Origin: an uncultured bacterium
GTDB lineage: Bacteria > Bacillota > Clostridia > Lachnospirales > Lachnospiraceae
Direction: 5' to 3'
Assembly (NCBI GenBank): GCA_947647735.1
Contig: CANSLJ010000020.1
Coordinates: 1 to 64,000, forward strand
DNA length: 64,000 nt
This document shows, in pieces, positions 1 through 64,000 of this stretch (its first letter is position 1; each line of letters begins with the position of its first letter). The position numbers and the translations under genes are program-made. The notes under the pieces are model-generated. The model saw nothing but the letters and a program-made list of their open reading frames with translations, searched no databases and was not told where the DNA came from.

Positions 1-649
1 AGGGAATCCTGTTGGAGTCAATACCCGAATAAAGCGACAGTTCATTGATAAGCCGGTCCATATCATTAGCTTTATTATAGATCGTCCGGATATATTTATC
101 CATCTTTTCCGGCGTATTGGCAATACCATCCATAATGCCTTCCACATATCCCTTGATAGCAGTGATCGGGGTTTTCAGGTCATGGGAAATATTGGAGATC
201 AGTTCTTTATTCTGATTCTCGCGCTGCAGCTTTTCTTCTGTGGATTCCTTAAGGCGGAGCCGCATATCTTCATAATTAATGGCAAGTTCCGCCATCTCGC
301 CTTTTTGCCGTTGCTCCGGTGTGGATATCTGATAATCCAGATTTCCCTCTGCTATGTTTTTCATGGCGATATTCAGTTCCTGCACCGGATTAAACACGCT
401 TGAATAGATCCAGATACTCAGAAGTAATGCCGTAAACACTAAAATGACCACGATCGCCACCGCCATAGATGTAAAGAAATCCGGTGCGATCAGATCCCTG
501 AAATAGAGATAGGCATTGGGATCTGCCGAAAATTTTATCTCCTGTCCCCGGATAGCCGCTCCGATACTCCAGAAAGCCACCGCAGTCAGTGTCAGCGGCA
601 CAAATATCATGATCAAAAATGCAGTTATCAGCCTTGTTTTTAATTTCAT
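1..649 (-). CDS. Sensor histidine kinase, truncated by window edge
   Basis: The reading frame starts at an ATG (complement of 647-649) and stays open to base 1, giving 216 residues of a membrane sensor kinase. In order it shows a membrane segment at about residues 7-27, a short extracellular loop, a second membrane segment at about 62-84, a HAMP linker, and a HisKA dimerisation box SNISHDLKTPITAIKGY whose phospho-accepting His is near residue 156. The ATPase domain lies outside the window. It would autophosphorylate and pass phosphate to a response regulator that is not visible here. It has its own promoter region and follows a terminator, so it is not co-transcribed with the glucosidase operon. 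The family call is firm; the signal sensed is unknown. Confidence 0.92.
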   Translation of the reverse strand, partial: MKLKTRLITAFLIMIFVPLTLTAVAFWSIGAAIRGQEIKFSADPNAYLYFRDLIAPDFFTSMAVAIVVILVFTALLLSIWIYSSVFNPVQELNIAMKNIAEGNLDYQISTPEQRQKGEMAELAINYEDMRLRLKESTEEKLQRENQNKELISNISHDLKTPITAIKGYVEGIMDGIANTPEKMDKYIRTIYNKANDMDRLINELSLYSGIDSNRIP

Positions 650-698
650 ATTTTTTCCCGGGGTTTTATATGGTTCGAACCTGTTTTCCTTTCTGGCT

Positions 699-704
699 AT
701 TATA
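699..704 (-). promoter_or_regulatory. -10 element for the sensor kinase
   Basis: On the minus strand a perfect TATAAT lies 50 bases upstream of the kinase ATG. No good -35 hexamer is present 17 bases further upstream (ACAAAA). The 36-bp repeat at 731-766 begins just beyond it, so activator-dependent expression is possible. This is inference from sequence alone. Confidence 0.5.
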
Positions 705-730
705 TCATATTCTCACCTTACTTTTGTAAA

Positions 731-766
731 AAGAGAAGAATAATCTTCTAAAAAAAATCTAAAAAT
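731..766 (-). repeat. 36-bp intergenic repeat, copy 1
   Basis: This block is identical in 35 of 36 positions to 11285-11320. It contains the inverted repeat AGAAGA-N4-TCTTCT followed by an A-rich tract. Both copies lie a short distance upstream of a minus-strand start codon (81 and 53 bases). A shared regulator binding site is the simplest reading. Confidence 0.7.
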
Positions 767-777
767 AGCACTGAAAA

Positions 778-811
778 GGCTGTGAATCCTTTTTGTTTCT
801 GATTCACAGCC
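778..811 (-). terminator. Terminator of the glucosidase operon
   Basis: An 11-bp perfect stem GGCTGTGAATC/GATTCACAGCC with a 12-nt loop lies 26 bases past the stop of the last glucosidase gene. On the minus strand it is followed by TTTTC, a modest U tract. It separates the sugar operon from the sensor kinase. Confidence 0.75.
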
Positions 812-837
812 CTGTTTGCTTTTCATATATCCATATT

Positions 838-3222
838 TTATCCGCTGATCAGCATTTCACTGATACAGTCAAATAAATCCTGATCTATTTTTTCCGCTCT
901 TAATTCTCCCAGTACTTTTGCTGTATTTTCACAGCCGCATATCATATCATAAATCTTTCTTTTAAGAATATAAGATATCTCTGCTTTATTAAGAAAATCA
1001 AATATCCTTTTTTCTTTCTCCGGCGCACGAAGCTCCATATCCGGATCGAATTGTACCTCCAACATATCTCCGGCATGTACTGCCCCCAGTTTTATGACAA
1101 GCATTGCTGTTTCCGGGGAATATATTGCTTCACATGTTTCGGAAACACCATTTCTGAAAAGCTTTGCCTCACTGTCTGTGCATCCCCGCACTTCTATCCG
1201 GAAACTTCTTTCTTCAGGTATCAGGTCCGTTTCTCCCTGCACCGGGAAAATGACAAATTTTCTCTCAGCCCAATCCCATTGCACTTTTGTTATGGCACAG
1301 GCACCTTTCTGATAGTTCTGAGATTCATTGTCATCCTCATACAGCTCAAATACTCCATCAGCTCCCGGATATACCCTGATCACCAGCTTATCAGGATTTG
1401 AGGACGCCTGTTTTCCATAGATCTCCTCTGTCATGGGTATGATCGCTCCCGCTTTTGCAAGAACCGGGATAGATTGTATGTCTCTGTACATGATCATATT
1501 CCCGCCACCTTCATACACCATACCGGTAAAGAAATCAATATAGGTTCCTTCCGGAAGCCACACTTTTACTTTGCCCATATGAAGTTCCTGTATATTCTGT
1601 TCCGTAACCGGCGCCGCCAGAAGTTCTGTTCCAAACCAATACTGATTAGGAACCTCATAAGCCCCCGGCTCTTCCGGATGGGTATAGTACATCGGCTCCA
1701 TCAGCGGCAGCCCTTCTTTATAAGCCCGATAGTTCATCGTATAAAGATAAGGGATCAACTGATGCCTGAGCCTCAAAGCATCTCCCATTGCCTTTCGCAC
1801 TTCACTATTAAAGAACCAGGGTTCCTTGCTGTAAAACATATCCTTTGTACTATGAAGCCGATTGACTGGTGAAAATACGCCGAATTGCAGCCAGCGTGCC
1901 ATCATTTCATCATTTTTGTAGCCATTCATATGTCCGCCGATATCATGGCTCCACCAACCATAGCCAATATTGCTTGCTGTCACTGTAAAATAAGGCTGAA
2001 AAGCCAGAGATCCCCAAGTAATATAAGAATCTCCTGAAAAGCCAACGGGATACCGGTGAGAACCGGGTCCCGCATAACGGGAAAATATCATCGGGCGTTT
2101 CCCGTCACGGGCATGATCCAGATAATGATAATGATTCAACATCCAAAGAGGGTCCAATCCTTCTATTTTACTGTTCTTTCCCTGCTGCCAGTCTATCCAC
2201 CAGAAGTCCACACCGTTTTCTTCGTTAGGATGATGCAGCACCTCAAAATATGCTTTCACGAACTCAGAATCACTGATATCAAAATTTACCTTTTCTTCCG
2301 TCTTTGGATCCAGTCCCATCCTTTCCGCCATCTGTTCATACATTTCCTCATAGGCGCGCACACCATCAGCCGGATGAACATTCAACGTCACCTTCATGCC
2401 CTTTTCATGAAGCCAGTCCATAAACCGCTTCGGGTCAGGAAACATATCACGATTCCAGGTATAACCTGTCCAGCCGCTTCCGTATTTAGGATCAACCTCC
2501 GTCAGGTGCCAGTCCATATCGATCACGGCTACTGTAAAAGGAATCTGCTCCTGTTCAAACTCTTTCATAAGAGCTTTATAGCTTTCCTCAGTATATTCAT
2601 AATACCGACTCCACCAGTTGCCCAACGCATATCTGGGCACCATGGGCATTCTGCCGCAAAGATGATAAAAATCCTTCAGGCATTCCCGATAGTCATGCCC
2701 GTAGCCCCAAAAATAAATATCCTGTATCCCCTTTTTTCTGGGTTCCACCCAGCCGTCCTCAGTCAGCAGCAGAGAACTGCTGTCATCAAAATAAGAAAAT
2801 CCAAACCGGGAAATCAGTCCGTGTTCCAGTTCACAGGCTCCGTCAACCCGGTCCAGCGTTCTGGCAGTTCCCAAAAGGTCTTGGGGTTCCTCCCCATAAT
2901 GCCATATACTGTGATAATTACTGATATTACCCAATACCTGTATGCTTAAGCCAAAAGATGTGAATTCTTTTTTATTATAAATAATGTGTACTCTCTTTGT
3001 AAAAATCTGCAGTTCTTCCTTCGTTTCCCTTACTGTAAAATCAACTGGCTTAAAATCACGGTTTAATACCGTCTGGGTCGCCCTGTCTTCAAACTGTCCT
3101 TCTTTATCATATTCCAGACGGATCAGGCCGTCTGTCAGTACGGTAAATCGGTATGTATCCCCCTGCACCACGTTCTCCGGCCTGCATACAGGGCTTCCCT
3201 CTATTTGATAAATCCTGTCCAT
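838..3222 (-). CDS. GH31 family alpha-glucosidase
   Basis: A 794-residue glycoside hydrolase of family 31, which releases sugar from alpha-glucosides with retention of configuration. The nucleophile motif appears as WWIDWQQG with Asp about residue 344, and the acid/base motif as GFSGDSYITW with Asp about residue 398. Many GH31 alpha-glucosidases carry WxDMxE at the nucleophile, so WIDWQQ is a variant. No signal peptide is seen, so it should act on imported sugar in the cytoplasm. The start chosen is ATG at 3222, preceded by AGGGAGA. A longer in-frame start at 3282 lies inside the upstream GH13 gene and lacks a ribosome site. It is the last gene of the ABC/GH13/GH31 operon, 28 bases after the GH13 gene. 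Confidence 0.88.
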   Translation of the reverse strand: MDRIYQIEGSPVCRPENVVQGDTYRFTVLTDGLIRLEYDKEGQFEDRATQTVLNRDFKPVDFTVRETKEELQIFTKRVHIIYNKKEFTSFGLSIQVLGNISNYHSIWHYGEEPQDLLGTARTLDRVDGACELEHGLISRFGFSYFDDSSSLLLTEDGWVEPRKKGIQDIYFWGYGHDYRECLKDFYHLCGRMPMVPRYALGNWWSRYYEYTEESYKALMKEFEQEQIPFTVAVIDMDWHLTEVDPKYGSGWTGYTWNRDMFPDPKRFMDWLHEKGMKVTLNVHPADGVRAYEEMYEQMAERMGLDPKTEEKVNFDISDSEFVKAYFEVLHHPNEENGVDFWWIDWQQGKNSKIEGLDPLWMLNHYHYLDHARDGKRPMIFSRYAGPGSHRYPVGFSGDSYITWGSLAFQPYFTVTASNIGYGWWSHDIGGHMNGYKNDEMMARWLQFGVFSPVNRLHSTKDMFYSKEPWFFNSEVRKAMGDALRLRHQLIPYLYTMNYRAYKEGLPLMEPMYYTHPEEPGAYEVPNQYWFGTELLAAPVTEQNIQELHMGKVKVWLPEGTYIDFFTGMVYEGGGNMIMYRDIQSIPVLAKAGAIIPMTEEIYGKQASSNPDKLVIRVYPGADGVFELYEDDNESQNYQKGACAITKVQWDWAERKFVIFPVQGETDLIPEERSFRIEVRGCTDSEAKLFRNGVSETCEAIYSPETAMLVIKLGAVHAGDMLEVQFDPDMELRAPEKEKRIFDFLNKAEISYILKRKIYDMICGCENTAKVLGELRAEKIDQDLFDCISEMLISG

Positions 3223-3250
3223 TCGCCACTGTCTCCCTTTATATTTTCTT

Positions 3251-4924
3251 TTATTTCGTCCATAGGTACGCTGCTGCCTCATAAGGCCTTAAAATTCGAT
3301 CTTCTAACGCATCTTTATTCTTATAGTTGGAAATATAGAGCGATGAAACAGCGCCTTTTATCCCTTCTGGTATCGCAACTGGCTGCTCTTTCCCTGTAAA
3401 ATTCAAAACCACAAAAAGATTTTTTCCATCCAGTTCCCGATTATAAAGATAGAGGGCTTCATTCTCTTTTTCATATTCCTGAAAACTTCCGTAAACAGCC
3501 ACTTCATTTTCATGGCGGAGCCGGATCAATTCTTTCATATAATAAAAAATGGAATTCTCATCTTCCAAAGCTTGAGCAGCATTGATCTTCTTATAGTTCT
3601 CATTTACCTTCAGCCAAGGCGTTCCTTCCGTAAATCCCCCATTAACCGTATCATCCCACTGCATAGGCGTTCTGCTGTTATCTCTTCCTATATACCGGAT
3701 AGCGTTCATCAGTGCTTCAGGATCTCCACCTTTTTCCACGATCCTCTCCTGCCATGCATTACGAATCTGAATGTCCTGATAATCCTCAATAGAATCATAT
3801 ATGACATTAGTCATCCCGATCTCTTCGCCCTGATAAATATAGGGCGTCCCCTGCATCGTCATCAGCATGGTATAAAGCATTTTTGCGCTTTCCACCCGAT
3901 ACTTTTTATCATCGCCCCAACGGGACACACTTCTTGGCTGGTCATGATTTGCCAGATACAGGCTGTTCCATGCCGTTCCGTCCAGCTCCCTCTGCCATTT
4001 GCTCATTACCGCCTTGAATTCAGGGAGTTTCACTTTACGCAGCGTAAATTTATCCCCGTCCACATACTCCAGCTTTACATGTTCAAACTGAAACACCATG
4101 CTCAGTTCATCTGTATCAAATCCTGCATATTTTTTTGCTTCTTCCACCGTAACGCCTGAGGTTTCTCCTACAGTCATCATTTCCGGATACTTTGACATGA
4201 CATTTTTATGCATCTCCCGGAAAAATTCATGGATTCGTGGACCGTTCTGATAATGTTCCGCTCCAACCATTCCTTTTTGAGGAGCTCCATCAGGAAGCCC
4301 CTCTCTTTTAGAATACATACCGGCTACGTCCAGCCGAAAACCATCCGCTCCTTTTTCCGCCCAGAAATCCATGATATCATACACTTCATTTCTCACAGCA
4401 GGATTCTCCCAGTTGAGGTCCGGCTGTTTTCTGGAAAACAGATGGAGATAATACTGATCTGTTTCCGGACTATACTCCCAGGCGCTTCCCGAAAAATGGG
4501 AAATCCAGTTATTTGGTACCCCGCCTTCCTTTCCATCCCGCCATATATAATAATCCCTGTATGGATTGTTCCTGCTTTTCCTGCTTTCCACAAACCACGG
4601 ATGTTCATCAGAACTATGATTTACCACCAGATCTACGATCAGACGGATACCCCGCTTATGCATTTCTCTCTGCATCTCATCGAAGTCTTCCATCGTCCCA
4701 AATTCTTCCATAATGCCTCTGTAATCAGAAATATCGTAGCCATTGTCATCATTTGGCGATTTATAAAAAGGAGACAGCCATACTGCATCTACACCCAATT
4801 CCTTCAAATAGTCAAGTTTTTCCGTAATTCCCCGGAGATCTCCTATTCCATCTCCATTAGAATCCTTAAAACTTCTGGGATATATCTGATAGATCACAGC
4901 TTCCTTCCACCAATTTCTTTTCAT
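3251..4924 (-). CDS. malL: GH13 oligo-1,6-glucosidase / alpha-glucosidase
   Basis: A 557-residue cytoplasmic GH13 enzyme of the oligo-1,6-glucosidase type, full length for the family. The conserved regions are DLVVNHSSDEHPW (about 98-110), GFRLDV with nucleophile Asp199, GETSG with acid/base Glu254, and NHDQ with Asp328. The residue after the nucleophile is Val200. In characterised family members Val at this place goes with alpha-1,6 preference (isomaltose-type), so the operon may handle isomalto-oligosaccharides or panose. That specificity is inference. The start follows AAGGAG with good spacing, and the gene is 20 bases downstream of the permease gene, in one operon with the transporter. 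Confidence 0.92.
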   Translation of the reverse strand: MKRNWWKEAVIYQIYPRSFKDSNGDGIGDLRGITEKLDYLKELGVDAVWLSPFYKSPNDDNGYDISDYRGIMEEFGTMEDFDEMQREMHKRGIRLIVDLVVNHSSDEHPWFVESRKSRNNPYRDYYIWRDGKEGGVPNNWISHFSGSAWEYSPETDQYYLHLFSRKQPDLNWENPAVRNEVYDIMDFWAEKGADGFRLDVAGMYSKREGLPDGAPQKGMVGAEHYQNGPRIHEFFREMHKNVMSKYPEMMTVGETSGVTVEEAKKYAGFDTDELSMVFQFEHVKLEYVDGDKFTLRKVKLPEFKAVMSKWQRELDGTAWNSLYLANHDQPRSVSRWGDDKKYRVESAKMLYTMLMTMQGTPYIYQGEEIGMTNVIYDSIEDYQDIQIRNAWQERIVEKGGDPEALMNAIRYIGRDNSRTPMQWDDTVNGGFTEGTPWLKVNENYKKINAAQALEDENSIFYYMKELIRLRHENEVAVYGSFQEYEKENEALYLYNRELDGKNLFVVLNFTGKEQPVAIPEGIKGAVSSLYISNYKNKDALEDRILRPYEAAAYLWTK

Positions 4925-4944
4925 GTAAAGCTCCTTCCTGCTTT

Positions 4945-5775
4945 TTACTCTTTTACCGCTCCATGCGAAATGCCGGCTACGATCTGTTTCTGGAACAACA
5001 GAACCATGATAAGTGTAGGAATGATCACCACGATCGCTGCCGCTGTTATCTGGCTCCAGAAAATGCTGTACTCATCCCTCAGGTAGCTGATACGGACAGG
5101 TACTGACTGCATAGCTTCTACGATATTCAACGTACACGAAAGCAGATACTCATTCCATGCGGAAATAAAAGTTATGATCGCTGTAGCAAATACACCCGGC
5201 GCCGCAATGGGAAAAATGATCTTCCACAGAATTCCCCATGCGCTGCATCCGTCAATTTTTGCTGCTTCCTCCAGCGAAACAGGAACCTGTTTAAAGTGTG
5301 TCACCATAACCCAGACAGCACTGGGGAGCGTGATCGTACAGTAAGCCAGAGAAATATGGTAGCTGTTCAACCAGTCCAACTTGTAAAACATATTGAAGAT
5401 CGGTCCGATCACGATCATCTGCGGAAACATGGAGATAGAAAGGATCAATCCCATAAGAATGCTTTTTCCTTTAAATTTGAACCGCGCAATAACATATGCG
5501 GACATCGATGCCACGATCACCACATACAATGTTGTGGATATCGCCGTGATAAAACTGTTTTTTACTGCGTTCAGAATATGCTTATCCACAATGACTGTTA
5601 TATAGTTCTGGATCGTAGGATTATTGGCAATAATATTATAGGCGCCAGTACCATGTATCTCCACCTCCGGTTTAAACGAAGTGATCAGGATCCAGAGAAA
5701 TGGAAATACGGAGATACCTAAAAATAGAATAATAAAAAACCAACAACATATTTTAAATAATTTTGATTGATTCAT
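4945..5775 (-). CDS. Sugar ABC transporter permease, MalG type
   Basis: A 276-residue inner-membrane permease of the carbohydrate uptake family 1 (MalG/AraQ/UgpE type) with about six membrane segments. The EAA loop that docks the ATPase reads EEAAKIDGCSAWGILWKIIFP. It pairs with the MalF-type permease encoded 14 bases upstream and the lipoprotein at 7145-8449. No ABC ATPase gene is in the operon, so a shared MsmK/UgpC-type ATPase encoded elsewhere is likely, as is common in Firmicutes. The start follows GGAGGAG. Confidence 0.93.
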   Translation of the reverse strand: MNQSKLFKICCWFFIILFLGISVFPFLWILITSFKPEVEIHGTGAYNIIANNPTIQNYITVIVDKHILNAVKNSFITAISTTLYVVIVASMSAYVIARFKFKGKSILMGLILSISMFPQMIVIGPIFNMFYKLDWLNSYHISLAYCTITLPSAVWVMVTHFKQVPVSLEEAAKIDGCSAWGILWKIIFPIAAPGVFATAIITFISAWNEYLLSCTLNIVEAMQSVPVRISYLRDEYSIFWSQITAAAIVVIIPTLIMVLLFQKQIVAGISHGAVKE

Positions 5776-5789
5776 AATCTCTCCTCCCT

Positions 5790-7028
5790 CTAGTCATTAC
5801 TGATCAGTTCTGCGCCCAATACTTTCACATAGATCATTGCAATGATCGCCACAAAGACAAACATACCCACCACGACCGTTGAGCCGTAACCGTAATTACT
5901 CTGGTTAAAAATAAGCTTATATGCGTAAATAGATAAAGTTTCTGTACCGTTACCGGGACCGCCGCCAGTCAATACGGAGATCAGGTCATATACGCGGAAT
6001 GCATCCAGCGTTCTGAAAAGCAGTGCCACCAGAATACTCGGTTTCATCAACGGTAATGTAATACTGAAAAAGGTTTTTACCGGAGATGCTCCATCAATAG
6101 CTGCACTCTCATAAAGCCCTCTGTCAATAGTCTGCAGGCCCGCCATCAAAAGCAGTGCCATATAAGGCGTTGTTTTCCATACATCCGCCAGAATCGCGGA
6201 AGCCATAGCCCCCTGCGTTGTAAGAAGCATATCTGCCTGACTGCTGATCAACCCTATCTCAGAGAAAATTTTTGAAATAATACCATAACTTCCATCATAA
6301 AGATAACTCCAGATCAGTGCTGAAACTGCTGTTGGTATCGCCCAGGGTATCAAAGCGATCGTACGAACGCCTCCGATTCCTTTCATGGATTTACTCATAA
6401 TGAGCGCCAGTCCCATACCAAGGATAAACTCCGCCGTCACAGAAAAGACCATAAACACAAAAGTATGAAGCAGAGCTTTCCCAAATCTTTCATCTGTTGC
6501 CAGTTTTTTATAGTTGTCTGCCCCTATGTAGTTACTCTGTACGATGGATCCTGACAAGCCTTCCAGAATAGTCGGCATATTTTCCTTATTATAGAACTGA
6601 ACATCCGGATATTTTGCATAGATGGCATTTATCTCTTCCGTGATCTCTCCTATAAAGCTTTCTATTTCCTCCTTCTCCTGAGAAGTCATTTTACGTGGCT
6701 CTGTCTGCCCTTCTGCTGTGCCCGTACCGTATTTTTCCATCATGGCACTTACTTTTTCCTGGACTGTCGTGAACGCCTTCTGATCTTCCTCATCCACCAG
6801 CGTGATATCCGCACTGATAAAATAATTTACATACTGACAGTCCTCCACGAACAACGCCTCATTAAACTTTTCGTCCATATAAAAGCTGTTATATTGCTGA
6901 TCGTTCGTTCTGTAATCAAAAAATGTGTACATAAAGGAAGTGACTACCGGATAGATCGAAAACACTCCCATAAAGCACAACAACGGAATAATAAACACAA
7001 ACTGCTTTAAGCTCATTCTCTTTACCAT
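5790..7028 (-). CDS. Sugar ABC transporter permease, MalF type
   Basis: A 412-residue permease, longer than the usual roughly 300 residues of this class. A first membrane segment (about residues 9-30) is followed by about 150 hydrophilic residues before the next membrane segments. This recalls the large extracellular P2 loop of enterobacterial MalF. The C-terminal half is a normal permease core with an EAA loop, ESAAIDGASPVKTFFSITLP. The start follows GGAGGG. It forms the channel with the MalG-type protein encoded next. Confidence 0.92.
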   Translation of the reverse strand: MVKRMSLKQFVFIIPLLCFMGVFSIYPVVTSFMYTFFDYRTNDQQYNSFYMDEKFNEALFVEDCQYVNYFISADITLVDEEDQKAFTTVQEKVSAMMEKYGTGTAEGQTEPRKMTSQEKEEIESFIGEITEEINAIYAKYPDVQFYNKENMPTILEGLSGSIVQSNYIGADNYKKLATDERFGKALLHTFVFMVFSVTAEFILGMGLALIMSKSMKGIGGVRTIALIPWAIPTAVSALIWSYLYDGSYGIISKIFSEIGLISSQADMLLTTQGAMASAILADVWKTTPYMALLLMAGLQTIDRGLYESAAIDGASPVKTFFSITLPLMKPSILVALLFRTLDAFRVYDLISVLTGGGPGNGTETLSIYAYKLIFNQSNYGYGSTVVVGMFVFVAIIAMIYVKVLGAELISND

Positions 7029-7065
7029 ATGTACCCTCCGTTCATTAAAAAGTGCCTGTTGCTAT

Positions 7066-7103
7066 AAAAAGAGCGACTGCGTACATTGATGCACAGCCGC
7101 CCT
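7066..7103 (-). terminator. Attenuating hairpin between binding protein and permeases
   Basis: On the minus strand an approximately 10-bp stem with some G-U pairs is followed by TTTTTAT, about 40 bases past the stop of the binding-protein gene. Partial termination here would make more binding protein than permease, a usual arrangement in ABC uptake operons. Confidence 0.55.
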
Positions 7104-7144
7104 TTCTGTATTTTCTGTGTTTCAGCAGCTTTTAAGCCATGCTG

Positions 7145-8449
7145 TTATTTATATTCTTCCAGCAAACGTTCTACTTCTGCTGCTGTTGCGTCCAGTTCCG
7201 CCTCATTTGACAGATACTTGTGGATCGTGATCTGAAGCGCGTCAGACAGTTCGCTGTACTTACTGGAGCTCGGTCTCGGAATCGTATTTTCAAGCGCTTT
7301 CACAAAACCGGGTTTTGACAACAGAACATTATTAGCCAGAATCTCTTCATTATCCAGAACCTTATTATATCCGGGTACATAGCCGCCTGCGCTGCAGAAA
7401 GGAATCTGTCCGTCTGTTGCTGCAAAACGAAGGAATTCCCATGCTGCTTCTTTGTTTTCGCCATAAGCATTCACTGCCATCAGCCAGCCGCCGATGCAGG
7501 AACCGCCCGGAAGGGGTGCGATATCGATCTGATCCTGCTTTACAGTTGTCTCGTCTGTGAGAACGCCCCATGTGCCAGGCCATCCGCGGGAGAATACTGT
7601 CTCGCCATTTGCCAGCAGGTTATTACATTCGGACTCTCTGTATACCAGAATATCCTTCGGTGTATACTCTGCGTCCGTAGCTGTTTTGAACAGCTCAAGA
7701 CCATGTGTGATATCCGTAAAGTTTGAAGTCCATTCATTGGTGTTACAGATCAGGCCTTCATACTGTGCGGACTGAATAGACAATCCTACAGAAGTTCCGC
7801 CTTCTCCGCAATAGGTCTCTGCCATCGCCAGAAGGTCTTCAAATGTGTAGTCACCACTTACCAGCTTAGCCGCATCTTCCTCGGAAACAATATCCTTACG
7901 GAAGAAAAGGCTTCCGAAATCAGGATACAGAGGAATCGCATAGGTTTTTGCGCTGTATGTACCTGCCGCAATAGATCCTGCATTAAAGTCAGCGGGTGTC
8001 AGCCCTGCTTCCATCATATACGGATCAAGCGCTTCCAGATAACCGGCTCCAGCCAGATCTCCTGCCCATACGGTATCAATACACACCACATCATATTCCG
8101 AGCTGCCTGCTCCGAATGCTGTATTCAACTGACTTCTCACATCGCCGGAATCTTTCGGTGCGATCACCCATTCCACTTCAATGTCATCATGTGAGCTGTT
8201 AAATGCTTCAATTAAAGCCTCAACGCCCCCGTTACCGTTATCCTGTTTGTAAAATTTAATAACTGTTTTTCCTTCGCTTCCTTCTACCGGAGCCTCAGCT
8301 TCCGCTTCTGCTGCTTCCTCTCCGCCTTCTTCCTGTGTTTCAGCCGGCTGAGCCTGTTCCGCTGTTTCCTGTGAACCGCCGCATCCCGCCAATACAGTTG
8401 AAACTGTTACTGCCATTGCCATGAGCATTGCCACATGTCTTTTTTTCAT
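7145..8449 (-). CDS. Sugar ABC transporter substrate-binding lipoprotein
   Basis: A 434-residue extracellular solute-binding protein of the maltose-binding-type family 1. It has a lipoprotein signal ending in lipobox LAGC with lipidated Cys23, then a Glu/Ala/Gln-rich spacer to about residue 62 that tethers the domain to the membrane. It captures the sugar for the two permeases encoded downstream. The start follows GGGAG. Its promoter carries LacI-type operators (8491-8506 and 8667-8680), so repression by the neighbouring regulator is expected. The sugar cannot be read from sequence; the glucosidases suggest an alpha-glucoside. Confidence 0.93.
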   Translation of the reverse strand: MKKRHVAMLMAMAVTVSTVLAGCGGSQETAEQAQPAETQEEGGEEAAEAEAEAPVEGSEGKTVIKFYKQDNGNGGVEALIEAFNSSHDDIEVEWVIAPKDSGDVRSQLNTAFGAGSSEYDVVCIDTVWAGDLAGAGYLEALDPYMMEAGLTPADFNAGSIAAGTYSAKTYAIPLYPDFGSLFFRKDIVSEEDAAKLVSGDYTFEDLLAMAETYCGEGGTSVGLSIQSAQYEGLICNTNEWTSNFTDITHGLELFKTATDAEYTPKDILVYRESECNNLLANGETVFSRGWPGTWGVLTDETTVKQDQIDIAPLPGGSCIGGWLMAVNAYGENKEAAWEFLRFAATDGQIPFCSAGGYVPGYNKVLDNEEILANNVLLSKPGFVKALENTIPRPSSSKYSELSDALQITIHKYLSNEAELDATAAEVERLLEEYK

Positions 8450-8490
8450 TTTTTTACTCCCTTCTTACATTTTATTTGTTTTTAATGTTT

Positions 8491-8506
8491 CCTTATGCGC
8501 ATAAGG
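8491..8506. promoter_or_regulatory. LacI-type operator O1
   Basis: CCTTATGCGCATAAGG is a perfect 16-bp palindrome with a central CG, the form expected for a LacI/GalR-family site. It sits just downstream of the predicted -10 of the binding-protein promoter, where a repressor would block transcription. Confidence 0.8.
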
Positions 8507-8520
8507 TTTTGATTTTTATA

Positions 8521-8549
8521 ATATTATCACTATTTTTCTTTCTGCACAA
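8521..8549 (-). promoter_or_regulatory. Promoter of the sugar-uptake operon
   Basis: On the minus strand TTGTGC (complement of 8544-8549) is separated by 17 bases from TAATAT (complement of 8521-8526). Transcription would start near 8514, directly before operator O1. Confidence 0.6.
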
Positions 8550-8617
8550 CCCCTTTTTATGCGTTATTTGCAGTATTTTATGATTGTTTTAATTCCCGCG
8601 CAAAAAATTGCACAATA

Positions 8618-8659
8618 AAAGAGGATTTTGGCAGTTGTTTTTTTACCAAAATCCTCTTT
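8618..8659 (-). terminator. Terminator after the LacI-type regulator gene
   Basis: A 14-bp perfect stem AAAGAGGATTTTGG/CCAAAATCCTCTTT encloses a 14-base loop. On the minus strand it is followed by a short U-rich tail, and it lies 47 bases past the regulator stop. Confidence 0.7.
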
Positions 8660-8666
8660 GTTTTTC

Positions 8667-8680
8667 CTTATGCGTATAAG
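8667..8680. promoter_or_regulatory. LacI-type operator O2
   Basis: CTTATGCGTATAAG matches the core of O1 with one central change. Its centre is 175 bp from that of O1, on the other side of the promoter and just past the regulator stop codon. Two operators flanking a promoter suggest repression by DNA looping. Confidence 0.7.
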
Positions 8681-8705
8681 TATCAGGCTAAAATTTTTTC
8701 CTGTC

Positions 8706-9725
8706 TTAAGACTGCATAATCTTTATACTGTCACGAACTACAATGCTGAACGGAAGGACTATCGCCCGCTGAGTCCGCTCTTTCCCCTCTATCAGATCTA
8801 TCAGAATGCGGACTGCCTTGATACCCTTTTCCATCACATTCTGCTTTACAGTCGTAAGATGGGGCCTGACCACCTGAGCAAAATCATTATCATCAAAACC
8901 TGCAACTGAAATATCCTCCGGAATATTGACACCTCTGTCTTCCAGATAATTTACAAGCCATGCTGCATAATAATCCGAGCTGCAGAGCACAGCCGTATAT
9001 TCCCCTACCATACAGTATATCGCTTCCATCGCGCCTTCCATACCCAGCTCTCCTATACTGACAGCCGGAAAGCTTTCCCTGTCACTGGGAAGCCCATATT
9101 TTTTGAGTGCCCGGACGCTCCCTTTATAGCGTTCCCCCGCGATTCCATCTGTTCCATAAGAAAAATAAGCAAATTTCTTATGGCCGCACCGGATAATGTA
9201 TTCTGTAATATCATAACCGCCTTTCTCATCATCCAACGCAATATTTACTTCCTGACTTTCTTTCACATAATTCACACAGTCGATCAGAACCATCGGCTTT
9301 TTGTAGCCCCGCTTTAAGGCCTCCACATCCTCATAATCCACACTGACAACGATAAGTCCGTCAATATTCCAGGAATTGACACATTTTATGATATCTCCTA
9401 TATTATCCGCAATATGCATCATCAGATAATATCCCTTCGCACGCACCACCTGTTCGATAGCGCCTACAATCTCGCTGTAAAAAGGATCTCGGAGCATGTT
9501 TTCATGCCTGCCGGTCTTTTCCTTCATGACGATACCTATGATCTTAGAATAATTGCGTGCCAGATTCTGTGCGCTGATATTTGGAATATATCCGCATTCT
9601 TTTACGGTCTTCTGCACCAGTTCTATCGTAGCCGGGGAAACCTCCGTTGTCTTTCCATGCAGTACATTCGATATGGTAGTTGTGCTTACGCCAAGCATTT
9701 TAGCCATTTCTTTAATTGTAACCAA
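8706..9725 (-). CDS. LacI-family transcriptional repressor
   Basis: A 339-residue LacI/GalR-family regulator. The N-terminus (IKEMAKMLGVSTTTISNVLHGK) is the helix-turn-helix and hinge region. The rest is the periplasmic-binding-protein-like ligand domain that binds the inducing sugar. The start is a TTG at 9723-9725, supported by GAGGGA seven bases upstream; no better ATG precedes the DNA-binding domain. It is 36 bases downstream of the FGGY kinase gene, in the same direction, and ends just before operator O2. It probably represses the binding-protein/permease/glucosidase operon. Confidence 0.93.
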   Translation of the reverse strand: MVTIKEMAKMLGVSTTTISNVLHGKTTEVSPATIELVQKTVKECGYIPNISAQNLARNYSKIIGIVMKEKTGRHENMLRDPFYSEIVGAIEQVVRAKGYYLMMHIADNIGDIIKCVNSWNIDGLIVVSVDYEDVEALKRGYKKPMVLIDCVNYVKESQEVNIALDDEKGGYDITEYIIRCGHKKFAYFSYGTDGIAGERYKGSVRALKKYGLPSDRESFPAVSIGELGMEGAMEAIYCMVGEYTAVLCSSDYYAAWLVNYLEDRGVNIPEDISVAGFDDNDFAQVVRPHLTTVKQNVMEKGIKAVRILIDLIEGKERTQRAIVLPFSIVVRDSIKIMQS

Positions 9726-9761
9726 GTAAATTCCCTCTTTTCTGCTGCAGATGTTGCGCCT

Positions 9762-11231
9762 TTATCTGCCTGATCTTTCATAAAGCTCATTCATTTCTTC
9801 CTGCAGTTCTTCGTAAATTTTGTGAATTTCCGCATGACATTCATATTCTTCTGACCTGCTTCCGGCGCGGATCACAGAAAAAGCCTCTTTCATACTCTGA
9901 TACTGTTTCATTGCCACTGCCGCAACCATCAGCGCGCCGATCGCCGTACTTTCCGCGTTGTCCATACGCACAATACGTTTTCCGTAAACTTCCGCCTGCA
10001 TCTGATTAAATGCCTCGCTTCTGGAAAGCCCTCCGTTTATCAGGATCTTATCGATAGGTACATATCCCTCGAAAGAAGCAATATTATTTTGTATTTCCAT
10101 GCAGATACTCTCCAAAAGTGCCTTCAGCATGTCTTCTCTGGAAGTATTTAATGTAATGTTGCTAAAAGAAGCTGTTGCATCACTGTTCCAGTCCGGCGTG
10201 GACCTTCCCTGAAAATACGGCAGTACCCGACAGCCATGCGAACCAGCAGGGATCTCCTTCAGGATCTCATTCATACGTCCATAGAAATCCGTCTCTTCCT
10301 GATAAAAGTTTCTTTTAAACCATTCCATAGCTGAAGTACATGTCAGCATATTAGCTTCCAGGATATATTCTCCGGCGGCAGAAGATGCATTGCAGACCAC
10401 ATTCCAATCCAGACCTTCCGGCACATTATGACAGGTTGTCAAAAGAAATCCTCCGGTGCCAAGAGTAAGAGATACCTGCCCTTCCTCTACCACGCCCTGC
10501 CCCAGCATACCGCACTGCTGATCGCCGCCGGCGCTGATCACGGGAATTCCCGCCGAAATGCCGCTCTCTCTGGCAAACGCTTCTGTCGTATATCCCATAA
10601 TGCTCCCCGGCTCTTTCAGTTCACAGAGTTTCTCTTCCTCCACTTCCATCAGTTCCAGTAATCTTGCATCCCATGTGCGGGTCTTCAGATTCATTAAAAG
10701 AGAACGGCTGCCGTAAGTGTGATCCGTATAAAAATTGCCGGTCATATGGTAGACCAGATAGTCAGGAATTACCGTCAGCTTATAAGCTTTCTGATAAATT
10801 TCCGGGCAGTTCCTCCTGAGCCATTTCATCTTTGTTCCGGAAAATACCGGATTCACCCGTGAACCGCAAAGCTCAAAAATCTCCCTGTGATACGGCTCCA
10901 TTTCCTGGCAGATCGGCACTGTCCGTTTATCCTGCCACATCAGAGCATTATGCAAATGGTTGCCTTTTTCATCCACCGGGATTACGGAAGAACGCTGTGA
11001 TGTCAATGCCACTGCATCAACTCTCTCTCCTTTTTTATCGGCAAAAACTGCCATTTCTTTGACAATCTCCGTCATATTGTTTTTGAAATCCAGTGGATCT
11101 TGTTCAAGCCATCCATTTTCCAGTGTAATGACTTGATACTCCTTTTGAACTGTATGTAACAGCTCGCCGTTTTGCCGGAATAAAATCCCGCGCATGCTGG
11201 ATGTTCCCACATCCAAGATCAAAAAATTCAT
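9762..11231 (-). CDS. FGGY-family carbohydrate kinase
   Basis: A 489-residue sugar kinase of the FGGY family (xylulokinase/glycerol kinase superfamily), full length. The N-terminal phosphate motif is DVGTSSMRG; the second domain shows GGDQQCGMLGQG, LGTGG, and a nucleotide-site ILINGGLSRSEAFNQMQAE. It would phosphorylate a pentulose, hexulose or polyol in the cytoplasm. The substrate is not clear, and it is unexpected beside alpha-glucosidases, which release glucose. The start has AAGGAGG upstream. It forms a two-gene unit with the LacI-type regulator gene. The copy of the 36-bp repeat at 11285-11320 lies in its promoter region. Confidence 0.88.
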   Translation of the reverse strand: MNFLILDVGTSSMRGILFRQNGELLHTVQKEYQVITLENGWLEQDPLDFKNNMTEIVKEMAVFADKKGERVDAVALTSQRSSVIPVDEKGNHLHNALMWQDKRTVPICQEMEPYHREIFELCGSRVNPVFSGTKMKWLRRNCPEIYQKAYKLTVIPDYLVYHMTGNFYTDHTYGSRSLLMNLKTRTWDARLLELMEVEEEKLCELKEPGSIMGYTTEAFARESGISAGIPVISAGGDQQCGMLGQGVVEEGQVSLTLGTGGFLLTTCHNVPEGLDWNVVCNASSAAGEYILEANMLTCTSAMEWFKRNFYQEETDFYGRMNEILKEIPAGSHGCRVLPYFQGRSTPDWNSDATASFSNITLNTSREDMLKALLESICMEIQNNIASFEGYVPIDKILINGGLSRSEAFNQMQAEVYGKRIVRMDNAESTAIGALMVAAVAMKQYQSMKEAFSVIRAGSRSEEYECHAEIHKIYEELQEEMNELYERSGR

Positions 11232-11284
11232 GGTTTCCTCCTTTTTAATAAATTTTACAGCATTGTATCACATACCAACTGTTC

Positions 11285-11320
11285 AAGAGAAGAATAATCT
11301 TCTAAAAAAAATATAAAAAT
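11285..11320 (-). repeat. 36-bp intergenic repeat, copy 2
   Basis: Differs from 731-766 at a single position. It lies between the FGGY kinase start (minus) and the promoter of the Fur-family gene (plus). A possible -10 (TACAAT, complement of 11262-11267) of the kinase lies 17 bases from its edge. Confidence 0.7.
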
Positions 11321-11332
11321 GAACCGTTAGTG

Positions 11333-11360
11333 TTGACAAGTTTAAAAATTATGCTATATT
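11333..11360 (+). promoter_or_regulatory. Promoter of the Fur/PerR-family gene
   Basis: A consensus -35 TTGACA (11333-11338) is followed after 16 bases by TATATT (11355-11360). The spacing to the start codon allows a leader that contains the inverted repeat at 11361-11383. Confidence 0.7.
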
Positions 11361-11383
11361 AAAATAGTAATCATTCCTATTTT
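11361..11383. promoter_or_regulatory. Putative Fur/PerR operator
   Basis: AAAATAG and CTATTTT form a perfect 7-bp inverted repeat around a 9-base centre containing TAATCATT, which resembles Fur-family boxes. It overlaps the transcription start region of the regulator gene, so autoregulation is likely. Confidence 0.5.
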
Positions 11384-11398
11384 TATAAAGGAGACTAT

Positions 11399-11836
11399 AT
11401 GGCACTGAAATACAGCAGGCAGAGAGAAGTTATCAAAGAATGCCTTATGAATAGAGATGACCACCCCACGGCGGATATGGTCTATATGGATGTCCGGGAA
11501 ACTTTTCCCAATATCAGCCTCGGTACGGTTTACCGTAATCTTCAGCTCCTTACGGATTTAGGTGAGATCCAGAAGCTGAACGTCGGGGACGGTGTGGATC
11601 ATTTTGACGCGAAGACCTTTCCGCATTATCATTTTATCTGTAAGGAATGCGGCAGTGTGATCGATCTGCAGATGGACAATATCGATACGATAAAGGATAT
11701 CGCGGGAGTTAATTTTGACGGACAGATTGCCGGGCATATCACCTATTTCTACGGCGTATGCGGCAACTGCTGCAAAATGGCGGGCAAAACCCACATTGCG
11801 GATACTTTGGAGGAAAAAATCCCTGCCAATGCATAA
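11399..11836 (+). CDS. Fur-family regulator, probably PerR
   Basis: A 145-residue Fur-family metal-dependent repressor. The winged-helix half includes LGTVYRNLQLL; the C-terminal half has the HYHFICKECG metal region and two Cys pairs (CKEC and CGNC) for the structural zinc. PerR, the peroxide sensor, is favoured over Fur or Zur because the next genes encode rubrerythrin and rubredoxin, typical PerR targets in clostridia. Sequence alone cannot separate these subfamilies securely. The start follows AAAGGAG. Confidence 0.85.
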   Translation: MALKYSRQREVIKECLMNRDDHPTADMVYMDVRETFPNISLGTVYRNLQLLTDLGEIQKLNVGDGVDHFDAKTFPHYHFICKECGSVIDLQMDNIDTIKDIAGVNFDGQIAGHITYFYGVCGNCCKMAGKTHIADTLEEKIPANA

Positions 11837-11909
11837 AAACGGTAACAGCCGGGTATTTTCCCGGTTATAATAAAAAATCATATCTTTAAAGAGAAAAGGA
11901 GAAAAAACA

Positions 11910-12449
11910 ATGAAATTTGTATGTCAGGTATGCGGCTATGTCCACGAGGGAGATCAGGCTCCTGAGAAATGTCCCCAGTGTGGTGTTGGTCCTGAAAAGT
12001 TCACAGCACAGGGCGAAGAAATGACATGGGCTGCAGAGCACGTTGTAGGCGTGGCTAAGGGCGTTTCCGAAGACATCTTAGCAGACTTAAGAGCAAACTT
12101 TAACGGTGAGTGCTCAGAAGTTGGTATGTACCTTGCTATGGCAAGAGTTGCTCACAGAGAAGGCTATCCGGAAATCGGCCTTTACTGGGAAAAAGCTGCT
12201 TATGAAGAAGCTGAACATGCTGCTAAATTTGCAGAGCTGCTCGGTGAAGTGGTAACAGATTCCACAAAGAAGAACCTTGAGATGAGAGTAGAAGCTGAAA
12301 ACGGCGCTACAGCAGGTAAGTTTGACCTTGCCAAGAGAGCAAAAGCTGCCAACCTTGATGCGATCCATGACACCGTACATGAAATGGCAAGAGATGAAGC
12401 TCGCCACGGCAAAGCATTCAAAGGCCTGTTAGACAGGTACTTTGGTTAA
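11910..12449 (+). CDS. Reverse rubrerythrin
   Basis: A 179-residue peroxide-reducing non-haem iron protein. The rubredoxin-like Fe(Cys)4 domain is at the N-terminus ([10 protein letters not shown] ... CPQCG, about residues 5-24). It is followed by a ferritin-like di-iron domain with ExxH-type ligands (EEAEHAAKF and DEARHGKAF). This domain order is the reverse of classical rubrerythrin and is common in clostridia. It removes hydrogen peroxide in the cytoplasm using electrons from rubredoxin, encoded 50 bases downstream. The start follows AAAGGAG. Confidence 0.95.
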
Positions 12450-12499
12450 TCTGTAACAATATTTACACTATAAAATACAAACGATAAGGAGATTTTATT

Positions 12500-12670
12500 A
12501 TGGACAAATATTTTTGCAATCCCTGTGGTTACACTTATGATCCTGAGAAAGGTGATCCTGAACACGGCATAGCTCCCGGAACAGCTTTTACTGATCTGCC
12601 GGACAACTGGGTATGCCCTGTATGCGGCATTGACAAATCCATGTTCAAGCGTGTTGTAGAAACACCCTAA
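12500..12670 (+). CDS. Rubredoxin
   Basis: A 56-residue one-iron electron carrier. Both Cys pairs are visible: CNPCGY near the N-terminus and [11 protein letters not shown] near the C-terminus. The linker [15 protein letters not shown] is typical of the family. It should pass electrons to the rubrerythrin encoded just upstream. The ATG at 12500 is preceded by AAGGAG. The gene is followed by a hairpin at 12705-12731 that probably ends the PerR/rubrerythrin/rubredoxin unit. Confidence 0.95.
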
Positions 12671-12704
12671 ATTTTAAATTCTCTGAAAAATATTGTAAAA
12701 GTGT

Positions 12705-12731
12705 GGCAGCAGAAAGATTGTTTCTGCTGCC
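12705..12731 (+). terminator. Terminator after rubredoxin
   Basis: An 11-bp perfect stem GGCAGCAGAAA/TTTCTGCTGCC with a 5-base loop. The following tract is only moderately U-rich. Confidence 0.65.
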
Positions 12732-12851
12732 ATTTCTGCCTTCAACGGACTGCCGGCTATTTCCGTAAAAGATTTCCAAAAATTTAAAAACCTTTTTTTC
12801 TCCCTATCATCATATATTTAAAATGCCGATATATTAACAGAGAAAACAGTA

Positions 12852-14516
12852 ATGCAGGTGCAGGCAATGAAAGAAACAAACACAGAACAAAAAAAGCAGA
12901 AAAACAGTAAAAAAAGCGGTCCCCTCAGATCAAAACTGCCTTTCTGGCTTATCGGTATTTCGGGAATCGTGATCCTTTTATATCTTCTCATCGGAACCAC
13001 TTACCAAAAAGTCTTTTTTCCCGCCACCATCATAAACGGCGTCAATGTATCCGGGCTTGATATCCGGCAGGCACAGGAAGCGGTAAACGCCGCCGCCGGA
13101 GAATACATATTAACACTGGAAGAAGCGGAAGAAAGGACAGAACAGATATCCGGCAGCGACATCGGGCTTTATACGATAGACGACGGATCGCTGCACGCCA
13201 TACTGGGCAGCCAGAATATGCTGACCTGGGGCTTTCAGGCTTTTCATCAGAAAAACTACTCTCTGGATGCAGATTATGACGAAGAAAAACTCCACGCCGC
13301 AGTAGATGCCTTATCCTGTATGGATCAGTCTAAATGGATCTCTCCCGAAAGTGCATATATCCGTTATGAAAAGAGCACCGGCTATCAGATCGAACCCGAA
13401 GTTGCCGGTAATGAGATTCTGGCAGACAGACTTTTTGAAGCCGTATCGCAGGCTGTCTGCCATATGGATGACACACTCTCCCTGAGGGATGCGGAAGTTT
13501 ACAGGCTTCCCCGTATTTCCTCGGAAGATTCCTCCCTGCAGGAACAGCTTGCCCTGCTGCAGGGCTATTCTGACATGACTGTCACTTATCAGTTCGGGAA
13601 CCAGACAGAAGTGCTGGATGGAGATACCCTTTCGGAATGGATCTCTGTAAGCAAAAGCGGAAGAAGGACCATTGACCGGGAAGCTGTAGCACAGTATGTA
13701 AAGGAACTGGCAAAGAAATATAATACCGCCTACTCCGCAAAAACACTGGAAACCTCCTACGGGGAAACTGTCACGATCAAAAACGGCTATTACGGCTGGA
13801 TGATCGATAAGGAAACAGAGACAGATAATCTGATGAAGATTCTCCGCGAAGGCGAAAGCGTCACCATAGAACCTGCATACCTTATGGAGGCGGCAAGCCA
13901 TGACGGTCCTGACTACGGCGATACTTATGTGGAGATCAACCTTACGGCGCAACATCTGTTTTTTTATAAAGACGGGGAACTTTTGATAGAATCCGACTTC
14001 GTCTCCGGCAATCCCGCCCGGGGCAACGATACGCCTGCAGGTGCCTATTCCCTGACTTACAAAGAACGGAATGCCACCTTAAAAGGACAGAATTACAGGA
14101 CTCCTGTATCTTACTGGATGCCTTTCAACGGAAATATCGGTATGCATGACAGTTCCTGGCGTTCTACCTTCGGCGGCTCTATCTATAAAACAAACGGTTC
14201 CCACGGCTGTATCAACCTTCCGCCTTCCGTGGCCGCAACGATTTTTGAAAACATTGAGCAGGGGATGCCTGTTTTATGCTATCATTTGGGGGGAACGGAA
14301 CAGACTCACGCCACCAATCTTTCCGGCGATAAAGTAGGAGGGCATGCTGTAGCTCCCGAACCGGAACCGGTGATACCTGTTTTGCCCGATGGCAGCATTC
14401 TGCCTCCTGACGCGCAGACCGTACCGGCGGATGGAACCGTCATACCGGAAGGGCAGATAACACCGGATAGCGGAGCTGTGGCGCCGGAACCAGAAACTAC
14501 TATACCAATACCTTAA
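12852..14516 (+). CDS. L,D-transpeptidase (YkuD) with PG-binding domains
   Basis: A 554-residue cell-wall enzyme. After a short basic cytoplasmic tail it has one membrane anchor (about residues 36-55). Then come two putative peptidoglycan-binding-4-type regions, the first at VNVSGLDIRQAQEAV, and a YkuD catalytic domain. The active-site motif is SHGCINLP with nucleophile Cys about residue 453. The C-terminal tail is rich in Pro and acidic residues. It makes 3-3 peptide cross-links in peptidoglycan outside the membrane. The start could also be the ATG at 12867; neither has a strong ribosome site. Its end overlaps the convergent lipid-kinase gene by four bases. Confidence 0.92.
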   Translation: MQVQAMKETNTEQKKQKNSKKSGPLRSKLPFWLIGISGIVILLYLLIGTTYQKVFFPATIINGVNVSGLDIRQAQEAVNAAAGEYILTLEEAEERTEQISGSDIGLYTIDDGSLHAILGSQNMLTWGFQAFHQKNYSLDADYDEEKLHAAVDALSCMDQSKWISPESAYIRYEKSTGYQIEPEVAGNEILADRLFEAVSQAVCHMDDTLSLRDAEVYRLPRISSEDSSLQEQLALLQGYSDMTVTYQFGNQTEVLDGDTLSEWISVSKSGRRTIDREAVAQYVKELAKKYNTAYSAKTLETSYGETVTIKNGYYGWMIDKETETDNLMKILREGESVTIEPAYLMEAASHDGPDYGDTYVEINLTAQHLFFYKDGELLIESDFVSGNPARGNDTPAGAYSLTYKERNATLKGQNYRTPVSYWMPFNGNIGMHDSSWRSTFGGSIYKTNGSHGCINLPPSVAATIFENIEQGMPVLCYHLGGTEQTHATNLSGDKVGGHAVAPEPEPVIPVLPDGSILPPDAQTVPADGTVIPEGQITPDSGAVAPEPETTIPIP

Positions 14517-15394
14517 CAGACGATCGACAACAGTTTCCTCCTGTTCTCGATCCTTACCACCGCTTCCTCGCCGCCGAACTCCCCGTCCAACGCCCAGGAA
14601 ACTTTTTCTTCCGACCGCAGTATCACCTTTGAAGTCTTTTTATAAAAAATATGCTGATTATCCGCAAACTTCTCACTGAGCAGGGAAAGCCCGATCTCGT
14701 TTAAAGCGACAAGGCTCTTCGGCACCTTAACAAGAACTACCTCAAACAACCCGTCATCCAGGGAAGTATCGGAAGGCAGGATATTTTTGAAGCCGCCGAT
14801 GGATAAGGAATTTGTGACCATACCGAGAATGAAATCACCCTCTATGGTCTCATCTTCCAGTTCCACCGCCATATGATAACTCTTCAACTCCGTAACGCTC
14901 TTGATCCCTTCAAGAATATAGGCGGCATGCCCCAGCAGGTTTTTCGCCTTCTGGGATGTGGTATAGGAGACCTTTGTAAAAAGTCCGAATGCCGCTACAT
15001 ACAAAAAATACCGGGAGGCATTGAACCGTCCCACATCGATCCATCTCGGTGTTCCCTTCACTGTGTTTTCCAACAGCATATCCGCATCTCCGGAAAGCCC
15101 GAGGCTGTACGCAAAATCGTTTGTGGAGCCGGAGGGGATATAAGCGATCTGTGCCGGCAGGTTTTTCCGTATCAGAAAAGAGACCGTTATATTCAGCGTA
15201 CCGTCTCCGCCGCTGCATACGATCAGGTCATATGATTTAAAATCTATATTTTTTGCATAATCCTCCAACCGGCTTACCAGACAGACCGTGACAAGATAAT
15301 CCTGGCTGTCATAATACTCTACCGCTTTCTGCAGATTGAGCCTTGTTTTTGTCATGCCGGATACGGGATTGTAGATCAATAAAAGTTTTTTCAT
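14513..15394 (-). CDS. Diacylglycerol/lipid kinase family protein
   Basis: A 293-residue member of the DagK/YegS/BmrU lipid-kinase family. The nucleotide-binding motif is CSGGDGTLN and the N-terminus reads LLIYNPVSG, both hallmarks. It phosphorylates a lipid alcohol such as diacylglycerol at the inner face of the membrane; the actual lipid is unknown. Its ATG overlaps the stop of the macrodomain gene (ATGA), so translation is coupled, and it ends the antiporter/macrodomain unit. Confidence 0.9.
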   Translation of the reverse strand: MKKLLLIYNPVSGMTKTRLNLQKAVEYYDSQDYLVTVCLVSRLEDYAKNIDFKSYDLIVCSGGDGTLNITVSFLIRKNLPAQIAYIPSGSTNDFAYSLGLSGDADMLLENTVKGTPRWIDVGRFNASRYFLYVAAFGLFTKVSYTTSQKAKNLLGHAAYILEGIKSVTELKSYHMAVELEDETIEGDFILGMVTNSLSIGGFKNILPSDTSLDDGLFEVVLVKVPKSLVALNEIGLSLLSEKFADNQHIFYKKTSKVILRSEEKVSWALDGEFGGEEAVVRIENRRKLLSIVC

Positions 15395-15894
15395 TTTATT
15401 CTATCCAAAGCCTCCTGATAATAACGATATGTTTCCCTGTCAAAGCATACCATTTGAATCTCCATTTCCGGATGCGATTCCAGAAACTTCAGGATCGTCC
15501 CCACGGCGATCTCAGATGCTTTACCCAAAGGAAATCTGTATATCCCGGTACTGATCGAGGGAAACGCCACGGTCTTACACCCATGTTCTGCCGCCAGCTT
15601 CAGGCAGCTCTCATAACAGCTTTTCAAAAGCTGCTCCTCATTTTTCTTTCCGCCGTTCCAGACCGGTCCCGGTGTATGGATCACATATTCTGCCGGAAGG
15701 CAGTATCCCTTTGTGATCTTCGCCTGCCCGGTCCTGCAGCCGTTAAGCATCCGGCACTCTCCCAGCAGTTCCGGTCCCGCAGCCCTGTGAATGGCGCCAT
15801 CCACACCGCCTCCGCCAAGAAGGCTGGTGTTGGCGGCATTCACGATCGCATCCACGCTCACCTTCGTAATATCACCCAATGTAATCTTCAGCAT
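15391..15894 (-). CDS. Macrodomain protein (ADP-ribose hydrolase type)
   Basis: A 167-residue single macrodomain of the MacroD/YmdB type. It shows VDAIVNAANTSLLGGGGVDGAIHRAAG with the substrate-loop Asn and Gly cluster, and the second loop SISTGIYRFP. Such proteins remove ADP-ribose from proteins or hydrolyse O-acetyl-ADP-ribose. The start chosen is ATG at 15894 behind GAGGAAAG; a longer frame to 15945 runs into the upstream antiporter gene and has no ribosome site. It lies 8 bases after the antiporter gene and overlaps the lipid-kinase start. No ADP-ribosyltransferase gene is visible nearby, so its target is unknown. Confidence 0.92.
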   Translation of the reverse strand: MLKITLGDITKVSVDAIVNAANTSLLGGGGVDGAIHRAAGPELLGECRMLNGCRTGQAKITKGYCLPAEYVIHTPGPVWNGGKKNEEQLLKSCYESCLKLAAEHGCKTVAFPSISTGIYRFPLGKASEIAVGTILKFLESHPEMEIQMVCFDRETYRYYQEALDRIK

Positions 15895-15902
15895 ATCTTT
15901 CC

Positions 15903-18074
15903 TCACTTCACAGCACCCACCAGCAGGTAAATCAACGTAATACACAGACCGATACAGAACAGGATCAGGCCATAGGAAAGGCTTCTTGTAATAATGGAGA
16001 TATTTTCCATCAGCCCGGAATAACCAAGCGCAAGCTTATGCTCATAATCCGCCTCCTTCGGACGGTTTTTGCGCAGCGTCCGGTTCAGAAGCTTATTGAT
16101 AAGATTGGCGGCTTTTCCCAGAAAATGCGTTACCCCGTTTCCTTCTTTCAGTTCACCCATCTTCGTATAGTCCCTGTAAACAGTCTTTCTCAAAACAACC
16201 ACAAGCGCATCTGTCACCGTATCCAGAAATCCTGCGATGACAGCGCCAGCTTTTATGAAAAACTTTGTCAGTACATCCATCAGTTTATCCAGTATCCCAC
16301 AGATCCCGCCGCAAAGCGCCGGCAGTATAACAAGGAGCACCGGCCTGTAAAAATATTCTTCCAGATCGATATATCTCGGCCACCTGTTCAGATAAACACT
16401 GCTGCCGTCCTCCTGTTTTTTTATCATCCACAGCCGCACGACCACCACATAAAGCAATGCGCCGATCGCGATAGAGGTAATACCGCCCTTTAAATTTCCA
16501 AAGCTGAAATAGGAAACCTTCTCCCCCGCTTCCGCAAGCCCCATAAAACCCTGTCCCAGATCCGCCAGCTTATCCAGTGTTAAACCGGAAAACATTCCCA
16601 TCACCGGAAACAGCAGAGATACCGCCGTCAAAACCGCCTTGCTGAGAGGGCTCATATAAGTTTCCTGTGCATCATATTTCTCCTGCAGCGCCGCATCCGC
16701 ATTTTTCTCCACAAAGACTGCCACAAACAGCTTTGTCATATAGGCAACCGTCAGCCCGCCGCTGACCAGAAAAGCCCACTCTATCGCTCTCATGCCGCCT
16801 GCCGTAAAAAAGACTGCCTCTCCCGGAAATTCCGCCAGTTCTTCCGCATATTCCACAATACTCTCATGAAGCAGGGTTTTGCTGATATAACCGCTCCAGA
16901 GCGGCATGCCGCCGATGCCGAGCGCTCCCATCAGATAAATAAATCTGAGCAGAGGTTTTTTCCGCCCGAAGCCCCTGATCTCATTCAGATCCAGCTTGTG
17001 CAGGTTCATATAAATAACGCCTGCCGCCATAAACAAAACCAGTTTGAACAGCGAATGGTTCACCATATGCAGAAAACTTCCGCGCACCGCCAGCCTGTTT
17101 TCTTCCCCGAGCAGTCCCTGCATACCGACTCCCACTAAGATAAAACCGATCTGGGACACCGAGGAACAGGCGAGCGTCCGCTTAAAGTCCACCGAAAACA
17201 GTGCCAGCACCGCGCCGATCACCATTGTCAGCACACCCAGTATCAGAATAAAAGTTCCCCAAACTCCATCGTGCAGAAATATCCTGCAGCTTATCACAAG
17301 CACACCAAAAATACCAGTCTTTGTCAAAATACCGGAAAGCAGCGCACTGGCAGGCGCAGGCGCCACTGGATGAGCCTTCGGCAGCCAGATATGAAGCGGA
17401 AAGGCACCTGCCTTTGCCCCGAATCCAACCAGCATGCAGAGCGCCGCCACATAAACGTTCTTTCCACGGCATGCCTCGTAAAGCTTATCGATCTCCAGTG
17501 TCCCTGTCTGAGCATACAAAAGAAACAATCCCATCAGCATCACCAAGCCACCGATCACCGCAACAGCCAGATACGTGGACGCTGCCCGCAAAGACTCCGC
17601 CCTCTCGTCCTGTGCCACCCAGACATAGGACGCAAAAGACATTACCTCAAAAAATACAAACGTGGTGTACAGGTCCGCCGACAAAAATATCGCCGCTGTC
17701 GCCCCCAGAGTGATCAGCTGAAACAGATAATAACGATTCCGGTTCCGGTAGTGCGCAAAATACTCTATGGAAAACAGAGACGCCGCCATCCACATAAAAG
17801 CAGCGATACACACATAAACCGCCCGAAACCCATCTACCGCAAATTTCAGCCCCATCCCACAGATCCCGGACAACTCAACTACATTACCTCCAGCCCCATC
17901 TATGCCATTCCCCGTCACAAGCCGAACCAGCAAGACCAATGCCAGCGCAAACTCCAAAACTGTCACACTGCTGACAAAATAATCCCTATATTTTTTATAT
18001 TTTCTCCCTATCATATAGGAAAATAATGCCCCCATCATCGGCATAAAAACAATTATATAAATCAAACTACTCAT
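15903..18074 (-). CDS. Antiporter-type subunit of Mrp/Mbh-like complex, long form
   Basis: A 723-residue polytopic membrane protein of the proton-conducting NuoL/NuoM/MrpA/MrpD family. The diagnostic core is GFGAKAGAFPLHIWLPKAHP followed by VAPAPASALLSG. It is longer than the other three antiporter-type subunits because of a C-terminal extension with further membrane helices, as in MrpA/NuoL. It would translocate H+ or Na+ within the complex. The start is ATG at 18074 with GGAGG eight bases upstream; the longer GTG start at 18095 would place this ribosome site inside the gene. It is the last antiporter gene of the operon. Confidence 0.88.
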   Translation of the reverse strand: MSSLIYIIVFMPMMGALFSYMIGRKYKKYRDYFVSSVTVLEFALALVLLVRLVTGNGIDGAGGNVVELSGICGMGLKFAVDGFRAVYVCIAAFMWMAASLFSIEYFAHYRNRNRYYLFQLITLGATAAIFLSADLYTTFVFFEVMSFASYVWVAQDERAESLRAASTYLAVAVIGGLVMLMGLFLLYAQTGTLEIDKLYEACRGKNVYVAALCMLVGFGAKAGAFPLHIWLPKAHPVAPAPASALLSGILTKTGIFGVLVISCRIFLHDGVWGTFILILGVLTMVIGAVLALFSVDFKRTLACSSVSQIGFILVGVGMQGLLGEENRLAVRGSFLHMVNHSLFKLVLFMAAGVIYMNLHKLDLNEIRGFGRKKPLLRFIYLMGALGIGGMPLWSGYISKTLLHESIVEYAEELAEFPGEAVFFTAGGMRAIEWAFLVSGGLTVAYMTKLFVAVFVEKNADAALQEKYDAQETYMSPLSKAVLTAVSLLFPVMGMFSGLTLDKLADLGQGFMGLAEAGEKVSYFSFGNLKGGITSIAIGALLYVVVVRLWMIKKQEDGSSVYLNRWPRYIDLEEYFYRPVLLVILPALCGGICGILDKLMDVLTKFFIKAGAVIAGFLDTVTDALVVVLRKTVYRDYTKMGELKEGNGVTHFLGKAANLINKLLNRTLRKNRPKEADYEHKLALGYSGLMENISIITRSLSYGLILFCIGLCITLIYLLVGAVK

Positions 18075-18120
18075 AGAAAAACCTCCGTTTTTCACCCTTA
18101 GTTATTACCAGCAAACCAGA

Positions 18121-18250
18121 CGGGATACCATATATCCCTGAGGAGCCCTTTGAAAAACGTCGGCACTTAGCGAGGTCTCTCACGAGCTTAGTGTCCACTA
18201 CGTTTTTCACAGAGCGAAAGCGTGGCGACGAAGGGATATATGGTATCCCG
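18121..18250 (-). repeat. Structured palindromic repeat, copy 1
   Basis: A 130-bp imperfect palindrome. The outer arms 18121-18139 and 18232-18250 pair perfectly over 19 bp; the inner arms 18152-18160 and 18200-18208 pair perfectly over 9 bp (GAAAAACGT). Read on the minus strand the core matches copies 2-4, including ACACTAAGC and GCTAAGTGCCGACG. It lies between two antiporter genes of one operon. Confidence 0.88.
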
Positions 18251-18269
18251 CCGGCCTCCTTCCACAATC

Positions 18270-19745
18270 CTAAACCCCTTCAACCGCGATCATCTTGAAA
18301 AACTCCACCAGCGGTCCCGAAAAAAGTCCCAGCATCACCGTACTCACCGCAAAGATAACAAGCGGCACACACATCCTCCATCCCGGATCTGTCACGCCCG
18401 AAAGGATGCCGTAATCGAATTCCTTCTTCGGGAAAAATGCATGGATCACAATATTCATCATATAAAGAGCTGTAAGCAGTGCGGAAGCCAGCAGGCACCC
18501 GATGCCAAAATAAGCCTGCACATTACCGCTCTCCACCGCCGCCGATGCCAGATTCCACTTGCTGATAAATCCGGCAAGTCCCGGCACACCCATAAGTCCC
18601 AGAGACGCCACCGTAAAACAGCCGAACACGACCGGCATTTTCCTGCCGACACCATCCATCTCATAAATATAACTCTTCCCGGTCTGCTGCATAAAAGCTC
18701 CCGCACAGAAAAATGCACCTATCTTCATCACCGCATGACACACCAGATGGCAAAGAGCTCCAACCAATCCAAGAGGCGTCATCAGAGTGACACCAAAGAT
18801 CACATAGGACAGATTGCTGACCGTGGAATAGGCAAGGCGCCTCTTCAAATGTGTCTCCTTCACCGCCATACTGCATCCATAGACGATCGTAAACATAGCG
18901 AAACCCATCACCACATGCTGTACCCAGGTATCCTTCAAAAACGAAGTACCGAAACTGTAATATGTCAGACGGATTATCGCAAACACACCCGCTTTTACAA
19001 CCGCAACCGCATGCAGAAGCGCTGTTACCGGCGTAGGCGCCACACCCGCATCAGGCAGCCAGGAGCTCATCGGCCACATCGCCGCCTTTACGCCAAATCC
19101 CATAAAAGCGATCAGGTACACCCAGAGCAGCAGATTTTTCTTATCCCCGATCAATGCCATATCCAGAACGCCGCCAAGCTGAAACTCACAGGTTACGCCA
19201 TAAATAATGACAAACACCAGGCCGATCATCGCAAAGGCAGCACCGCCGATGGAGTAGTATAAATACTTCCTTGCCGCCAGGATCGCTTCTCTTTTCAGCG
19301 TATGGATCACAAGCGGTACCGTGGAGAGCGTCAGCAGCTCATAAAAGAAATACATGGACAAAAGGTCCGAAGCAAAAGCGATGCCCAGCGTTACGCCATA
19401 GGTCGTACTGTAAAACAGGAAAAATATCCTCTCCCGTTCCTCGTGTTCCATATATTCAAAGGAATACAGCGTAGCCAGCGGCCAGAGCAGGGAAACCAGG
19501 CCTGCAAAGACCATGGATACCCCGTCTATTTTAAAGGATATCGACAGATCTTCTACAAAGTATATGATATGAAATACTTCTGTGGGACCGTTCAGGATCA
19601 GTTTCCATACGATCGCGGAAGTCAACAACATGATGGCTTCCAGATACCACATCATGGTCTTTCTGTTTTTGAAGGGAAGCAACGGGGTTAATACTCCGCC
19701 GATTATGGGGAGGAGGATCGTTGCCAGAATCCAGTATTCGCTCAT
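18270..19745 (-). CDS. Antiporter-type subunit (MrpD-like) 3
   Basis: A 491-residue polytopic protein of the MrpD/NuoN/NuoM family with about 14 membrane segments. The conserved helix pair reads GFGVKAAMWPMSSWLPDAG followed by VAPTPVTALLHAVAVVKAG. It is expected to form one ion channel of the Mrp-like complex. The start follows GGAG. It is one of three approximately 500-residue paralogues in the operon, and is separated from its neighbours by structured repeats on both sides. Confidence 0.9.
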   Translation of the reverse strand: MSEYWILATILLPIIGGVLTPLLPFKNRKTMMWYLEAIMLLTSAIVWKLILNGPTEVFHIIYFVEDLSISFKIDGVSMVFAGLVSLLWPLATLYSFEYMEHEERERIFFLFYSTTYGVTLGIAFASDLLSMYFFYELLTLSTVPLVIHTLKREAILAARKYLYYSIGGAAFAMIGLVFVIIYGVTCEFQLGGVLDMALIGDKKNLLLWVYLIAFMGFGVKAAMWPMSSWLPDAGVAPTPVTALLHAVAVVKAGVFAIIRLTYYSFGTSFLKDTWVQHVVMGFAMFTIVYGCSMAVKETHLKRRLAYSTVSNLSYVIFGVTLMTPLGLVGALCHLVCHAVMKIGAFFCAGAFMQQTGKSYIYEMDGVGRKMPVVFGCFTVASLGLMGVPGLAGFISKWNLASAAVESGNVQAYFGIGCLLASALLTALYMMNIVIHAFFPKKEFDYGILSGVTDPGWRMCVPLVIFAVSTVMLGLFSGPLVEFFKMIAVEGV

Positions 19746-19774
19746 GTTAGGTTCTCCGTAGTGGTGACTTTCCG

Positions 19775-19915
19775 CCCGGTGAGAGGGGATTTATATCCCT
19801 CGTCGCCACGCTTTCGCTCCGTGAAAAGCGTAGCGGTACTAGGCTCGAAAGTACCTCGCCAAGTGCCGACGCTTTTCAAGGGGCTCCTCTGGGATATAAA
19901 TCCCCTCTCACCGGG
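19775..19915 (+). repeat. Structured palindromic repeat, copy 2
   Basis: A 141-bp palindromic element. The outer arms 19775-19799 and 19891-19915 are perfectly complementary over 25 bp; the inner arms 19823-19831 and 19869-19877 over 9 bp (GAAAAGCGT). The left internal loop is 23 nt, the same as in the other copies. It lies in the 282-base gap between two antiporter genes, antisense to them. The rest of that gap (19916-20027) is AT-rich and shows nothing recognisable. Confidence 0.9.
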
Positions 19916-20027
19916 CTGCGTTTTCTCATTATATCAGATTTATGTTTACCTCTATATTTTAAAGATCATGAGTGAGGATAAACATAAGCGATTTAAAATA
20001 TTTATAAGTTTTTCAATGTATATATTA

Positions 20028-21506
20028 TTACAATACTGTGCTTACGATTCCCTGAATGTACGCTGTCAGGGGGTTAGGGAAGATGCCTAACAGAACTGAC
20101 AGTGCCGCAAAAATGAATAAAGGAATCGTGATCAACAGATTGGGTTCTCTCTTTTGCAGATTTTTATAGTCGAAGTCCGCGCCGGGCAAAAATCCCTTTA
20201 TGGTGATCGGGAGCAGGTAGCCGGCGGTCAGGAGGGCGGAGATCAGCAGGATCACGGGGCCGAGCCAGGTGAAGATGCCGGTACCGGACTGGAGCGCGCC
20301 GAGTGCCAGATGCCATTTGCTGATAAATCCGCTGGCAGGGGGGATACCGATCAGCGCCAGTGACGCAAAGGTGTAGCACCATATGGTGACCGGCATTTCC
20401 TTGCCGATGCCTGTCATATCGTCAATGTTCGTTCTGCCGGTCTTATAGATGATCGCGCCGGCGGAGAGGAACAGGGCGGATTTGATGAAGGCATGGAATA
20501 CTACATGAAGCAGCGCGCCCGTCATTGCCTGGGGCTGCAGCAGGGCAAGCCCGAATAAAATATAGGAAACCTGGCTGACTGTGGAATAGGCAAGCCTTTT
20601 TTTCATGACTTTTTCCCGGTATGCCAGCATGGAACCCATGAAGACCGTGATCAGCGTAAGGCTCAGCCAGGCGGTCTGCACCCAGGTTCCTCTGATAAAG
20701 GATGCTCCGAATAAAAAGTATACTGTACGGATAATGCCCAGCACACCCGCCTTTACGATCAACCCTGACAATACCGCACTGGCAGGCGCCGGTGCAACCG
20801 GATGAGCCGTCGGAAGCCACGCATGCATCGGAAACATGCCCGCTTTTACGCCAAAGCCCAGTATCATAAAGAAGACTACGATAAGCAGCACTTTTTCGTT
20901 GCCTGCCGCCAGTTCCATATTCAGCGTTCCGCCTGCCTGAAATCTTAAGGTATCTGCATATTTACCCGCAAAAAACACTCCCATCAGCACCATGTAGGCG
21001 CCGCACAGCGAATAAAACAGGTATTTCAGGCCGCCCATGATCGCTTCCTTTGTTTTGGAATGCAGAACAAGGGGCATGGACAAAAGAGTCATCAGCTCAT
21101 AGAACAGATAATAGGTTACGATATTTCCGGCAAAGTTCAGCGCCAGCAGCACACCGAAAGACATCAGGTAAAATCCGAAATACCGTTTTTCCTCCTTTTC
21201 ATGTTTCATGTATTCAAAGGAATAAAATCCCGCCAGCACCCATACGATGGTGACGATCACCGTAAAGATCCGTCCCAGATCGTCAAGGCAGAAAGTAATC
21301 TTCATTTTCTCTTCCAGGCTCAGCAGTAAAATTTCTGCATCCCCGACGCCCAGCGCACAAAACGCCAGAATACCGGTTATCACAAGCCCTGCTCCTGTTA
21401 TGGCGAGGAGATTTTTTCTGGATGAAAACTCCGGCATCAGCAAAAGCACCACGCCCAGAAGTACGGGGAAAAATATGGCGGTTAACATTATTATTGAAGC
21501 ATTCAT
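20028..21506 (-). CDS. Antiporter-type subunit (MrpD-like) 2
   Basis: A 492-residue membrane protein of the MrpD/NuoN family. The motif GFGVKAGMFPMHAWLPTAHP followed by VAPAPASAVLSG marks the ion-channel helices. It resembles the long subunit at 15903-18074 in this motif more than it does the other MrpD-like proteins. It lies 34 bases after the first MrpD-like gene. The start codon has only a distant purine-rich stretch upstream, so coupled translation from the preceding gene is possible. Confidence 0.9.
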   Translation of the reverse strand: MNASIIMLTAIFFPVLLGVVLLLMPEFSSRKNLLAITGAGLVITGILAFCALGVGDAEILLLSLEEKMKITFCLDDLGRIFTVIVTIVWVLAGFYSFEYMKHEKEEKRYFGFYLMSFGVLLALNFAGNIVTYYLFYELMTLLSMPLVLHSKTKEAIMGGLKYLFYSLCGAYMVLMGVFFAGKYADTLRFQAGGTLNMELAAGNEKVLLIVVFFMILGFGVKAGMFPMHAWLPTAHPVAPAPASAVLSGLIVKAGVLGIIRTVYFLFGASFIRGTWVQTAWLSLTLITVFMGSMLAYREKVMKKRLAYSTVSQVSYILFGLALLQPQAMTGALLHVVFHAFIKSALFLSAGAIIYKTGRTNIDDMTGIGKEMPVTIWCYTFASLALIGIPPASGFISKWHLALGALQSGTGIFTWLGPVILLISALLTAGYLLPITIKGFLPGADFDYKNLQKREPNLLITIPLFIFAALSVLLGIFPNPLTAYIQGIVSTVL

Positions 21507-21540
21507 AATTTAAATAACCATGCCCTTTCTCTTTTTCACA

Positions 21541-23058
21541 CTATGCAAAATTTGCAAGTCCTGTCTCTATCAGATGAATGATCGGCTGGGAATTCATACC
21601 CAGGATCAGGTTCAGGATCACAAACAGGATGATCGTTATCGTATACAGTTTCTGCTCTTTCCAGCCTATGCTGAAATATCCTTTTTTCTCTATTACAGCC
21701 TGTTTCTCCGGCGTATAGATACGGATCACCGTTTTCAGGAAATAGATCGCATTCAGGATCGTACTGATGGCAAGAACGATCACTGTCGGAAACATCTTTC
21801 CGGTGGGATTGATGACCGCCGCCTTTGCGAACAGGAGCTTGCTGACAAAACCGGAAAAGATCGGAATGCCCACCATGGACAGGGAGCCCACCGCAAAGCC
21901 GATACCCGCTATCTTATTTCGATAGGCGGAACCGTTCAGCTCAAAGAAACTCCTGCTGCCGCCTGACACCTCTGTCAGTCCGATAGCGCTGATAAACAGC
22001 AGTGACTTTGTTGCCGCATGTACCAGAATATGATAAACGCTTGCAATCATACCCTCCTCTGTTCCGAGGCCGAAACCCATGTAGATATAGCCGATCTGCG
22101 CCACGGAAGAAAATGCGATCATCCTTCTGACATCCTTTTCCCCGATAGCGCTGACGGAACCGAAGATCATGCCGCACAGTCCAAATATAAAAAGTATATT
22201 GATAATATGACTGCTGTAAATAATATCCAGCCCGATCACTCTGTAAAAGATCTTGATCAGCAGAAAGATATAGCCCTTTGACACCAGGGAGGACAACATC
22301 GCCGCCGAAGAGACTGTGGAATACCCGTAAGCGTCCGGCAGCCAGGCATGGCAGGGGAACAGGGCACTTTTGATGGCAAGGCCGATGGTCATAATACCCA
22401 CTGTCACCAGCATCGGTATCCGGTAGGTCCCGCTTGCCATGATGCCTGCCATAGACTCCTGAATATTGCTCATCAACAGATGTCCTGTCAGGTCATACAA
22501 CATACAGATTCCCATCAGTAAAAGACCGGAACCCAGAAGGCTCATAATCATATAACGGACCGCCGCCTCTATGGTCCTGCCGTTCTGCCGGATCATGATC
22601 AGCCCGCAGGCTGCGATCGTATTGATCTCCACAAACACATACGCGGTAAACAGGTCGTTTGTGTAAACCAGCGCCAGCAGGGAACTCAGCATCATATCCA
22701 CAAGGATATAATAAATATTATGTTTCGTATATTCCACTTCATCGAACAGTTTTTTCCTGCCGCCTGTCATGGAGAGCAGCATCACGATGCAGAAAAACAT
22801 TGCCATCCCGGCTTCCAGCGCTCCCGCCCTGATCTCGTTTCCCCAGGGTGCCGGAAAATGTCCCATCATAAAGATGTAACTGCCGATACCGCTGTCGCAG
22901 ATATACCAGAGCAGAGCGCCCGACATCACACCGATCACGATGATCACCGCCGTATTCAACCGTTTTGCCCACTTCTCGGACAGGATCGAGGAAACAATGC
23001 CCGAAAACATCGATATCATGATCGAGAAAAAGGGCACATTCTGTATAAAATCCATCAA
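21541..23058 (-). CDS. Antiporter-type subunit (MrpD-like) 1
   Basis: A 505-residue proton-translocating-type membrane subunit, by position the MrpD/MbhH equivalent because it directly follows the MrpC gene, with a four-base overlap. The core motif is IKSALFPCHAWLPDAYGYST, which differs from the other paralogues. It probably carries cation/proton exchange together with the small subunits encoded before it. Confidence 0.9.
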   Translation of the reverse strand: MMDFIQNVPFFSIMISMFSGIVSSILSEKWAKRLNTAVIIVIGVMSGALLWYICDSGIGSYIFMMGHFPAPWGNEIRAGALEAGMAMFFCIVMLLSMTGGRKKLFDEVEYTKHNIYYILVDMMLSSLLALVYTNDLFTAYVFVEINTIAACGLIMIRQNGRTIEAAVRYMIMSLLGSGLLLMGICMLYDLTGHLLMSNIQESMAGIMASGTYRIPMLVTVGIMTIGLAIKSALFPCHAWLPDAYGYSTVSSAAMLSSLVSKGYIFLLIKIFYRVIGLDIIYSSHIINILFIFGLCGMIFGSVSAIGEKDVRRMIAFSSVAQIGYIYMGFGLGTEEGMIASVYHILVHAATKSLLFISAIGLTEVSGGSRSFFELNGSAYRNKIAGIGFAVGSLSMVGIPIFSGFVSKLLFAKAAVINPTGKMFPTVIVLAISTILNAIYFLKTVIRIYTPEKQAVIEKKGYFSIGWKEQKLYTITIILFVILNLILGMNSQPIIHLIETGLANFA

Positions 23059-23432
23059 AGCCCCTCCTTCCGCAACTGAATGGAAATCTCATCCAGATCC
23101 AGCGTATGATACCGCTGATACAAACGCACAGTCAGGGACAGCATCAGCGCCGTCACGGAAACCGACACAACGATACCGGTCAGCACAAGCCCGCTGGGGA
23201 TCGGATTGATATAGGCCTCCACTTCCTGCACGCCGTCCACAACAATGGGCGCAACCCTGCCCGTGATATACCCTTTCTCCGCCAGAAACAGGTACACCGC
23301 CGTATCCATGATATTCAGCCCGATGATCTTTTTGATCAGATTTTTCTGGATCAGCAGATTGGCAAAACCGATCCCGAACAGTAAAATGGCAACTTCCTCT
23401 CCATAATTAACCAGAAAATTTGTTTCAAGCAT
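23055..23432 (-). CDS. mnhC: MrpC/MnhC-like subunit (NuoK family)
   Basis: A 125-residue protein with three membrane segments of the NuoK/MrpC family. Typical features are the FGIGFANLLIQKNLIKKIIG first region and the DPIPQALVLTGIVVS-like segment INPIPSGLVLTGIVVS. It bridges the antiporter-type subunits of the complex. It lies two bases after the MrpB-like gene and overlaps the following MrpD-like gene by four bases. Confidence 0.92.
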   Translation of the reverse strand: MLETNFLVNYGEEVAILLFGIGFANLLIQKNLIKKIIGLNIMDTAVYLFLAEKGYITGRVAPIVVDGVQEVEAYINPIPSGLVLTGIVVSVSVTALMLSLTVRLYQRYHTLDLDEISIQLRKEGL

Positions 23433-23434
23433 GC

Positions 23435-24406
23435 CTAAAACCCTCCTTTACGGAACAGTGCAAAGAAAGCATACATGGTACAGGCAACCACCAGTCCGAC
23501 ACAGATATTCAGCGGCAGGATCAGCCCGCTGCTCAGAATATCTCCCGGCGTTCCCAGCGGAATACCGCTCTCCAGATGGTGCGCCCCCGTATAAAAGGAA
23601 TAGCTCTTTGCAATACAGTAAAAGCTGAGCGCGGAAAAGCTGATCCACTTATAAGTCTTTGCTGTAAAAAACCGCTCTGTTTTCTCAAAACCGAAGGCAT
23701 TCAGATATAAGATAAGCCCGGCACCGATGATAGCGCCGCCGGAAAAGCCGCCGCCCGGCGAAAGATGCCCGTTCAATATCACATAGACACCGAACAATAT
23801 GATAAAGGGCACCAGCACCATCGCCATCGTCTGCAGGATCTTATCGCTTTTCGGCTCATAATGGCTGTCCCGCTTTTCTTCCTCCTCCGCGCTGCCCTTT
23901 CCCTTTTTCTTATCATTCCGCATCAGGATCAACACAGTACAGGTCGCGATAAACAGCACATTGGATTCCCCAAAGGTATCAAAAGCACGATAGTCCAGGA
24001 TCATGCCCGTGACGATGTTCACCGCCCCGGTATCCTGCATACCGTCCTCGATATATTTCGCCGCAACCTCGTTGTGCGCCGGATTATCCGCACTGCCCAC
24101 AGGGGGCAGATAAGCCACCGTGATCAGCAGCATCACGATAAGCGTCAGACAGCAGACAAGAGCCGCCGCCCGGTAAAATTTCCGAAACAGCCGGTAACGC
24201 CTGTTATGCTCGATATCATAAACTTTCCGGATGATCTGGTCCTTTTCCGCCTCATACTCTTTCAGCCGTTTTTCATCCTCTTCTGCTCCGGCACCCGGCG
24301 CAACCTCCACATTACCGAGGTACGGATCTCTTATTCCTCTCATCCACAGTTTAAAAGCGCCGCCCGCTCTCTTTCCGTATTCTTCCTCAGGAATCGGTCT
24401 ACTCAT
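23435..24406 (-). CDS. MbhE-MrpB fusion subunit
   Basis: A 323-residue protein combining two modules. An MbhE/MrpA-C-terminal-like part (membrane helix about 84-104, then TGAVNIVTGMILDYRAFDTF GES) is followed by an MrpB/MnhB domain (LNGHLSPGGGFSGGAIIGAG). The N-terminal roughly 80 residues are a charged cytoplasmic extension, and a charged loop lies between the modules. Such fusions occur in Mbh/Mrp-type clusters where the MrpA C-terminal parts are split differently. It overlaps the MbhD-like gene by eight bases. Confidence 0.85.
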   Translation of the reverse strand: MSRPIPEEEYGKRAGGAFKLWMRGIRDPYLGNVEVAPGAGAEEDEKRLKEYEAEKDQIIRKVYDIEHNRRYRLFRKFYRAAALVCCLTLIVMLLITVAYLPPVGSADNPAHNEVAAKYIEDGMQDTGAVNIVTGMILDYRAFDTFGESNVLFIATCTVLILMRNDKKKGKGSAEEEEKRDSHYEPKSDKILQTMAMVLVPFIILFGVYVILNGHLSPGGGFSGGAIIGAGLILYLNAFGFEKTERFFTAKTYKWISFSALSFYCIAKSYSFYTGAHHLESGIPLGTPGDILSSGLILPLNICVGLVVACTMYAFFALFRKGGF

Positions 24407-24659
24407 GTTTCTCTTCGTCCTCCTCCCTCATGGCATGGATCTTTTTCAGCGTCGCAAAAAACAGCACGCTGGTGACGCCTGCCCCTACCGCCGCCTCCGT
24501 GATCGCAAGATCCGGAGACTCCAGCATGATCCAGATAATGGACATGATCAGGCTGTAGGACATAAATATTAAAATAGAGTTCAGCAGCCGCTTTGAAAAA
24601 CTTACCGAAACGGCACATACTACCAAAAATGCAAGCAGGATATATTGAAAAATCTGCAT
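24399..24659 (-). CDS. MbhD-like subunit (DUF4040)
   Basis: An 86-residue protein with two to three membrane helices. It matches the MbhD / DUF4040 segment that is part of the MrpA C-terminus in Bacillus but a separate gene in Mbh-type modules. The sequence ESPDLAITEAAVGAGV is the family hallmark. The start follows GGAGG with 7-base spacing. Confidence 0.88.
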   Translation of the reverse strand: MQIFQYILLAFLVVCAVSVSFSKRLLNSILIFMSYSLIMSIIWIMLESPDLAITEAAVGAGVTSVLFFATLKKIHAMREEDEEKHE

Positions 24660-24716
24660 GATTCATCCTCCTGTTCAGATTTGTAGATGCTCTTTTTCAT
24701 CCACCGTTTGATTCCC

Positions 24717-25052
24717 TCACCGCTCTTTGTTCTGCAGCTTCATTTCACAGAACTTCTCCAGATCCTCATCCACCGTATACTCCAGCCGGGAGATCAGATG
24801 AGAGGAGACCGGGGACGCGCACCATAAAAAAACAAGTACGAGCGCCAGTTTCAGCGTTACAAACCGAAAGCCGAACAGGATCATCAGCCCGGCAAGCGAG
24901 GCGCCGATCCCCAGCGTATCGCCCATCGCCGCAACATGCATCCGGTTCAGAACATATTTAAACTTAAAAACGCCAAAAATCTCAAGCAAAAATGTGACTG
25001 CGCCGATACATAAAAGTCCTGTTCCCAAAACAAACCTTATCCATTCAAACAT
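24717..25052 (-). CDS. mnhG: MrpG/MnhG-like subunit
   Basis: A 111-residue membrane protein of the MrpG/MnhG family with three membrane segments. It includes the typical FKYVLNRMHVAAMGDTLGIG stretch. It is four bases after the MrpF-like gene and part of the same cation/proton antiporter operon. Confidence 0.92.
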   Translation of the reverse strand: MFEWIRFVLGTGLLCIGAVTFLLEIFGVFKFKYVLNRMHVAAMGDTLGIGASLAGLMILFGFRFVTLKLALVLVFLWCASPVSSHLISRLEYTVDEDLEKFCEMKLQNKER

Positions 25053-25056
25053 GATA

Positions 25057-25395
25057 TCACCCTTCCTGTTTTTTCTCTTCTTCCCGTTTCCTTCTTTCAG
25101 CCAGATGCTCTTTATGCTCGATATATACCCCGGTATATACCTTTGTCAGCACCACCACCGCAAGGAAACTGATCATCGCATAGATCAGACAGATATCCAC
25201 CAGATAGTCCTCGTTCATCAGCAGGGCGAGGATCGCAATGATCGTCATAACGATCGTCCCCATCATGTTCACCGCAACCAGCCTGTCGGCGATCGTCGGT
25301 CCCAGTACCGCCCTGATCAGACAGAATATCGTAAGCAGTGCCAGCACTACTAAAATAATATGAAAAATTCCGGCATATTGTTGTACCAGTTCCAT
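25057..25395 (-). CDS. mnhF: MrpF/MnhF-like subunit
   Basis: A 112-residue membrane protein of the MrpF family; the conserved part is RAVLGPTIADRLVAVNMMGT. Several in-frame ATG codons occur. The one at 25395 is chosen because GAGG lies six bases before it; the frame could extend to 25419. It works as a small subunit of the Mrp-like complex. Confidence 0.9.
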   Translation of the reverse strand: MELVQQYAGIFHIILVVLALLTIFCLIRAVLGPTIADRLVAVNMMGTIVMTIIAILALLMNEDYLVDICLIYAMISFLAVVVLTKVYTGVYIEHKEHLAERRKREEEKKQEG

Positions 25396-25450
25396 CTTCA
25401 TCCTCATTTCCGCATACATTTTTTCTTTTATCTATGCCTGCGTCTTTCCT

Positions 25451-25939
25451 CTATACTTTTTCAGGCAATGCAAAACCGCTGCTGTTCTCTATCTTTATCA
25501 GCAGCCTTTCAAATACCAGATCATCGATCCCCTCTGCCAGCGTTTTATCCAGACAGTGAACCACAAGCTCATCCCCCTCCAGGGATATGGTGATCGTCCC
25601 CGGCGTGAGCGTAATGGAATTTGCAAGGATCACTCTGCCAAGCCTTGTTTTCAGGCGTGTCCGGAACTCCACGATCACAGGCTCCACGATCTCTCTGTCT
25701 GTCAGTGTCAGATGCATCACCTGGACATTTGCTTTTATGATCTCTATGACCAGTATCCATATATAATATAAAAAGAAGAGGCCCTTTTGTATCAGCGCAA
25801 TATCCTTTCTGATACTGTAGTCCATAAACCGGCACATGAAAAGATAGATCAGGGCACAGAGAATGATGCCGAGGATCGTGAGTTCCAGGGTTATTTTTCC
25901 GTTGAATATGAACCAGATTAAGAGTAGTAAAATGAACAT
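25451..25939 (-). CDS. mnhE: MrpE/MnhE-like subunit
   Basis: A 162-residue MrpE-family membrane protein, the first gene of the antiporter operon. The family core VILANSITLTPGTITIS is clear at about residues 110-125. The ATG at 25939 has GGAG six bases upstream; a TTG four codons earlier (25951) is less likely because the ribosome site would then be inside the gene. It lies only 33 bases after the TrmB stop, so it may be co-transcribed with trmB. Confidence 0.9.
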   Translation of the reverse strand: MFILLLLIWFIFNGKITLELTILGIILCALIYLFMCRFMDYSIRKDIALIQKGLFFLYYIWILVIEIIKANVQVMHLTLTDREIVEPVIVEFRTRLKTRLGRVILANSITLTPGTITISLEGDELVVHCLDKTLAEGIDDLVFERLLIKIENSSGFALPEKV

Positions 25940-25972
25940 GGGTTTCTCCAAACCGTCCGCACTGGACAGACT

Positions 25973-26620
25973 TTATTTTAATACAGGTTTAATAATGTAT
26001 TTATAAATCGGATTTCCTTTCGAGGAAAATCTCTCTTCGTATTCTGTCATGATATTTCCTTCATTCATTTTCTCATCATGATGAAGGTCGTAGGTTATTT
26101 CCGCTATTTCCCAGTGAGCAGGCTCCGTCTCCTCCACACCGAAGTCAAATAAGTCTTTGTTATCGGTTTTGAATTCCAGATGTCCGCCGGGACTGAGCAG
26201 TTCTCTGTACCGGGCGAGAAATTCCCGGGATACCAGACGCCTTTTGGCGTGCCGCTCCTTTGGCCAGGGATCGGAGAAATTCAGGTAGATCCTTGCGGCT
26301 TCCCCCTTCGCAAAATGCCGCAGGATATGTTCTGCTTCCATACGGACAAACCGGACGTTGGGAAGCGGATTTTCTTCCATTTTCTGGATTGCCCGGAGGA
26401 GCACACTGGAATACTTTTCAATGCCCACATAATCGATCTCCGGATGCCTTTCCGCCAGTTCCATTATAAATCTGCCTTTTCCGGTTCCGATCTCTATATG
26501 GATATCGTTGTCATTGCCAAAAATTTCATGCCACTTTCCGGCACATTCGCTCTCTTCGGGAACCACATATTCACTGGCTCCGATCGCTTCTCTGGAGCCG
26601 GGGATATTTCGCAGGCGCAT
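25973..26620 (-). CDS. trmB: tRNA (guanine-N7)-methyltransferase
   Basis: A 215-residue Rossmann-fold methyltransferase that makes m7G46 in tRNA using S-adenosylmethionine. The binding motif IHIEIGTGKGRF and the family signature NFSDPWPKERHAKRRL are both present. Length is normal. The start follows AAGGAG. It is followed closely by the antiporter operon. Confidence 0.95.
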   Translation of the reverse strand: MRLRNIPGSREAIGASEYVVPEESECAGKWHEIFGNDNDIHIEIGTGKGRFIMELAERHPEIDYVGIEKYSSVLLRAIQKMEENPLPNVRFVRMEAEHILRHFAKGEAARIYLNFSDPWPKERHAKRRLVSREFLARYRELLSPGGHLEFKTDNKDLFDFGVEETEPAHWEIAEITYDLHHDEKMNEGNIMTEYEERFSSKGNPIYKYIIKPVLK

Positions 26621-26752
26621 AGTATTCTCCTTCGTGTGATGATCTTGATTTTCCTCATTATTTTACACTTTTTTAAAAAAAAATCAATCTTCAATTTTAT
26701 AGCGGGCGGGGATTTCCATATAGACAGATGCATTTACGGTCCCGGGCTTCGC

Positions 26753-26781
26753 TTGATGCCGCCAAAAATCTGTGCTATACT
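26753..26781 (+). promoter_or_regulatory. Promoter of the Crp/Fnr-family gene
   Basis: TTGATG (26753-26758), 17 bases, TATACT (26776-26781). It is placed about 35 bases upstream of the start codon. Confidence 0.65.
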
Positions 26782-26814
26782 TGGCAAAACAGCGATATAT
26801 AGAGAGATATGCCC

Positions 26815-27492
26815 ATGATTTCTGACCCGATTTCAATAGAATTTTACGAATACTTTCCGATCTGGAATCAACTGACGCCCCGGCAGCAGGAAAAAGTTGC
26901 TGCCAAAATATCATTCCACACCGTAAAAAAGGGAACCATGCTTCACAGCGGTATGGACTGTACCGGTCTGCTGCTGATAAGAACCGGGCAGCTCCGGGCG
27001 TTTATCCTCTCAAGGGAGGGGCGGGAGGTTACCATCTACCGGTTGTTTGACCGGGATATCTGCCTGTTTTCTGCCCCCTGCGTCCTGCACTCCATCCAGT
27101 TTGACGTAACGATCATGGCGGAAAAGGACACGGAACTATGGGTCATCCCCGCGGATGTCTATAAACAGCTCATGGAGCAATCCGCCGTTGTATCCAATTA
27201 CACCAACGAAATAATGGCCTCCCGGTTTTCGGAGGTCATGTGGCTGATGGAACAGATCATGTGGCACAGTATGGACAAACGGGTGGCATCATTCCTTCTG
27301 GAGGAAGCCGCCATTGAAAACACCAGCCTTCTGCACATCACTCACGAGAGTATCGCCAATCATCTGGGAACGCACCGTGAGGTGGTGACCCGTATGCTCC
27401 GCTATTTTCAGAGCGAGGGCATGACTAAATTATCCCGGGGTACGGTGGAGCTTACAGACATGACAAAATTGAAGATCCTGAGCGGAACATAG
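26815..27492 (+). CDS. Crp/Fnr-family transcriptional regulator
   Basis: A 225-residue regulator with an N-terminal cyclic-nucleotide-binding-like beta-roll (about residues 20-125) and a C-terminal winged helix (HITHESIANHLGTHREVVTRMLRYF). The Fnr-type N-terminal Cys cluster is not present, so an oxygen-sensing iron-sulfur cluster is unlikely. The ATG at 26815 is preferred over 26809 because AGAGAG then has 8-base spacing. It converges on the CoA-disulfide-reductase operon, and regulation of that redox operon is possible but unproven. Confidence 0.9.
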   Translation: MISDPISIEFYEYFPIWNQLTPRQQEKVAAKISFHTVKKGTMLHSGMDCTGLLLIRTGQLRAFILSREGREVTIYRLFDRDICLFSAPCVLHSIQFDVTIMAEKDTELWVIPADVYKQLMEQSAVVSNYTNEIMASRFSEVMWLMEQIMWHSMDKRVASFLLEEAAIENTSLLHITHESIANHLGTHREVVTRMLRYFQSEGMTKLSRGTVELTDMTKLKILSGT

Positions 27493-27502
27493 AAAAAATC
27501 AA

Positions 27503-27540
27503 CGCCGTCAGCCGAATCTGCAGCTGACGGCGCTTTTATT
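27503..27540. terminator. Bidirectional terminator
   Basis: A 10-bp perfect stem CGCCGTCAGC/GCTGACGGCG with a 10-base loop, followed by CTTTTATT on the plus strand and by a run of U on the minus strand. It separates the convergent regulator and CoA-disulfide-reductase genes. Confidence 0.85.
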
Positions 27541-27554
27541 CTTTGCTCGCTATT

Positions 27555-29246
27555 TTATCGATCCATCCCACAGGCAGTGGCGGATTCGATCAGACGGCGG
27601 TCGTGGGTCACCGCGTCATAGAACCGGAAGCCTCCGGCAAAGTTATACGCCTCATAACCATACCCTGCCAGGATCCGGCAGGCAATATAGCTGCGCAGGC
27701 CGCTCTGGCAGATCACATAGACCGGTTTATCCCGCTCCACCTCATCCAGCCGCTCCCGCAGCTCGTCTACAGGAATATTCCGGAATCCGTCGATATGTCC
27801 GCCACTGTACTCCCCTGTCGTCCGGACATCCAGCAGAATAGCGCTTCCATCCCGGGCAAGCCGATCCAGATCCTCCAGAAACCACTGCCGGAGAATGCCC
27901 TTTTCGATATTGTCAATCATAAAGCCCGCCATATTGACCGGATCTTTCGCGGAGGAATAGGGCGGAGCATAGGCCAGATCCAGCTCTTTCAGTTCGGCAG
28001 CCTTCATCCCCATACGGATGGCGGCAGCCAGAACGTCAATGCGCTTATCCACGCCCTCATAACCGACGATCTGAGCGCCTAAAAGACGATAGGTCTCCTT
28101 CTCGAACACCACTTTCATGGTCATCAGCTTTCCGCCGGGATAGTAACCGGCATGGTTCATGGGGGAGAGAATGACCTTATCCACATCCAGTCCCGCTTTT
28201 TTCGCGGCAGTCTCGTTGACGCCTGTAACGGCGGCAGTCAGGTCAAAGACTTTGATGACGCTGCTGCCCTGGGAACCGGAATAACGGCTGTTCCCGCCGC
28301 AGATGTTATCGGCGGCGATACGCCCCTGCTTGTTGGCAGGACCCGCCAGAGAGATCAGCGCATCCTGTCCGGTGACAATGTGCTTCACCTGCACTGCGTC
28401 CCCCACGGCATAGATGTCCGGAACTGAGGTCTCCATTCGCTCATTTACTATGATACTATCCTTCACGCCCAGCGCCAACCCCGCATCCTTCGCAAGGGCA
28501 GTATCCGGAGTGACGCCAATCGCCAGAACCACCAGATCGGCTCGAAGCGCCGGTGCGTCCTGCAGCAGAATGTCCACCTTGCCGCCGTTTTCCGCAAATC
28601 CCTCCACCGTGTGTCCCAGAACCAGCCTGATACCGTGCCTGCGCATCTCACCGTGGATGAACGCTGCCATGTCAGGGTCAAAAGGATTCATCAACTGCCT
28701 TGGCCGCTGGACGATGGTGACTTCCATACCCAGCTTTTGCAGATTTTCCGCCAGTTCCAGGCCGATAAACCCTCCTCCTGCCAGCACTGCCGATTTCGGG
28801 TGATGCCTGTCAATGTATTCTTTGATCCGGAAGGTATCCTCTACCGTTCGCAAAGTAAACACCTGCTCCAGCCCCGTCCCCGGAACTCTGGGTCTGGCGG
28901 GTTTGGCTCCGGGGGACAGGATGAGTTTATCGTAGCTTTCCTCGAATATCTCTCCTGTCTCCAGATTTTTAACGGAGACCGTTTTCTGATCCGGATGGAT
29001 GGCGGTAACTTCGTGATGTACCTTCATGCGAACCCGGAAACGGGAAAAGAAGCTCTCAGGCGTCTGAAGTGTCAGCGCCTCGGGATTGGAAATCACATCC
29101 CCGATATAATAGGGAAGGCCGCAGTTGGCATAAGAGACATAGCCTGACCGCTCGAAAACTACGATCTCAGCCTGTTCGTCCAGTCTGCGGATGCGTGCCG
29201 CCGCAGTAGCGCCTCCCGCCACGCCGCCTACGATCACTACTTTCAT
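27555..29246 (-). CDS. CoA-disulfide reductase with rhodanese domain
   Basis: A 563-residue FAD/NAD(P)H flavoprotein. The N-terminal FAD site VIVGGVAGGATAAARIRR and the single redox Cys42 in SYANCGLPYYIG identify the CoA-disulfide/persulfide reductase class. A second nucleotide site is AVLAGGGFIGLELAENL. The C-terminal about 100 residues are a rhodanese domain with active-site CQSGLRS. Such fusions reduce CoA disulfide or per/polysulfide and handle sulfane sulfur in the cytoplasm. Its start overlaps the stop of the rhodanese gene (ATGA). Confidence 0.93.
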   Translation of the reverse strand: MKVVIVGGVAGGATAAARIRRLDEQAEIVVFERSGYVSYANCGLPYYIGDVISNPEALTLQTPESFFSRFRVRMKVHHEVTAIHPDQKTVSVKNLETGEIFEESYDKLILSPGAKPARPRVPGTGLEQVFTLRTVEDTFRIKEYIDRHHPKSAVLAGGGFIGLELAENLQKLGMEVTIVQRPRQLMNPFDPDMAAFIHGEMRRHGIRLVLGHTVEGFAENGGKVDILLQDAPALRADLVVLAIGVTPDTALAKDAGLALGVKDSIIVNERMETSVPDIYAVGDAVQVKHIVTGQDALISLAGPANKQGRIAADNICGGNSRYSGSQGSSVIKVFDLTAAVTGVNETAAKKAGLDVDKVILSPMNHAGYYPGGKLMTMKVVFEKETYRLLGAQIVGYEGVDKRIDVLAAAIRMGMKAAELKELDLAYAPPYSSAKDPVNMAGFMIDNIEKGILRQWFLEDLDRLARDGSAILLDVRTTGEYSGGHIDGFRNIPVDELRERLDEVERDKPVYVICQSGLRSYIACRILAGYGYEAYNFAGGFRFYDAVTHDRRLIESATACGMDR

Positions 29247-29566
29247 TTCGATTCCTCCTTTCCGGTATAAGCGGAAATCCCGCCGATATTTTTTACACGA
29301 AGATACCCCATATGTTGCAATTCCTCCACCGCCTGCCGGCTTCTGGCTCCACTCTGGCAGTATACAAAGAGCGGGGTATCCTTGTCAGGAACCACCGTCT
29401 CCACCCTTTTGATCTCCTGAAGCGGGATGTTTTTGCTGCCGGGAATACGGCCTGTCTGGTATTCCTGAACCGTACGGACATCCAGCAGAACCGCACCGCC
29501 TGTTTCGCCATATTCCTTTACTCCCTCATTGATATCAGGACCACGTAGAAAATCGAAAAATCCCAT
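29243..29566 (-). CDS. Single-domain rhodanese
   Basis: A 107-residue sulfurtransferase domain with active-site loop CQSGARS (Cys70) and the typical LLDVRTVQEYQTGRIPGSKNIP stretch split around the CDC25-like fold. It transfers sulfane sulfur, probably together with the thioredoxin and reductase encoded on either side. No signal peptide is present. Confidence 0.93.
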   Translation of the reverse strand: MGFFDFLRGPDINEGVKEYGETGGAVLLDVRTVQEYQTGRIPGSKNIPLQEIKRVETVVPDKDTPLFVYCQSGARSRQAVEELQHMGYLRVKNIGGISAYTGKEESK

Positions 29567-29578
29567 TGTCTCACCTCC

Positions 29579-29884
29579 TTACAGCATTGCGAGAATCTGG
29601 CTCTTCGAGCCTGCGCCCACAGACTGACGGACGATCTTGCCGTCTTTCATCACCACCAGAGTCGGAATGCTCATTACGTTAAACTGCCTGGCAAGTTCCG
29701 GCTGTTCGTCCACATTGATCTTGCCGACCTTGATATCGGAGCATTCTCCCGCAATTTCCTCCACGATCGGAGCAACCATACGGCACGGGCCGCACCAGGA
29801 TGCCCAAAAATCCAGCAGAACCGGCTTATCAGAGTGAATGACCTCCTCCTGAAAATTTCCTTTGTGTATCGTTATAGCTGACAT
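29579..29884 (-). CDS. trxA: Thioredoxin
   Basis: A 101-residue thioredoxin with active site WASWCGPC (Cys31, Cys34) and the cis-Pro region MSIPTLVV. It is the first gene of the trx/rhodanese/CoA-disulfide-reductase operon, 12 bases before the rhodanese. It reduces protein disulfides and may pull persulfide sulfur from the rhodanese. The start follows AAGGAGG. Confidence 0.95.
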
Positions 29885-29970
29885 AAGTTATCCTCCTTTT
29901 TAATTTAGCCTTGACTTTTATTTGCAGGCTTCTATTTTACATAGTTTACCTGAAACCGAACCCGGCTTCC

Positions 29971-29983
29971 GTGATAAAATCAC
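29971..29983. promoter_or_regulatory. Inverted repeat upstream of thioredoxin operon
   Basis: GTGAT-AAA-ATCAC is a perfect 5+5 inverted repeat about 87 bases upstream of the thioredoxin start. It resembles half-sites of Crp/Fnr-type regulators, and one such gene lies at the other end of this operon. The 281-base divergent gap also has a TATAAT (30077-30082) facing the carboxypeptidase gene. Confidence 0.35.
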
Positions 29984-30165
29984 CCTCAGCCGGATCTGGT
30001 TCTGCGGATCAACCGGGGCTGCAGGCGAAGAAAAACTATAAATCCCGATTTTATAGAAAATTTAAATATTCTGTGCTATAATAGCAAACATCTGATAAAG
30101 TCATACATAGGGCACTAAATATGCGGGTTTGTGAATCCAAACGCCCGCAGGAGAAATTACCGTTT

Positions 30166-31653
30166 ATGAATTTCAAAAAGAAAAAATCTTTTGTTATCTA
30201 TATAATTACCCTTTTACTGTCTGTGTCTGTTCTGATACAGTCCTCTTTTCCTGCTCTCGCGGCACCTGAGGAGGAACCTTTAAACGAGGTGGATCAGGCG
30301 GCGCAGGAGCGCCTCCTGCTTCCCGTGCAGACCAACGATCTTGCCGCCTGGCCTACCGGCCCTGCTGTTACCGCACAGTCTGCCATTTTAATGGAAGCGG
30401 ATACAGGCACTGTTTTATATGCCAAAAATATTCACGAGGAACTTTACCCTGCCAGCACCACAAAAATGCTGACCTGCCTGGTCGCTGTGGAACAGTGCGC
30501 CATGAACGAAACCGTAAATTTTTCTTATGAAGCTGTAAGCGCCGTTCCCGGTGACGGTTCCAACATGGGTATGGATGCGGGAGAATATCTGTCCATGGAG
30601 GAATGCCTTTACGGGATCATGGTTGCCTCCGCCAACGAAGTGGCGAATGCTGTGGCGGAACATGTGGCAGGTTCTCTGGACGGTTTTGCGGAGATGATGA
30701 ATCAGAAAGCCGCGGAACTGGGCTGTCAGAATACTCATTTTGTCAATGCAAACGGGCTTCATTCGGACGACCACTACACCAGCGCTTATGACCTTGCCCT
30801 GATCGCAAGAGCCTATTTTCAAAATGATGTTCTGCGGCGTATCGGCAATACGCCTTCCTATCATTTTATTCCTTCCGCCGGACAGCCCGATGATTTTTAT
30901 AAGACAAACAAGCATAAACTGATCACCGGAGAATATCCTTATGAGGGCATTATAGGCGGAAAAACCGGCTATACCGACCCGGCGGGACAAACGCTTGTTA
31001 CCGGATGCGAACAGGCGGGCATGCGTCTGATCTGTGTGGTTATGTTGGAAAATGCTCCCGCGCAGTTTGAAGATACCATGACTTTATTTGACTATGGTTA
31101 TCAGAACTTTGTAAAAGCAGGTATTGCGGACAATGATACGCTGCATATCATCAGTAATTCCAGTTTTTTTTACACGGGAAACGATATTTTTGGAAATTCC
31201 TCTCCCATTCTCTCCATCGCTCCCGGGGATTATGTTATTCTGCCGAATATGGCAAGTTTCAATGATCTCACCTCCAAAATCGATTATGAAGCCGCAGATC
31301 TGGAGAAAAATGAGATCGCAGAGATATCATATTATTATCACGATAATCTCATCGGTTCCGGAAAAATTGTTTTCTCCTCCCGGAGCACACATACCTATGA
31401 GTTTAACAGCAGTGATGAACCTGTTACGGGCAGACCGGATAATGTGATCTTTATCAACATTAAATTGCTTATCATCATCATTTCCTCCATCGCCGCTGTC
31501 ACCATTTTGATACTGATCCTTCACTCCGTTTTCTACAGCAGGCAGGATTACCGTCACGGGCGCCAGCGCAAAAAACAGATCCGCCGCGACCGCCGCCTGA
31601 ACCGGAGGGAACGCAGGCTCGCAAAGCGCAAACGCAAAAGAAGGAGGCGATAA
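30166..31653 (+). CDS. D-alanyl-D-alanine carboxypeptidase (peptidase S11)
   Basis: A 495-residue low-molecular-weight penicillin-binding protein. A signal peptide (about residues 1-33, ending ALAA) precedes the catalytic domain with the three active-site motifs STTK (Ser97), SAN and KTG. It trims the terminal D-Ala from peptidoglycan stem peptides outside the membrane. Unusually, the C-terminus has a strong membrane helix and then about 45 residues dominated by Arg and Lys, which should be cytoplasmic. The ATG at 30166 starts right at the signal peptide; the frame is open from an ATG at 30121. Confidence 0.92.
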   Translation: MNFKKKKSFVIYIITLLLSVSVLIQSSFPALAAPEEEPLNEVDQAAQERLLLPVQTNDLAAWPTGPAVTAQSAILMEADTGTVLYAKNIHEELYPASTTKMLTCLVAVEQCAMNETVNFSYEAVSAVPGDGSNMGMDAGEYLSMEECLYGIMVASANEVANAVAEHVAGSLDGFAEMMNQKAAELGCQNTHFVNANGLHSDDHYTSAYDLALIARAYFQNDVLRRIGNTPSYHFIPSAGQPDDFYKTNKHKLITGEYPYEGIIGGKTGYTDPAGQTLVTGCEQAGMRLICVVMLENAPAQFEDTMTLFDYGYQNFVKAGIADNDTLHIISNSSFFYTGNDIFGNSSPILSIAPGDYVILPNMASFNDLTSKIDYEAADLEKNEIAEISYYYHDNLIGSGKIVFSSRSTHTYEFNSSDEPVTGRPDNVIFINIKLLIIIISSIAAVTILILILHSVFYSRQDYRHGRQRKKQIRRDRRLNRRERRLAKRKRKRRRR

Positions 31654-31722
31654 ATTTTTATTGCCTTTGAAGCCCGTTTGTGTTACACTATGTGGCAGGG
31701 AAATTTAAAAACCTGAAAATCT

Positions 31723-31796
31723 GTTTCTGTAGCTCAGCAGGATAGAGCGTCCGCCTCCTAAGCGGAAGGCCAGCGGTTCGAATCCGCTCAGGAACG
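31723..31796 (+). tRNA. tRNA-Arg (anticodon CCU)
   Basis: A full cloverleaf of 74 nt. Acceptor arms GTTTCTG/CAGGAAC pair over seven positions. The D stem is GCTC/GAGC, the anticodon stem TCCGC/GCGGA encloses the loop CTCCTAA with anticodon CCT, and the T arm is AGCGG-TTCGAAT-CCGCT. The 3' CCA is not encoded. It reads AGG codons. Confidence 0.95.
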
Positions 31797-31799
31797 TGA

Positions 31800-31844
31800 A
31801 AAATGCTGAAAATCTTGATTTTGAGGTTTTCAGCATTTTTATTT
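31800..31844 (+). terminator. Terminator after tRNA-Arg
   Basis: AAAATGCTGAAAA pairs with TTTTCAGCATTTT, followed by a U-rich tract. Confidence 0.85.
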
Positions 31845-31882
31845 AATCGATATAATGGTCATCAACGCTCAAGGAGAGATAC

Positions 31883-32863
31883 ATGAATTACATCGTACTT
31901 GATCTGGAATGGAATCAGGGTAATCCACAGCGTGAGCCGGAAGTATACGGCGTTCCTTTTGAGATCGTAGAGATCGGCGCTATAAAATTAAATGAAGAAA
32001 AAAAGATGATCGGTGAGTTCAATCAGCTTGTAAAGCCGCAGCTTTACCATGAATTAAACCATATCACCAGAAAACTGATCCATCTGCAGATGGCACAACT
32101 TGAACATGGCAGGCCCTTTCCGAAAGTCTTTCAGGATTTTCTGGAGTGGTGCGGCGATGATTTCCTGTTCTGCACATGGGGACCGCTGGATCTGGAAGAG
32201 CTTCAGAAAAACATGAAATATTATGATCTGGAGCCTTTATCCGATAAACCTCTGAAATTTTATGATGTACAGAAGCTGTTCAGCATCGCTTTTGAAGATA
32301 AGAAAACGAGACGTTCCCTGGAATATGCGGTGGATTTTTTACAGATTGAAAAAGACATCCCTTTTCACAGAGCTTTCAGCGATGCCTATTATACGGCACG
32401 GGTGCTGGCAAGGATCAAAGATAAGAGTGCATTAGAGCATTATTCCTTTGATACTTTTATCAAGCCCAAAACCCGGAAAGAAGAGATCAAGATCATTTTT
32501 GACAATTACGCAAAATATATTTCCAGAGAGTTCCCCACAAAATCGGAAGCGCTGGCAGATAAGGAAGTGACGAGCTGCCGCTGTTATATCTGCCATAAAA
32601 ATATCCGTCGGAAGATCAAATGGTTCTCTCCCAACGGAAAACATTATTTTGCGGTGTCCTGTTGTGATAAACACGGTTACATGAAAGGTAAGATCCGTGT
32701 CCGCAAAACAGAGGACAACACTGTCTATGTCGTAAAAACAGAAAAATTCATTTCCCCTGAGGAGATGGAGGCGATCAAAGGTCGTCTTCAGCACGCAAAG
32801 GAAATGCGTAAGCTGCATAAAAGAAAACGCCTCAGGAAACCCCGTAAGCTTCCGGAAAATTAA
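31883..32863 (+). CDS. DEDDh 3'-5' exonuclease domain protein
   Basis: A 326-residue protein with an N-terminal RNase T/DnaQ-like exonuclease fold. The acidic motifs are YIVLDLEWNQG (Exo I), WGPLDLEELQ (Exo II) and HRAFSDAYYTARV (Exo III), so all DEDDh metal ligands can be seen. It resembles the KapD/ERI-1 type. The C-terminal region has a possible zinc site (CRCYIC ... CCDKH) and ends with a basic Lys/Arg-rich tail, suggesting nucleic-acid binding. Substrate unknown. The last 32 bases overlap the convergent DUF3881-type gene. Confidence 0.85.
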   Translation: MNYIVLDLEWNQGNPQREPEVYGVPFEIVEIGAIKLNEEKKMIGEFNQLVKPQLYHELNHITRKLIHLQMAQLEHGRPFPKVFQDFLEWCGDDFLFCTWGPLDLEELQKNMKYYDLEPLSDKPLKFYDVQKLFSIAFEDKKTRRSLEYAVDFLQIEKDIPFHRAFSDAYYTARVLARIKDKSALEHYSFDTFIKPKTRKEEIKIIFDNYAKYISREFPTKSEALADKEVTSCRCYICHKNIRRKIKWFSPNGKHYFAVSCCDKHGYMKGKIRVRKTEDNTVYVVKTEKFISPEEMEAIKGRLQHAKEMRKLHKRKRLRKPRKLPEN

Positions 32864-33728
32864 TGGTGCCCTGCATCCAGATCGTTCCCTTAAACCGGCG
32901 TCCCGGTGCAGGTTCTCCATATAGATCCTTTTTGTTGATACACACATCGAATACCAGGTCATTGCAGGAGAGAGTCATGATACAGAGCTCTTCTCCTGTC
33001 AGTCTGTTTTTCGTACTGCTGCACTCTGTGATCTCTCCCAGTACGGAATACTGATCGCACTCTACCCCATAGGGCATGAAATAACTATCCACAAGACTTA
33101 AAACGTCTTCTTTCCTGATCTTTTTGGAGATGGCGTTATAAGTGTCCATATCCTCCAGAGTCAATGTTTCTATCGCCTCTTCGTCGCCCTGCCTTGCCTG
33201 TGCGATCAACTTATTACGGTTGGTTGTTTCCTTCTCGATCTTTGCCATATCCGCCTCATTTTTCAAGATAGGCAGAAGAATCTTCCCGCTGGTGGAAAGA
33301 GAGCTGAGCGTCAGGCTGGTTCCCCGCACCGGCAGGCGGTTTCCGTATTTTATTTTGGCATAATCCATCATATTCTGCAGATAGAATATCAGAGAAACAC
33401 CTACCCGCATATCATTACAGACTCCCGCATAGGACTCCTTTTCCGCATGGCGTTCCACGGAAATATCCTCCTCCGTGGAGATACCGTCCCCACGGAAATA
33501 GGGGAAGCTGTATTCATATGTGAATTCGTCTTTCTCATCAAATTCACCACAGACAGTAATACCGACGCGATCAGCGAAATCTTTGCAGAATTCTGCCAGC
33601 ATCGTCGTCTCGGAATTTGATGTATAGCTCCTTTTGTCTGCACTCTGGATGACATCCATGATCAGATCGTGCATTTGCTTCGGGGTTTCAATCTTGCTGA
33701 AACCGATGGCGCGTAAATATTTGTGCAA
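32832..33728 (-). CDS. DUF3881-like conserved protein
   Basis: A 298-residue soluble protein that I recognise with moderate confidence as the DUF3881 family, a group known mainly from Lachnospiraceae and of unknown function. No catalytic motif is visible. The best start is the TTG at 33728 with GGAGG eight bases upstream; a GTG at 33737 abuts the ribosome site and is less likely. It is downstream of serS in the same direction, with structured repeat copy 3 between them. Confidence 0.65.
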   Translation of the reverse strand: MHKYLRAIGFSKIETPKQMHDLIMDVIQSADKRSYTSNSETTMLAEFCKDFADRVGITVCGEFDEKDEFTYEYSFPYFRGDGISTEEDISVERHAEKESYAGVCNDMRVGVSLIFYLQNMMDYAKIKYGNRLPVRGTSLTLSSLSTSGKILLPILKNEADMAKIEKETTNRNKLIAQARQGDEEAIETLTLEDMDTYNAISKKIRKEDVLSLVDSYFMPYGVECDQYSVLGEITECSSTKNRLTGEELCIMTLSCNDLVFDVCINKKDLYGEPAPGRRFKGTIWMQGTINFPEAYGVS

Positions 33729-33764
33729 AGATTTCACCTCCTCTTGCGGTTTTGGTAAAGGTCC

Positions 33765-33904
33765 GTTCGCTGAGGGGAAAATATCCCTTCATCGCCACGC
33801 TCTCGCTCTGTGAAAAGCGTAGCGGACACTAAGCTCGTGAAATACCTCGCTAAGTGCCGACGCTTTTCAAAGGGCTCTTCAGGGATATTTTCCCCTCAGC
33901 GAAC
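33765..33904 (+). repeat. Structured palindromic repeat, copy 3
   Basis: A 140-bp element in the serS/DUF3881 gap. Outer arms 33765-33788 and 33881-33904 pair perfectly over 24 bp; inner arms 33812-33820 and 33860-33868 over 9 bp. The left internal loop is 23 nt and the right 12 nt. Core sequences match copies 1 and 2 closely. Antisense to the flanking genes. Confidence 0.9.
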
Positions 33905-33922
33905 TACGTTTTCTACATTTTA

Positions 33923-35203
33923 TCAGGAAATCCGCTCAATTCCGCCCATGTAAGGCCTCAGTACCTCCGGTATGCGGATGCTTCCGTCCGCCTCCAGGTT
34001 ATTTTCCAGGAAAGCGATCAGCATTCTGGGCGGAGCAACTACCGTATTATTTAATGTATGTGCAAAATACTTGTTTCCGTCACTGCCTTTTACGCGGATC
34101 TTCAGTCTTCTTGCCTGAGCGTCTCCTAAGTTGGAACAGCTTCCCACCTCGAAGTATTTTTTCTGTCTCGGGGACCAGGCTTCCACATCGAAAGATTTTA
34201 CCTTGAGATCTGCCAGATCGCCGGAGCAGCATTCGATAGTCCGCACAGGGATATCCAGAGAACGGAATAAGTCTACCGTATTCTGCCAGAGTTTTTCAAA
34301 CCACATGGGGGATTCCTCCGGTCTGCAGACTACGATCATCTCCTGTTTCTCAAACTGATGAATTCTGTAAACACCGCGCTCCTCCAGGCCGTGCGCGCCT
34401 TTTTCCTTGCGGAAGCAGGGGGAATAGCTGGTCAGTGTTTTCGGAAGTTCTCCCTCCGGGATCATGGTATCAATGAATTTTCCGATCATGGAGTGTTCGG
34501 AAGTTCCGATCAGATATAAATCTTCACCCTCGATCTTGTACATCATGGCATCCATCTCCGGAAAACTCATAACACCGGAAACCACATTGCCGTGGATCAT
34601 ATAGGGCGGAATACAGTAAGTAAATCCTCTGTTTATCATAAAATCTCTGGCGTAGGAAAGCACTGCGGAATGAAGCCTTGCAATATCTCCCATCAGGTAA
34701 TAGAAACCGTTTCCCGCCACCTTTCTTGCCGCATCCAGATCGATACCTTTCACCCGTTCCATGATCTCCGTATGATAGGGAATCTCAAACTCAGGGACAA
34801 CAGGTTCACCATATTTCTGAACCTCAACGTTTTCAGAATCATCTTTACCCACCGGCACGGACGGATCGATGATATTCGGGATCACCATCATGATATTATT
34901 TACTTTTTCTTCCAGTTCTGCCTGCTTTTTCTCCAGCTCCGCAAGGCGTGCGGCATTTGCGGCAACCTCTTTTTTCTTTTCCTCCGCTTCCTCTTTTTTG
35001 CCCTGCCCCATCAGCATACCGATCTGTTTGGCGATCTTATTCTTTGCCGCCTTTAATTCGTCTGCCTCCTGCTGGGCTTTTCTTCTGTCCGCATCGAGAA
35101 CGATCACCTCATCCACCATAGGCAGTTTACTGTCCTGAAATTTCTTTCTGATATTTTCTTTTACGACCTCAGGATTTTCTCTTAAAAATTTAATATCTAT
35201 CAT
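33923..35203 (-). CDS. serS: Seryl-tRNA synthetase
   Basis: A 426-residue class II aminoacyl-tRNA synthetase of normal length. The N-terminal about 110 residues form the long antiparallel coiled-coil arm that recognises tRNA-Ser. The catalytic core has motif 2 FRKEKGAHGLEERGVYRIHQF and the C-terminal motif 3 region NNTVVAPPRMLIAFLEN. No T-box leader is visible upstream. Confidence 0.97.
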   Translation of the reverse strand: MIDIKFLRENPEVVKENIRKKFQDSKLPMVDEVIVLDADRRKAQQEADELKAAKNKIAKQIGMLMGQGKKEEAEEKKKEVAANAARLAELEKKQAELEEKVNNIMMVIPNIIDPSVPVGKDDSENVEVQKYGEPVVPEFEIPYHTEIMERVKGIDLDAARKVAGNGFYYLMGDIARLHSAVLSYARDFMINRGFTYCIPPYMIHGNVVSGVMSFPEMDAMMYKIEGEDLYLIGTSEHSMIGKFIDTMIPEGELPKTLTSYSPCFRKEKGAHGLEERGVYRIHQFEKQEMIVVCRPEESPMWFEKLWQNTVDLFRSLDIPVRTIECCSGDLADLKVKSFDVEAWSPRQKKYFEVGSCSNLGDAQARRLKIRVKGSDGNKYFAHTLNNTVVAPPRMLIAFLENNLEADGSIRIPEVLRPYMGGIERIS

Positions 35204-35270
35204 ATGCTCCTCTTTTCTGACCCCGCCATACAGGATCTATAGATTCCATGATCAATATCCGCCGCTCCCC

Positions 35271-35288
35271 GAATGAGTAAACTCATTC
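35271..35288. repeat. Inverted repeat upstream of serS
   Basis: GAATGAGTAAACTCATTC, eight paired bases on each side of a two-base centre, about 68 bases upstream of the serS start. It could be an operator or a small leader hairpin. No function can be assigned. Confidence 0.4.
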
Positions 35289-35381
35289 TTTCTGCCGACA
35301 CCCATTGTATCATTATTTACGTTTCTGTCTTTTTAATACTTTCTCTTTTGCCTCACAAGGCGCCAAAGCCTCCGTGGACAC

Positions 35382-35894
35382 TCAGTGATTTCCCATGGCA
35401 ATATCAAGTGCCTGCTGTTCCTCTTCTCCGAGGGATATCTTACATGTACCGCCCCGTATCTCCTTCGTGTAGGAATAACATCCCTCACTGCTGTGGACGG
35501 AGTTTATGATAAATCCGTCATTGTTGCCGTCCAGAAGCGCAAGTGAGAAGGAGAGCTGCCCGCCCATCTGGTTGAATGCATCGTATTTTACAATGCCGAG
35601 TTTCTGGAATGTTCTTTCCATATTTTTATATAATGCGCGGATGTCCTTCTTATTTTTATCCACATTGTTTTTCAGAAGCTTCATATCCTCAAAAACACCG
35701 TGCATATCGTCCTCCAGGCTGGAGGCATTTTTTCCCCGCATAAATTTATCATAACGTTTTTTTACTTTACTGTATTTTGCGATCAATACGATCAGCATGA
35801 TCAGCAGAATCAGTAAAACCGCCACAATACCGGTTAAAATATAACCGATATCCACGCCACCCAGACCGATCATCGTCAAAAAATCACTGTTCAT
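35382..35894 (-). CDS. DUF4446-family membrane protein
   Basis: A 170-residue protein with one N-terminal membrane helix (about residues 16-40), a predicted coiled-coil stretch (about 60-95) and a conserved C-terminal domain (KYDAFNQMGGQLSFSLALLDG, split here by position 104-124). This matches DUF4446, commonly encoded next to spo0J in Clostridia. Its start directly abuts the spo0J stop. Function unknown; a membrane role linked to chromosome segregation or sporulation is speculation from context. Confidence 0.8.
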   Translation of the reverse strand: MNSDFLTMIGLGGVDIGYILTGIVAVLLILLIMLIVLIAKYSKVKKRYDKFMRGKNASSLEDDMHGVFEDMKLLKNNVDKNKKDIRALYKNMERTFQKLGIVKYDAFNQMGGQLSFSLALLDGNNDGFIINSVHSSEGCYSYTKEIRGGTCKISLGEEEQQALDIAMGNH

Positions 35895-36803
35895 CTACTT
35901 CTCCTTTATCTTCATAAAAAATTCCGTGATCCGCTCCAGTTCCTCATGGCTGAAAAATTCGATTTCCATTTTCCCTGCCCCGTTTTCCTTAGACTGAATG
36001 GAAACCTTCGTTCCAAGGGACTGTTTCAGCCTTTCCTCGATATCCCTGTATACAAGTTCCAGACTCTCATTTATCTTTTTCGGTTCTTTTTTCGGCTTCG
36101 GGCTCTGAATGCTCTTTACCAGTTTTTCCACTTCACGCACATTCAGCTTTTCATCAAATATCTTCTGCGCCAGTTCATACTGCACATTTTTATCTTCGAT
36201 ACTGATCAGCGCTCTGGCATGTCCGGTGGTGATCATATCATCAATGATCATCTGCTGAACTCTCTCGTCCAGCTTTAAAAGCCTCATCGAGTTTGTGACT
36301 GTAGTCCTGCTCTTGGATACCCGCTCCGCCACCTCATCCTGTGTTAAACTGAACTCTGTCAAAAGCCGCTTGTAGGCAAGCGCTTCTTCAATCGGATTTA
36401 AATCTTCCCTCTGGATATTCTCGATCAGAGATATCTCCACGATCTCCTGTTCCGTGAAGCTTTTAACGATCACCGGCACTTCTTTCAGTCCGGCAAGCTT
36501 TGCCGCGCGCCATCTTCTCTCACCCGCTATGATCTCATAGTAGGTCTGCCTGTCCTGTACAAGGATCGGCTGGAGCAGGCCAAACTGCTTAATGGAATCC
36601 GCAAGCTCCTGCAGAGCGTCTTCATCAAAGTTCTTTCTCGGCTGCTCCCTGTTGGGTTCTACCTTTGTGATCTTGACAAGCTTTTCCTGTCCTTTGTCCT
36701 CGGAAATCTCCGCCGCCCCTTCTTTCGCCTTCTTGGGAATCTGTGCGCTCGGTATCAGCGCATCCAATCCTTTACCTAATCCTCTTGCTGCTTTTGCTGC
36801 CAT
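35895..36803 (-). CDS. spo0J: Chromosome-partitioning protein ParB/Spo0J
   Basis: A 302-residue ParB. The CTPase motif region is present (IIAGERRWRAAKLAG), followed by the helix-turn-helix that reads parS (LTQDEVAERVSKSRTTVTNSMRLL) and a C-terminal dimerisation tail. It binds parS sites near the origin and partners Soj. No parS site was seen in this window. Downstream of soj in the same operon. Confidence 0.95.
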   Translation of the reverse strand: MAAKAARGLGKGLDALIPSAQIPKKAKEGAAEISEDKGQEKLVKITKVEPNREQPRKNFDEDALQELADSIKQFGLLQPILVQDRQTYYEIIAGERRWRAAKLAGLKEVPVIVKSFTEQEIVEISLIENIQREDLNPIEEALAYKRLLTEFSLTQDEVAERVSKSRTTVTNSMRLLKLDERVQQMIIDDMITTGHARALISIEDKNVQYELAQKIFDEKLNVREVEKLVKSIQSPKPKKEPKKINESLELVYRDIEERLKQSLGTKVSIQSKENGAGKMEIEFFSHEELERITEFFMKIKEK

Positions 36804-36903
36804 ATTGTCCCCATTCTTATCTGTGTGCTTATTTAATCTTTATCTATTATGTTTTCCGGTTCGGTATACCCTACTATGTATTCTACCAGATAGGGCATTG
36901 ATT

Positions 36904-37662
36904 TCATTTAGCAATGATTTCCTGTGCAAGCTTTGCGTAAGCTTCCGCTCCGGCTGACTTTTCATCATACATATTGATCGGAACCCCGTGGCTCGGCGCC
37001 TCCGCCAGCCGGATATTTCTCGGGATCGCTGTCTCAAAAATATGCTGTGTCAGATTGCTCTTCACATTTTCCACCACCTGCATGGAAAGGTTTGTTCTGG
37101 CGTCATACATCGTAAATACAACGCCCTCGATATCCAGCACCGGATTCAACCGTTCCCTGACAAGATTTACCGTATAGATCAGCTGACTGAGTCCCTCCAG
37201 CGCATAATACTCACACTGGATCGGCACAAGTACCGTGTCCGCTGTCACCATCGCATTTACGGTAAGAATACTCAAAGAAGGCGGACAGTCTATCATAATA
37301 TAATCGTACTGCTCCCTGATATAGTCAATCTCATTCCGTAAAATAAATTCTTTCTTTTCCGCATCGATCAGCTCAATTTCGACTGCTGCCAGATTGACAT
37401 TTGCCGGAATCAGCGATACATTCGGGATAACATCCTCCAACAGGCATTCCCCAACGGAACATTCTCCAAGCATCAGTTCATATATCGTATTTTCCAGTTC
37501 GTTTTTATTCACACCATATCCGCTGGTAGCATTTCCCTGCGGATCGGCATCGATCAGTAAAACTTTTTTTCCCTGCTCAGCGAGAGCTGCTGTCAAATTA
37601 ATGGAAGTTGTTGTCTTCCCCACACCGCCCTTCTGATTTGCAACTGCTATTACTTTTGCCAT
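36904..37662 (-). CDS. soj: Chromosome-partitioning ATPase ParA/Soj
   Basis: A 252-residue ParA-type ATPase with the deviant Walker [17 protein letters not shown] and the Walker B region [12 protein letters not shown]. It works with Spo0J in origin segregation and initiation control. The ATG at 37662 is preferred because AGAGGA precedes it; the ATG at 37674 has no ribosome site. soj/spo0J genes usually lie near the replication origin. Confidence 0.95.
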
Positions 37663-37677
37663 TATTCCTCTCATTCT

Positions 37678-37691
37678 GCCGTTTAAACGGC
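37678..37691. promoter_or_regulatory. Perfect palindrome upstream of soj
   Basis: GCCGTTTAAACGGC is a 14-bp perfect palindrome 15 bases upstream of the soj start codon, next to the ribosome site. It may be an operator or a hairpin limiting translation. Confidence 0.45.
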
Positions 37692-37728
37692 TTTTCCATT
37701 TTTCTTTCGTCTTAAGTGTCTATCATAG

Positions 37729-37737
37729 AGTATATCA
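37729..37737 (-). promoter_or_regulatory. Extended -10 for soj operon
   Basis: TGATATACT on the minus strand matches an extended -10 (TGnTATAAT-like), about 67 bases upstream of soj. No convincing -35 is seen. Confidence 0.4.
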
Positions 37738-37873
37738 TTCTTTTTTTCTATATTCCATAACAAATAATTCTATTTTTATGGCTTTTTTGCGGTTTTTCTA
37801 TGTAGATTTCACAAACCGGAAATATTTTTCCCGTAAATTTTTAAGTCTGTATCGAAACCGTTTTTAAAACCGC

Positions 37874-38701
37874 CTAACAGTTTCCCGTATACACATATTT
37901 CAGATATTTCCCCGCCGCATCCGCAAGCGCATAGACAGTTTTCACCTCTGTCGCCGCCGCATCCGCCATCTGATAACGAGGAAAAAAACGGCTTATATGC
38001 AGTGGGATCTCCTTATTTAAAGAAGCGATCCAGCGAGCCTCCTCCTCCATCTCCTGCACACTGTCGTTTTCCCCCGGTACGATCAATGTAGTCAGTTCTA
38101 CATGACACTCCTTCACCGCACGGATAATAAACTCTTTTACAACCCAAAGGCTCCCACCCAGTTTCCTGTAATATTCCTCCCGGAAGCCTTTCAGGTCAAT
38201 ATTCATGGCGTCTACATAAGGCAAAAGCTTTTCTGCTGTTTCCGCCAAAGCCGACCCGTTTGTCACGAGCACATTTTTCATACCTGCTTTCCTTACAAGC
38301 TTTGCCGTATCCAAAACATATTCCCATCCTACCAACGGCTCATTGTAGGTGAACGCCAGTCCTATATTTCCCTGTTCCTGACACTTTACCGCTATATCAG
38401 CCAGTTCCTCCGGCGAAAGATAAGAATCCTCCGACATTTCCGGCTCTATCATGGAAATTTCATGATTCTGGCAGAAAGGACAGCGCAGATTACAGCCGAA
38501 ACTTCCGACAGACAGGATCCTGCTTCCCGGATAAAAACGCCTGAGCGGCTTTTTCTCGATCGGGTCAAGCGCCAGAGAAGATATCTGCCCGTAATTTTTA
38601 CAGACAATCTCCCCGTTCTCATTTTTTCTTGCTCTGCATATTCCCCATTGTCCGGGCTTTAACCTGCAATGGTGCATACATACCTGACAGACCTTCTCCA
38701 T
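37874..38701 (-). CDS. amrS: AmmeMemoRadiSam system radical SAM enzyme
   Basis: A 275-residue radical SAM protein. The iron-sulfur motif is CNLRCPFC (Cys70, Cys74, Cys77). The N-terminus has an additional Cys cluster (CQVCMHHC ... GICRAR), typical of the AmrS group that resembles pyruvate formate-lyase activases. It is encoded next to the Memo/AMMECR1 fusion, which defines the AmmeMemoRadiSam set; the reaction is not established as far as I know. Confidence 0.9.
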   Translation of the reverse strand: MEKVCQVCMHHCRLKPGQWGICRARKNENGEIVCKNYGQISSLALDPIEKKPLRRFYPGSRILSVGSFGCNLRCPFCQNHEISMIEPEMSEDSYLSPEELADIAVKCQEQGNIGLAFTYNEPLVGWEYVLDTAKLVRKAGMKNVLVTNGSALAETAEKLLPYVDAMNIDLKGFREEYYRKLGGSLWVVKEFIIRAVKECHVELTTLIVPGENDSVQEMEEEARWIASLNKEIPLHISRFFPRYQMADAAATEVKTVYALADAAGKYLKYVYTGNC

Positions 38702-38812
38702 AGTATCCCTGCCTTCTTATAAATTGTTTTTACAACTCTGGTCTCAACAGAGCCAACCAGTCAACTGCATTCATATCCAAATTTTTTACAAAGCTTATCT
38801 TTCCGTAAAGTT

Positions 38813-40198
38813 TTAATAATGCCGGACTACTTCAAACCGTTCCAGTTCCACCGTCTCACTTTCCCTGATCCCGGCTTTCTGCTTCGCGATCGCAATCTGC
38901 TCTTCCACAGTATCTACCCCTTCCAGATTCGGCAAAAGTAAACCCCGCTTATGCCCCTTTGTCACGACCACGCCGTACTTTTCCGTATCCAGCTCCTCCG
39001 GTGAAGAAATCTTTTCCGTCTCTCCCAGCACATCCACGCTGATCACCAGATACTCTAATTCCTCCGGCTCTATAGGTGAAAATCTGGGATCGCGCACCGC
39101 CGCGCTGACGGCATTTTCTATGATCTCCTCCGCTACACAATCCCTGACTGCCTGAATCGTTCCGATACAGCCCCGAAGCTGTCCGTCTTTTTTGATCGAA
39201 ACAAAAACACCTGCTCTGCGTTCACGCATCTCCTCCGGAAGGCTCTCCGGTATCTCCGGTTTTCTTCCTGAAATAATATACTTTTCTATTGTTCTGCGGG
39301 CAAGTTTTACATAGGCATCTTCCTTCTCCCTGAGTGCCGAAAGGCGCTGTCTTTCTTTCTCTTCATACTGTTCTCTGAAGTTTCTTTCCAGATTCTCAGA
39401 CAATGCTTGATAGGTGCAGATTCCATACCCCACACCGAAAGGCCCCTCATAGGAAAGCCGTTCTGCCTTTACATCCATCTTGTCAAATGTCCCTGCCATG
39501 ATCGTAAAGGAACGATGCCCGCATTCTCCTGCCTTATCACAGAACTTCTCCGAAAAGGCAAACAGTTCTGAAAAATTTCCGGCTCCCATGACTTCCATAA
39601 TGCGTTTATCATACTGTGGCCCTTCTTTTTGATAACCGTAAGGACCATCCTCTTTCAGTTTATGGGACAGGTCACCGCTGGCGATCACCACCGTCTTTCT
39701 GCCCAGCCGCCTGGCTGCCTCCCTGATGCACTCTCCCAGTTCATAATGCTTTACCAAAGGCAGCCCTGACAGCCCGATCCGCACAATTTTGTAACTGCTG
39801 TAAAACTGATTCACAAAATACAGCGGCACCATCGTCCCGTGATCCAGCTTTTTATCCCGCTCTCCCATTGTTCCGGCGGGCAGATTTCTCTCTCCTGCCA
39901 GCAGGCACAGCTCATCCACAAATTCCGTATCGTAGGAAACTTCAAATTTCACATCCTTCGCCCTGAAATTCCCGAAATCTCCCTTTGCTCCCCGTCCCGG
40001 AGAAATATGGAAATAATCGGCGTACATGATCTGATGGGGCGACAATATCACGATCGTCTCCGGCGCACATTCTTTTATCTGCCTTGCGATCTCCCTGTAA
40101 GCATCAATCGTATCCTGAATATTTTTTTCTTCTCCCCTGCCGATCTCCGGTACGATGAGCGGCGGATGAGGCACCATAAATGCTGCTGATATTCCCAT
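38813..40198 (-). CDS. AmmeMemoRadiSam Memo-AMMECR1 fusion protein
   Basis: A 461-residue fusion. The N-terminal half (about 1-265) is a Memo-like domain related to class III extradiol dioxygenases, with the metal-ligand-like MVPHPPLIVPEIG and ASGDLSHKL segments. The C-terminal half is an AMMECR1 domain (GVFVSIKKDGQLRGCIGTI). The ATG at 40198 follows AAGGAG; the frame runs upstream to 40375 but without a ribosome site and through AT-rich intergenic sequence. It pairs with the radical SAM gene downstream. Confidence 0.88.
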   Translation of the reverse strand: MGISAAFMVPHPPLIVPEIGRGEEKNIQDTIDAYREIARQIKECAPETIVILSPHQIMYADYFHISPGRGAKGDFGNFRAKDVKFEVSYDTEFVDELCLLAGERNLPAGTMGERDKKLDHGTMVPLYFVNQFYSSYKIVRIGLSGLPLVKHYELGECIREAARRLGRKTVVIASGDLSHKLKEDGPYGYQKEGPQYDKRIMEVMGAGNFSELFAFSEKFCDKAGECGHRSFTIMAGTFDKMDVKAERLSYEGPFGVGYGICTYQALSENLERNFREQYEEKERQRLSALREKEDAYVKLARRTIEKYIISGRKPEIPESLPEEMRERRAGVFVSIKKDGQLRGCIGTIQAVRDCVAEEIIENAVSAAVRDPRFSPIEPEELEYLVISVDVLGETEKISSPEELDTEKYGVVVTKGHKRGLLLPNLEGVDTVEEQIAIAKQKAGIRESETVELERFEVVRHY

Positions 40199-40422
40199 TG
40201 TTTTTCTCCTTCTCTCCTGATTTTCTATCAATGTACTACATATGAGCGGGAAATTCAATAAATACCCACGGAATAAAATACTTGATAAGACAGAAAAATC
40301 AAGATATATTAGAAAGAGCGCCAGTTCGGGAAAAATAAACTGATTCCGCTGAAATGTATTTAAAACTTTCAACATATTTAAAACTTAATGAACTTATCAT
40401 ACCAAAAGAAATGGAGAACTTT

Positions 40423-40830
40423 ATGAAAACAGAACAGAAAAACACAAAAAAAATCATGATTTCCCTTATCGCCCTGCTTGCTGTCATTGCTATATTCTTT
40501 GGCATTTACAGCGTCACAAGGCAAGGCACAACAGCCGGTGCAAAATCCATCACCATCGAGGTGGTTCACAGGGATAGCACATTGAAAACATTTGAATATC
40601 AGACAGACCGTGAATATCTCGGTGAAGTTCTCACCGATGAAGCGCTTATATCCGGTGAGGAGGGACCTTATGGCATGTTCATCACAACTGTGGACGGTGA
40701 AACTGCCGATGATGCCAATCAGGAATGGTGGTGTATCACGAAGAATAACGAAAAACTGAACACTTCCGCCGACCAGACACCGATCGCCGACGGAGAAAAA
40801 TATGAACTGACTCTTACGGTCGGTTATTAA
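40423..40830 (+). CDS. DUF4430 domain protein, exported
   Basis: A 135-residue protein with an N-terminal signal/anchor helix (about residues 11-30) and a small beta-grasp-like DUF4430 domain (LGEVLTDEALISGEEGPYGMFITTVDG and WWCITKNNE). DUF4430 resembles the C-terminal domain of transcobalamin. The ATG at 40423 has GGAG seven bases upstream. The next gene encodes an ECF substrate-binding subunit, so a helper role in vitamin (perhaps cobalamin) uptake is suggested by context. Confidence 0.75.
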   Translation: MKTEQKNTKKIMISLIALLAVIAIFFGIYSVTRQGTTAGAKSITIEVVHRDSTLKTFEYQTDREYLGEVLTDEALISGEEGPYGMFITTVDGETADDANQEWWCITKNNEKLNTSADQTPIADGEKYELTLTVGY

Positions 40831-40857
40831 ACCGGATATTTATATAAGACAGAATAT

Positions 40858-41382
40858 ATGAAACAGACAGATCACTCAGAAAAAATAAATTATATCGTAA
40901 CAATGGGCTTTCTCAGCGCGATCTTACTGATTGGGCAGGTAGGCATGGCCTTCCTGCCCAACATCGAGCCGGTCACTACCCTGATCATCCTCTATACCCT
41001 GACTTACAAAAAACATGTCTTTTCTGTTATTTATACATTCGTTTTACTGGAGGGGATCGTTCACGGCTTCGGAATATGGTGGATGAGTTATCTCTATATC
41101 TGGAGTATACTCGCCCTGATCGTGCTTGCCCTGCAAAAAATAGACTCCGTTATTCTCTGGGCAGTTATCTCCGGCGCTTTTGGGCTATCTTTCGGCGCGC
41201 TCTGTGCCATCCCCTACCTGATATCCGGCGGTCCGGGAGCGGCTTTTGCCTACTGGACAAACGGTATTCCCTATGATATCCTGCACTGCGCCGGAAATTT
41301 TGTTCTGACTCTGGTTTTATATAAGCCCTTACTGCCTATTTTAAAAAAATTTTCAGACATTTGTTCTTCAATGCCCTCATAA
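40858..41382 (+). CDS. ECF transporter substrate-binding (S) component
   Basis: A 174-residue protein with about six membrane helices, size and topology of an ECF S-component. The small-residue-rich segment AVISGAFGLSFGALCAIPYLI and the loop AYWTNGIPYDILHCAGN resemble S-components found with DUF4430 proteins. It would bind a vitamin-type substrate and use a shared EcfAA'T module encoded elsewhere. It is 27 bases after the DUF4430 gene. Substrate unproven. Confidence 0.75.
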   Translation: MKQTDHSEKINYIVTMGFLSAILLIGQVGMAFLPNIEPVTTLIILYTLTYKKHVFSVIYTFVLLEGIVHGFGIWWMSYLYIWSILALIVLALQKIDSVILWAVISGAFGLSFGALCAIPYLISGGPGAAFAYWTNGIPYDILHCAGNFVLTLVLYKPLLPILKKFSDICSSMPS

Positions 41383-41460
41383 GATAAAAGGCTGCCTTTT
41401 CCCTGCCTCCTAATATTTTACTGATGCTGCTATTGATCTATCCTGCTGCCATAAAGCATT

Positions 41461-43563
41461 TCATCCTTCTATCCCCAGCTCCTTCACCAATGCTTTCACA
41501 GTCTTCCGGTATACAACATACAAAAGCAAACCGATCCCCACAATGACCACACCGCAGGCGCTCAGCCCCATGATCTCATCTATCGTCAGCCTTCCGTCAT
41601 TTGCGAACATGATCAGGGTATACAGAAATGTCATACTGAAGATTCCAATGACCGAAGGAGTACGGATCACCGTGCAGCACTGCCGTTTTACCTCCTGTTT
41701 CAAAAAGGCGGGCGGTGCCCCGAGCTTTCTCAGATCATCAAACACATAACGGTTGTTCAGCGCAATCGTCTGACATCTGGTATAACAGATCACACAGCCT
41801 GCCGTGGTACAGATCAGGAAAATGAAAAGAAACATCATCAAAAATACCGCATAAGTCCGTATAAAATCATTTTTATCCAGCATCCGGAATCTCGGCATAT
41901 AGGTCCAGAATCTCCGAAACTCCGAACTGTCCGGATCATCGTAATGGATCTCGGATATAGCCATCGTATCACCCCAGTAAGTTCTTCCCGCCTCATTTTC
42001 CGCAATTTTATACACTCTGTTATAGTAGCTCGGCAGCTCACAGCTCTCATCCGAGGACTGAATCAGCTCATAAAACAGTTCCTTTGCAAACTGATAATCA
42101 TCTTCCCCATCCGCATTAAATAATGCCGCTCTTCCGCTCCACTCTCCGCTGATGCCCTCCGCTATCTCAGCAAAGTCAGCATCATTCAGCACATAAAATC
42201 CATTTTCATCTGTCAGCATGCCAAAATGCGCATAGCCTGCAAAACCGATATCCAATGTATCCCTTGTATCCATATTTGTCAGAAGCGTACTGCTTACGGC
42301 TAACATATAACCCATTCGTTCCTCATCGTCGCTGACCGCCAGATAAGTCCCTGGTTCCACCGTTATGGATACACCGGTCAGTTCCCGGAAACCTGTCTCC
42401 GAGAAAAACTTGCCCTCATGCAGCAGTTCCCGATACTCATAACGGATCCTGCTTCCCTCCTCTATCATATGCATACCGTCCATCCCCAATGTAATATAGG
42501 ATGCATCATGCCAGTCCTTCAATGACAGCCCGTACCCGGACGCCATTGTTTCCACCTCCGCCTTTCCCGGTACGTTTTGATCCGCCCGGTAATGATACAG
42601 ATAATCATAGGGACGGGTACTTATATCTTTGATGCTGCCAGCCGACAGCATCGGTACATAAAAGATACCGAAACAGGCTCCCGCTATCAGCACGGTAGAG
42701 ACAAGCAGGTTATTTATCGTCTGTTTCCCCTGAAATTTCATCATACTCCGGGACACCAGATCTCTGTCAAAAGTTTTCCTCCGAAAATGCCAGCCATGCA
42801 CCACCGTATGAAGCAGGATCATATACAGTCCTATAAATACGGGTGTATAAAGCAGACTAAGCCACCAGGGCGGAACAAAATTCAGATACCGCATCGAGAT
42901 TCCCGGCGCCTCATACCCTGCAATAGCTCCCACTAAAAGGATCACTATACCCACCGGCCCGCACCACTTTCCGAGCTCTTTCACCGGCTCATTTCTATGC
43001 TCTTCCTGAATCGTATCCAAAATATCCGTCCTTGCCAGATACCTTTTCGCGCTCAAACAGGCGAGCATCAGTACCAGTACCAAAAATACGGCAGGAATCA
43101 CCAGACCTACCGCCCGTATATTCAAAACCATTTCCTCACTGTCCACGATCAGCATCCGAAAGCCGTTCCAGATCAGCATGACAAACGGAAACCCCGTTAC
43201 GATCCCGCATACGGAAGACAGAATGCCAAGCACGAGGATCTCCCGGTAAAGCATCGGTGCAAGCTGCTTTTTGGAACTGCCAAGCGCCATCAAAATACCG
43301 ATCTGCCTCGATTTTTTCCGGAAAAACAATGCCGTTGCATAGACGGTAAAGGCCGCACAGCCCACAATGGTCAGTACAAAGATCGCCATAACCTGTTTCC
43401 TGGAATCACCGCCCTCAGGAAATACCTCCTGCACGGTGGAGGACTGCATCATCACAGAATATGCCGTGATCAGCATCAGAGAAATAAAGTTGCAGAATAA
43501 ATACAGCCTTGCCTGATGATAATCCAGCTTTCTCAATTTCTTTTCTAATTCTCTCATCGTCAT
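41461..43563 (-). CDS. ABC transporter permease, FtsX/BceB type
   Basis: A 700-residue permease with an N-terminal FtsX-like membrane unit (about residues 15-190), further helices to about 310, a large extracellular domain (about 310-560) and a C-terminal FtsX unit. This is the layout of BceB/VraG-type peptide-antibiotic detoxification or exporter systems, though it can also serve other roles. Its start overlaps the ATPase stop by four bases. A divergent LytTR two-component system next door probably controls it. Confidence 0.88.
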   Translation of the reverse strand: MTMRELEKKLRKLDYHQARLYLFCNFISLMLITAYSVMMQSSTVQEVFPEGGDSRKQVMAIFVLTIVGCAAFTVYATALFFRKKSRQIGILMALGSSKKQLAPMLYREILVLGILSSVCGIVTGFPFVMLIWNGFRMLIVDSEEMVLNIRAVGLVIPAVFLVLVLMLACLSAKRYLARTDILDTIQEEHRNEPVKELGKWCGPVGIVILLVGAIAGYEAPGISMRYLNFVPPWWLSLLYTPVFIGLYMILLHTVVHGWHFRRKTFDRDLVSRSMMKFQGKQTINNLLVSTVLIAGACFGIFYVPMLSAGSIKDISTRPYDYLYHYRADQNVPGKAEVETMASGYGLSLKDWHDASYITLGMDGMHMIEEGSRIRYEYRELLHEGKFFSETGFRELTGVSITVEPGTYLAVSDDEERMGYMLAVSSTLLTNMDTRDTLDIGFAGYAHFGMLTDENGFYVLNDADFAEIAEGISGEWSGRAALFNADGEDDYQFAKELFYELIQSSDESCELPSYYNRVYKIAENEAGRTYWGDTMAISEIHYDDPDSSEFRRFWTYMPRFRMLDKNDFIRTYAVFLMMFLFIFLICTTAGCVICYTRCQTIALNNRYVFDDLRKLGAPPAFLKQEVKRQCCTVIRTPSVIGIFSMTFLYTLIMFANDGRLTIDEIMGLSACGVVIVGIGLLLYVVYRKTVKALVKELGIEG

Positions 43564-44309
43564 TCTTCTTCACCACCACTCATCTCTTTTATCATATCCA
43601 GCAGATATCCCTGAAAACTGCTCTGGCCTCCCACTCTTTTAAGCTCTTTATAAATAACGCCGTCCCTGACCAGAATCACCCTGTCACAAAAGGATGCCGA
43701 AAAACTGTCATGGGTTACCATCAGGATCGTAGATTTCATTTCCTGTTTTGCTTTCTCAAAAGCTTCTATCACCGTTCGGCTTGCCTTACTGTCCAGATTT
43801 CCCGTGGGCTCATCCGCCAGAAGAAGCAGAGGATTGTTGATCAAGCTCCTCGCCACTGCCGTCCTCTGTCTTTCTCCTCCTGAAATATCCGCCGGATACT
43901 TATCCTTTATATGAGAAATGCCAAACAGCTCCATCAGCTTCTCCGCATACTCCAGCGCCTCTTTGTCCGCGCTCCCCCTGATGATCCTGGGAATCAGGAT
44001 ATTTTCCTTTACAGTGAGGCCGTCCAGCAGCATAAAATCCTGAAAAACAAAACCCAGCTTCTCATTTCTGACTTTTGCCAGCCCTTCCTGATCCAAACCG
44101 CCCAGGTTCTGGCCGCCCAGCAGGATCTCGCCTTTTTCATAAGGTATATAGCAGGAAATACAGTTCAACAGAGTGCTCTTGCCGGAACCGGAAGCCCCCA
44201 TGACGGCCGCGAATTCCCCCTGATTTACATGAAAACTCACTCCTTTTAATACCGGATACCGGGTTTTTGCCGTTTCGTATGATTGGTATAAATTTTTTAC
44301 TTGTAACAT
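43560..44309 (-). CDS. ABC transporter ATPase, BceA/LolD type
   Basis: A 249-residue ATPase of the MacB/LolD/BceA family. Walker A is GASGSGKST, the signature SGGERQR, and Walker B LLLADEPTGNLDS. It powers the FtsX-type permease encoded next. The start follows AAAGGAA. Confidence 0.95.
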   Translation of the reverse strand: MLQVKNLYQSYETAKTRYPVLKGVSFHVNQGEFAAVMGASGSGKSTLLNCISCYIPYEKGEILLGGQNLGGLDQEGLAKVRNEKLGFVFQDFMLLDGLTVKENILIPRIIRGSADKEALEYAEKLMELFGISHIKDKYPADISGGERQRTAVARSLINNPLLLLADEPTGNLDSKASRTVIEAFEKAKQEMKSTILMVTHDSFSASFCDRVILVRDGVIYKELKRVGGQSSFQGYLLDMIKEMSGGEEE

Positions 44310-44382
44310 AATAGTTTCCTTTCTTTTCCATCACTGATCTTTTGACATGCCTGAACAGACAGCTGTTTGTTTTTGTATGGTT

Positions 44383-44455
44383 ATTATAAAACAGGTTCTG
44401 ACTGCCGGATTTTACCTCGTCAAGTTCTGCCCTGTTTTTGTAACAACCTGTTTTT
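44383..44455. promoter_or_regulatory. Promoter and repeated CCTGTTTTT motifs of ABC operon
   Basis: On the minus strand TATAAT (complement of 44383-44388) lies 73 bases upstream of the ATPase gene. Nearby are two direct CCTGTTTTT copies (44431-44439 and 44447-44455) and an inverted AAAACAGG (44388-44395). These could be LytTR or other regulator sites. The rest of the gap 44310-44580 shows nothing else. Confidence 0.35.
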
Positions 44456-44580
44456 CTTCTGCAAAATATGTAAAGTTTGGCGCTTATATTGTCATCTTTG
44501 GTTCTGCATAACTTGAGAGAATCGAGAAAAAATGATACATTGAAGGAAAAGATCCCGGTATGAAGAAAGGAAACTGCCAT

Positions 44581-45300
44581 ATGCTTCGGATTGCCATCTG
44601 CGATGATGAAGAAAACGCAAGAGATAACCTGCGGATACAACTTGAAAAGATCATAGACGAGACCGACAATGAGATTGTCTATGAATTTTCAAACGGACAT
44701 ACCTGTGTAAACTGGCTTGCGGCCCATCCCGGGGAGGTGGACCTGCTTTTTCTGGATGTGGAAATGGGTGCGGAAAACGGCATGGACGCAGCAAAAAAGA
44801 TCAGAACATTTGACCAATCTCTTCAGATTGTTTTTGTGACAGGATATACGGACTATGTGTTTGACGGCTATCAGGTGAATGCTCTGGACTATCTCATCAA
44901 ACCGGCTTCCCTCCAAAAATTGAAAGAAGTTCTTCTGCGGGCGGAAAATATTTTTTCTTCACAGGCCGAAAAATTTTTCGTGCTGAAAAACAGCGACGGT
45001 ATCTACCGTCTGTCTTATCAGGATATCCTCTACTTTTTCAGCGACCGCCGCTGTATCCATCTTGTCACAGCGGCAAAAACATATACTTTTTATGGAAAGT
45101 TAAACGACATTGAAGAGCAGGTGCAGAAAAACTTTATCCGTATTCACCAGCGGTATCTTGTAAACAGTGATAAAGTGACCTTTTTGGGAAATAACTTTGT
45201 AACCGTGGATAACCCCGCCTGTGAAAAGCTTCCGGTCAGCAGAGCATGCAGAAAGGATGCGGCGGAAAAACTGGCAAAATCCCTGCTGAGACTATTATAA
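44581..45300 (+). CDS. LytTR-family response regulator
   Basis: A 239-residue response regulator with a CheY-like receiver (phospho-acceptor Asp59 in LLFLDVEMG, Lys in DYLIKPAS) and a C-terminal LytTR DNA-binding domain (FIRIHQRYLVN). The AgrA/LytR class controls peptide-related and surface functions. The ATG at 44581 has AAAGGAA eight bases upstream; an ATG at 44560 is less favoured. It forms an operon with the GHKL kinase, divergent from the ABC exporter. Confidence 0.92.
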   Translation: MLRIAICDDEENARDNLRIQLEKIIDETDNEIVYEFSNGHTCVNWLAAHPGEVDLLFLDVEMGAENGMDAAKKIRTFDQSLQIVFVTGYTDYVFDGYQVNALDYLIKPASLQKLKEVLLRAENIFSSQAEKFFVLKNSDGIYRLSYQDILYFFSDRRCIHLVTAAKTYTFYGKLNDIEEQVQKNFIRIHQRYLVNSDKVTFLGNNFVTVDNPACEKLPVSRACRKDAAEKLAKSLLRLL

Positions 45301-45317
45301 ACTATGGAGTATCTATT

Positions 45318-46547
45318 ATGCTTGTACTGTGCACTGAGCTTGTTGCTTATATCCTTCACTATCTGACGATAAAAAGACTTTTCATCATCAAAAAATCGCT
45401 TCCTGCAAAATTCGTACGCCTGTTTATCAGCATTCTTCTCATAGGAATGGTCATCTATATCGGAGACTGGGGCAATCTCCCCCCGACTTTTGTGCTCTAT
45501 CTTGCCGGCATCCAGTATGCCTGTGAAGGCAGCCGGATAAAAAAGCTTACGCTTGCCCTTATGCTTGCCAGCACAGTCTTTGCCTGGAACGCTCTGTTGG
45601 ATAACATTGTTCCTGCCCATGATCACTGGCAGACAATTCCTTTCCGCATTCTCTTTTCTATCCTGCTGTATCTTATCATGCGCTTCCGGGGACCGGATGC
45701 AGAGACAGAGCTGGGAAAATCCCTGTGGCGCCTTATGCTTTTTCTGACGCTTCCTCCCACCGGCATTGTACTCAGTATCGTACTCGTTCCCGAAAACAGA
45801 GTGGCGGAGCAGCGATGGATCTTATTACTGTATACCGTACTGCTGCTGCTTGTCCTGTTCTCTCTGGTCGGCCTTTTATGGGCGATCGCCGTTTTATCCA
45901 AACACCGGAAACTGGAACAGCAGAATTTCTATGCGGAAATGAACAGGAAATATTATGAATCTATGAAACAACAGCATTTTGAGATCCGGCGGTTGAAACA
46001 TGATCTGTCGAACCATCTGCATGCTATCTCGCTTCTTCCCGCCGGGGAAAAGGAGGCGTATATTGCCGACCTGCTGGAAAGCCCTGCCCTCCTGCAGCGC
46101 ATGAACTACTGCGGTGATGATACGGTAAATGCCGTACTATCGGTAAAGGAACAACTTATGCGGCAGCAAAATATCGCACTTTCCCTGAAACTGGATATTC
46201 CCGAAATGCTGCCTTTTGATAATGCGGATATCTGCGTTCTGTTTGCCAATGCTTTGGATAACGCGATAGAAAGCTGCCTTGCTTTCCCGGAAAAACAGCG
46301 TTACATCGAGCTGACCGCCCGCCATCAGAAAGGGATGCTGGCTCTGTCCATAAAAAATCCCGCCTCTCTTTCCATAGAAGCGGGACACCTTCCTTCCACC
46401 ACAAAACCGGACGCCGAACACCACGGCTACGGGCTTCGCAGCATGGAGGAAATTGTGAATCATTATAAGGGAGACCTTAAAATAAAGGCTTTGGACGGGG
46501 TGTTTGAGTTGTTTTTGTATCTGCCGGAGCCGGGGAGAGGCGTGTAG
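45318..46547 (+). CDS. GHKL sensor histidine kinase, AgrC type
   Basis: A 409-residue kinase with about six N-terminal membrane helices (to about residue 195), the phospho-acceptor region RRLKHDLSNHLHAI, and a C-terminal GHKL ATPase (ALDNAIESC ... GYGLRSMEEIVNHYKG). It partners the LytTR regulator encoded 17 bases upstream. The ATG at 45318 has GGAG eight bases upstream; an earlier ATG (45246) lies inside the regulator gene. The signal is unknown; a peptide is usual for the class. Confidence 0.9.
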   Translation: MLVLCTELVAYILHYLTIKRLFIIKKSLPAKFVRLFISILLIGMVIYIGDWGNLPPTFVLYLAGIQYACEGSRIKKLTLALMLASTVFAWNALLDNIVPAHDHWQTIPFRILFSILLYLIMRFRGPDAETELGKSLWRLMLFLTLPPTGIVLSIVLVPENRVAEQRWILLLYTVLLLLVLFSLVGLLWAIAVLSKHRKLEQQNFYAEMNRKYYESMKQQHFEIRRLKHDLSNHLHAISLLPAGEKEAYIADLLESPALLQRMNYCGDDTVNAVLSVKEQLMRQQNIALSLKLDIPEMLPFDNADICVLFANALDNAIESCLAFPEKQRYIELTARHQKGMLALSIKNPASLSIEAGHLPSTTKPDAEHHGYGLRSMEEIVNHYKGDLKIKALDGVFELFLYLPEPGRGV

Positions 46548-46578
46548 GTTTTTCTTTTGCAGCTTTAAAAATTTTCCA

Positions 46579-46607
46579 TTGACTTTTTTCTCTTTTCTGC
46601 ATACACT
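46579..46607 (+). promoter_or_regulatory. Promoter of the ToxI-like repeat RNA
   Basis: TTGACT (46579-46584), 17-base spacer, TACACT (46602-46607). The predicted transcription start is near 46614, exactly where the first 34-nt repeat begins. Confidence 0.75.
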
Positions 46608-46613
46608 GGTATT

Positions 46614-46715
46614 AGCAGTGAACCCTACTGTGAGTGGGAACCATAAAAGCAGTGAACCCTACTGTGAGTGGGAACAATGAAAGCGGTGAATCCTACCGTA
46701 AGTGGAAATCACTTA
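46614..46715 (+). ncRNA. ToxI-like RNA antitoxin, three 34-nt tandem repeats
   Basis: Three contiguous 34-nt units at 46614-46647, 46648-46681 and 46682-46715. Units 1 and 2 differ only at two positions near the 3' end; unit 3 is more diverged. Each has a GTGAAcCCTAC block followed by GTGAGTGG and an A-rich end. In type III toxin-antitoxin systems such repeats form pseudoknotted RNAs that inhibit the toxin, which also cuts the precursor. The promoter upstream, the terminator at 46716-46743, and the toxin gene behind it complete the standard layout. Confidence 0.85.
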
Positions 46716-46743
46716 AGGCTGCACATTGTGCAGCTTTATTTAG
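46716..46743 (+). terminator. Terminator between ToxI-like repeats and toxin gene
   Basis: GCTGCAC-ATT-GTGCAGC is a perfect 7-bp stem followed by TTTATTTA. In ToxIN-type loci a leaky terminator at this place sets an excess of antitoxin RNA over toxin mRNA. Confidence 0.85.
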
Positions 46744-46755
46744 TAAAGGAGGCGT

Positions 46756-47292
46756 ATGAAACAGAAAAAACTACAATTATATATAATGGATATGAAATAT
46801 GTCCGTGACCTGCATAATGCAGATGACCGCGTACAATCTATATCTCCCCAAATACATAAGAATAACCGCCCTTTTGTTGGTGTCGTCGTTCTTTGCGGAA
46901 AATATAAATACTGCATTCCTCTAGATCATCCAAAAGAGAAACACTACACCATGAAAAATGATATTGATTTCTCTCGAATCTTTGTAAGCAACAAGCTGCT
47001 CGGCGTTCTTAATTTCAACAATATGATTCCTGTTGAAGATTGCTTTATCCAACATCTTAATGTTAAAATCTCTAAAAATGATTCCCCTGCTGAAAAAGCA
47101 TATAAAATTCTTTGTACAAAAGAATTAGACTGGATACAAAAAAACCAAGATGCTATTATCAAAAAAGCAAATAAACTATATAACATGATCTGTTCTGATA
47201 AAATAAATCATAGTCTCAAAAAGCGATGTCTAGATTTTAAAAAGCTGGAAAATGTGTTAGAAAAAAAGATGTCAAAATTTTATTCTTCTTAA
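46756..47292 (+). CDS. toxN: Type III toxin, ToxN/AbiQ-family endoribonuclease
   Basis: A 178-residue protein resembling ToxN/AbiQ. The N-terminus YIMDMKYVRDLHNADDRV, the core PFVGVVVLCGKYKYCIPLDHPKEKH and the later GVLNFNNMIPV are the family landmarks. The C-terminal half is helical and Lys-rich. Family members are sequence-specific RNases neutralised by the repeat RNA encoded just upstream, and several cause abortive infection on phage attack. The gene is clearly more AT-rich than its neighbours, suggesting acquisition by transfer. The start follows AAAGGAGG. I call this from pattern memory, not alignment. Confidence 0.85.
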   Translation: MKQKKLQLYIMDMKYVRDLHNADDRVQSISPQIHKNNRPFVGVVVLCGKYKYCIPLDHPKEKHYTMKNDIDFSRIFVSNKLLGVLNFNNMIPVEDCFIQHLNVKISKNDSPAEKAYKILCTKELDWIQKNQDAIIKKANKLYNMICSDKINHSLKKRCLDFKKLENVLEKKMSKFYSS

Positions 47293-47303
47293 CTTTTTAT
47301 TTC

Positions 47304-47933
47304 TCATCTTCCCGCACTCTCCCGATACCCTCTCCTCGTCCATACATATACCTGAAAAAACATGATAACAATCCCTGTTCCTGCACTGAGATAAGCACTG
47401 TGCCACCAAGAAATATGAATATCCAGCATATACCAGAACCAGCCGATCACAGGAACAACCGCTCCGAGCGTCAGTCCCCAGTAAGCTGCATACCCGACCA
47501 TCGCAGACTGGGCGCGCCAGTTTCTGGAATGCTTAAACCAGAACCAGACCGGCTTATAATTTTCGCCATAGAATAACTTCATATAATAATCAAAAACACT
47601 TTCAGCCGGAATTTTGACATACTCATATTTCCCGAAATACCATGCTGCCAGCACGATCAATATAAAACCAATCAGGTTTGCAATAAAAAGCGCTTCCCAT
47701 CCGAATCCCCATATTCTGACAAGCGGATTCCACTCTCTTTTCAGATCCGGCGTATTCACATAAGTGATAAATCCATCCATCAGATGGATCAGCAGATTTC
47801 CCGCAGAGAGGCGGATAAAACGAAATCTGGATTTCTTTCCCGGTTTCCAGAAAACGAGGCATAAAGCCAGTACCAATATACTCATTACAAAAAGTATAAT
47901 GCCTCTCTGCATGTTATCTGCTGTCATACTCAT
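47304..47933 (-). CDS. Membrane protein of unknown function
   Basis: A 209-residue protein with about five membrane helices, rich in Trp and Tyr in the second half (FWFKHSRNWRAQ, VIGWFWYMLD). No family recognised. Its start overlaps the deoD stop by four bases, so it is translationally coupled to purine-nucleoside phosphorylase. A role in nucleoside handling is possible only by context. Confidence 0.7.
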   Translation of the reverse strand: MSMTADNMQRGIILFVMSILVLALCLVFWKPGKKSRFRFIRLSAGNLLIHLMDGFITYVNTPDLKREWNPLVRIWGFGWEALFIANLIGFILIVLAAWYFGKYEYVKIPAESVFDYYMKLFYGENYKPVWFWFKHSRNWRAQSAMVGYAAYWGLTLGAVVPVIGWFWYMLDIHISWWHSAYLSAGTGIVIMFFQVYVWTRRGYRESAGR

Positions 47934-48646
47934 GCTAACTCTAACGCCACCTCTATCATATTCCTGAATTCGACTCTTCTTTCCTCTGCATTCAATTCTT
48001 CTCCTGTAAATACATGATCAGAAATGCTCAAAAGACTGAGCGCTTTTTTCTTAGCGTGCACCGCATTGATATAAAGTGCCGCTGATTCCATCTCCACCGC
48101 AAGAATGCCGGCATCCGCCCACTTCTTTGTACGCTCCGGATTAAAGTTATAAAAACCGTCCGCTGAAAGAACATTACCGACTTTCACATTGATATTTTTC
48201 TCCCGTGCAGCAGAAACAGCTTTTTCCAGTAATCCGAAATCCGCAAGCGGCGCAAAATGTCCCGGTACTTCAAGCTGTCCCGGATAAGCGGAATCCGTGG
48301 AAGCACCCATTGCGATCACAAGGTCCTTTAACTTCATATCATCCTGCAGTGCACCAGCACTTCCGACTCTTATAATATTTTCCACCCCATAAAAATGATA
48401 CAGCTCATAAGAATAGATTCCTATGGACGGCATACCCATACCGCTCCCCATCACGGAAACTTCTTTCCCCTTATAGGTTCCGGTATATCCGAGCATATTC
48501 CTCACCTGATTAAAACAAACCGGATTTTCCAACCATTCTTCCGCAATAAACTTCGCTCTGAGCGGATCTCCCGGCATCAATACCGTCTTTGCAATATCCC
48601 CGTATTTTGCCTCGTTATGTGGTGTCGGTGTCAAATCTTTTCCCAT
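47930..48646 (-). CDS. deoD: Purine-nucleoside phosphorylase, DeoD type
   Basis: A 238-residue hexameric-type purine nucleoside phosphorylase. It splits purine (deoxy)nucleosides with phosphate into base and (deoxy)ribose-1-phosphate. Landmarks are VLMPGDPLRAKFIAE, GSGMGMPSIGIYSYEL and the active-site VEMESAALY with SISDH and its Asp. Full length. The start follows GGAGG. Confidence 0.95.
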   Translation of the reverse strand: MGKDLTPTPHNEAKYGDIAKTVLMPGDPLRAKFIAEEWLENPVCFNQVRNMLGYTGTYKGKEVSVMGSGMGMPSIGIYSYELYHFYGVENIIRVGSAGALQDDMKLKDLVIAMGASTDSAYPGQLEVPGHFAPLADFGLLEKAVSAAREKNINVKVGNVLSADGFYNFNPERTKKWADAGILAVEMESAALYINAVHAKKKALSLLSISDHVFTGEELNAEERRVEFRNMIEVALELA

Positions 48647-48746
48647 ACCCTGTCCTCCTGTTTTTGTATAATTACTTCTATAATATAACTCACGGGTTGT
48701 ACATGACCCTTATTATCAATATAGCACAAATATTTTACCATTACTA

Positions 48747-48775
48747 TTCAAATTTTCTCCATTTCTGTGTATACT
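48747..48775 (+). promoter_or_regulatory. Putative promoter of the MoxR/VWA/DUF4132 operon
   Basis: TTCAAA (48747-48752), 17 bases, TATACT (48770-48775). The leader of about 87 nt to the TTG start then contains three inverted repeats (48779-48828). Confidence 0.5.
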
Positions 48776-48778
48776 TAA

Positions 48779-48828
48779 GATAAATATTATCAGGTTATAA
48801 CCTCTGTCAGCTCGGATAAAAATATCCG
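48779..48828. promoter_or_regulatory. Three clustered inverted repeats in operon leader
   Basis: GATAA-ATA-TTATC (48779-48791), GGTTATAACC (48793-48802) and CGGATA-AAAA-TATCCG (48813-48828) lie within 50 bases just upstream of the MoxR gene. They may be operators or small leader hairpins. Confidence 0.5.
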
Positions 48829-48868
48829 GGCGTCCGTTACCTATAATACAAAAAGGAGGAACCATCTT

Positions 48869-49978
48869 TTGAAAGAAAGTATCAAACCACCGGTAGAAAT
48901 ACGTTACCAAAAAGAGCTTGCGGCGCTGGAAGCTCTTGATACCGCGAGAAAACCCGGGAACTGGCGCCTCTCGCCTCAGGCAGTCCGCACTTTTATCTTA
49001 GGAACCCAAAAACCCATTACATATCAGGGAGAAAGCATCTCCATCCGGAAAAAATATTTTGGAAATGATGCCCTTGTAGAACGCTGCATTGTCACTTTGG
49101 CCGGCAACAGAGGCTTAATGCTTGTGGGTGAACCGGGCACTGCCAAAACCATGCTTTCGGAGCTGCTGTCTGCTGCCATCAGCGGCGTCAGCACCAACAC
49201 CATTCAGGGCACTGCCGGCACCACCGAAGACATGATCAAATATTCCTGGAATTATGCTCTGCTTCTCGCAAAGGGGCCCGGCAGGGAAGCGCTTGTCCCG
49301 TCTCCGCTCTATGTGGGCATGGAGAGGGGTATCTTAACCCGGTTCGAAGAGATCACCAGAACCCCCGCCGAGATTCAGGACTCTCTGATCAGCGTATTGA
49401 GCGATAAAGTCCTGAACGTGCCGGAGCTTGGCGATGATGGCTTTTTATTTGCAAAACCCGGATTTAATGTGATCGGAACGGCAAACACCAGAGACAAAGG
49501 TGTCAATGAAATGAGCAGCGCTCTAAAGCGGCGTTTTAATTTTGAAACGGTCATGCCGGTGCGGGAGGTTGCCCTCGAAAAGCAGATCATCTTAAACGAA
49601 GTCGGCGAACTTGCCCGGGAAAACGGTATTGCCATGACACCGGATGAAGAGGCGGCTGAACTTCTTGCCTCCACCTATCATGAACTGCGAGAGGGCATTT
49701 CCTCCTACGGGCACAGGATCGACAAACCCGGTGCTGTTATGAGCACGGCGGAAGCCGTATCCGTCTATTACCAGACCATGATCTCCGGCTATTACTATGG
49801 TGACGGTTCCTTTGATATGGACTGCCTGGTGCAGAATCTGGTGGGCGCCGTCTCCAAAGAAAACAAGGAGGATCTCGGCAAGGTAAAGGAATATTTCTCT
49901 ACCGTGATAAAAGATAAGAGCAGTAAAGAAGGTGGATTATGGAAAAAATATTACGAAGCAAGGAAATGGCTGAAATAG
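48869..49978 (+). CDS. MoxR-type AAA+ ATPase (YehL-like)
   Basis: A 369-residue AAA+ ATPase of the MoxR class. Walker A is GEPGTAKT (about residues 87-94), the Walker B/helix-2 region RFEEITRTPAEIQDSLISVLSD, sensor 1 IGTANTRDKG and the arginine-finger region SSALKRRF. MoxR proteins act as chaperone-like remodellers, usually with a VWA-domain partner, which is encoded two genes on. The start is a TTG with AAGGAGGA eight bases upstream. First gene of the operon; by gene content it corresponds to E. coli yehL. Confidence 0.92.
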   Translation: MKESIKPPVEIRYQKELAALEALDTARKPGNWRLSPQAVRTFILGTQKPITYQGESISIRKKYFGNDALVERCIVTLAGNRGLMLVGEPGTAKTMLSELLSAAISGVSTNTIQGTAGTTEDMIKYSWNYALLLAKGPGREALVPSPLYVGMERGILTRFEEITRTPAEIQDSLISVLSDKVLNVPELGDDGFLFAKPGFNVIGTANTRDKGVNEMSSALKRRFNFETVMPVREVALEKQIILNEVGELARENGIAMTPDEEAAELLASTYHELREGISSYGHRIDKPGAVMSTAEAVSVYYQTMISGYYYGDGSFDMDCLVQNLVGAVSKENKEDLGKVKEYFSTVIKDKSSKEGGLWKKYYEARKWLK

Positions 49979-52395
49979 TACTGCTTCCGGTCAGACATCA
50001 TAGTCCCGCCTGCTCCTTTCATGTCAGGAAGGTCATTGAACGCTTCAGGCCTTCTGCTATTTTGATAGAAGGGCCTGAGAATGCCAATGAGCTCATACCT
50101 GTTATGGTACATCCGGATACAATGGCTCCCTTTGCCATCTACTATTCTTATCATGATAAGACGGGACAGCTCTCGGAAGAAAAAGAACATTACAAATGCT
50201 ATTATCCTTTTCTGGACTATTCTCCGGAACTCGCCGCTTTAAGAGCGGCAGATGAGCTCGGGATTCCTGCCTCCTTTATGGATCTGTCCTATGGCAATAT
50301 CCTTGCCGCATCGAAACAGGGGACAGGGCTTCGGAAAAAAGAGGAAAAAAACAATTACAATGACGACTATCTGCTTTCCCGGAATACCTATGTCAAAAGA
50401 CTCTGTGAAAAAGCAAATTTAAGAAGCTTTGATGAATTCTGGGAAAAATATTTTGAGATAGGCGGGCTTTCTAAAGACAGCGAGTCATGGTTTTCCGATC
50501 TGCTGCTCTACTGCACGCAGGCGAGAGAAAGCACGCCTGAGGAAGTGATCCGGGATGAAGGCTCCCTGGCGAGAGAAGCACATATGGCGGAAGTGATCCT
50601 ACAGATGGCTCGTAAAAACGGCGATAAGCCGCTCCGCATTCTGGCGGTAACCGGCGGTTTTCATACGCCTGCGCTGGCGACGCTTCTGCGGGAGACTCCG
50701 GCAGATAAATCTTCCCGCTCAAAATCCGACGATGGTTTATCTCCAGCGGTTTCCGAAAAAAACAGAAAAGATAAAACACCTGCCAATATCAGGCTTCAAA
50801 ATCAGGAAGTCTATCTTATGCCTTATTCCATGGAGGCTGCGGATTCTTTAAACGGCTACGCCAGCGGTATGCCTTATCCCGCTTTTTACCAGAAAATATG
50901 GGAAAGGCTTTCGGAGTCCACAGAAAACTGCTACCGGCAGACCGTTCTTGATTTTCTGGTATCCTGCGGAAAACAAACGCGAAGAAAAGAGGGAAATCTT
51001 TCCACATACGATGAGATCTGTGCGGATCAGATGGCGGATGGGCTTGCTGCGCTCCGGGGCAAAGAAGAGCCCGGCGCCTATGAACTTTTTGACGCTGTCC
51101 TATCTTCTTACGTGAAGGGTGAATACAATATCGCCACAGATACGCCTATGCGGATCCTCAGAAAAAATATGACCGGAAATGCCATGGGAAAGCTTTGCGA
51201 TGATGCCCTTGTTCCACCGATCATCCATGATTTTGAGGCGCTGTGCCGTCAGTTCTCCCTGAAAACAGGCTCTACGCTGGAGACGGAAGTTACTCTTTCT
51301 CTGTTTTCCTCCGAAAAGCACCGCCGGGAAAGCTGCTTTTTTCACCGTATGGCATTTTTACATACCGGTTATGCAAGAAAAGTGAAAGGTCCCAATCTCC
51401 AGAAACAGAAGGACCGCAATCTGATCCGGGAAATCTGGCGGTATAAATGGAGTACACAGGTAACCGCAGCTTTGATCGATGTATCTGTCTATGGCGCTAC
51501 GATCGAGGAAGCGGCGGACAGTCTTGTCAAAGAGGAATTGAAGAAGGAGATCGGCGCCGGCAGATGCGCTGTCCTTCTCACACAGGTTTTTGAGATGGGA
51601 TTGAAAAATCAGCTTCAGGCTATCTATGAACAGGCTCAGGAACTGATCCAGAAAGATACGGATTTTTATTCCCTTGCAGATGCCCTTTCCTATCTGAAAA
51701 TGATGCAGGAACTCGGTCCCCTTTATCAGTCTGAACTGGATTTTGACATACTGCTGCGGCTTACGGTCAGAAAGCTCATCGCTCTGCTGCCTTCTATGAC
51801 CAGAGTGAAAGAGGAAGATCTGAACAGATGCATGAATGCTGTAAAACTCCTTTATCAACTGACTAAAGACAGCGCACAGGAAGAATTTTATGATATCCTG
51901 CTACAGATGCAGAAGGATGTACAGATACAACCGGGGCTGGACGGATGCATTCACGGCATTCTCTACGGAGGCGGCAGAGAGGATGCCGCTCTGATCGAAA
52001 AAGCCTGTCTCGGTTATTTTCAGGGTACAAAAGAACAGATGAAAAAAACAGCGCTTTTTTTCCGGGGACTGTTTTTCTCCGCGAGGGATCTTATCTTTAT
52101 CGGCAGTCAGATCCTCGAAATGCTGGATACCTTTTTAGTGCAGGCGAAAGATACGGAATTTATGGAACTTTTGCCGGAACTGCGTATGGCTTTCACTTAT
52201 TTTACGCCGAGGGAGATTGACAGGATCGCGGAAAAAGCTGCCGCTCTTCATGGCAAAACAGGGAAAGATATTACAAGCCGGAAAGAAATTCCGGCGGACT
52301 GGTATACTTATGGGAGAGAGTTGGATGCTTATATGAAAAGGCGGACGCCCGAGGAGAAAATATCTCTTACGCAACTCGTTCCCACTCCGGGCTAA
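49939..52395 (+). CDS. DUF5682-like protein (YehM-like)
   Basis: An 818-residue protein, the expected size for the DUF5682/YehM group. The N-terminus has LLPVRHHSPACSFHV and ILIEGPENANELIP, and near residue 236 VTGGFHTPAL; these His- and Gly-rich motifs look like conserved active or ligand sites but no reaction is known. It overlaps the MoxR gene by 40 bases. The 3' end runs into structured repeat copy 4: codons for the last 16 or so residues lie in the element's left arm and internal loop, and the stop TAA falls in its inner stem. The family call is moderate; the position in the MoxR/VWA/SWIM cluster supports it. Confidence 0.8.
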   Translation: MEKILRSKEMAEIVLLPVRHHSPACSFHVRKVIERFRPSAILIEGPENANELIPVMVHPDTMAPFAIYYSYHDKTGQLSEEKEHYKCYYPFLDYSPELAALRAADELGIPASFMDLSYGNILAASKQGTGLRKKEEKNNYNDDYLLSRNTYVKRLCEKANLRSFDEFWEKYFEIGGLSKDSESWFSDLLLYCTQARESTPEEVIRDEGSLAREAHMAEVILQMARKNGDKPLRILAVTGGFHTPALATLLRETPADKSSRSKSDDGLSPAVSEKNRKDKTPANIRLQNQEVYLMPYSMEAADSLNGYASGMPYPAFYQKIWERLSESTENCYRQTVLDFLVSCGKQTRRKEGNLSTYDEICADQMADGLAALRGKEEPGAYELFDAVLSSYVKGEYNIATDTPMRILRKNMTGNAMGKLCDDALVPPIIHDFEALCRQFSLKTGSTLETEVTLSLFSSEKHRRESCFFHRMAFLHTGYARKVKGPNLQKQKDRNLIREIWRYKWSTQVTAALIDVSVYGATIEEAADSLVKEELKKEIGAGRCAVLLTQVFEMGLKNQLQAIYEQAQELIQKDTDFYSLADALSYLKMMQELGPLYQSELDFDILLRLTVRKLIALLPSMTRVKEEDLNRCMNAVKLLYQLTKDSAQEEFYDILLQMQKDVQIQPGLDGCIHGILYGGGREDAALIEKACLGYFQGTKEQMKKTALFFRGLFFSARDLIFIGSQILEMLDTFLVQAKDTEFMELLPELRMAFTYFTPREIDRIAEKAAALHGKTGKDITSRKEIPADWYTYGRELDAYMKRRTPEEKISLTQLVPTPG

Positions 52396-52532
52396 ACGTA
52401 GCGGACACTAAGCTCTCATGTGAAGCATAGATTTTCTTAGGCGGTGTATTTTAGCGCCTTAGAAAATCTCTTCACATTGCGCTAAGTGCCGACGTTTAGC
52501 AGGGTTGCTACAGAGATATTTTCTCCTCGGGC
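52347..52532 (+). repeat. Structured palindromic repeat, copy 4
   Basis: A 186-bp element with outer arms 52347-52367 and 52512-52532 (21 bp perfect) and inner arms 52391-52399 and 52492-52500 (GCTAAACGT, 9 bp perfect). The left loop is 23 nt, as in the other copies. The apical part is longer (92 nt against 37-39) and holds another stem pairing ATGTGAAG with CTTCACAT. The left arm is inside the preceding coding sequence. Confidence 0.88.
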
Positions 52533-52564
52533 TAAGTTCATCCTAAACAGGAAAGGATTGTATA

Positions 52565-53695
52565 ATGGCAGCAATAGATAGTCAGGAAATTTTAAATAGG
52601 TGGCGGCTTGTTCTCGGAAAATATGCGGCGGAGACGTTGCCCTTCTCCGGGGATGAGCTGCATTATATGGATATGGAGGAGGCGCTGGATTTTTTGTATT
52701 CCAGAGAGTATGGGGAGGAACAGGGCATCCGTCAGGATCGCTCCGGCGGAAGTGAAGACACCCGCCTCACCGTACCCTACTGGCTTCAGAAGGTCAAAAA
52801 ACTTTTTCCGAAACAGACCGTGGAAGTCATGGAACGCCATGCTCTGGAAAAATATAATATGACGGAACTTCTGACAGATCCCGAAGTCCTGAAAAAGCTG
52901 GAGCCGAACCGGGAGTTGTTAAAGACCATTCTCACCTTAAAGCATATGATGAAAGGCGAGGTGCTGACTCTTGCCAAAGAGATCGTAAGGAAGGTGGCGG
53001 AAGAACTGACAAAAAAGCTGGAGCAGGAGATGAAACGTTCCTTTTTCGGCAAGCTGGATAAGACTTCCAGCAGTCCCGTAAAATCCGCCCGGAATCTGGA
53101 TATCAAAAAAACGATACGGCAGAATCTGAAAAACTATGATACGGAGCAACAGATGCTGGTCCTGAAACAGGTTTACTTTAACTCCCGCATGAAGCGGTAC
53201 AACAGCTGGCGGGTGATCCTCTGTGTGGACGAGAGCGGTTCCATGCTGGACTCCATCATTCACAGTGCGGTTATGGCGGGTATTTTTGCAAAGCTCCCTA
53301 TGCTGGATGTGAAGCTCGTGATCTTTGATACCAGTGTGGTGGATCTGAGCGGCTATGTGGAAGATCCGGTGGAAACTCTTATGAGCATACAGCTCGGCGG
53401 CGGCACAAATATTGCCGGTGCTCTCTCCTACTGCGAAACGCTGATCGATTTTCCTTACCGTACAATGGTTATCCTGATCTCCGATCTCTATGAGGGCGGA
53501 GGCTATCAGAATCTTTACAGCGTCAGCAAAGGAATCATTGAGAGCGGTGCGAAACTGATCGCGCTGACAGCGCTGGATATGGAGGCAAATCCAAGCTATG
53601 ACCGGCACGCTGCTGCCAGGCTGGCTGAACTGGGGGCACATGTAGGGGCAATGACACCGGAGGAGCTGACAGAGTGGATGGGAAAGATCATCTGA
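52565..53695 (+). CDS. VWA domain protein (YehP-like)
   Basis: A 376-residue protein with a C-terminal von Willebrand factor A domain. The MIDAS metal site DESGS is at residues 222-226, with the later Thr in GGGTNIAGAL and Asp in LISDLYEGG. The N-terminal 200 residues are helical and charged. VWA proteins of this type are partners of MoxR ATPases, acting as adaptors for substrate proteins. The start follows AAAGGA. Corresponds by size and context to E. coli YehP. Confidence 0.92.
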   Translation: MAAIDSQEILNRWRLVLGKYAAETLPFSGDELHYMDMEEALDFLYSREYGEEQGIRQDRSGGSEDTRLTVPYWLQKVKKLFPKQTVEVMERHALEKYNMTELLTDPEVLKKLEPNRELLKTILTLKHMMKGEVLTLAKEIVRKVAEELTKKLEQEMKRSFFGKLDKTSSSPVKSARNLDIKKTIRQNLKNYDTEQQMLVLKQVYFNSRMKRYNSWRVILCVDESGSMLDSIIHSAVMAGIFAKLPMLDVKLVIFDTSVVDLSGYVEDPVETLMSIQLGGGTNIAGALSYCETLIDFPYRTMVILISDLYEGGGYQNLYSVSKGIIESGAKLIALTALDMEANPSYDRHAAARLAELGAHVGAMTPEELTEWMGKII

Positions 53696-53732
53696 CGAAA
53701 TCTGAAAAGGAAGAAATGAAAAGAGGTAAAAC

Positions 53733-55553
53733 ATGGCTGATTGGAAAACACAGCTTGCCGAAACCGGAGACGAATATTTGATCGGGCTTACCAATAAAGG
53801 TATTGTAAAACGCGCCTATAAAGATAAAGAAAGCGCCTGTGTGGAATTTGTACAGGTGGCAGATGAAGCTGTCCTAAAGGTGGACGGGGAAACTGTCACG
53901 CTCCGTCTTCCGCTCGGCGAGAGTAAATGTACCTGTCCTTCCAGAAGTATTTGCAGGCATATCATACTTGGTATCATTGTGTTGAAAGAATATTTTCAAA
54001 ACAGTGTCTCCTCTGTAAATGATAAAGAAAATAGTATAGTGCCTGCTGATATCTCTTCAAAAGAAAACAATATTCAGGAGGCAGATTCTCCTTTAAAAGA
54101 AAACAATATAACAGATACCGATAACGCATCCCTTTCTACAGAAAGTAATAAATCCTCTCTACAGGAACAGCTATGGAATGAGATCCGTTCCTATCCGGAA
54201 AAAATACTGTACAAAGCCATGGGCGCACGCCGCCTTACTTCTTTCCAGAATAAAGTAAAGGGAAATGTCACGCCGGAAATCGAAGAGTCCTCCGTTTTTA
54301 CAATACAGCTCCCCGGAGAGAGCACAACGGTAAAATTATTATCTCCTCTGGAATATTCATCCTGCACCTGTCACAAAAAGGAACTTTGTCCTCATAAGGC
54401 CGAAGCTGTTCTCTGGTGCAAATTGAAAGCAGGCGTTCTTTCTTTAAAGGAGTTGGAGGCATCCCAGAAAAAAGATGCCCCTGTAGATCCGGAACAGGTA
54501 AAAAACACGGCAGTCCAGATGAAAGCTTTTCTGGAAGAACTGATGGCAACAGGATTATCCAGAATCTCTCCGGATGTCACGGATTCTCTGGAGCGCTTTG
54601 CAATCATCAGTCATAATGCAGGTCTTGCGGATTTTGAGAGATCTTTCCGGTCGCTCAGTTCTCTTTATCAGTCCTACCTGAAACGGCAGGCTTCTTTCCA
54701 GACTGCCGATCTGATGAAAAAACTGACAAAACTCTACCGAAAAAGCTGTCTTTTACTGGATACGGAAGATATTTCCGCTCTTGCAAAAGAGGCAGGAGAA
54801 TTTCATGCCGAATATCTTCCTGTCGGCGATCTGGAATTGACCGGTATTACGATGGAACACTTTTCAGATACTTCAGGCTATGAAGGCGAAACCGTCTATT
54901 TTTTGGAAACAAACTCTAATGAGTGGTATACTTACACGCTGGCACGCCCTGTCTTTTATGACCAACGAAAAAAATGGGGCAGGCCCCAAAAGGCAGAAGC
55001 TCCCTGGGGGCTTACCTGTTCTCTCGAAAATCTGATCCTGATGCAGATCCGCCTCAAGAACGCAAAATGCGATGCGCGAAGGCGTCTCTCCTCCAGCAGG
55101 GAAACAAGGGGAGAGATCCTTGGAACCTGCCATCCTGATCCCGAAATAGTTCCCGGTTGGTACTATGAGGATTTTCAGAAATTATTTTCAGAACGGATCA
55201 CAGAGCAAATGTTATCGCCTGCGGAATCTGCTTCACAGAATGAAAATGACAAACAACCGGGGAAGAATATCTGGGGCAGAGATCTGGTATTTGTACAACC
55301 TGCCTTTTGTGAGAAGGCGGTCTTCTCTGATACAGACCAAACGCTTTTGATGACTTTATATGACGGGGCAAAACGGGAGATCATACTGGAACTTGCCTAT
55401 TCCAAAGAGGAGGCAAAGAATATCCGCTATCTGGAAAAAATAAGGGAAGATGAACCACCCTGTTTTATCGGTAAAGTTTATTTGAAAGACGGACGTATCC
55501 GCCTGATCCCGGTGGATACGTGGAATTACAATAAAAACCAGAAAGGATCTTAA
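53733..55553 (+). CDS. SWIM zinc-finger protein (YehQ-like)
   Basis: A 606-residue protein with two SWIM-type zinc motifs: CxC...CxH at Cys66, Cys68, Cys74, His76 (CTCPSRSICRH) and at Cys211, Cys213, Cys219, His221 (CTCHKKELCPH). SWIM fingers bind DNA or proteins. A low-complexity Asn/Ser/Lys linker (about residues 90-145) separates them. It lies 37 bases after the VWA gene; the starting ATG follows GAGG. Corresponds to E. coli yehQ by context. Possible role: the nucleic-acid or target-recognition part of the system. Confidence 0.88.
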   Translation: MADWKTQLAETGDEYLIGLTNKGIVKRAYKDKESACVEFVQVADEAVLKVDGETVTLRLPLGESKCTCPSRSICRHIILGIIVLKEYFQNSVSSVNDKENSIVPADISSKENNIQEADSPLKENNITDTDNASLSTESNKSSLQEQLWNEIRSYPEKILYKAMGARRLTSFQNKVKGNVTPEIEESSVFTIQLPGESTTVKLLSPLEYSSCTCHKKELCPHKAEAVLWCKLKAGVLSLKELEASQKKDAPVDPEQVKNTAVQMKAFLEELMATGLSRISPDVTDSLERFAIISHNAGLADFERSFRSLSSLYQSYLKRQASFQTADLMKKLTKLYRKSCLLLDTEDISALAKEAGEFHAEYLPVGDLELTGITMEHFSDTSGYEGETVYFLETNSNEWYTYTLARPVFYDQRKKWGRPQKAEAPWGLTCSLENLILMQIRLKNAKCDARRRLSSSRETRGEILGTCHPDPEIVPGWYYEDFQKLFSERITEQMLSPAESASQNENDKQPGKNIWGRDLVFVQPAFCEKAVFSDTDQTLLMTLYDGAKREIILELAYSKEEAKNIRYLEKIREDEPPCFIGKVYLKDGRIRLIPVDTWNYNKNQKGS

Positions 55554-55559
55554 ACCCCC

Positions 55560-55907
55560 ATGTATTCAGAAAACAAGGAAGTTTACTTTGAAGAACTTTT
55601 CGCAGATATCAGTTCCGTTCTGGAGGATCTCTGTCAGAGCGGATTTCATACGGTTCACGACAGCACTCTGGAAGAATTAAGAGAAAAAGGAGAAACCGCT
55701 GCCCGCTGCGGCATGCAGTATCTCTCCGGATTACTTCTTGCCCTTCAGGGAGAACTATTCCAAAACAGACATAAGATCTCCAGAGACAAAAATACAGATT
55801 CTATCTGTGCCGAATACTATACGGAGCTTGTGGAATCCATTGAACTCGGCAGGGAAAAAACTGCTTACGATAAGGGCAAAAATTACTATTCAGAAAACAG
55901 AGGATAA
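55560..55907 (+). CDS. Small conserved-position protein, unknown
   Basis: A 115-residue acidic, mainly helical protein with no recognised domain, no signal peptide and no membrane helix. It lies six bases after the SWIM gene and before the DUF4132 genes, in the same direction, so it belongs to the operon. The nearest ribosome-site-like AAAGGA is 14 bases from the ATG, so translation may depend on the upstream gene. Confidence 0.7.
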   Translation: MYSENKEVYFEELFADISSVLEDLCQSGFHTVHDSTLEELREKGETAARCGMQYLSGLLLALQGELFQNRHKISRDKNTDSICAEYYTELVESIELGREKTAYDKGKNYYSENRG

Positions 55908-55963
55908 AATTATAGAAATTATTCCGAATATTTTCAATATGGTAAGGAGGATTAATATTTACT

Positions 55964-58900
55964 ATGAGAACCCAAAAAGAAACCTATCTCGAAAAATGCA
56001 TGCAGTTACTGGAAGGTCTGAAACTGACGCCGGAACAGCTCCATGATCTGGAAGATTATCTGTCCGGAAAAAGGGACGAAGAAATCCTGGACCGGCTCCC
56101 CTATCAACATCTGGGGGTATCGCCGAAGTCCTATCTTCCCGCTCACATCAACCTTATTACCTATGGTTATGATGATCTCGAACAGGCGGGCAGGCTTTTC
56201 AATATTCTTTTTGCGATCGGAGGCACAAGCTGTCAATGTCTTGTTCCAGATATATACAAGGCAGAAAACTTCTCCCGCCTGTTGAAGCTTCCGGGCATCG
56301 ATCCGGCAAAGCTGACTGCTGTTGCCGCTGAGCAGATGGCTTCCAATTCTTATCATCTCAGAGGAATCATCATCGCCCGGTTCATCAGACAGTTAAACAG
56401 TGATCCCGAAGCCCTCAAAAAGGCATACCTTTTTTCGGATTATCCGCTGACTCAAAAAAATATATCTTATTCCCTGATCCATTCCTTTGGCGCCGGTCAG
56501 ATATTTCTGCTTGCCGCCTATTTTCTGGCAAAATATCCGGATGGAAAAGGCCCTCTGACAGATGAGGATCTTCCCCTTATGAAATATTATGAAGATACCC
56601 TGACAGAGAATCTCAGGAATATTTACGATACAAACACGATCGCTATCTCTGTTATTCAGGAACTGAATCAGGCGATCAGAAGAGATCAGGTGAATGACAG
56701 GATCCTGAAGCTTGCCGGCAGAAATTACAGAGTATCTCCCTACTTTATGACTCTTTTCGGCGGCGCTGCCCTTCTTAACTTTGGACTGTCCGACATTTTG
56801 AGAAATTTTGCGAAGATCTGCTTTGCCGCAAGTCTTCAGAATATGTTTACAAATGCGGTCCTTGTCAGTGAATCCCTCTGGATGGATACAAAAATGATCG
56901 GCGGGGATTATGATATCTTATTTGATATTGACAGCAAAGCATTGATCCTGCAGGCCGCCTCCAGAGAACTGGATACTGTTTTAAAAACCCAGTTTCATAA
57001 AAACAGGGATCTGTTTTTACAGATTCTGGATGAGGCGAATGCCCACGATTCTTTCGTTATGATGGGTGTTCTGAAAGTGGAAAATAAACTGCTTTTCATG
57101 AAGAGACAAAAGCACGGCGGCAGTAAAGAACGGGATAAACTGATCGATCTTATCGCAGATAAAAATCCTGTTGTCAATCAGGTGAAAACTTATCTGAGGG
57201 GTGAGGCGGATATTTCTTCTCTTTATCCTTATGAAGACCAGATCTTTAATCAATATGGTTACACTCCCAGCATCATGCAGGCAAAGTCATTACTGCATTC
57301 TTATGTGGGAACTTATCACGATGAGGACTTTTATAACAGAGTGTTCTGCTACCAGCTTCTGCGCGGCAGCAGTTCCTTCTTTTATTCGGAGACCAGCACT
57401 TCACTGATCTCTATCCAACAGGTGTTTGCCTCTTTTGATGCAGAGCATCTCGATATGGTTCATCAGTTAAAATTTGTGTCACTGATGTCCCAGTATTATT
57501 ATTTCGGGCAGGGAAAAGACAAACTGGAACTCGCTGAAATCGAAGTATTTTCCAGATATCTCATCGAAAATCGGGAGGAAGTTCTCTCTGCTTTTAAAGA
57601 GTCCGATGCTCTCACCAGAGTCTTCGCGATCAGGGTTTTATGCAAAAATGCTGAGGAAAACAGGGAAACTCTTCTTTCCTATACACAGGACAGTTCAAAA
57701 GCAGTGCGGGAGGAACTGTTAAATGTTCTCTATGAACATAAGGAGTGGGAAACAGAAATTTTAGCGCTGCTCTCCGCTAAAAAGGCAAACGAGAGGGATC
57801 TGGCGATCCGTGCACTGGCAAAATGGGATCTGGAAAAGTACAGGGCTCCGCTTACTGAGGCGCTGGAGAAAGAGAAAAACAGTAAGATGAGGACGCTTTT
57901 ACAGGAACTCTTGGATGAGGACTCCGTATCGGCAGGAAATGTACTAACTTTACAGGATCTTGTGAAGGAGCTTCATAAGGGAGGCAAGAAGCGCACTCTC
58001 ACCTGGGCTTATGAGACGCCTTTCTCCAAAGTACATAAAAAATCTGTGATCGGTTCTGTCAGAAATGATGATGCAGGTCATGAACCGATACTTGCTGAAG
58101 AAGATTACCTGCAGGCGGTTCTGCTCTGCTACTCTTCCATGACGACCTGCGGTGTGAATAAAGATGCTCTGGCGCTGGCGGCGGAACTGGACGAAAAAGA
58201 GTTTGCCGTCTATGTAGGCGAGCTCTTTGATAAATGGCTTGCCCTCGGCGCGGAGGCGAAAAAACGCTGGGTGCTCTATGCCGCTGCCATCCACGGCGGA
58301 ACGGAGATCATCAAAAAATTGCAGCATCAGATCAGCGAGTGGCCCCAGCACTCCCGGGGAGCCATTGCTTCCGATGCGGTACAGGCGCTGGCTCTGAATC
58401 CGAATCCGGAGGCGCTTCTGATCGTAGACAGTATTTCACGGAAATTTAAATTCCGGCAGGTGAAGGCTGCCGCCGGGGAAGCCCTGAAATTTGCCGCTGA
58501 GCAGCTTGGCATTACCACAGAGGAACTTGCGGATCGTATCGTGCCGAACCTTGGATTCGACGAAAATATGGAACGGCATTTTGACTATGGCACACGACAG
58601 TTCACCGTGACGATCACGCCTGCTCTGGAGATCGAAGTCTTTGATGAAAGCGGAAAGAAACTGAAAAACCTGCCCGCCCCCGGGAAGCGGGATGATCCTG
58701 AGAGATCTGCGGAAAGTTATGCTGCATTCAAGGAGATGAAAAAGCAGATGAAGACCACTGTCGCCAGTCAGAAAATGCGTCTGGAGCTGGCGCTCTCCAC
58801 AGAAAGACAGTGGAGCTGCGAGGCGTGGAAGAAGCTCTTTGTGGAAAATCCTATTATGCATCAGTTTGCGATCGGGCTGATCTGGGGGATCTATGAAGGG

Positions 58901-59530
58901 AAAAAACTGACACAGACTTTCCGCTATATGGAGGACGGCAGTTTTAATACGGAGGATGAGGAAGAATTTGTTCTTCCCGAGGATGACATGATATCTGCTA
59001 AAGATGCTGCTTCTGCTGAAATTCCCGGCAGTTCAGAGCAAGGCGGAAGTAAAAAGATCGGTCTCGTTCATCCGGTTGAACTATCCGAAGAATCCATCTC
59101 GGCGTGGAAAACCCAGTTGGAGGATTACGAGATCACACAACCTATAGAACAGCTCTCCCGTCCTGTCTATCATATGACTGAAGAAGAAGCGGAATCCAAA
59201 TCCATGGAGCGTTTCGGCGGATATATCTTAAATGATCTTTCCCTGATCGGAAAGATGCAGAATATGGGCTGGTATCGCGCTCCTGCGGAGGATGCAGGCG
59301 GCTTCTACTATTTTTACAGAGAGGACAACGAGCAGGATCTAAAAGCGGAACTCAATTTCTCCGGCACTTATATTGCCGGAATGAATGAGGATGTCACGGT
59401 ATATGATGTGACATTCAACAAAAAGATCGGCGAGCTGCCGGAAAGATATTTCAGCGAGATCGTTATGCAGACCGCAAGAGCTGTTTCTTCCAGTGAAGAA
59501 AGAGATAAACTCTGGAAAGATAAAATGTAA
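55964..59530 (+). CDS. DUF4132 giant protein 1 (YehI/MolR-like)
   Basis: A 1188-residue protein of the DUF4132 group, like E. coli YehI in size and context. The N-terminal two thirds are helical, with HEAT-like repeats near residues 540-660 (AIRALAKWDLEKYRAPLTEAL is typical). The conserved C-terminal block (about 700-1100) includes KRWVLYAAAIHGGTEIIKKL and LGFDENMERHFDYGTRQFTV. No catalytic motif is recognised. It is followed after 21 bases by a paralogue with the same leader pattern (GGAGG 13 bases before ATGAGAA). Part of its 3' half is identical in DNA to the paralogue. Confidence 0.85.
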   Translation: MRTQKETYLEKCMQLLEGLKLTPEQLHDLEDYLSGKRDEEILDRLPYQHLGVSPKSYLPAHINLITYGYDDLEQAGRLFNILFAIGGTSCQCLVPDIYKAENFSRLLKLPGIDPAKLTAVAAEQMASNSYHLRGIIIARFIRQLNSDPEALKKAYLFSDYPLTQKNISYSLIHSFGAGQIFLLAAYFLAKYPDGKGPLTDEDLPLMKYYEDTLTENLRNIYDTNTIAISVIQELNQAIRRDQVNDRILKLAGRNYRVSPYFMTLFGGAALLNFGLSDILRNFAKICFAASLQNMFTNAVLVSESLWMDTKMIGGDYDILFDIDSKALILQAASRELDTVLKTQFHKNRDLFLQILDEANAHDSFVMMGVLKVENKLLFMKRQKHGGSKERDKLIDLIADKNPVVNQVKTYLRGEADISSLYPYEDQIFNQYGYTPSIMQAKSLLHSYVGTYHDEDFYNRVFCYQLLRGSSSFFYSETSTSLISIQQVFASFDAEHLDMVHQLKFVSLMSQYYYFGQGKDKLELAEIEVFSRYLIENREEVLSAFKESDALTRVFAIRVLCKNAEENRETLLSYTQDSSKAVREELLNVLYEHKEWETEILALLSAKKANERDLAIRALAKWDLEKYRAPLTEALEKEKNSKMRTLLQELLDEDSVSAGNVLTLQDLVKELHKGGKKRTLTWAYETPFSKVHKKSVIGSVRNDDAGHEPILAEEDYLQAVLLCYSSMTTCGVNKDALALAAELDEKEFAVYVGELFDKWLALGAEAKKRWVLYAAAIHGGTEIIKKLQHQISEWPQHSRGAIASDAVQALALNPNPEALLIVDSISRKFKFRQVKAAAGEALKFAAEQLGITTEELADRIVPNLGFDENMERHFDYGTRQFTVTITPALEIEVFDESGKKLKNLPAPGKRDDPERSAESYAAFKEMKKQMKTTVASQKMRLELALSTERQWSCEAWKKLFVENPIMHQFAIGLIWGIYEGKKLTQTFRYMEDGSFNTEDEEEFVLPEDDMISAKDAASAEIPGSSEQGGSKKIGLVHPVELSEESISAWKTQLEDYEITQPIEQLSRPVYHMTEEEAESKSMERFGGYILNDLSLIGKMQNMGWYRAPAEDAGGFYYFYREDNEQDLKAELNFSGTYIAGMNEDVTVYDVTFNKKIGELPERYFSEIVMQTARAVSSSEERDKLWKDKM
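58223..58818 (+). repeat. Gene-conversion tract, copy 1
   Basis: By eye about 596 bases are identical to 61970-62565 in the paralogous gene, with no synonymous change, whereas sequence on both sides shows scattered differences. The first mismatch downstream is at 58819. Confidence 0.85.
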
Positions 59531-59551
59531 AACGGAGGATGAATACCCACT

Positions 59552-62500
59552 ATGAGAAGTCAAAGAGAGACCAGTCTTGAAAAATGTATGCAGCTTCTGG
59601 AATCACTGAAGCTGACCCCGAAACAATTAAATGATCTGGAAGGTTATTTATCCGGAGAAAAGGGAGAGGAGGTTTTATCAGATCTTCCCTATCAAAATCT
59701 GTCTACAGCAAACAGCAAATTTGCTTTTATCGACCTTTATAAACGCATGAAAACAGAGGAGGTGACAAGATTATTTCATATTCTGTTTGAGATCGGCGGC
59801 ACAACCTCTTCCGCTCTGCTTCCCTACGGCATGGGCGGCGGTGATGGTTTTTCCTACTTATTTAACCTTCCTGTTGATAAAGAAAAAGCCGCTGTCCTCT
59901 ATGCGGCACAGATCGGCGCGCAGACATCCCGCATCACCTCTGGTTACATGCAGCGCTTTATAAAACAGATCGATCATGATACGGATATTCTTAAAAGAGC
60001 ATACCTGCTTGCGGATTATCCTCAAAGTATAAAAAACATATCAAATGATCGGATGCATAACTGCGGCCACACAAAACTGATTCTGCTTGCCTCCTATTTT
60101 CTTGCCAAATACCCGGATGCCCCTGATCTGTCCGAAAGAGAGGAAAAACAGGGCAGTCTGTTATCTGAAGTGAGCAGGTTTTTTAAGAAAACTCCTGAGA
60201 TAATCAGGCGGATAGAAAAAGAGGATATTCCCCTGATGCAGCAATATGAAGATATTCTGCTTGGCAATCTCGGCAATATTTATGAGCCGCACACCATGCC
60301 GGCGTCTGCCCTGCAGGAGATCATTCAGGCGATCAGGGAAAACAAGGTTACGGATCAGACATTAAAACTTGCAAACAGAAAATGTAAGCTTTCCACCTAC
60401 ACGCTTCATCTTCTGGGCGGAACGGCTCTTTTCAATTTCCATCTGTCGGATATTCTGAAAAATGTGGTAAAAGTGTGCTTCGCCGCAGATATTATGACAA
60501 TGTTTACTTCCTCTGTCGTTGTCACCACCGGTCTCTGGATGGATGTCAAAGTGATGGGCGGAGATTACGATGAACTTTTTGCAATCGATCGGAAAGCCCT
60601 GCTTCTGCAGGCTGCCTCCAGAGGATTGGATGATATTCTGAAAACCCTCTTCCGGAAAGACAAAACACTTTTTATGGAGGTTCTGGATAATGCAAAGGCG
60701 CATGAGTCTTCTGTTATGATGCGTGTGCTTGAGCAGGAGGATCACCTCCTTTTCCTGCAGCAGCGTAAAAACGGCACAAAGGAACGGGATAAGTTGATCG
60801 ACCTGTTCGCTGATAAAAATTCTCTTATCGGAGAAGTAAAAAAATATCTGAGAGGTGAAACCGAGGTCTCTTCTCTCTATCCTTATGAGGACCAGATCCA
60901 TTCCAGATTCGGATATGGAGGTAATATTTCCCAGCAGCTTAATCTGCTGCATTCCTACGCTGAAACCTACTCTGATCAGGATTTTTACAATCGTGTTATC
61001 GTATATCAGTTTCTGAAAGGCTCCACTTACTTTTTCTATTGGAAACTGCTTGTAAACCAAAATCTCAATACTCAAAAAGTCAGAGAGACCTATGCATCTT
61101 TCGATGCGGAACATCTCGATACGGCGCATCAGTTAAAATTTTATTCTGTTATGTATCAGTATTTTTATCAGGAGAAACACAAAGATGCACTGAAAAATGT
61201 ATCTGTGGAAGTGTTCTGCAAATACCTCACCGTAGACCGGGAGAAAGTGCTGTCCGCTTTCAGGGAATCCGATGCTGTCTGCAGGGCTTTTGCCATAGAA
61301 GTCTTAGGCAAAAATGCAGAGGAAAATAAAACAGAAATTCTTGCTTTTTCTCAGGACAGTTCCAAACTTGTTAAAGAATCTCTCTATGATGCGCTTCATC
61401 AACAGCGTGACTGGGAGACTGAAATTTTAAAATTCCTTTCCTCAAAAAAAGCATCGGAGCGGGAACTTGCTGTCCGTGTACTCGCTAAATGGGACCTGGA
61501 AAAATATCAGGCTGAACTCTCCGCTGCACTTGAAAAGGAAAAAAATAATAAGGTGAGAACTCTTTTGCTGGATTTACTCAATACGGATTTCTCTCAGGCA
61601 GGCGGTGTTCTTACTTTGCAGGATCTTGTGAAGGAACTCCATAAGGGCGAAAAGAAGCGCACTCTCGCCTGGGCTTATGAGACGCCTTTCTCAGAGGTAC
61701 ATAAAAAATCTAAGGTCGCTTCTGTTGGGAACAATAATGCAGACAGTGCGGCTTCTTTCACAGACAATAATCCGGATAATACAAAAATTTCCTCAGATAC
61801 AGTTTTCTCCGCAAATCCGGAAAAACATGAGCCGATACTTGCGGAGGAAGATTACCTGCAGGCGATCCTGCTCTGCTACTCATCTATGACAACTTGCGGT
61901 ATAAATAAAGATGCTCTGGCGCTAGCAGCGGAACTGGACGAAAAAGAATTTGCCGTCTATGTAAACGAACTCTTTGATAAATGGCTTGCCCTCGGCGCGG
62001 AGGCGAAAAAACGCTGGGTGCTCTATGCCGCTGCCATCCACGGCGGAACGGAGATCATCAAAAAATTGCAGCATCAGATCAGCGAGTGGCCCCAGCACTC
62101 CCGGGGAGCCATTGCTTCCGATGCGGTACAGGCGCTGGCTCTGAATCCGAATCCGGAGGCGCTTCTGATCGTAGACAGTATTTCACGGAAATTTAAATTC
62201 CGGCAGGTGAAGGCTGCCGCCGGGGAAGCCCTGAAATTTGCCGCTGAGCAGCTTGGCATTACCACAGAGGAACTTGCGGATCGTATCGTGCCGAACCTTG
62301 GATTCGACGAAAATATGGAACGGCATTTTGACTATGGCACACGACAGTTCACCGTGACGATCACGCCTGCTCTGGAGATCGAAGTCTTTGATGAAAGCGG
62401 AAAGAAACTGAAAAACCTGCCCGCCCCCGGGAAGCGGGATGATCCTGAGAGATCTGCGGAAAGTTATGCTGCATTCAAGGAGATGAAAAAGCAGATGAAG

Positions 62501-63289
62501 ACCACTGTCGCCAGTCAGAAAATGCGTCTGGAGCTGGCGCTCTCCACAGAAAGACAGTGGAGCTGTGAGGCGTGGAAGAAACTCTTTGTGGAAAATCCTA
62601 TCATGCATCAGTTTGCGATCGGGCTGATCTGGGGGATCTATGAAGGGAAAAGACTGACACAGACTTTCCGCTATATGGAGGACGGCAGTTTTAATACGGA
62701 GGAGGAAGAAGAATTTGTACTTCCGGAGGATGACATTATATCTTCTAAAAATGCTGCTTCTGCTGAAATTCCCGGCAGTTCAGAGCATAGTGGAAGCCAT
62801 GGTAGAAGTAAAAAGATCGGTCTCGTTCATCCGGTCGAACTATCCGAAGAATCCATTTCGGCGTGGAAAACCCAGTTGGAGGATTACGAGATCACACAAC
62901 CCATAGAACAGCTCTCCCGCCCTGTTTACCATATGACGGAGGAGGAGGCGGAATCCAAATCCATGGAACGATTTGGCGGATGTATCTTAAATGATCTTTC
63001 TCTGATCGGAAAGATGCAAAATATGGGATGGTATCGCGGATACGCGGAAGATGCAGGTATCTTTTCCTATTTTTACAGGGAGGATAAGGAACAGGATCTG
63101 AAGGCGGAACTCAATTTTTCCGGTACTTATGTTGCCGGAGAAAATGAAGATGTTACCGTGTATGACGTGACATTCAGCAAAAAGATCAAAGAGATACCGG
63201 AACGCTATTTCAGTGAGATCGTCATGCAGACTGCCAAAGCAGTCTCCTCCAGTCAGGAGAAAGATAAATTCTGGAAGGATAATAAATAA
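59552..63289 (+). CDS. DUF4132 giant protein 2 (YehI/MolR-like)
   Basis: A 1245-residue paralogue of the preceding protein. The N-terminal half is clearly diverged but alignable (RETSLEKCMQLLESLKLTP against ETYLEKCMQLLEGLKLTP). It has an extra segment of about 26 residues after LAKYPD and a longer Asn/Ser/Asp-rich linker near residues 722-750. The C-terminal block is almost the same as in copy 1, with a DNA-identical tract. It is the last gene of the operon. Two non-identical paralogues may form a heteromer or recognise different targets. Confidence 0.85.
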   Translation: MRSQRETSLEKCMQLLESLKLTPKQLNDLEGYLSGEKGEEVLSDLPYQNLSTANSKFAFIDLYKRMKTEEVTRLFHILFEIGGTTSSALLPYGMGGGDGFSYLFNLPVDKEKAAVLYAAQIGAQTSRITSGYMQRFIKQIDHDTDILKRAYLLADYPQSIKNISNDRMHNCGHTKLILLASYFLAKYPDAPDLSEREEKQGSLLSEVSRFFKKTPEIIRRIEKEDIPLMQQYEDILLGNLGNIYEPHTMPASALQEIIQAIRENKVTDQTLKLANRKCKLSTYTLHLLGGTALFNFHLSDILKNVVKVCFAADIMTMFTSSVVVTTGLWMDVKVMGGDYDELFAIDRKALLLQAASRGLDDILKTLFRKDKTLFMEVLDNAKAHESSVMMRVLEQEDHLLFLQQRKNGTKERDKLIDLFADKNSLIGEVKKYLRGETEVSSLYPYEDQIHSRFGYGGNISQQLNLLHSYAETYSDQDFYNRVIVYQFLKGSTYFFYWKLLVNQNLNTQKVRETYASFDAEHLDTAHQLKFYSVMYQYFYQEKHKDALKNVSVEVFCKYLTVDREKVLSAFRESDAVCRAFAIEVLGKNAEENKTEILAFSQDSSKLVKESLYDALHQQRDWETEILKFLSSKKASERELAVRVLAKWDLEKYQAELSAALEKEKNNKVRTLLLDLLNTDFSQAGGVLTLQDLVKELHKGEKKRTLAWAYETPFSEVHKKSKVASVGNNNADSAASFTDNNPDNTKISSDTVFSANPEKHEPILAEEDYLQAILLCYSSMTTCGINKDALALAAELDEKEFAVYVNELFDKWLALGAEAKKRWVLYAAAIHGGTEIIKKLQHQISEWPQHSRGAIASDAVQALALNPNPEALLIVDSISRKFKFRQVKAAAGEALKFAAEQLGITTEELADRIVPNLGFDENMERHFDYGTRQFTVTITPALEIEVFDESGKKLKNLPAPGKRDDPERSAESYAAFKEMKKQMKTTVASQKMRLELALSTERQWSCEAWKKLFVENPIMHQFAIGLIWGIYEGKRLTQTFRYMEDGSFNTEEEEEFVLPEDDIISSKNAASAEIPGSSEHSGSHGRSKKIGLVHPVELSEESISAWKTQLEDYEITQPIEQLSRPVYHMTEEEAESKSMERFGGCILNDLSLIGKMQNMGWYRGYAEDAGIFSYFYREDKEQDLKAELNFSGTYVAGENEDVTVYDVTFSKKIKEIPERYFSEIVMQTAKAVSSSQEKDKFWKDNK
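61970..62565 (+). repeat. Gene-conversion tract, copy 2
   Basis: Partner of 58223-58818, offset by 3747 bases. It ends at a C/T difference at 62566. It encodes the conserved DUF4132 core beginning at LFDKWLALGAEAKKRW. Confidence 0.85.
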
Positions 63290-63340
63290 AACTAAATATC
63301 ATCTGCCTGCGTATCATATAAGCAGATCATCAGATTCTTA

Positions 63341-63406
63341 AAAATGAACATAGAAAAATGTCTGTACTTCAGATCAAAATACAGACACTTTCTATGTTCA
63401 TTTTAT
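63341..63406. terminator. Bidirectional terminator
   Basis: A long hairpin: AATGAACATAGAAA and TGTCTGTA on the left pair with TACAGACA and TTTCTATGTTCATT on the right, flanked by U-rich tracts on both strands. It ends the DUF4132 operon and the convergent minus-strand gene. Confidence 0.9.
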
Positions 63407-63414
63407 TACACTCG

Positions 63415-64000
63415 TTATTTGTTCACATAATATGTTGTTGTCTGGGAGTTTCCGGACATATCTCTTTTTGTCACACCCTCCGGCTTCGTCAGTCCGCTTG
63501 CTTTCATCTCGTCATACTCAACTTCTCTCCTGTAGTTTCGTGCGATCAGAATGACTCCTATCAGGATTGCAAGTAGTGCAATAGCTGTCATAACATATAC
63601 CGTTGACGCTGCTGCCGGTCCATAAAGTACAAGACATTCTCCGTCTGAATAAGAAGAGAGCATTTCTTCTATATCGCTTTCCGTATATCCCATATACTCC
63701 AGTTCTTCCCGGAAAGCTTTCTCCAGACCATGCAGCTGCTTGTCCATTTTTAATGCCACGCCTTCAAAGTGTACTTCCGTCTGTGGAACATCACCGCCCA
63801 TCAGATATTCATATGTTTCATTTGTCAGCGCATCCATAGCATCCAGATCATCCTTGCGGATATAAACTGCCGCCATCCCGTTTTCTCCTACCGGGATCAT
63901 ATAGTAATAACCGGTAGTCTTTGATGCCGTTCTGGAATTTTCATACTGTGTATAGCTTTCTTCCGAAGCAAAGCTGCCAAGGCTGTAAAAAATTTCTCCC
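63415..64000 (-). CDS. Membrane-anchored protein of unknown function, truncated
   Basis: The frame is open from the window edge to a stop at 63415, giving about 194 C-terminal residues; the true start lies beyond base 64000. The visible part is a soluble, acidic domain (YYYMIPVGENGMAAVYI), one membrane helix (VYVMTAIALLAILIGVILIA) and a short charged tail. The family is not recognised with confidence. It converges on the DUF4132 operon. Confidence 0.75.
   Translation of the reverse strand, partial: GEIFYSLGSFASEESYTQYENSRTASKTTGYYYMIPVGENGMAAVYIRKDDLDAMDALTNETYEYLMGGDVPQTEVHFEGVALKMDKQLHGLEKAFREELEYMGYTESDIEEMLSSYSDGECLVLYGPAAASTVYVMTAIALLAILIGVILIARNYRREVEYDEMKASGLTKPEGVTKRDMSGNSQTTTYYVNK

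What the first reader, a model, noticed from the sequence alone, without database searches (positions are those of the whole stretch)
18121..52532. Family of four long-palindrome intergenic elements with covarying stems
Elements at 18121-18250, 19775-19915, 33765-33904 and 52347-52532 share a core (ACACTAAGC ... GCTAAGTGCCGACG). Each has perfect outer stems of 19, 25, 24 and 21 bp and a perfect 9-bp inner stem. Stem sequences differ between copies while pairing is kept: inner GAAAAGCGT, GAAAAACGT and GCTAAACGT all match their partner arms; outer GAGGGG...TCCCT in copy 3 becomes GAGGAG...TCTCT in copy 4 with matching changes opposite. The left internal loop is 23 nt in all four. This points to selection on an RNA or cruciform structure, or to a copying process that repairs one arm from the other. 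All lie between co-directional genes, in either orientation. No transposase is present, so a non-autonomous element or a structured RNA is possible.
Basis: seen in the sequence. Interest (0 to 1): 0.85.

Follow-up and report, generated by a model that had tools for sequence, protein, structure and literature searches.

The report
Fold-back mobile repeat with covarying stems
The four palindromes belong to a large family of small, gene-less, apparently mobile DNA repeats found in one family of bacteria; their hairpin stems keep changing sequence while staying paired, which makes them a natural test of whether selection or arm-to-arm copying keeps DNA hairpins intact.

Summary
The four elements belong to a family with 76 covariance-model hits in the 4.1-Mb source genome and hits in 24 of 61 genomes searched (own included), all in one bacterial family. 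Stems covary beyond controls, within this genome and across genera, around conserved unpaired motifs. Outer stems are nearly pure Watson-Crick and differ far more between copies than the core does.

In sister species (mainly G001, G003, G008) longer forms end in 17-bp inverted repeats (CAATGTCATTTAGTTAA type) with about 10-bp target duplications: 12 of 21 such elements match at 8 or more of 10 positions, against 4 of 420 cross pairs. IS4-type elements with the same or similar ends occur in G004, G006 and G024. I read the family as a fold-back MITE, moved in trans by IS4-type transposase in at least some species.

Unresolved: the window genome's own copies lack those ends and duplications, and no intact IS4-like or Y1 transposase hit was found there. 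What keeps stems paired is open: few intermediates and some double changes favour arm-to-arm copying, but orthologous copies also show single-arm changes. New variant of a known kind.

The parts
18119..18252 (-). Copy 1 of the fold-back element (outer stem to outer stem), in sense with the flanking antiporter-subunit-like genes
   Evidence: (CM hit C20:18129-18242 -)
19774..19916 (+). Copy 2, antisense to its neighbours; outer stem 26 bp
   Evidence: CM hit C20:19789-19901 +
33765..33904 (+). Copy 3, between a DUF3881 gene and serS, antisense to both; outer stem 24 bp
   Evidence: (CM hit C20:33778-33892 +)
52347..52532 (+). Copy 4, with a long extra palindrome in the apical loop; supplies the last codons of the upstream DUF5682 ORF
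   Evidence: (CM hit C20:52357-52524 +)
52418..52477 (.). Nested palindrome in the apical loop of copy 4 (ATGTGAAG...CTTCACAT); similar inserts in the apical loops of L019, L031 and L043
   Evidence: direct reading
52343..52346 (+). 5' border motif GGAC abutting the outer stem of copy 4; GGAC or (G)TCC is found near this place in 57 of 76 parsed rows

Best explanation
The elements are copies of a non-autonomous, fold-back mobile DNA element (MITE-like). Shown: each is one long imperfect hairpin made of helices that vary in sequence (P1 outer, P2, P3, sometimes an apical helix) separated by conserved unpaired motifs (CACGCTYYCGCT on the left, CGG-TACTA / TAAGT-CCG near the apex), often framed by GGAC or GTCC and TG. 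In sister species a longer form has 17-bp terminal inverted repeats outside this frame and about 10-bp target duplications, and IS4-type insertion sequences with the same or similar ends exist in three relatives. Inferred: those copies were moved in trans by an IS4-family DDE transposase. The copies in the window's genome are either old members that lost their ends or are moved by something not found here. Inferred, less certain: the arms are kept complementary at least partly by DNA-level arm-to-arm copying (replication template switching within the hairpin), which yields covariation with few intermediates.
For: 76 CM hits in the own genome; 24 of 61 genomes positive; within the genus 76, 61 (scoring cap), 26, 12, 9, 5, 4, 3 and 0 hits. 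Sites of copies 1 and 2: no element in the flanks read of eight relatives, no CM match above 17 bits in 14 relatives' loci (the 17-bit partial match, E 0.014, is in L099 near the copy-1 site), and short gaps in G001. TIR pattern, up to 2 mismatches: G003 25+25 against control 0+1, G001 27+29 against 0+0. TSD: at least 8 of 10 in 12 of 21 TIR-bounded elements against 4 of 420 cross pairs, 10 of 10 in 5 of 21 against 0 of 420; the 21 include two whole ISs and five pieces without the core; 8 of the 14 with core reach 8. Transposases of G006 and G004 exceed the NCBIfam IS4 cut-off (168 and 189 bits, cut-off 115); a G024 element with such ends and a 10/10 duplication holds a 39%-identical transposase. 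Covariation. Outer stems, 72 own copies: 1712-1752 WC, 10-14 G-T, 3-5 A-C, 10-28 other, by scoring penalty. Inferred changes in core helices: 41-80 WC-to-WC double, 13-16 via G-T (7-10 of them at one column), 4 via A-C, 3 other. One orthologous stem differs by two compensated C-G/T-A pairs between G005 and G008. Template switching that restores stems: PMC8794818 (abstract and passages).
Against: Copies in the window's own genome show neither TIR (2+1 pattern hits, none at a CM hit) nor a consistent duplication. The G006 transposase has no match in G001, G003, G005 or G008, which carry TIR-bearing elements, and only a 31% partial match in G000; the assemblies are drafts. Five of 21 TIR-bounded elements show no duplication. 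Against arm copying: of four orthologous copies of G005/G008, only one shows compensated changes, and it also has one mismatch; the others show one G-T at the inner foot of the stem (L181/L185), one outer-stem mismatch, one P2 G-T and a decayed apical palindrome (L183/L187), or a lost apex (L178/L260). G-T exceeds A-C in outer stems (14:5, 12:3, 10:3), a hint that pairing in one strand matters. Conserved unpaired motifs across genera suggest sequence-specific recognition that copying alone does not explain. Double changes can be inflated by tree error and by recombination between copies.
Confidence: 0.62

Rival explanations
1. A structured RNA (cis element or dispersed small RNA) whose fold is under selection; the copies spread because the RNA or its folded form is used.
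For: Conserved unpaired motifs in a covarying frame across genera; z = -13 fold for copy 4; G-T commoner than A-C in outer stems; G-T states in two of four orthologous comparisons.
Against: Both orientations relative to genes (11 sense, 6 antisense, 4 divergent, 3 convergent, 3 undecided of 27). No Rfam match. G-T makes up under 1% of outer-stem pairs, low for an RNA stem by recalled standards; no control RNA was measured. Large copy-number swings between congeners.
Confidence: 0.23
2. A REP-like element mobilised as single-stranded DNA by a Y1 (RAYT/IS200-type) transposase that reads a GGAC tag next to a hairpin.
For: GGAC or (G)TCC within a few bases of the outer-stem foot in 57 of 76 parsed rows; the border recurs in some copies of other genera; REPs in the literature carry tetranucleotide tags (PMC3733652, abstract and passages).
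Against: No Y1_Tnp match in G001, G005, G010, G019, G025 and G030, all of which carry copies; the own genome has only a partial match (positions 2-45, one internal stop). The CGTC REPs in the passages read have 8-9 bp stems.
Confidence: 0.08
3. The arms are made from the target at insertion, so each copy carries a new outer stem.
For: Copies with 3-5 of 88 core differences share only 52% identity in the distal 12 bp of the arm (10 pairs).
Against: TIR-bearing copies of one species share much the same outer stem, so it is inherited through transposition. Distal-arm identity rises as core distance falls. The gene-end test at L041 was inconclusive.
Confidence: 0.06
4. Concerted evolution: gene conversion between copies homogenises the core, leaving old, divergent outer stems at each locus.
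For: Core much more alike than distal arms.
Against: Does not itself explain why divergent arms stay complementary; no recombination analysis was run.
Confidence: 0.12

Closest known systems
MITEs of IS4-family insertion sequences (DDE transposase, NCBIfam NF033592)
   Same: In sister species: 17-bp TIR nearly identical to that of IS4-type elements, 9-10-bp duplications, short deletion derivatives, no coding capacity seen.
   Different: Interior is a long hairpin with conserved unpaired motifs and covarying stems; the copies in the window and the other own-genome copies examined lack the TIR and a consistent duplication.
bcr1 and related Bacillus cereus repeats
   Same: Short, high-copy repeats whose copy number varies between strains (PMC6542083, passages); listed among stem-loop families in PMC2267715 (passages).
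   Different: Mobility there is associated with a TTTAT motif, not seen at the ends aligned here. That bcr1 has a covarying RNA structure is recalled, not read.
REP / CGTC- and GTAG-tagged palindromes
   Same: Palindromic, mostly intergenic, tetranucleotide at the stem foot (PMC3733652, abstract and passages).
   Different: Much longer, several helices and loops; no Y1 gene in six carriers.
Template-switch-maintained hairpins (PMC8794818)
   Same: Perfect stems with multibase compensatory changes (abstract and passages).
   Different: That work concerns RNA genes; here the hairpin is a dispersed repeat in both orientations.

Membership tests
IS4-family MITE | TIRs shared with an autonomous IS4-family element | tested here: met
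   Met for sister-species copies: CAATGTCATTTAGTTAA against CAATGTCATTTAGATAA (G006), CAATGTCATTAAGTTAA (G024), TAATGTCATTAACTTAA (G004).
IS4-family MITE | TIRs present in the window's own copies | tested here: not met
   2+1 pattern hits in G000, none at a CM hit; border consensus fades within about 10 bases of the outer stem.
IS4-family MITE | Target-site duplication (9-10 bp) | tested here: met
   Sister species: at least 8/10 in 12 of 21 against 4 of 420. Own copies: not met, none consistent.
IS4-family MITE | Mobilisation in trans by the IS transposase | not testable with these tools
   Needs a transposition assay; the G006 transposase has no match in the G001, G003, G005, G008 drafts.
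REP/RAYT system | Y1 transposase in carrier genomes | tested here: not met
   6 carriers without any PF01797 match.
REP/RAYT system | Tetranucleotide tag at the stem foot | tested here: inconclusive
   GGAC (36) or (G)TCC (21) near the foot in 57 of 76 parsed rows, but rows were selected by that motif with a shift of up to 8 bases allowed and without a control.
Known structured RNA family | Match to an Rfam model | tested here: not met
   0 matches at copy 3 up to E = 5; only a tRNA in the window at gathering score.
Cis-regulatory RNA | Consistent orientation relative to a gene | tested here: not met
   Mixed in 27 copies (crude ORF calls).
bcr1-type repeat | TTTAT-associated ends | tested here: not met
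   No such shared motif at the ends printed or in the column counts.

The most novel reading that the evidence does not exclude
A family of mobile hairpins whose folded single strand is itself the recognised unit: conserved unpaired motifs are read by an unidentified factor, stems are free to drift because replication template switching keeps rewriting one arm from the other, and IS4-type ends were picked up in some lineages as a second means of transport.
Probability: 0.22. Interest if true: 0.78.

Novelty: new variant of a known kind. Interest (0 to 1): 0.55.

Why it matters
Compensatory change is usually taken as proof of a functional RNA. Here a family with 76 hits in one genome and at least 280 in 23 relatives (two of those relatives at the scoring cap) shows strong covariation in repeats that behave like mobile DNA and lie in both orientations, so it offers a test of how much covariation DNA-level arm copying can produce. 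If confirmed, that would be a warning for covariation-based RNA discovery and a natural system for measuring template switching. It also shows a structured interior inside IS4-type MITEs; no description of it turned up in searches of the held open-access library.

Tried and rejected
Viral origin: a 15-base core pattern gave 7 places in the viral collection (my rough chance estimate is higher), and none fits the covariance model. Plasmids and phages: no match for copy 3. RAYT/Y1 mobilisation: rejected as a general mechanism. Target-derived arms: disfavoured. A scan for a duplication at any pair of end positions in own-genome copies found nothing consistent (57 rows). Pairing of flanks outside the outer stem is slightly above cross-copy controls (mean 5.03 against 4.39, s.d. 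0.12; 9 of 57 strong against about 2.7 expected) and stays unexplained. Gene-end test of arm copying at L041 and copy 4: inconclusive. Empty site of L184 in G005: element absent, but the spacer is too diverged for a base-exact empty site. Rows dropped: 5 loci (L030, L039, L054, L056, L057) as chance pattern hits, leaving 52; 2 of 52 (L020, L031); the 76 rows are not the 76 CM hits and include a few chance rows (for example second rows of L007, L018, L022, L043), and 72 rows passed the stem filter. A1 used 41 of 46 insert-free copies (L006, L011, L013, L045, L052 left out). Elements are those TIR-bounded in loci I held, and part of these were fetched because two TIRs lay close together. No structure prediction and no recombination analysis was run. 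On re-checking for this report I found single-arm G-T changes that I had first overlooked; for that I lowered the main confidence from 0.68 to 0.62, the novel case from 0.25 to 0.22 and the interest from 0.56 to 0.55, and raised the RNA rival from 0.20 to 0.23.

Full report
Observation. The four elements are present as described, with small corrections to stem lengths. They share one architecture: outer stem P1, a 23-nt left internal loop containing a small GC-YYYY-GC side hairpin, a 9-bp stem P2, a bulged stem P3 and an apical loop; copy 4 has a further long palindrome in the apical loop (the side hairpin is from the alignment fold).

Family. A core pattern found 57 places (control 11) in the source genome, and a covariance model R1 built from 41 insert-free own copies found 76. 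In 61 genomes, the own one included, it found 24 positives: 8 of 9 genomes of the genus and 16 of 28 in other genera of the same family, some with only weak hits (for example G013, G026, G029 at E 1e-4 to 1e-3); none of the 24 genomes of other families of the order. Loci with a relative of a neighbouring gene carry Lachnospiraceae names among others; the nearest is Bacterium 1XD8-76 at 87% protein identity. The sites of copies 1 and 2 show no element in the flanks of eight relatives read or, by gap lengths, in G001; the model finds nothing in 14 relatives' loci except a 17-bit partial match in L099 (E 0.014) near the copy-1 site.

Structure. On A1, 12 of 24 pairs have changes on both sides; the covariation score is 0.363 against 0.158 in shuffles and at most 0.110 when slid, while the count of pair types is not above shuffles. 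On A2 (47 distinct rows, mostly other genera; fitted to the model, so it leans towards it) the score is 0.613 against 0.185 and at most 0.119 when slid, with 21 of 24 pairs changed on both sides and 94.4% of cells paired; pair types 54 against 50.4, reached by 53 of 500 shuffles. Stems have quite different sequences in different genera, while motifs such as CACGCTYYCGCT, CGG-TACTA and TAAGT-CCG stay.

Outer stem. In 72 own copies 1712-1752 pairs are Watson-Crick, with 10-14 G-T, 3-5 A-C and 10-28 other, depending on penalty; 18 to 25 of the 72 copies are imperfect. Copies with 3-5 differences in 88 core columns (10 pairs) have 52% identity in the distal 12 bp of the arm, falling to 33% for distant copies. 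So the outer stem changes much faster than the core and yet stays paired. It is inherited through transposition, since TIR-bearing copies of one species share much the same stem.

Orthologous copies between G005 and G008 (about 93-96% identical around three of them) gave mixed evidence. L180/L186: two compensated C-G/T-A changes plus one mismatch that G008 lacks, no core change. L181/L185: one single-arm change at the inner foot of the stem (A-T in G008, G-T in G005) and one in the right loop. L183/L187: one outer-stem mismatch in G005, one G-T in P2 of G008, one loop change, and an apical palindrome that is perfect in G005 and decayed in G008. L178/L260: the apex is lost in G008 and the arms kept. 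On parsimony trees of the own copies, double WC-to-WC changes number 41 to 80, against 13-16 involving G-T (7-10 at one column), 4 involving A-C and 3 other; tree error and recombination can inflate the first figure.

Mobility. In G001, G003 and G008 the hairpin sits inside a longer element ending in CAATGTCATTTAGTTAA-type inverted repeats. The pattern with up to 2 mismatches occurs 25+25 times in G003 and 27+29 times in G001, with controls 0+1 and 0+0. Of 21 elements bounded by such repeats (14 with the core, five pieces without it, two whole ISs), 12 match at 8 or more of 10 flanking positions (4 of 420 in cross pairs) and 5 at all ten (0 of 420). Three more have 7-9 matches in a 9-bp frame (L269, L289, L291), one has 7 in both frames (L298), and five show no duplication (L230, L243, L259, L293, L305). 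In G008 the copy L184 (same as L063) is flanked by ATACCGCTCC on both sides and is absent from G005. IS4-type elements with these ends lie in G006 (1680 bp, at a contig end, transposase 437 aa), G004 (1554 bp, 434 aa, 9/10 duplication) and G024 (1562 bp, 10/10 duplication); the first two transposases pass the NCBIfam IS4 cut-off, the third is 39% identical to that of G006. The G024 one has inserted into a sequence like the left loop of a hairpin element (direct reading). The G006 transposase has no match in G001, G003, G005 or G008.

The window genome's own copies end differently: outside the outer stem only GGAC (36) or (G)TCC (21) and a short TG-rich tail are shared, in 57 of 76 parsed rows, and no duplication is consistent. 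Either they are old copies that lost their ends, or they use another route. The GGAC border suggested Y1/RAYT mobilisation, but six carrier genomes have no Y1 match and the own genome only a partial one. Copy 4 shows what insertion does to a gene: the DUF5682 ORF continues about 16 codons into it, whereas five relatives end near the border. In G007 the same site reads GGAC, then one arm-like stretch, then TGA, which may be a deletion remnant or the state before insertion.

Mechanism. Identity as a fold-back, MITE-like mobile element is well supported; IS4-type mobilisation is well supported for sister species and inferred for the rest. For stem maintenance, DNA-level arm copying is favoured by the rarity of intermediates among paralogous copies, by double changes in one orthologous stem and by mixed orientation relative to genes, and such copying is described in the literature (PMC8794818, abstract and passages; other papers seen only as a listing). 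Against it stand the single-arm changes in the other orthologous copies. Selection on a folded strand is not excluded, and the conserved unpaired motifs speak for some recognition. Among known kinds, it works like an IS4 MITE with a structured interior and resembles bcr1-type repeats in scale, but it did not pass the tests made here for REP/RAYT, bcr1 or any Rfam family.

Novelty. Searches of the held open-access library listed no description of it; subscription papers are not covered. I rate it a new variant of a known kind.

Noticed in passing
window 52418-52477; L019, L031, L043: A second palindrome family (ATGTGAAG..TAGATTTTCTTAG ... CTTAGAAAATCTCTTCACAT) sits in the apical loop of at least four copies, so palindromes are nested in palindromes.
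   Followed up: no
L018, L019 (own genome), L290, L291, L294 (G003): A hairpin insert (GGCTCTT...AGAGCC type) sits in the left internal loop of several copies.
   Followed up: no
L168 1240-2700, L169 1320-2280 (G025); L172-L177 (G016, G019): Tandem partial duplications of one end of the element in G025, and inverted pairs of copies, mostly 0.2-1 kb apart, in G016, G019 and G025.
   Followed up: partly
L308 1350-2930 (G024): An IS4-type element with a perfect 10-bp duplication has inserted into what looks like the left loop of a hairpin element.
   Followed up: partly
L230, L243, L293 (G003): TIR-bearing copies lacking a duplication sit between the arms of a GTTCAGC...GCTGAAC palindrome, a possible preferred target.
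   Followed up: no
L095, L098 intergenic regions: A different intergenic repeat (AAATGCCTTCCGACGAC..CCCTCGAACG..GAGGGGGCG) around the same antiporter genes in Schaedlerella arabinosiphila and a relative.
   Followed up: no
L031, L041, L049, L217 (own genome): Outer stems extended to about 31-50 bp into flanking sequence, in L041 over the end of a coding frame.
   Followed up: partly
L099 7550-7576: A weak partial model match (17 bits, E 0.014) just downstream of the antiporter gene in a Dorea-labelled MAG, near the place of copy 1; could be a remnant or chance.
   Followed up: no
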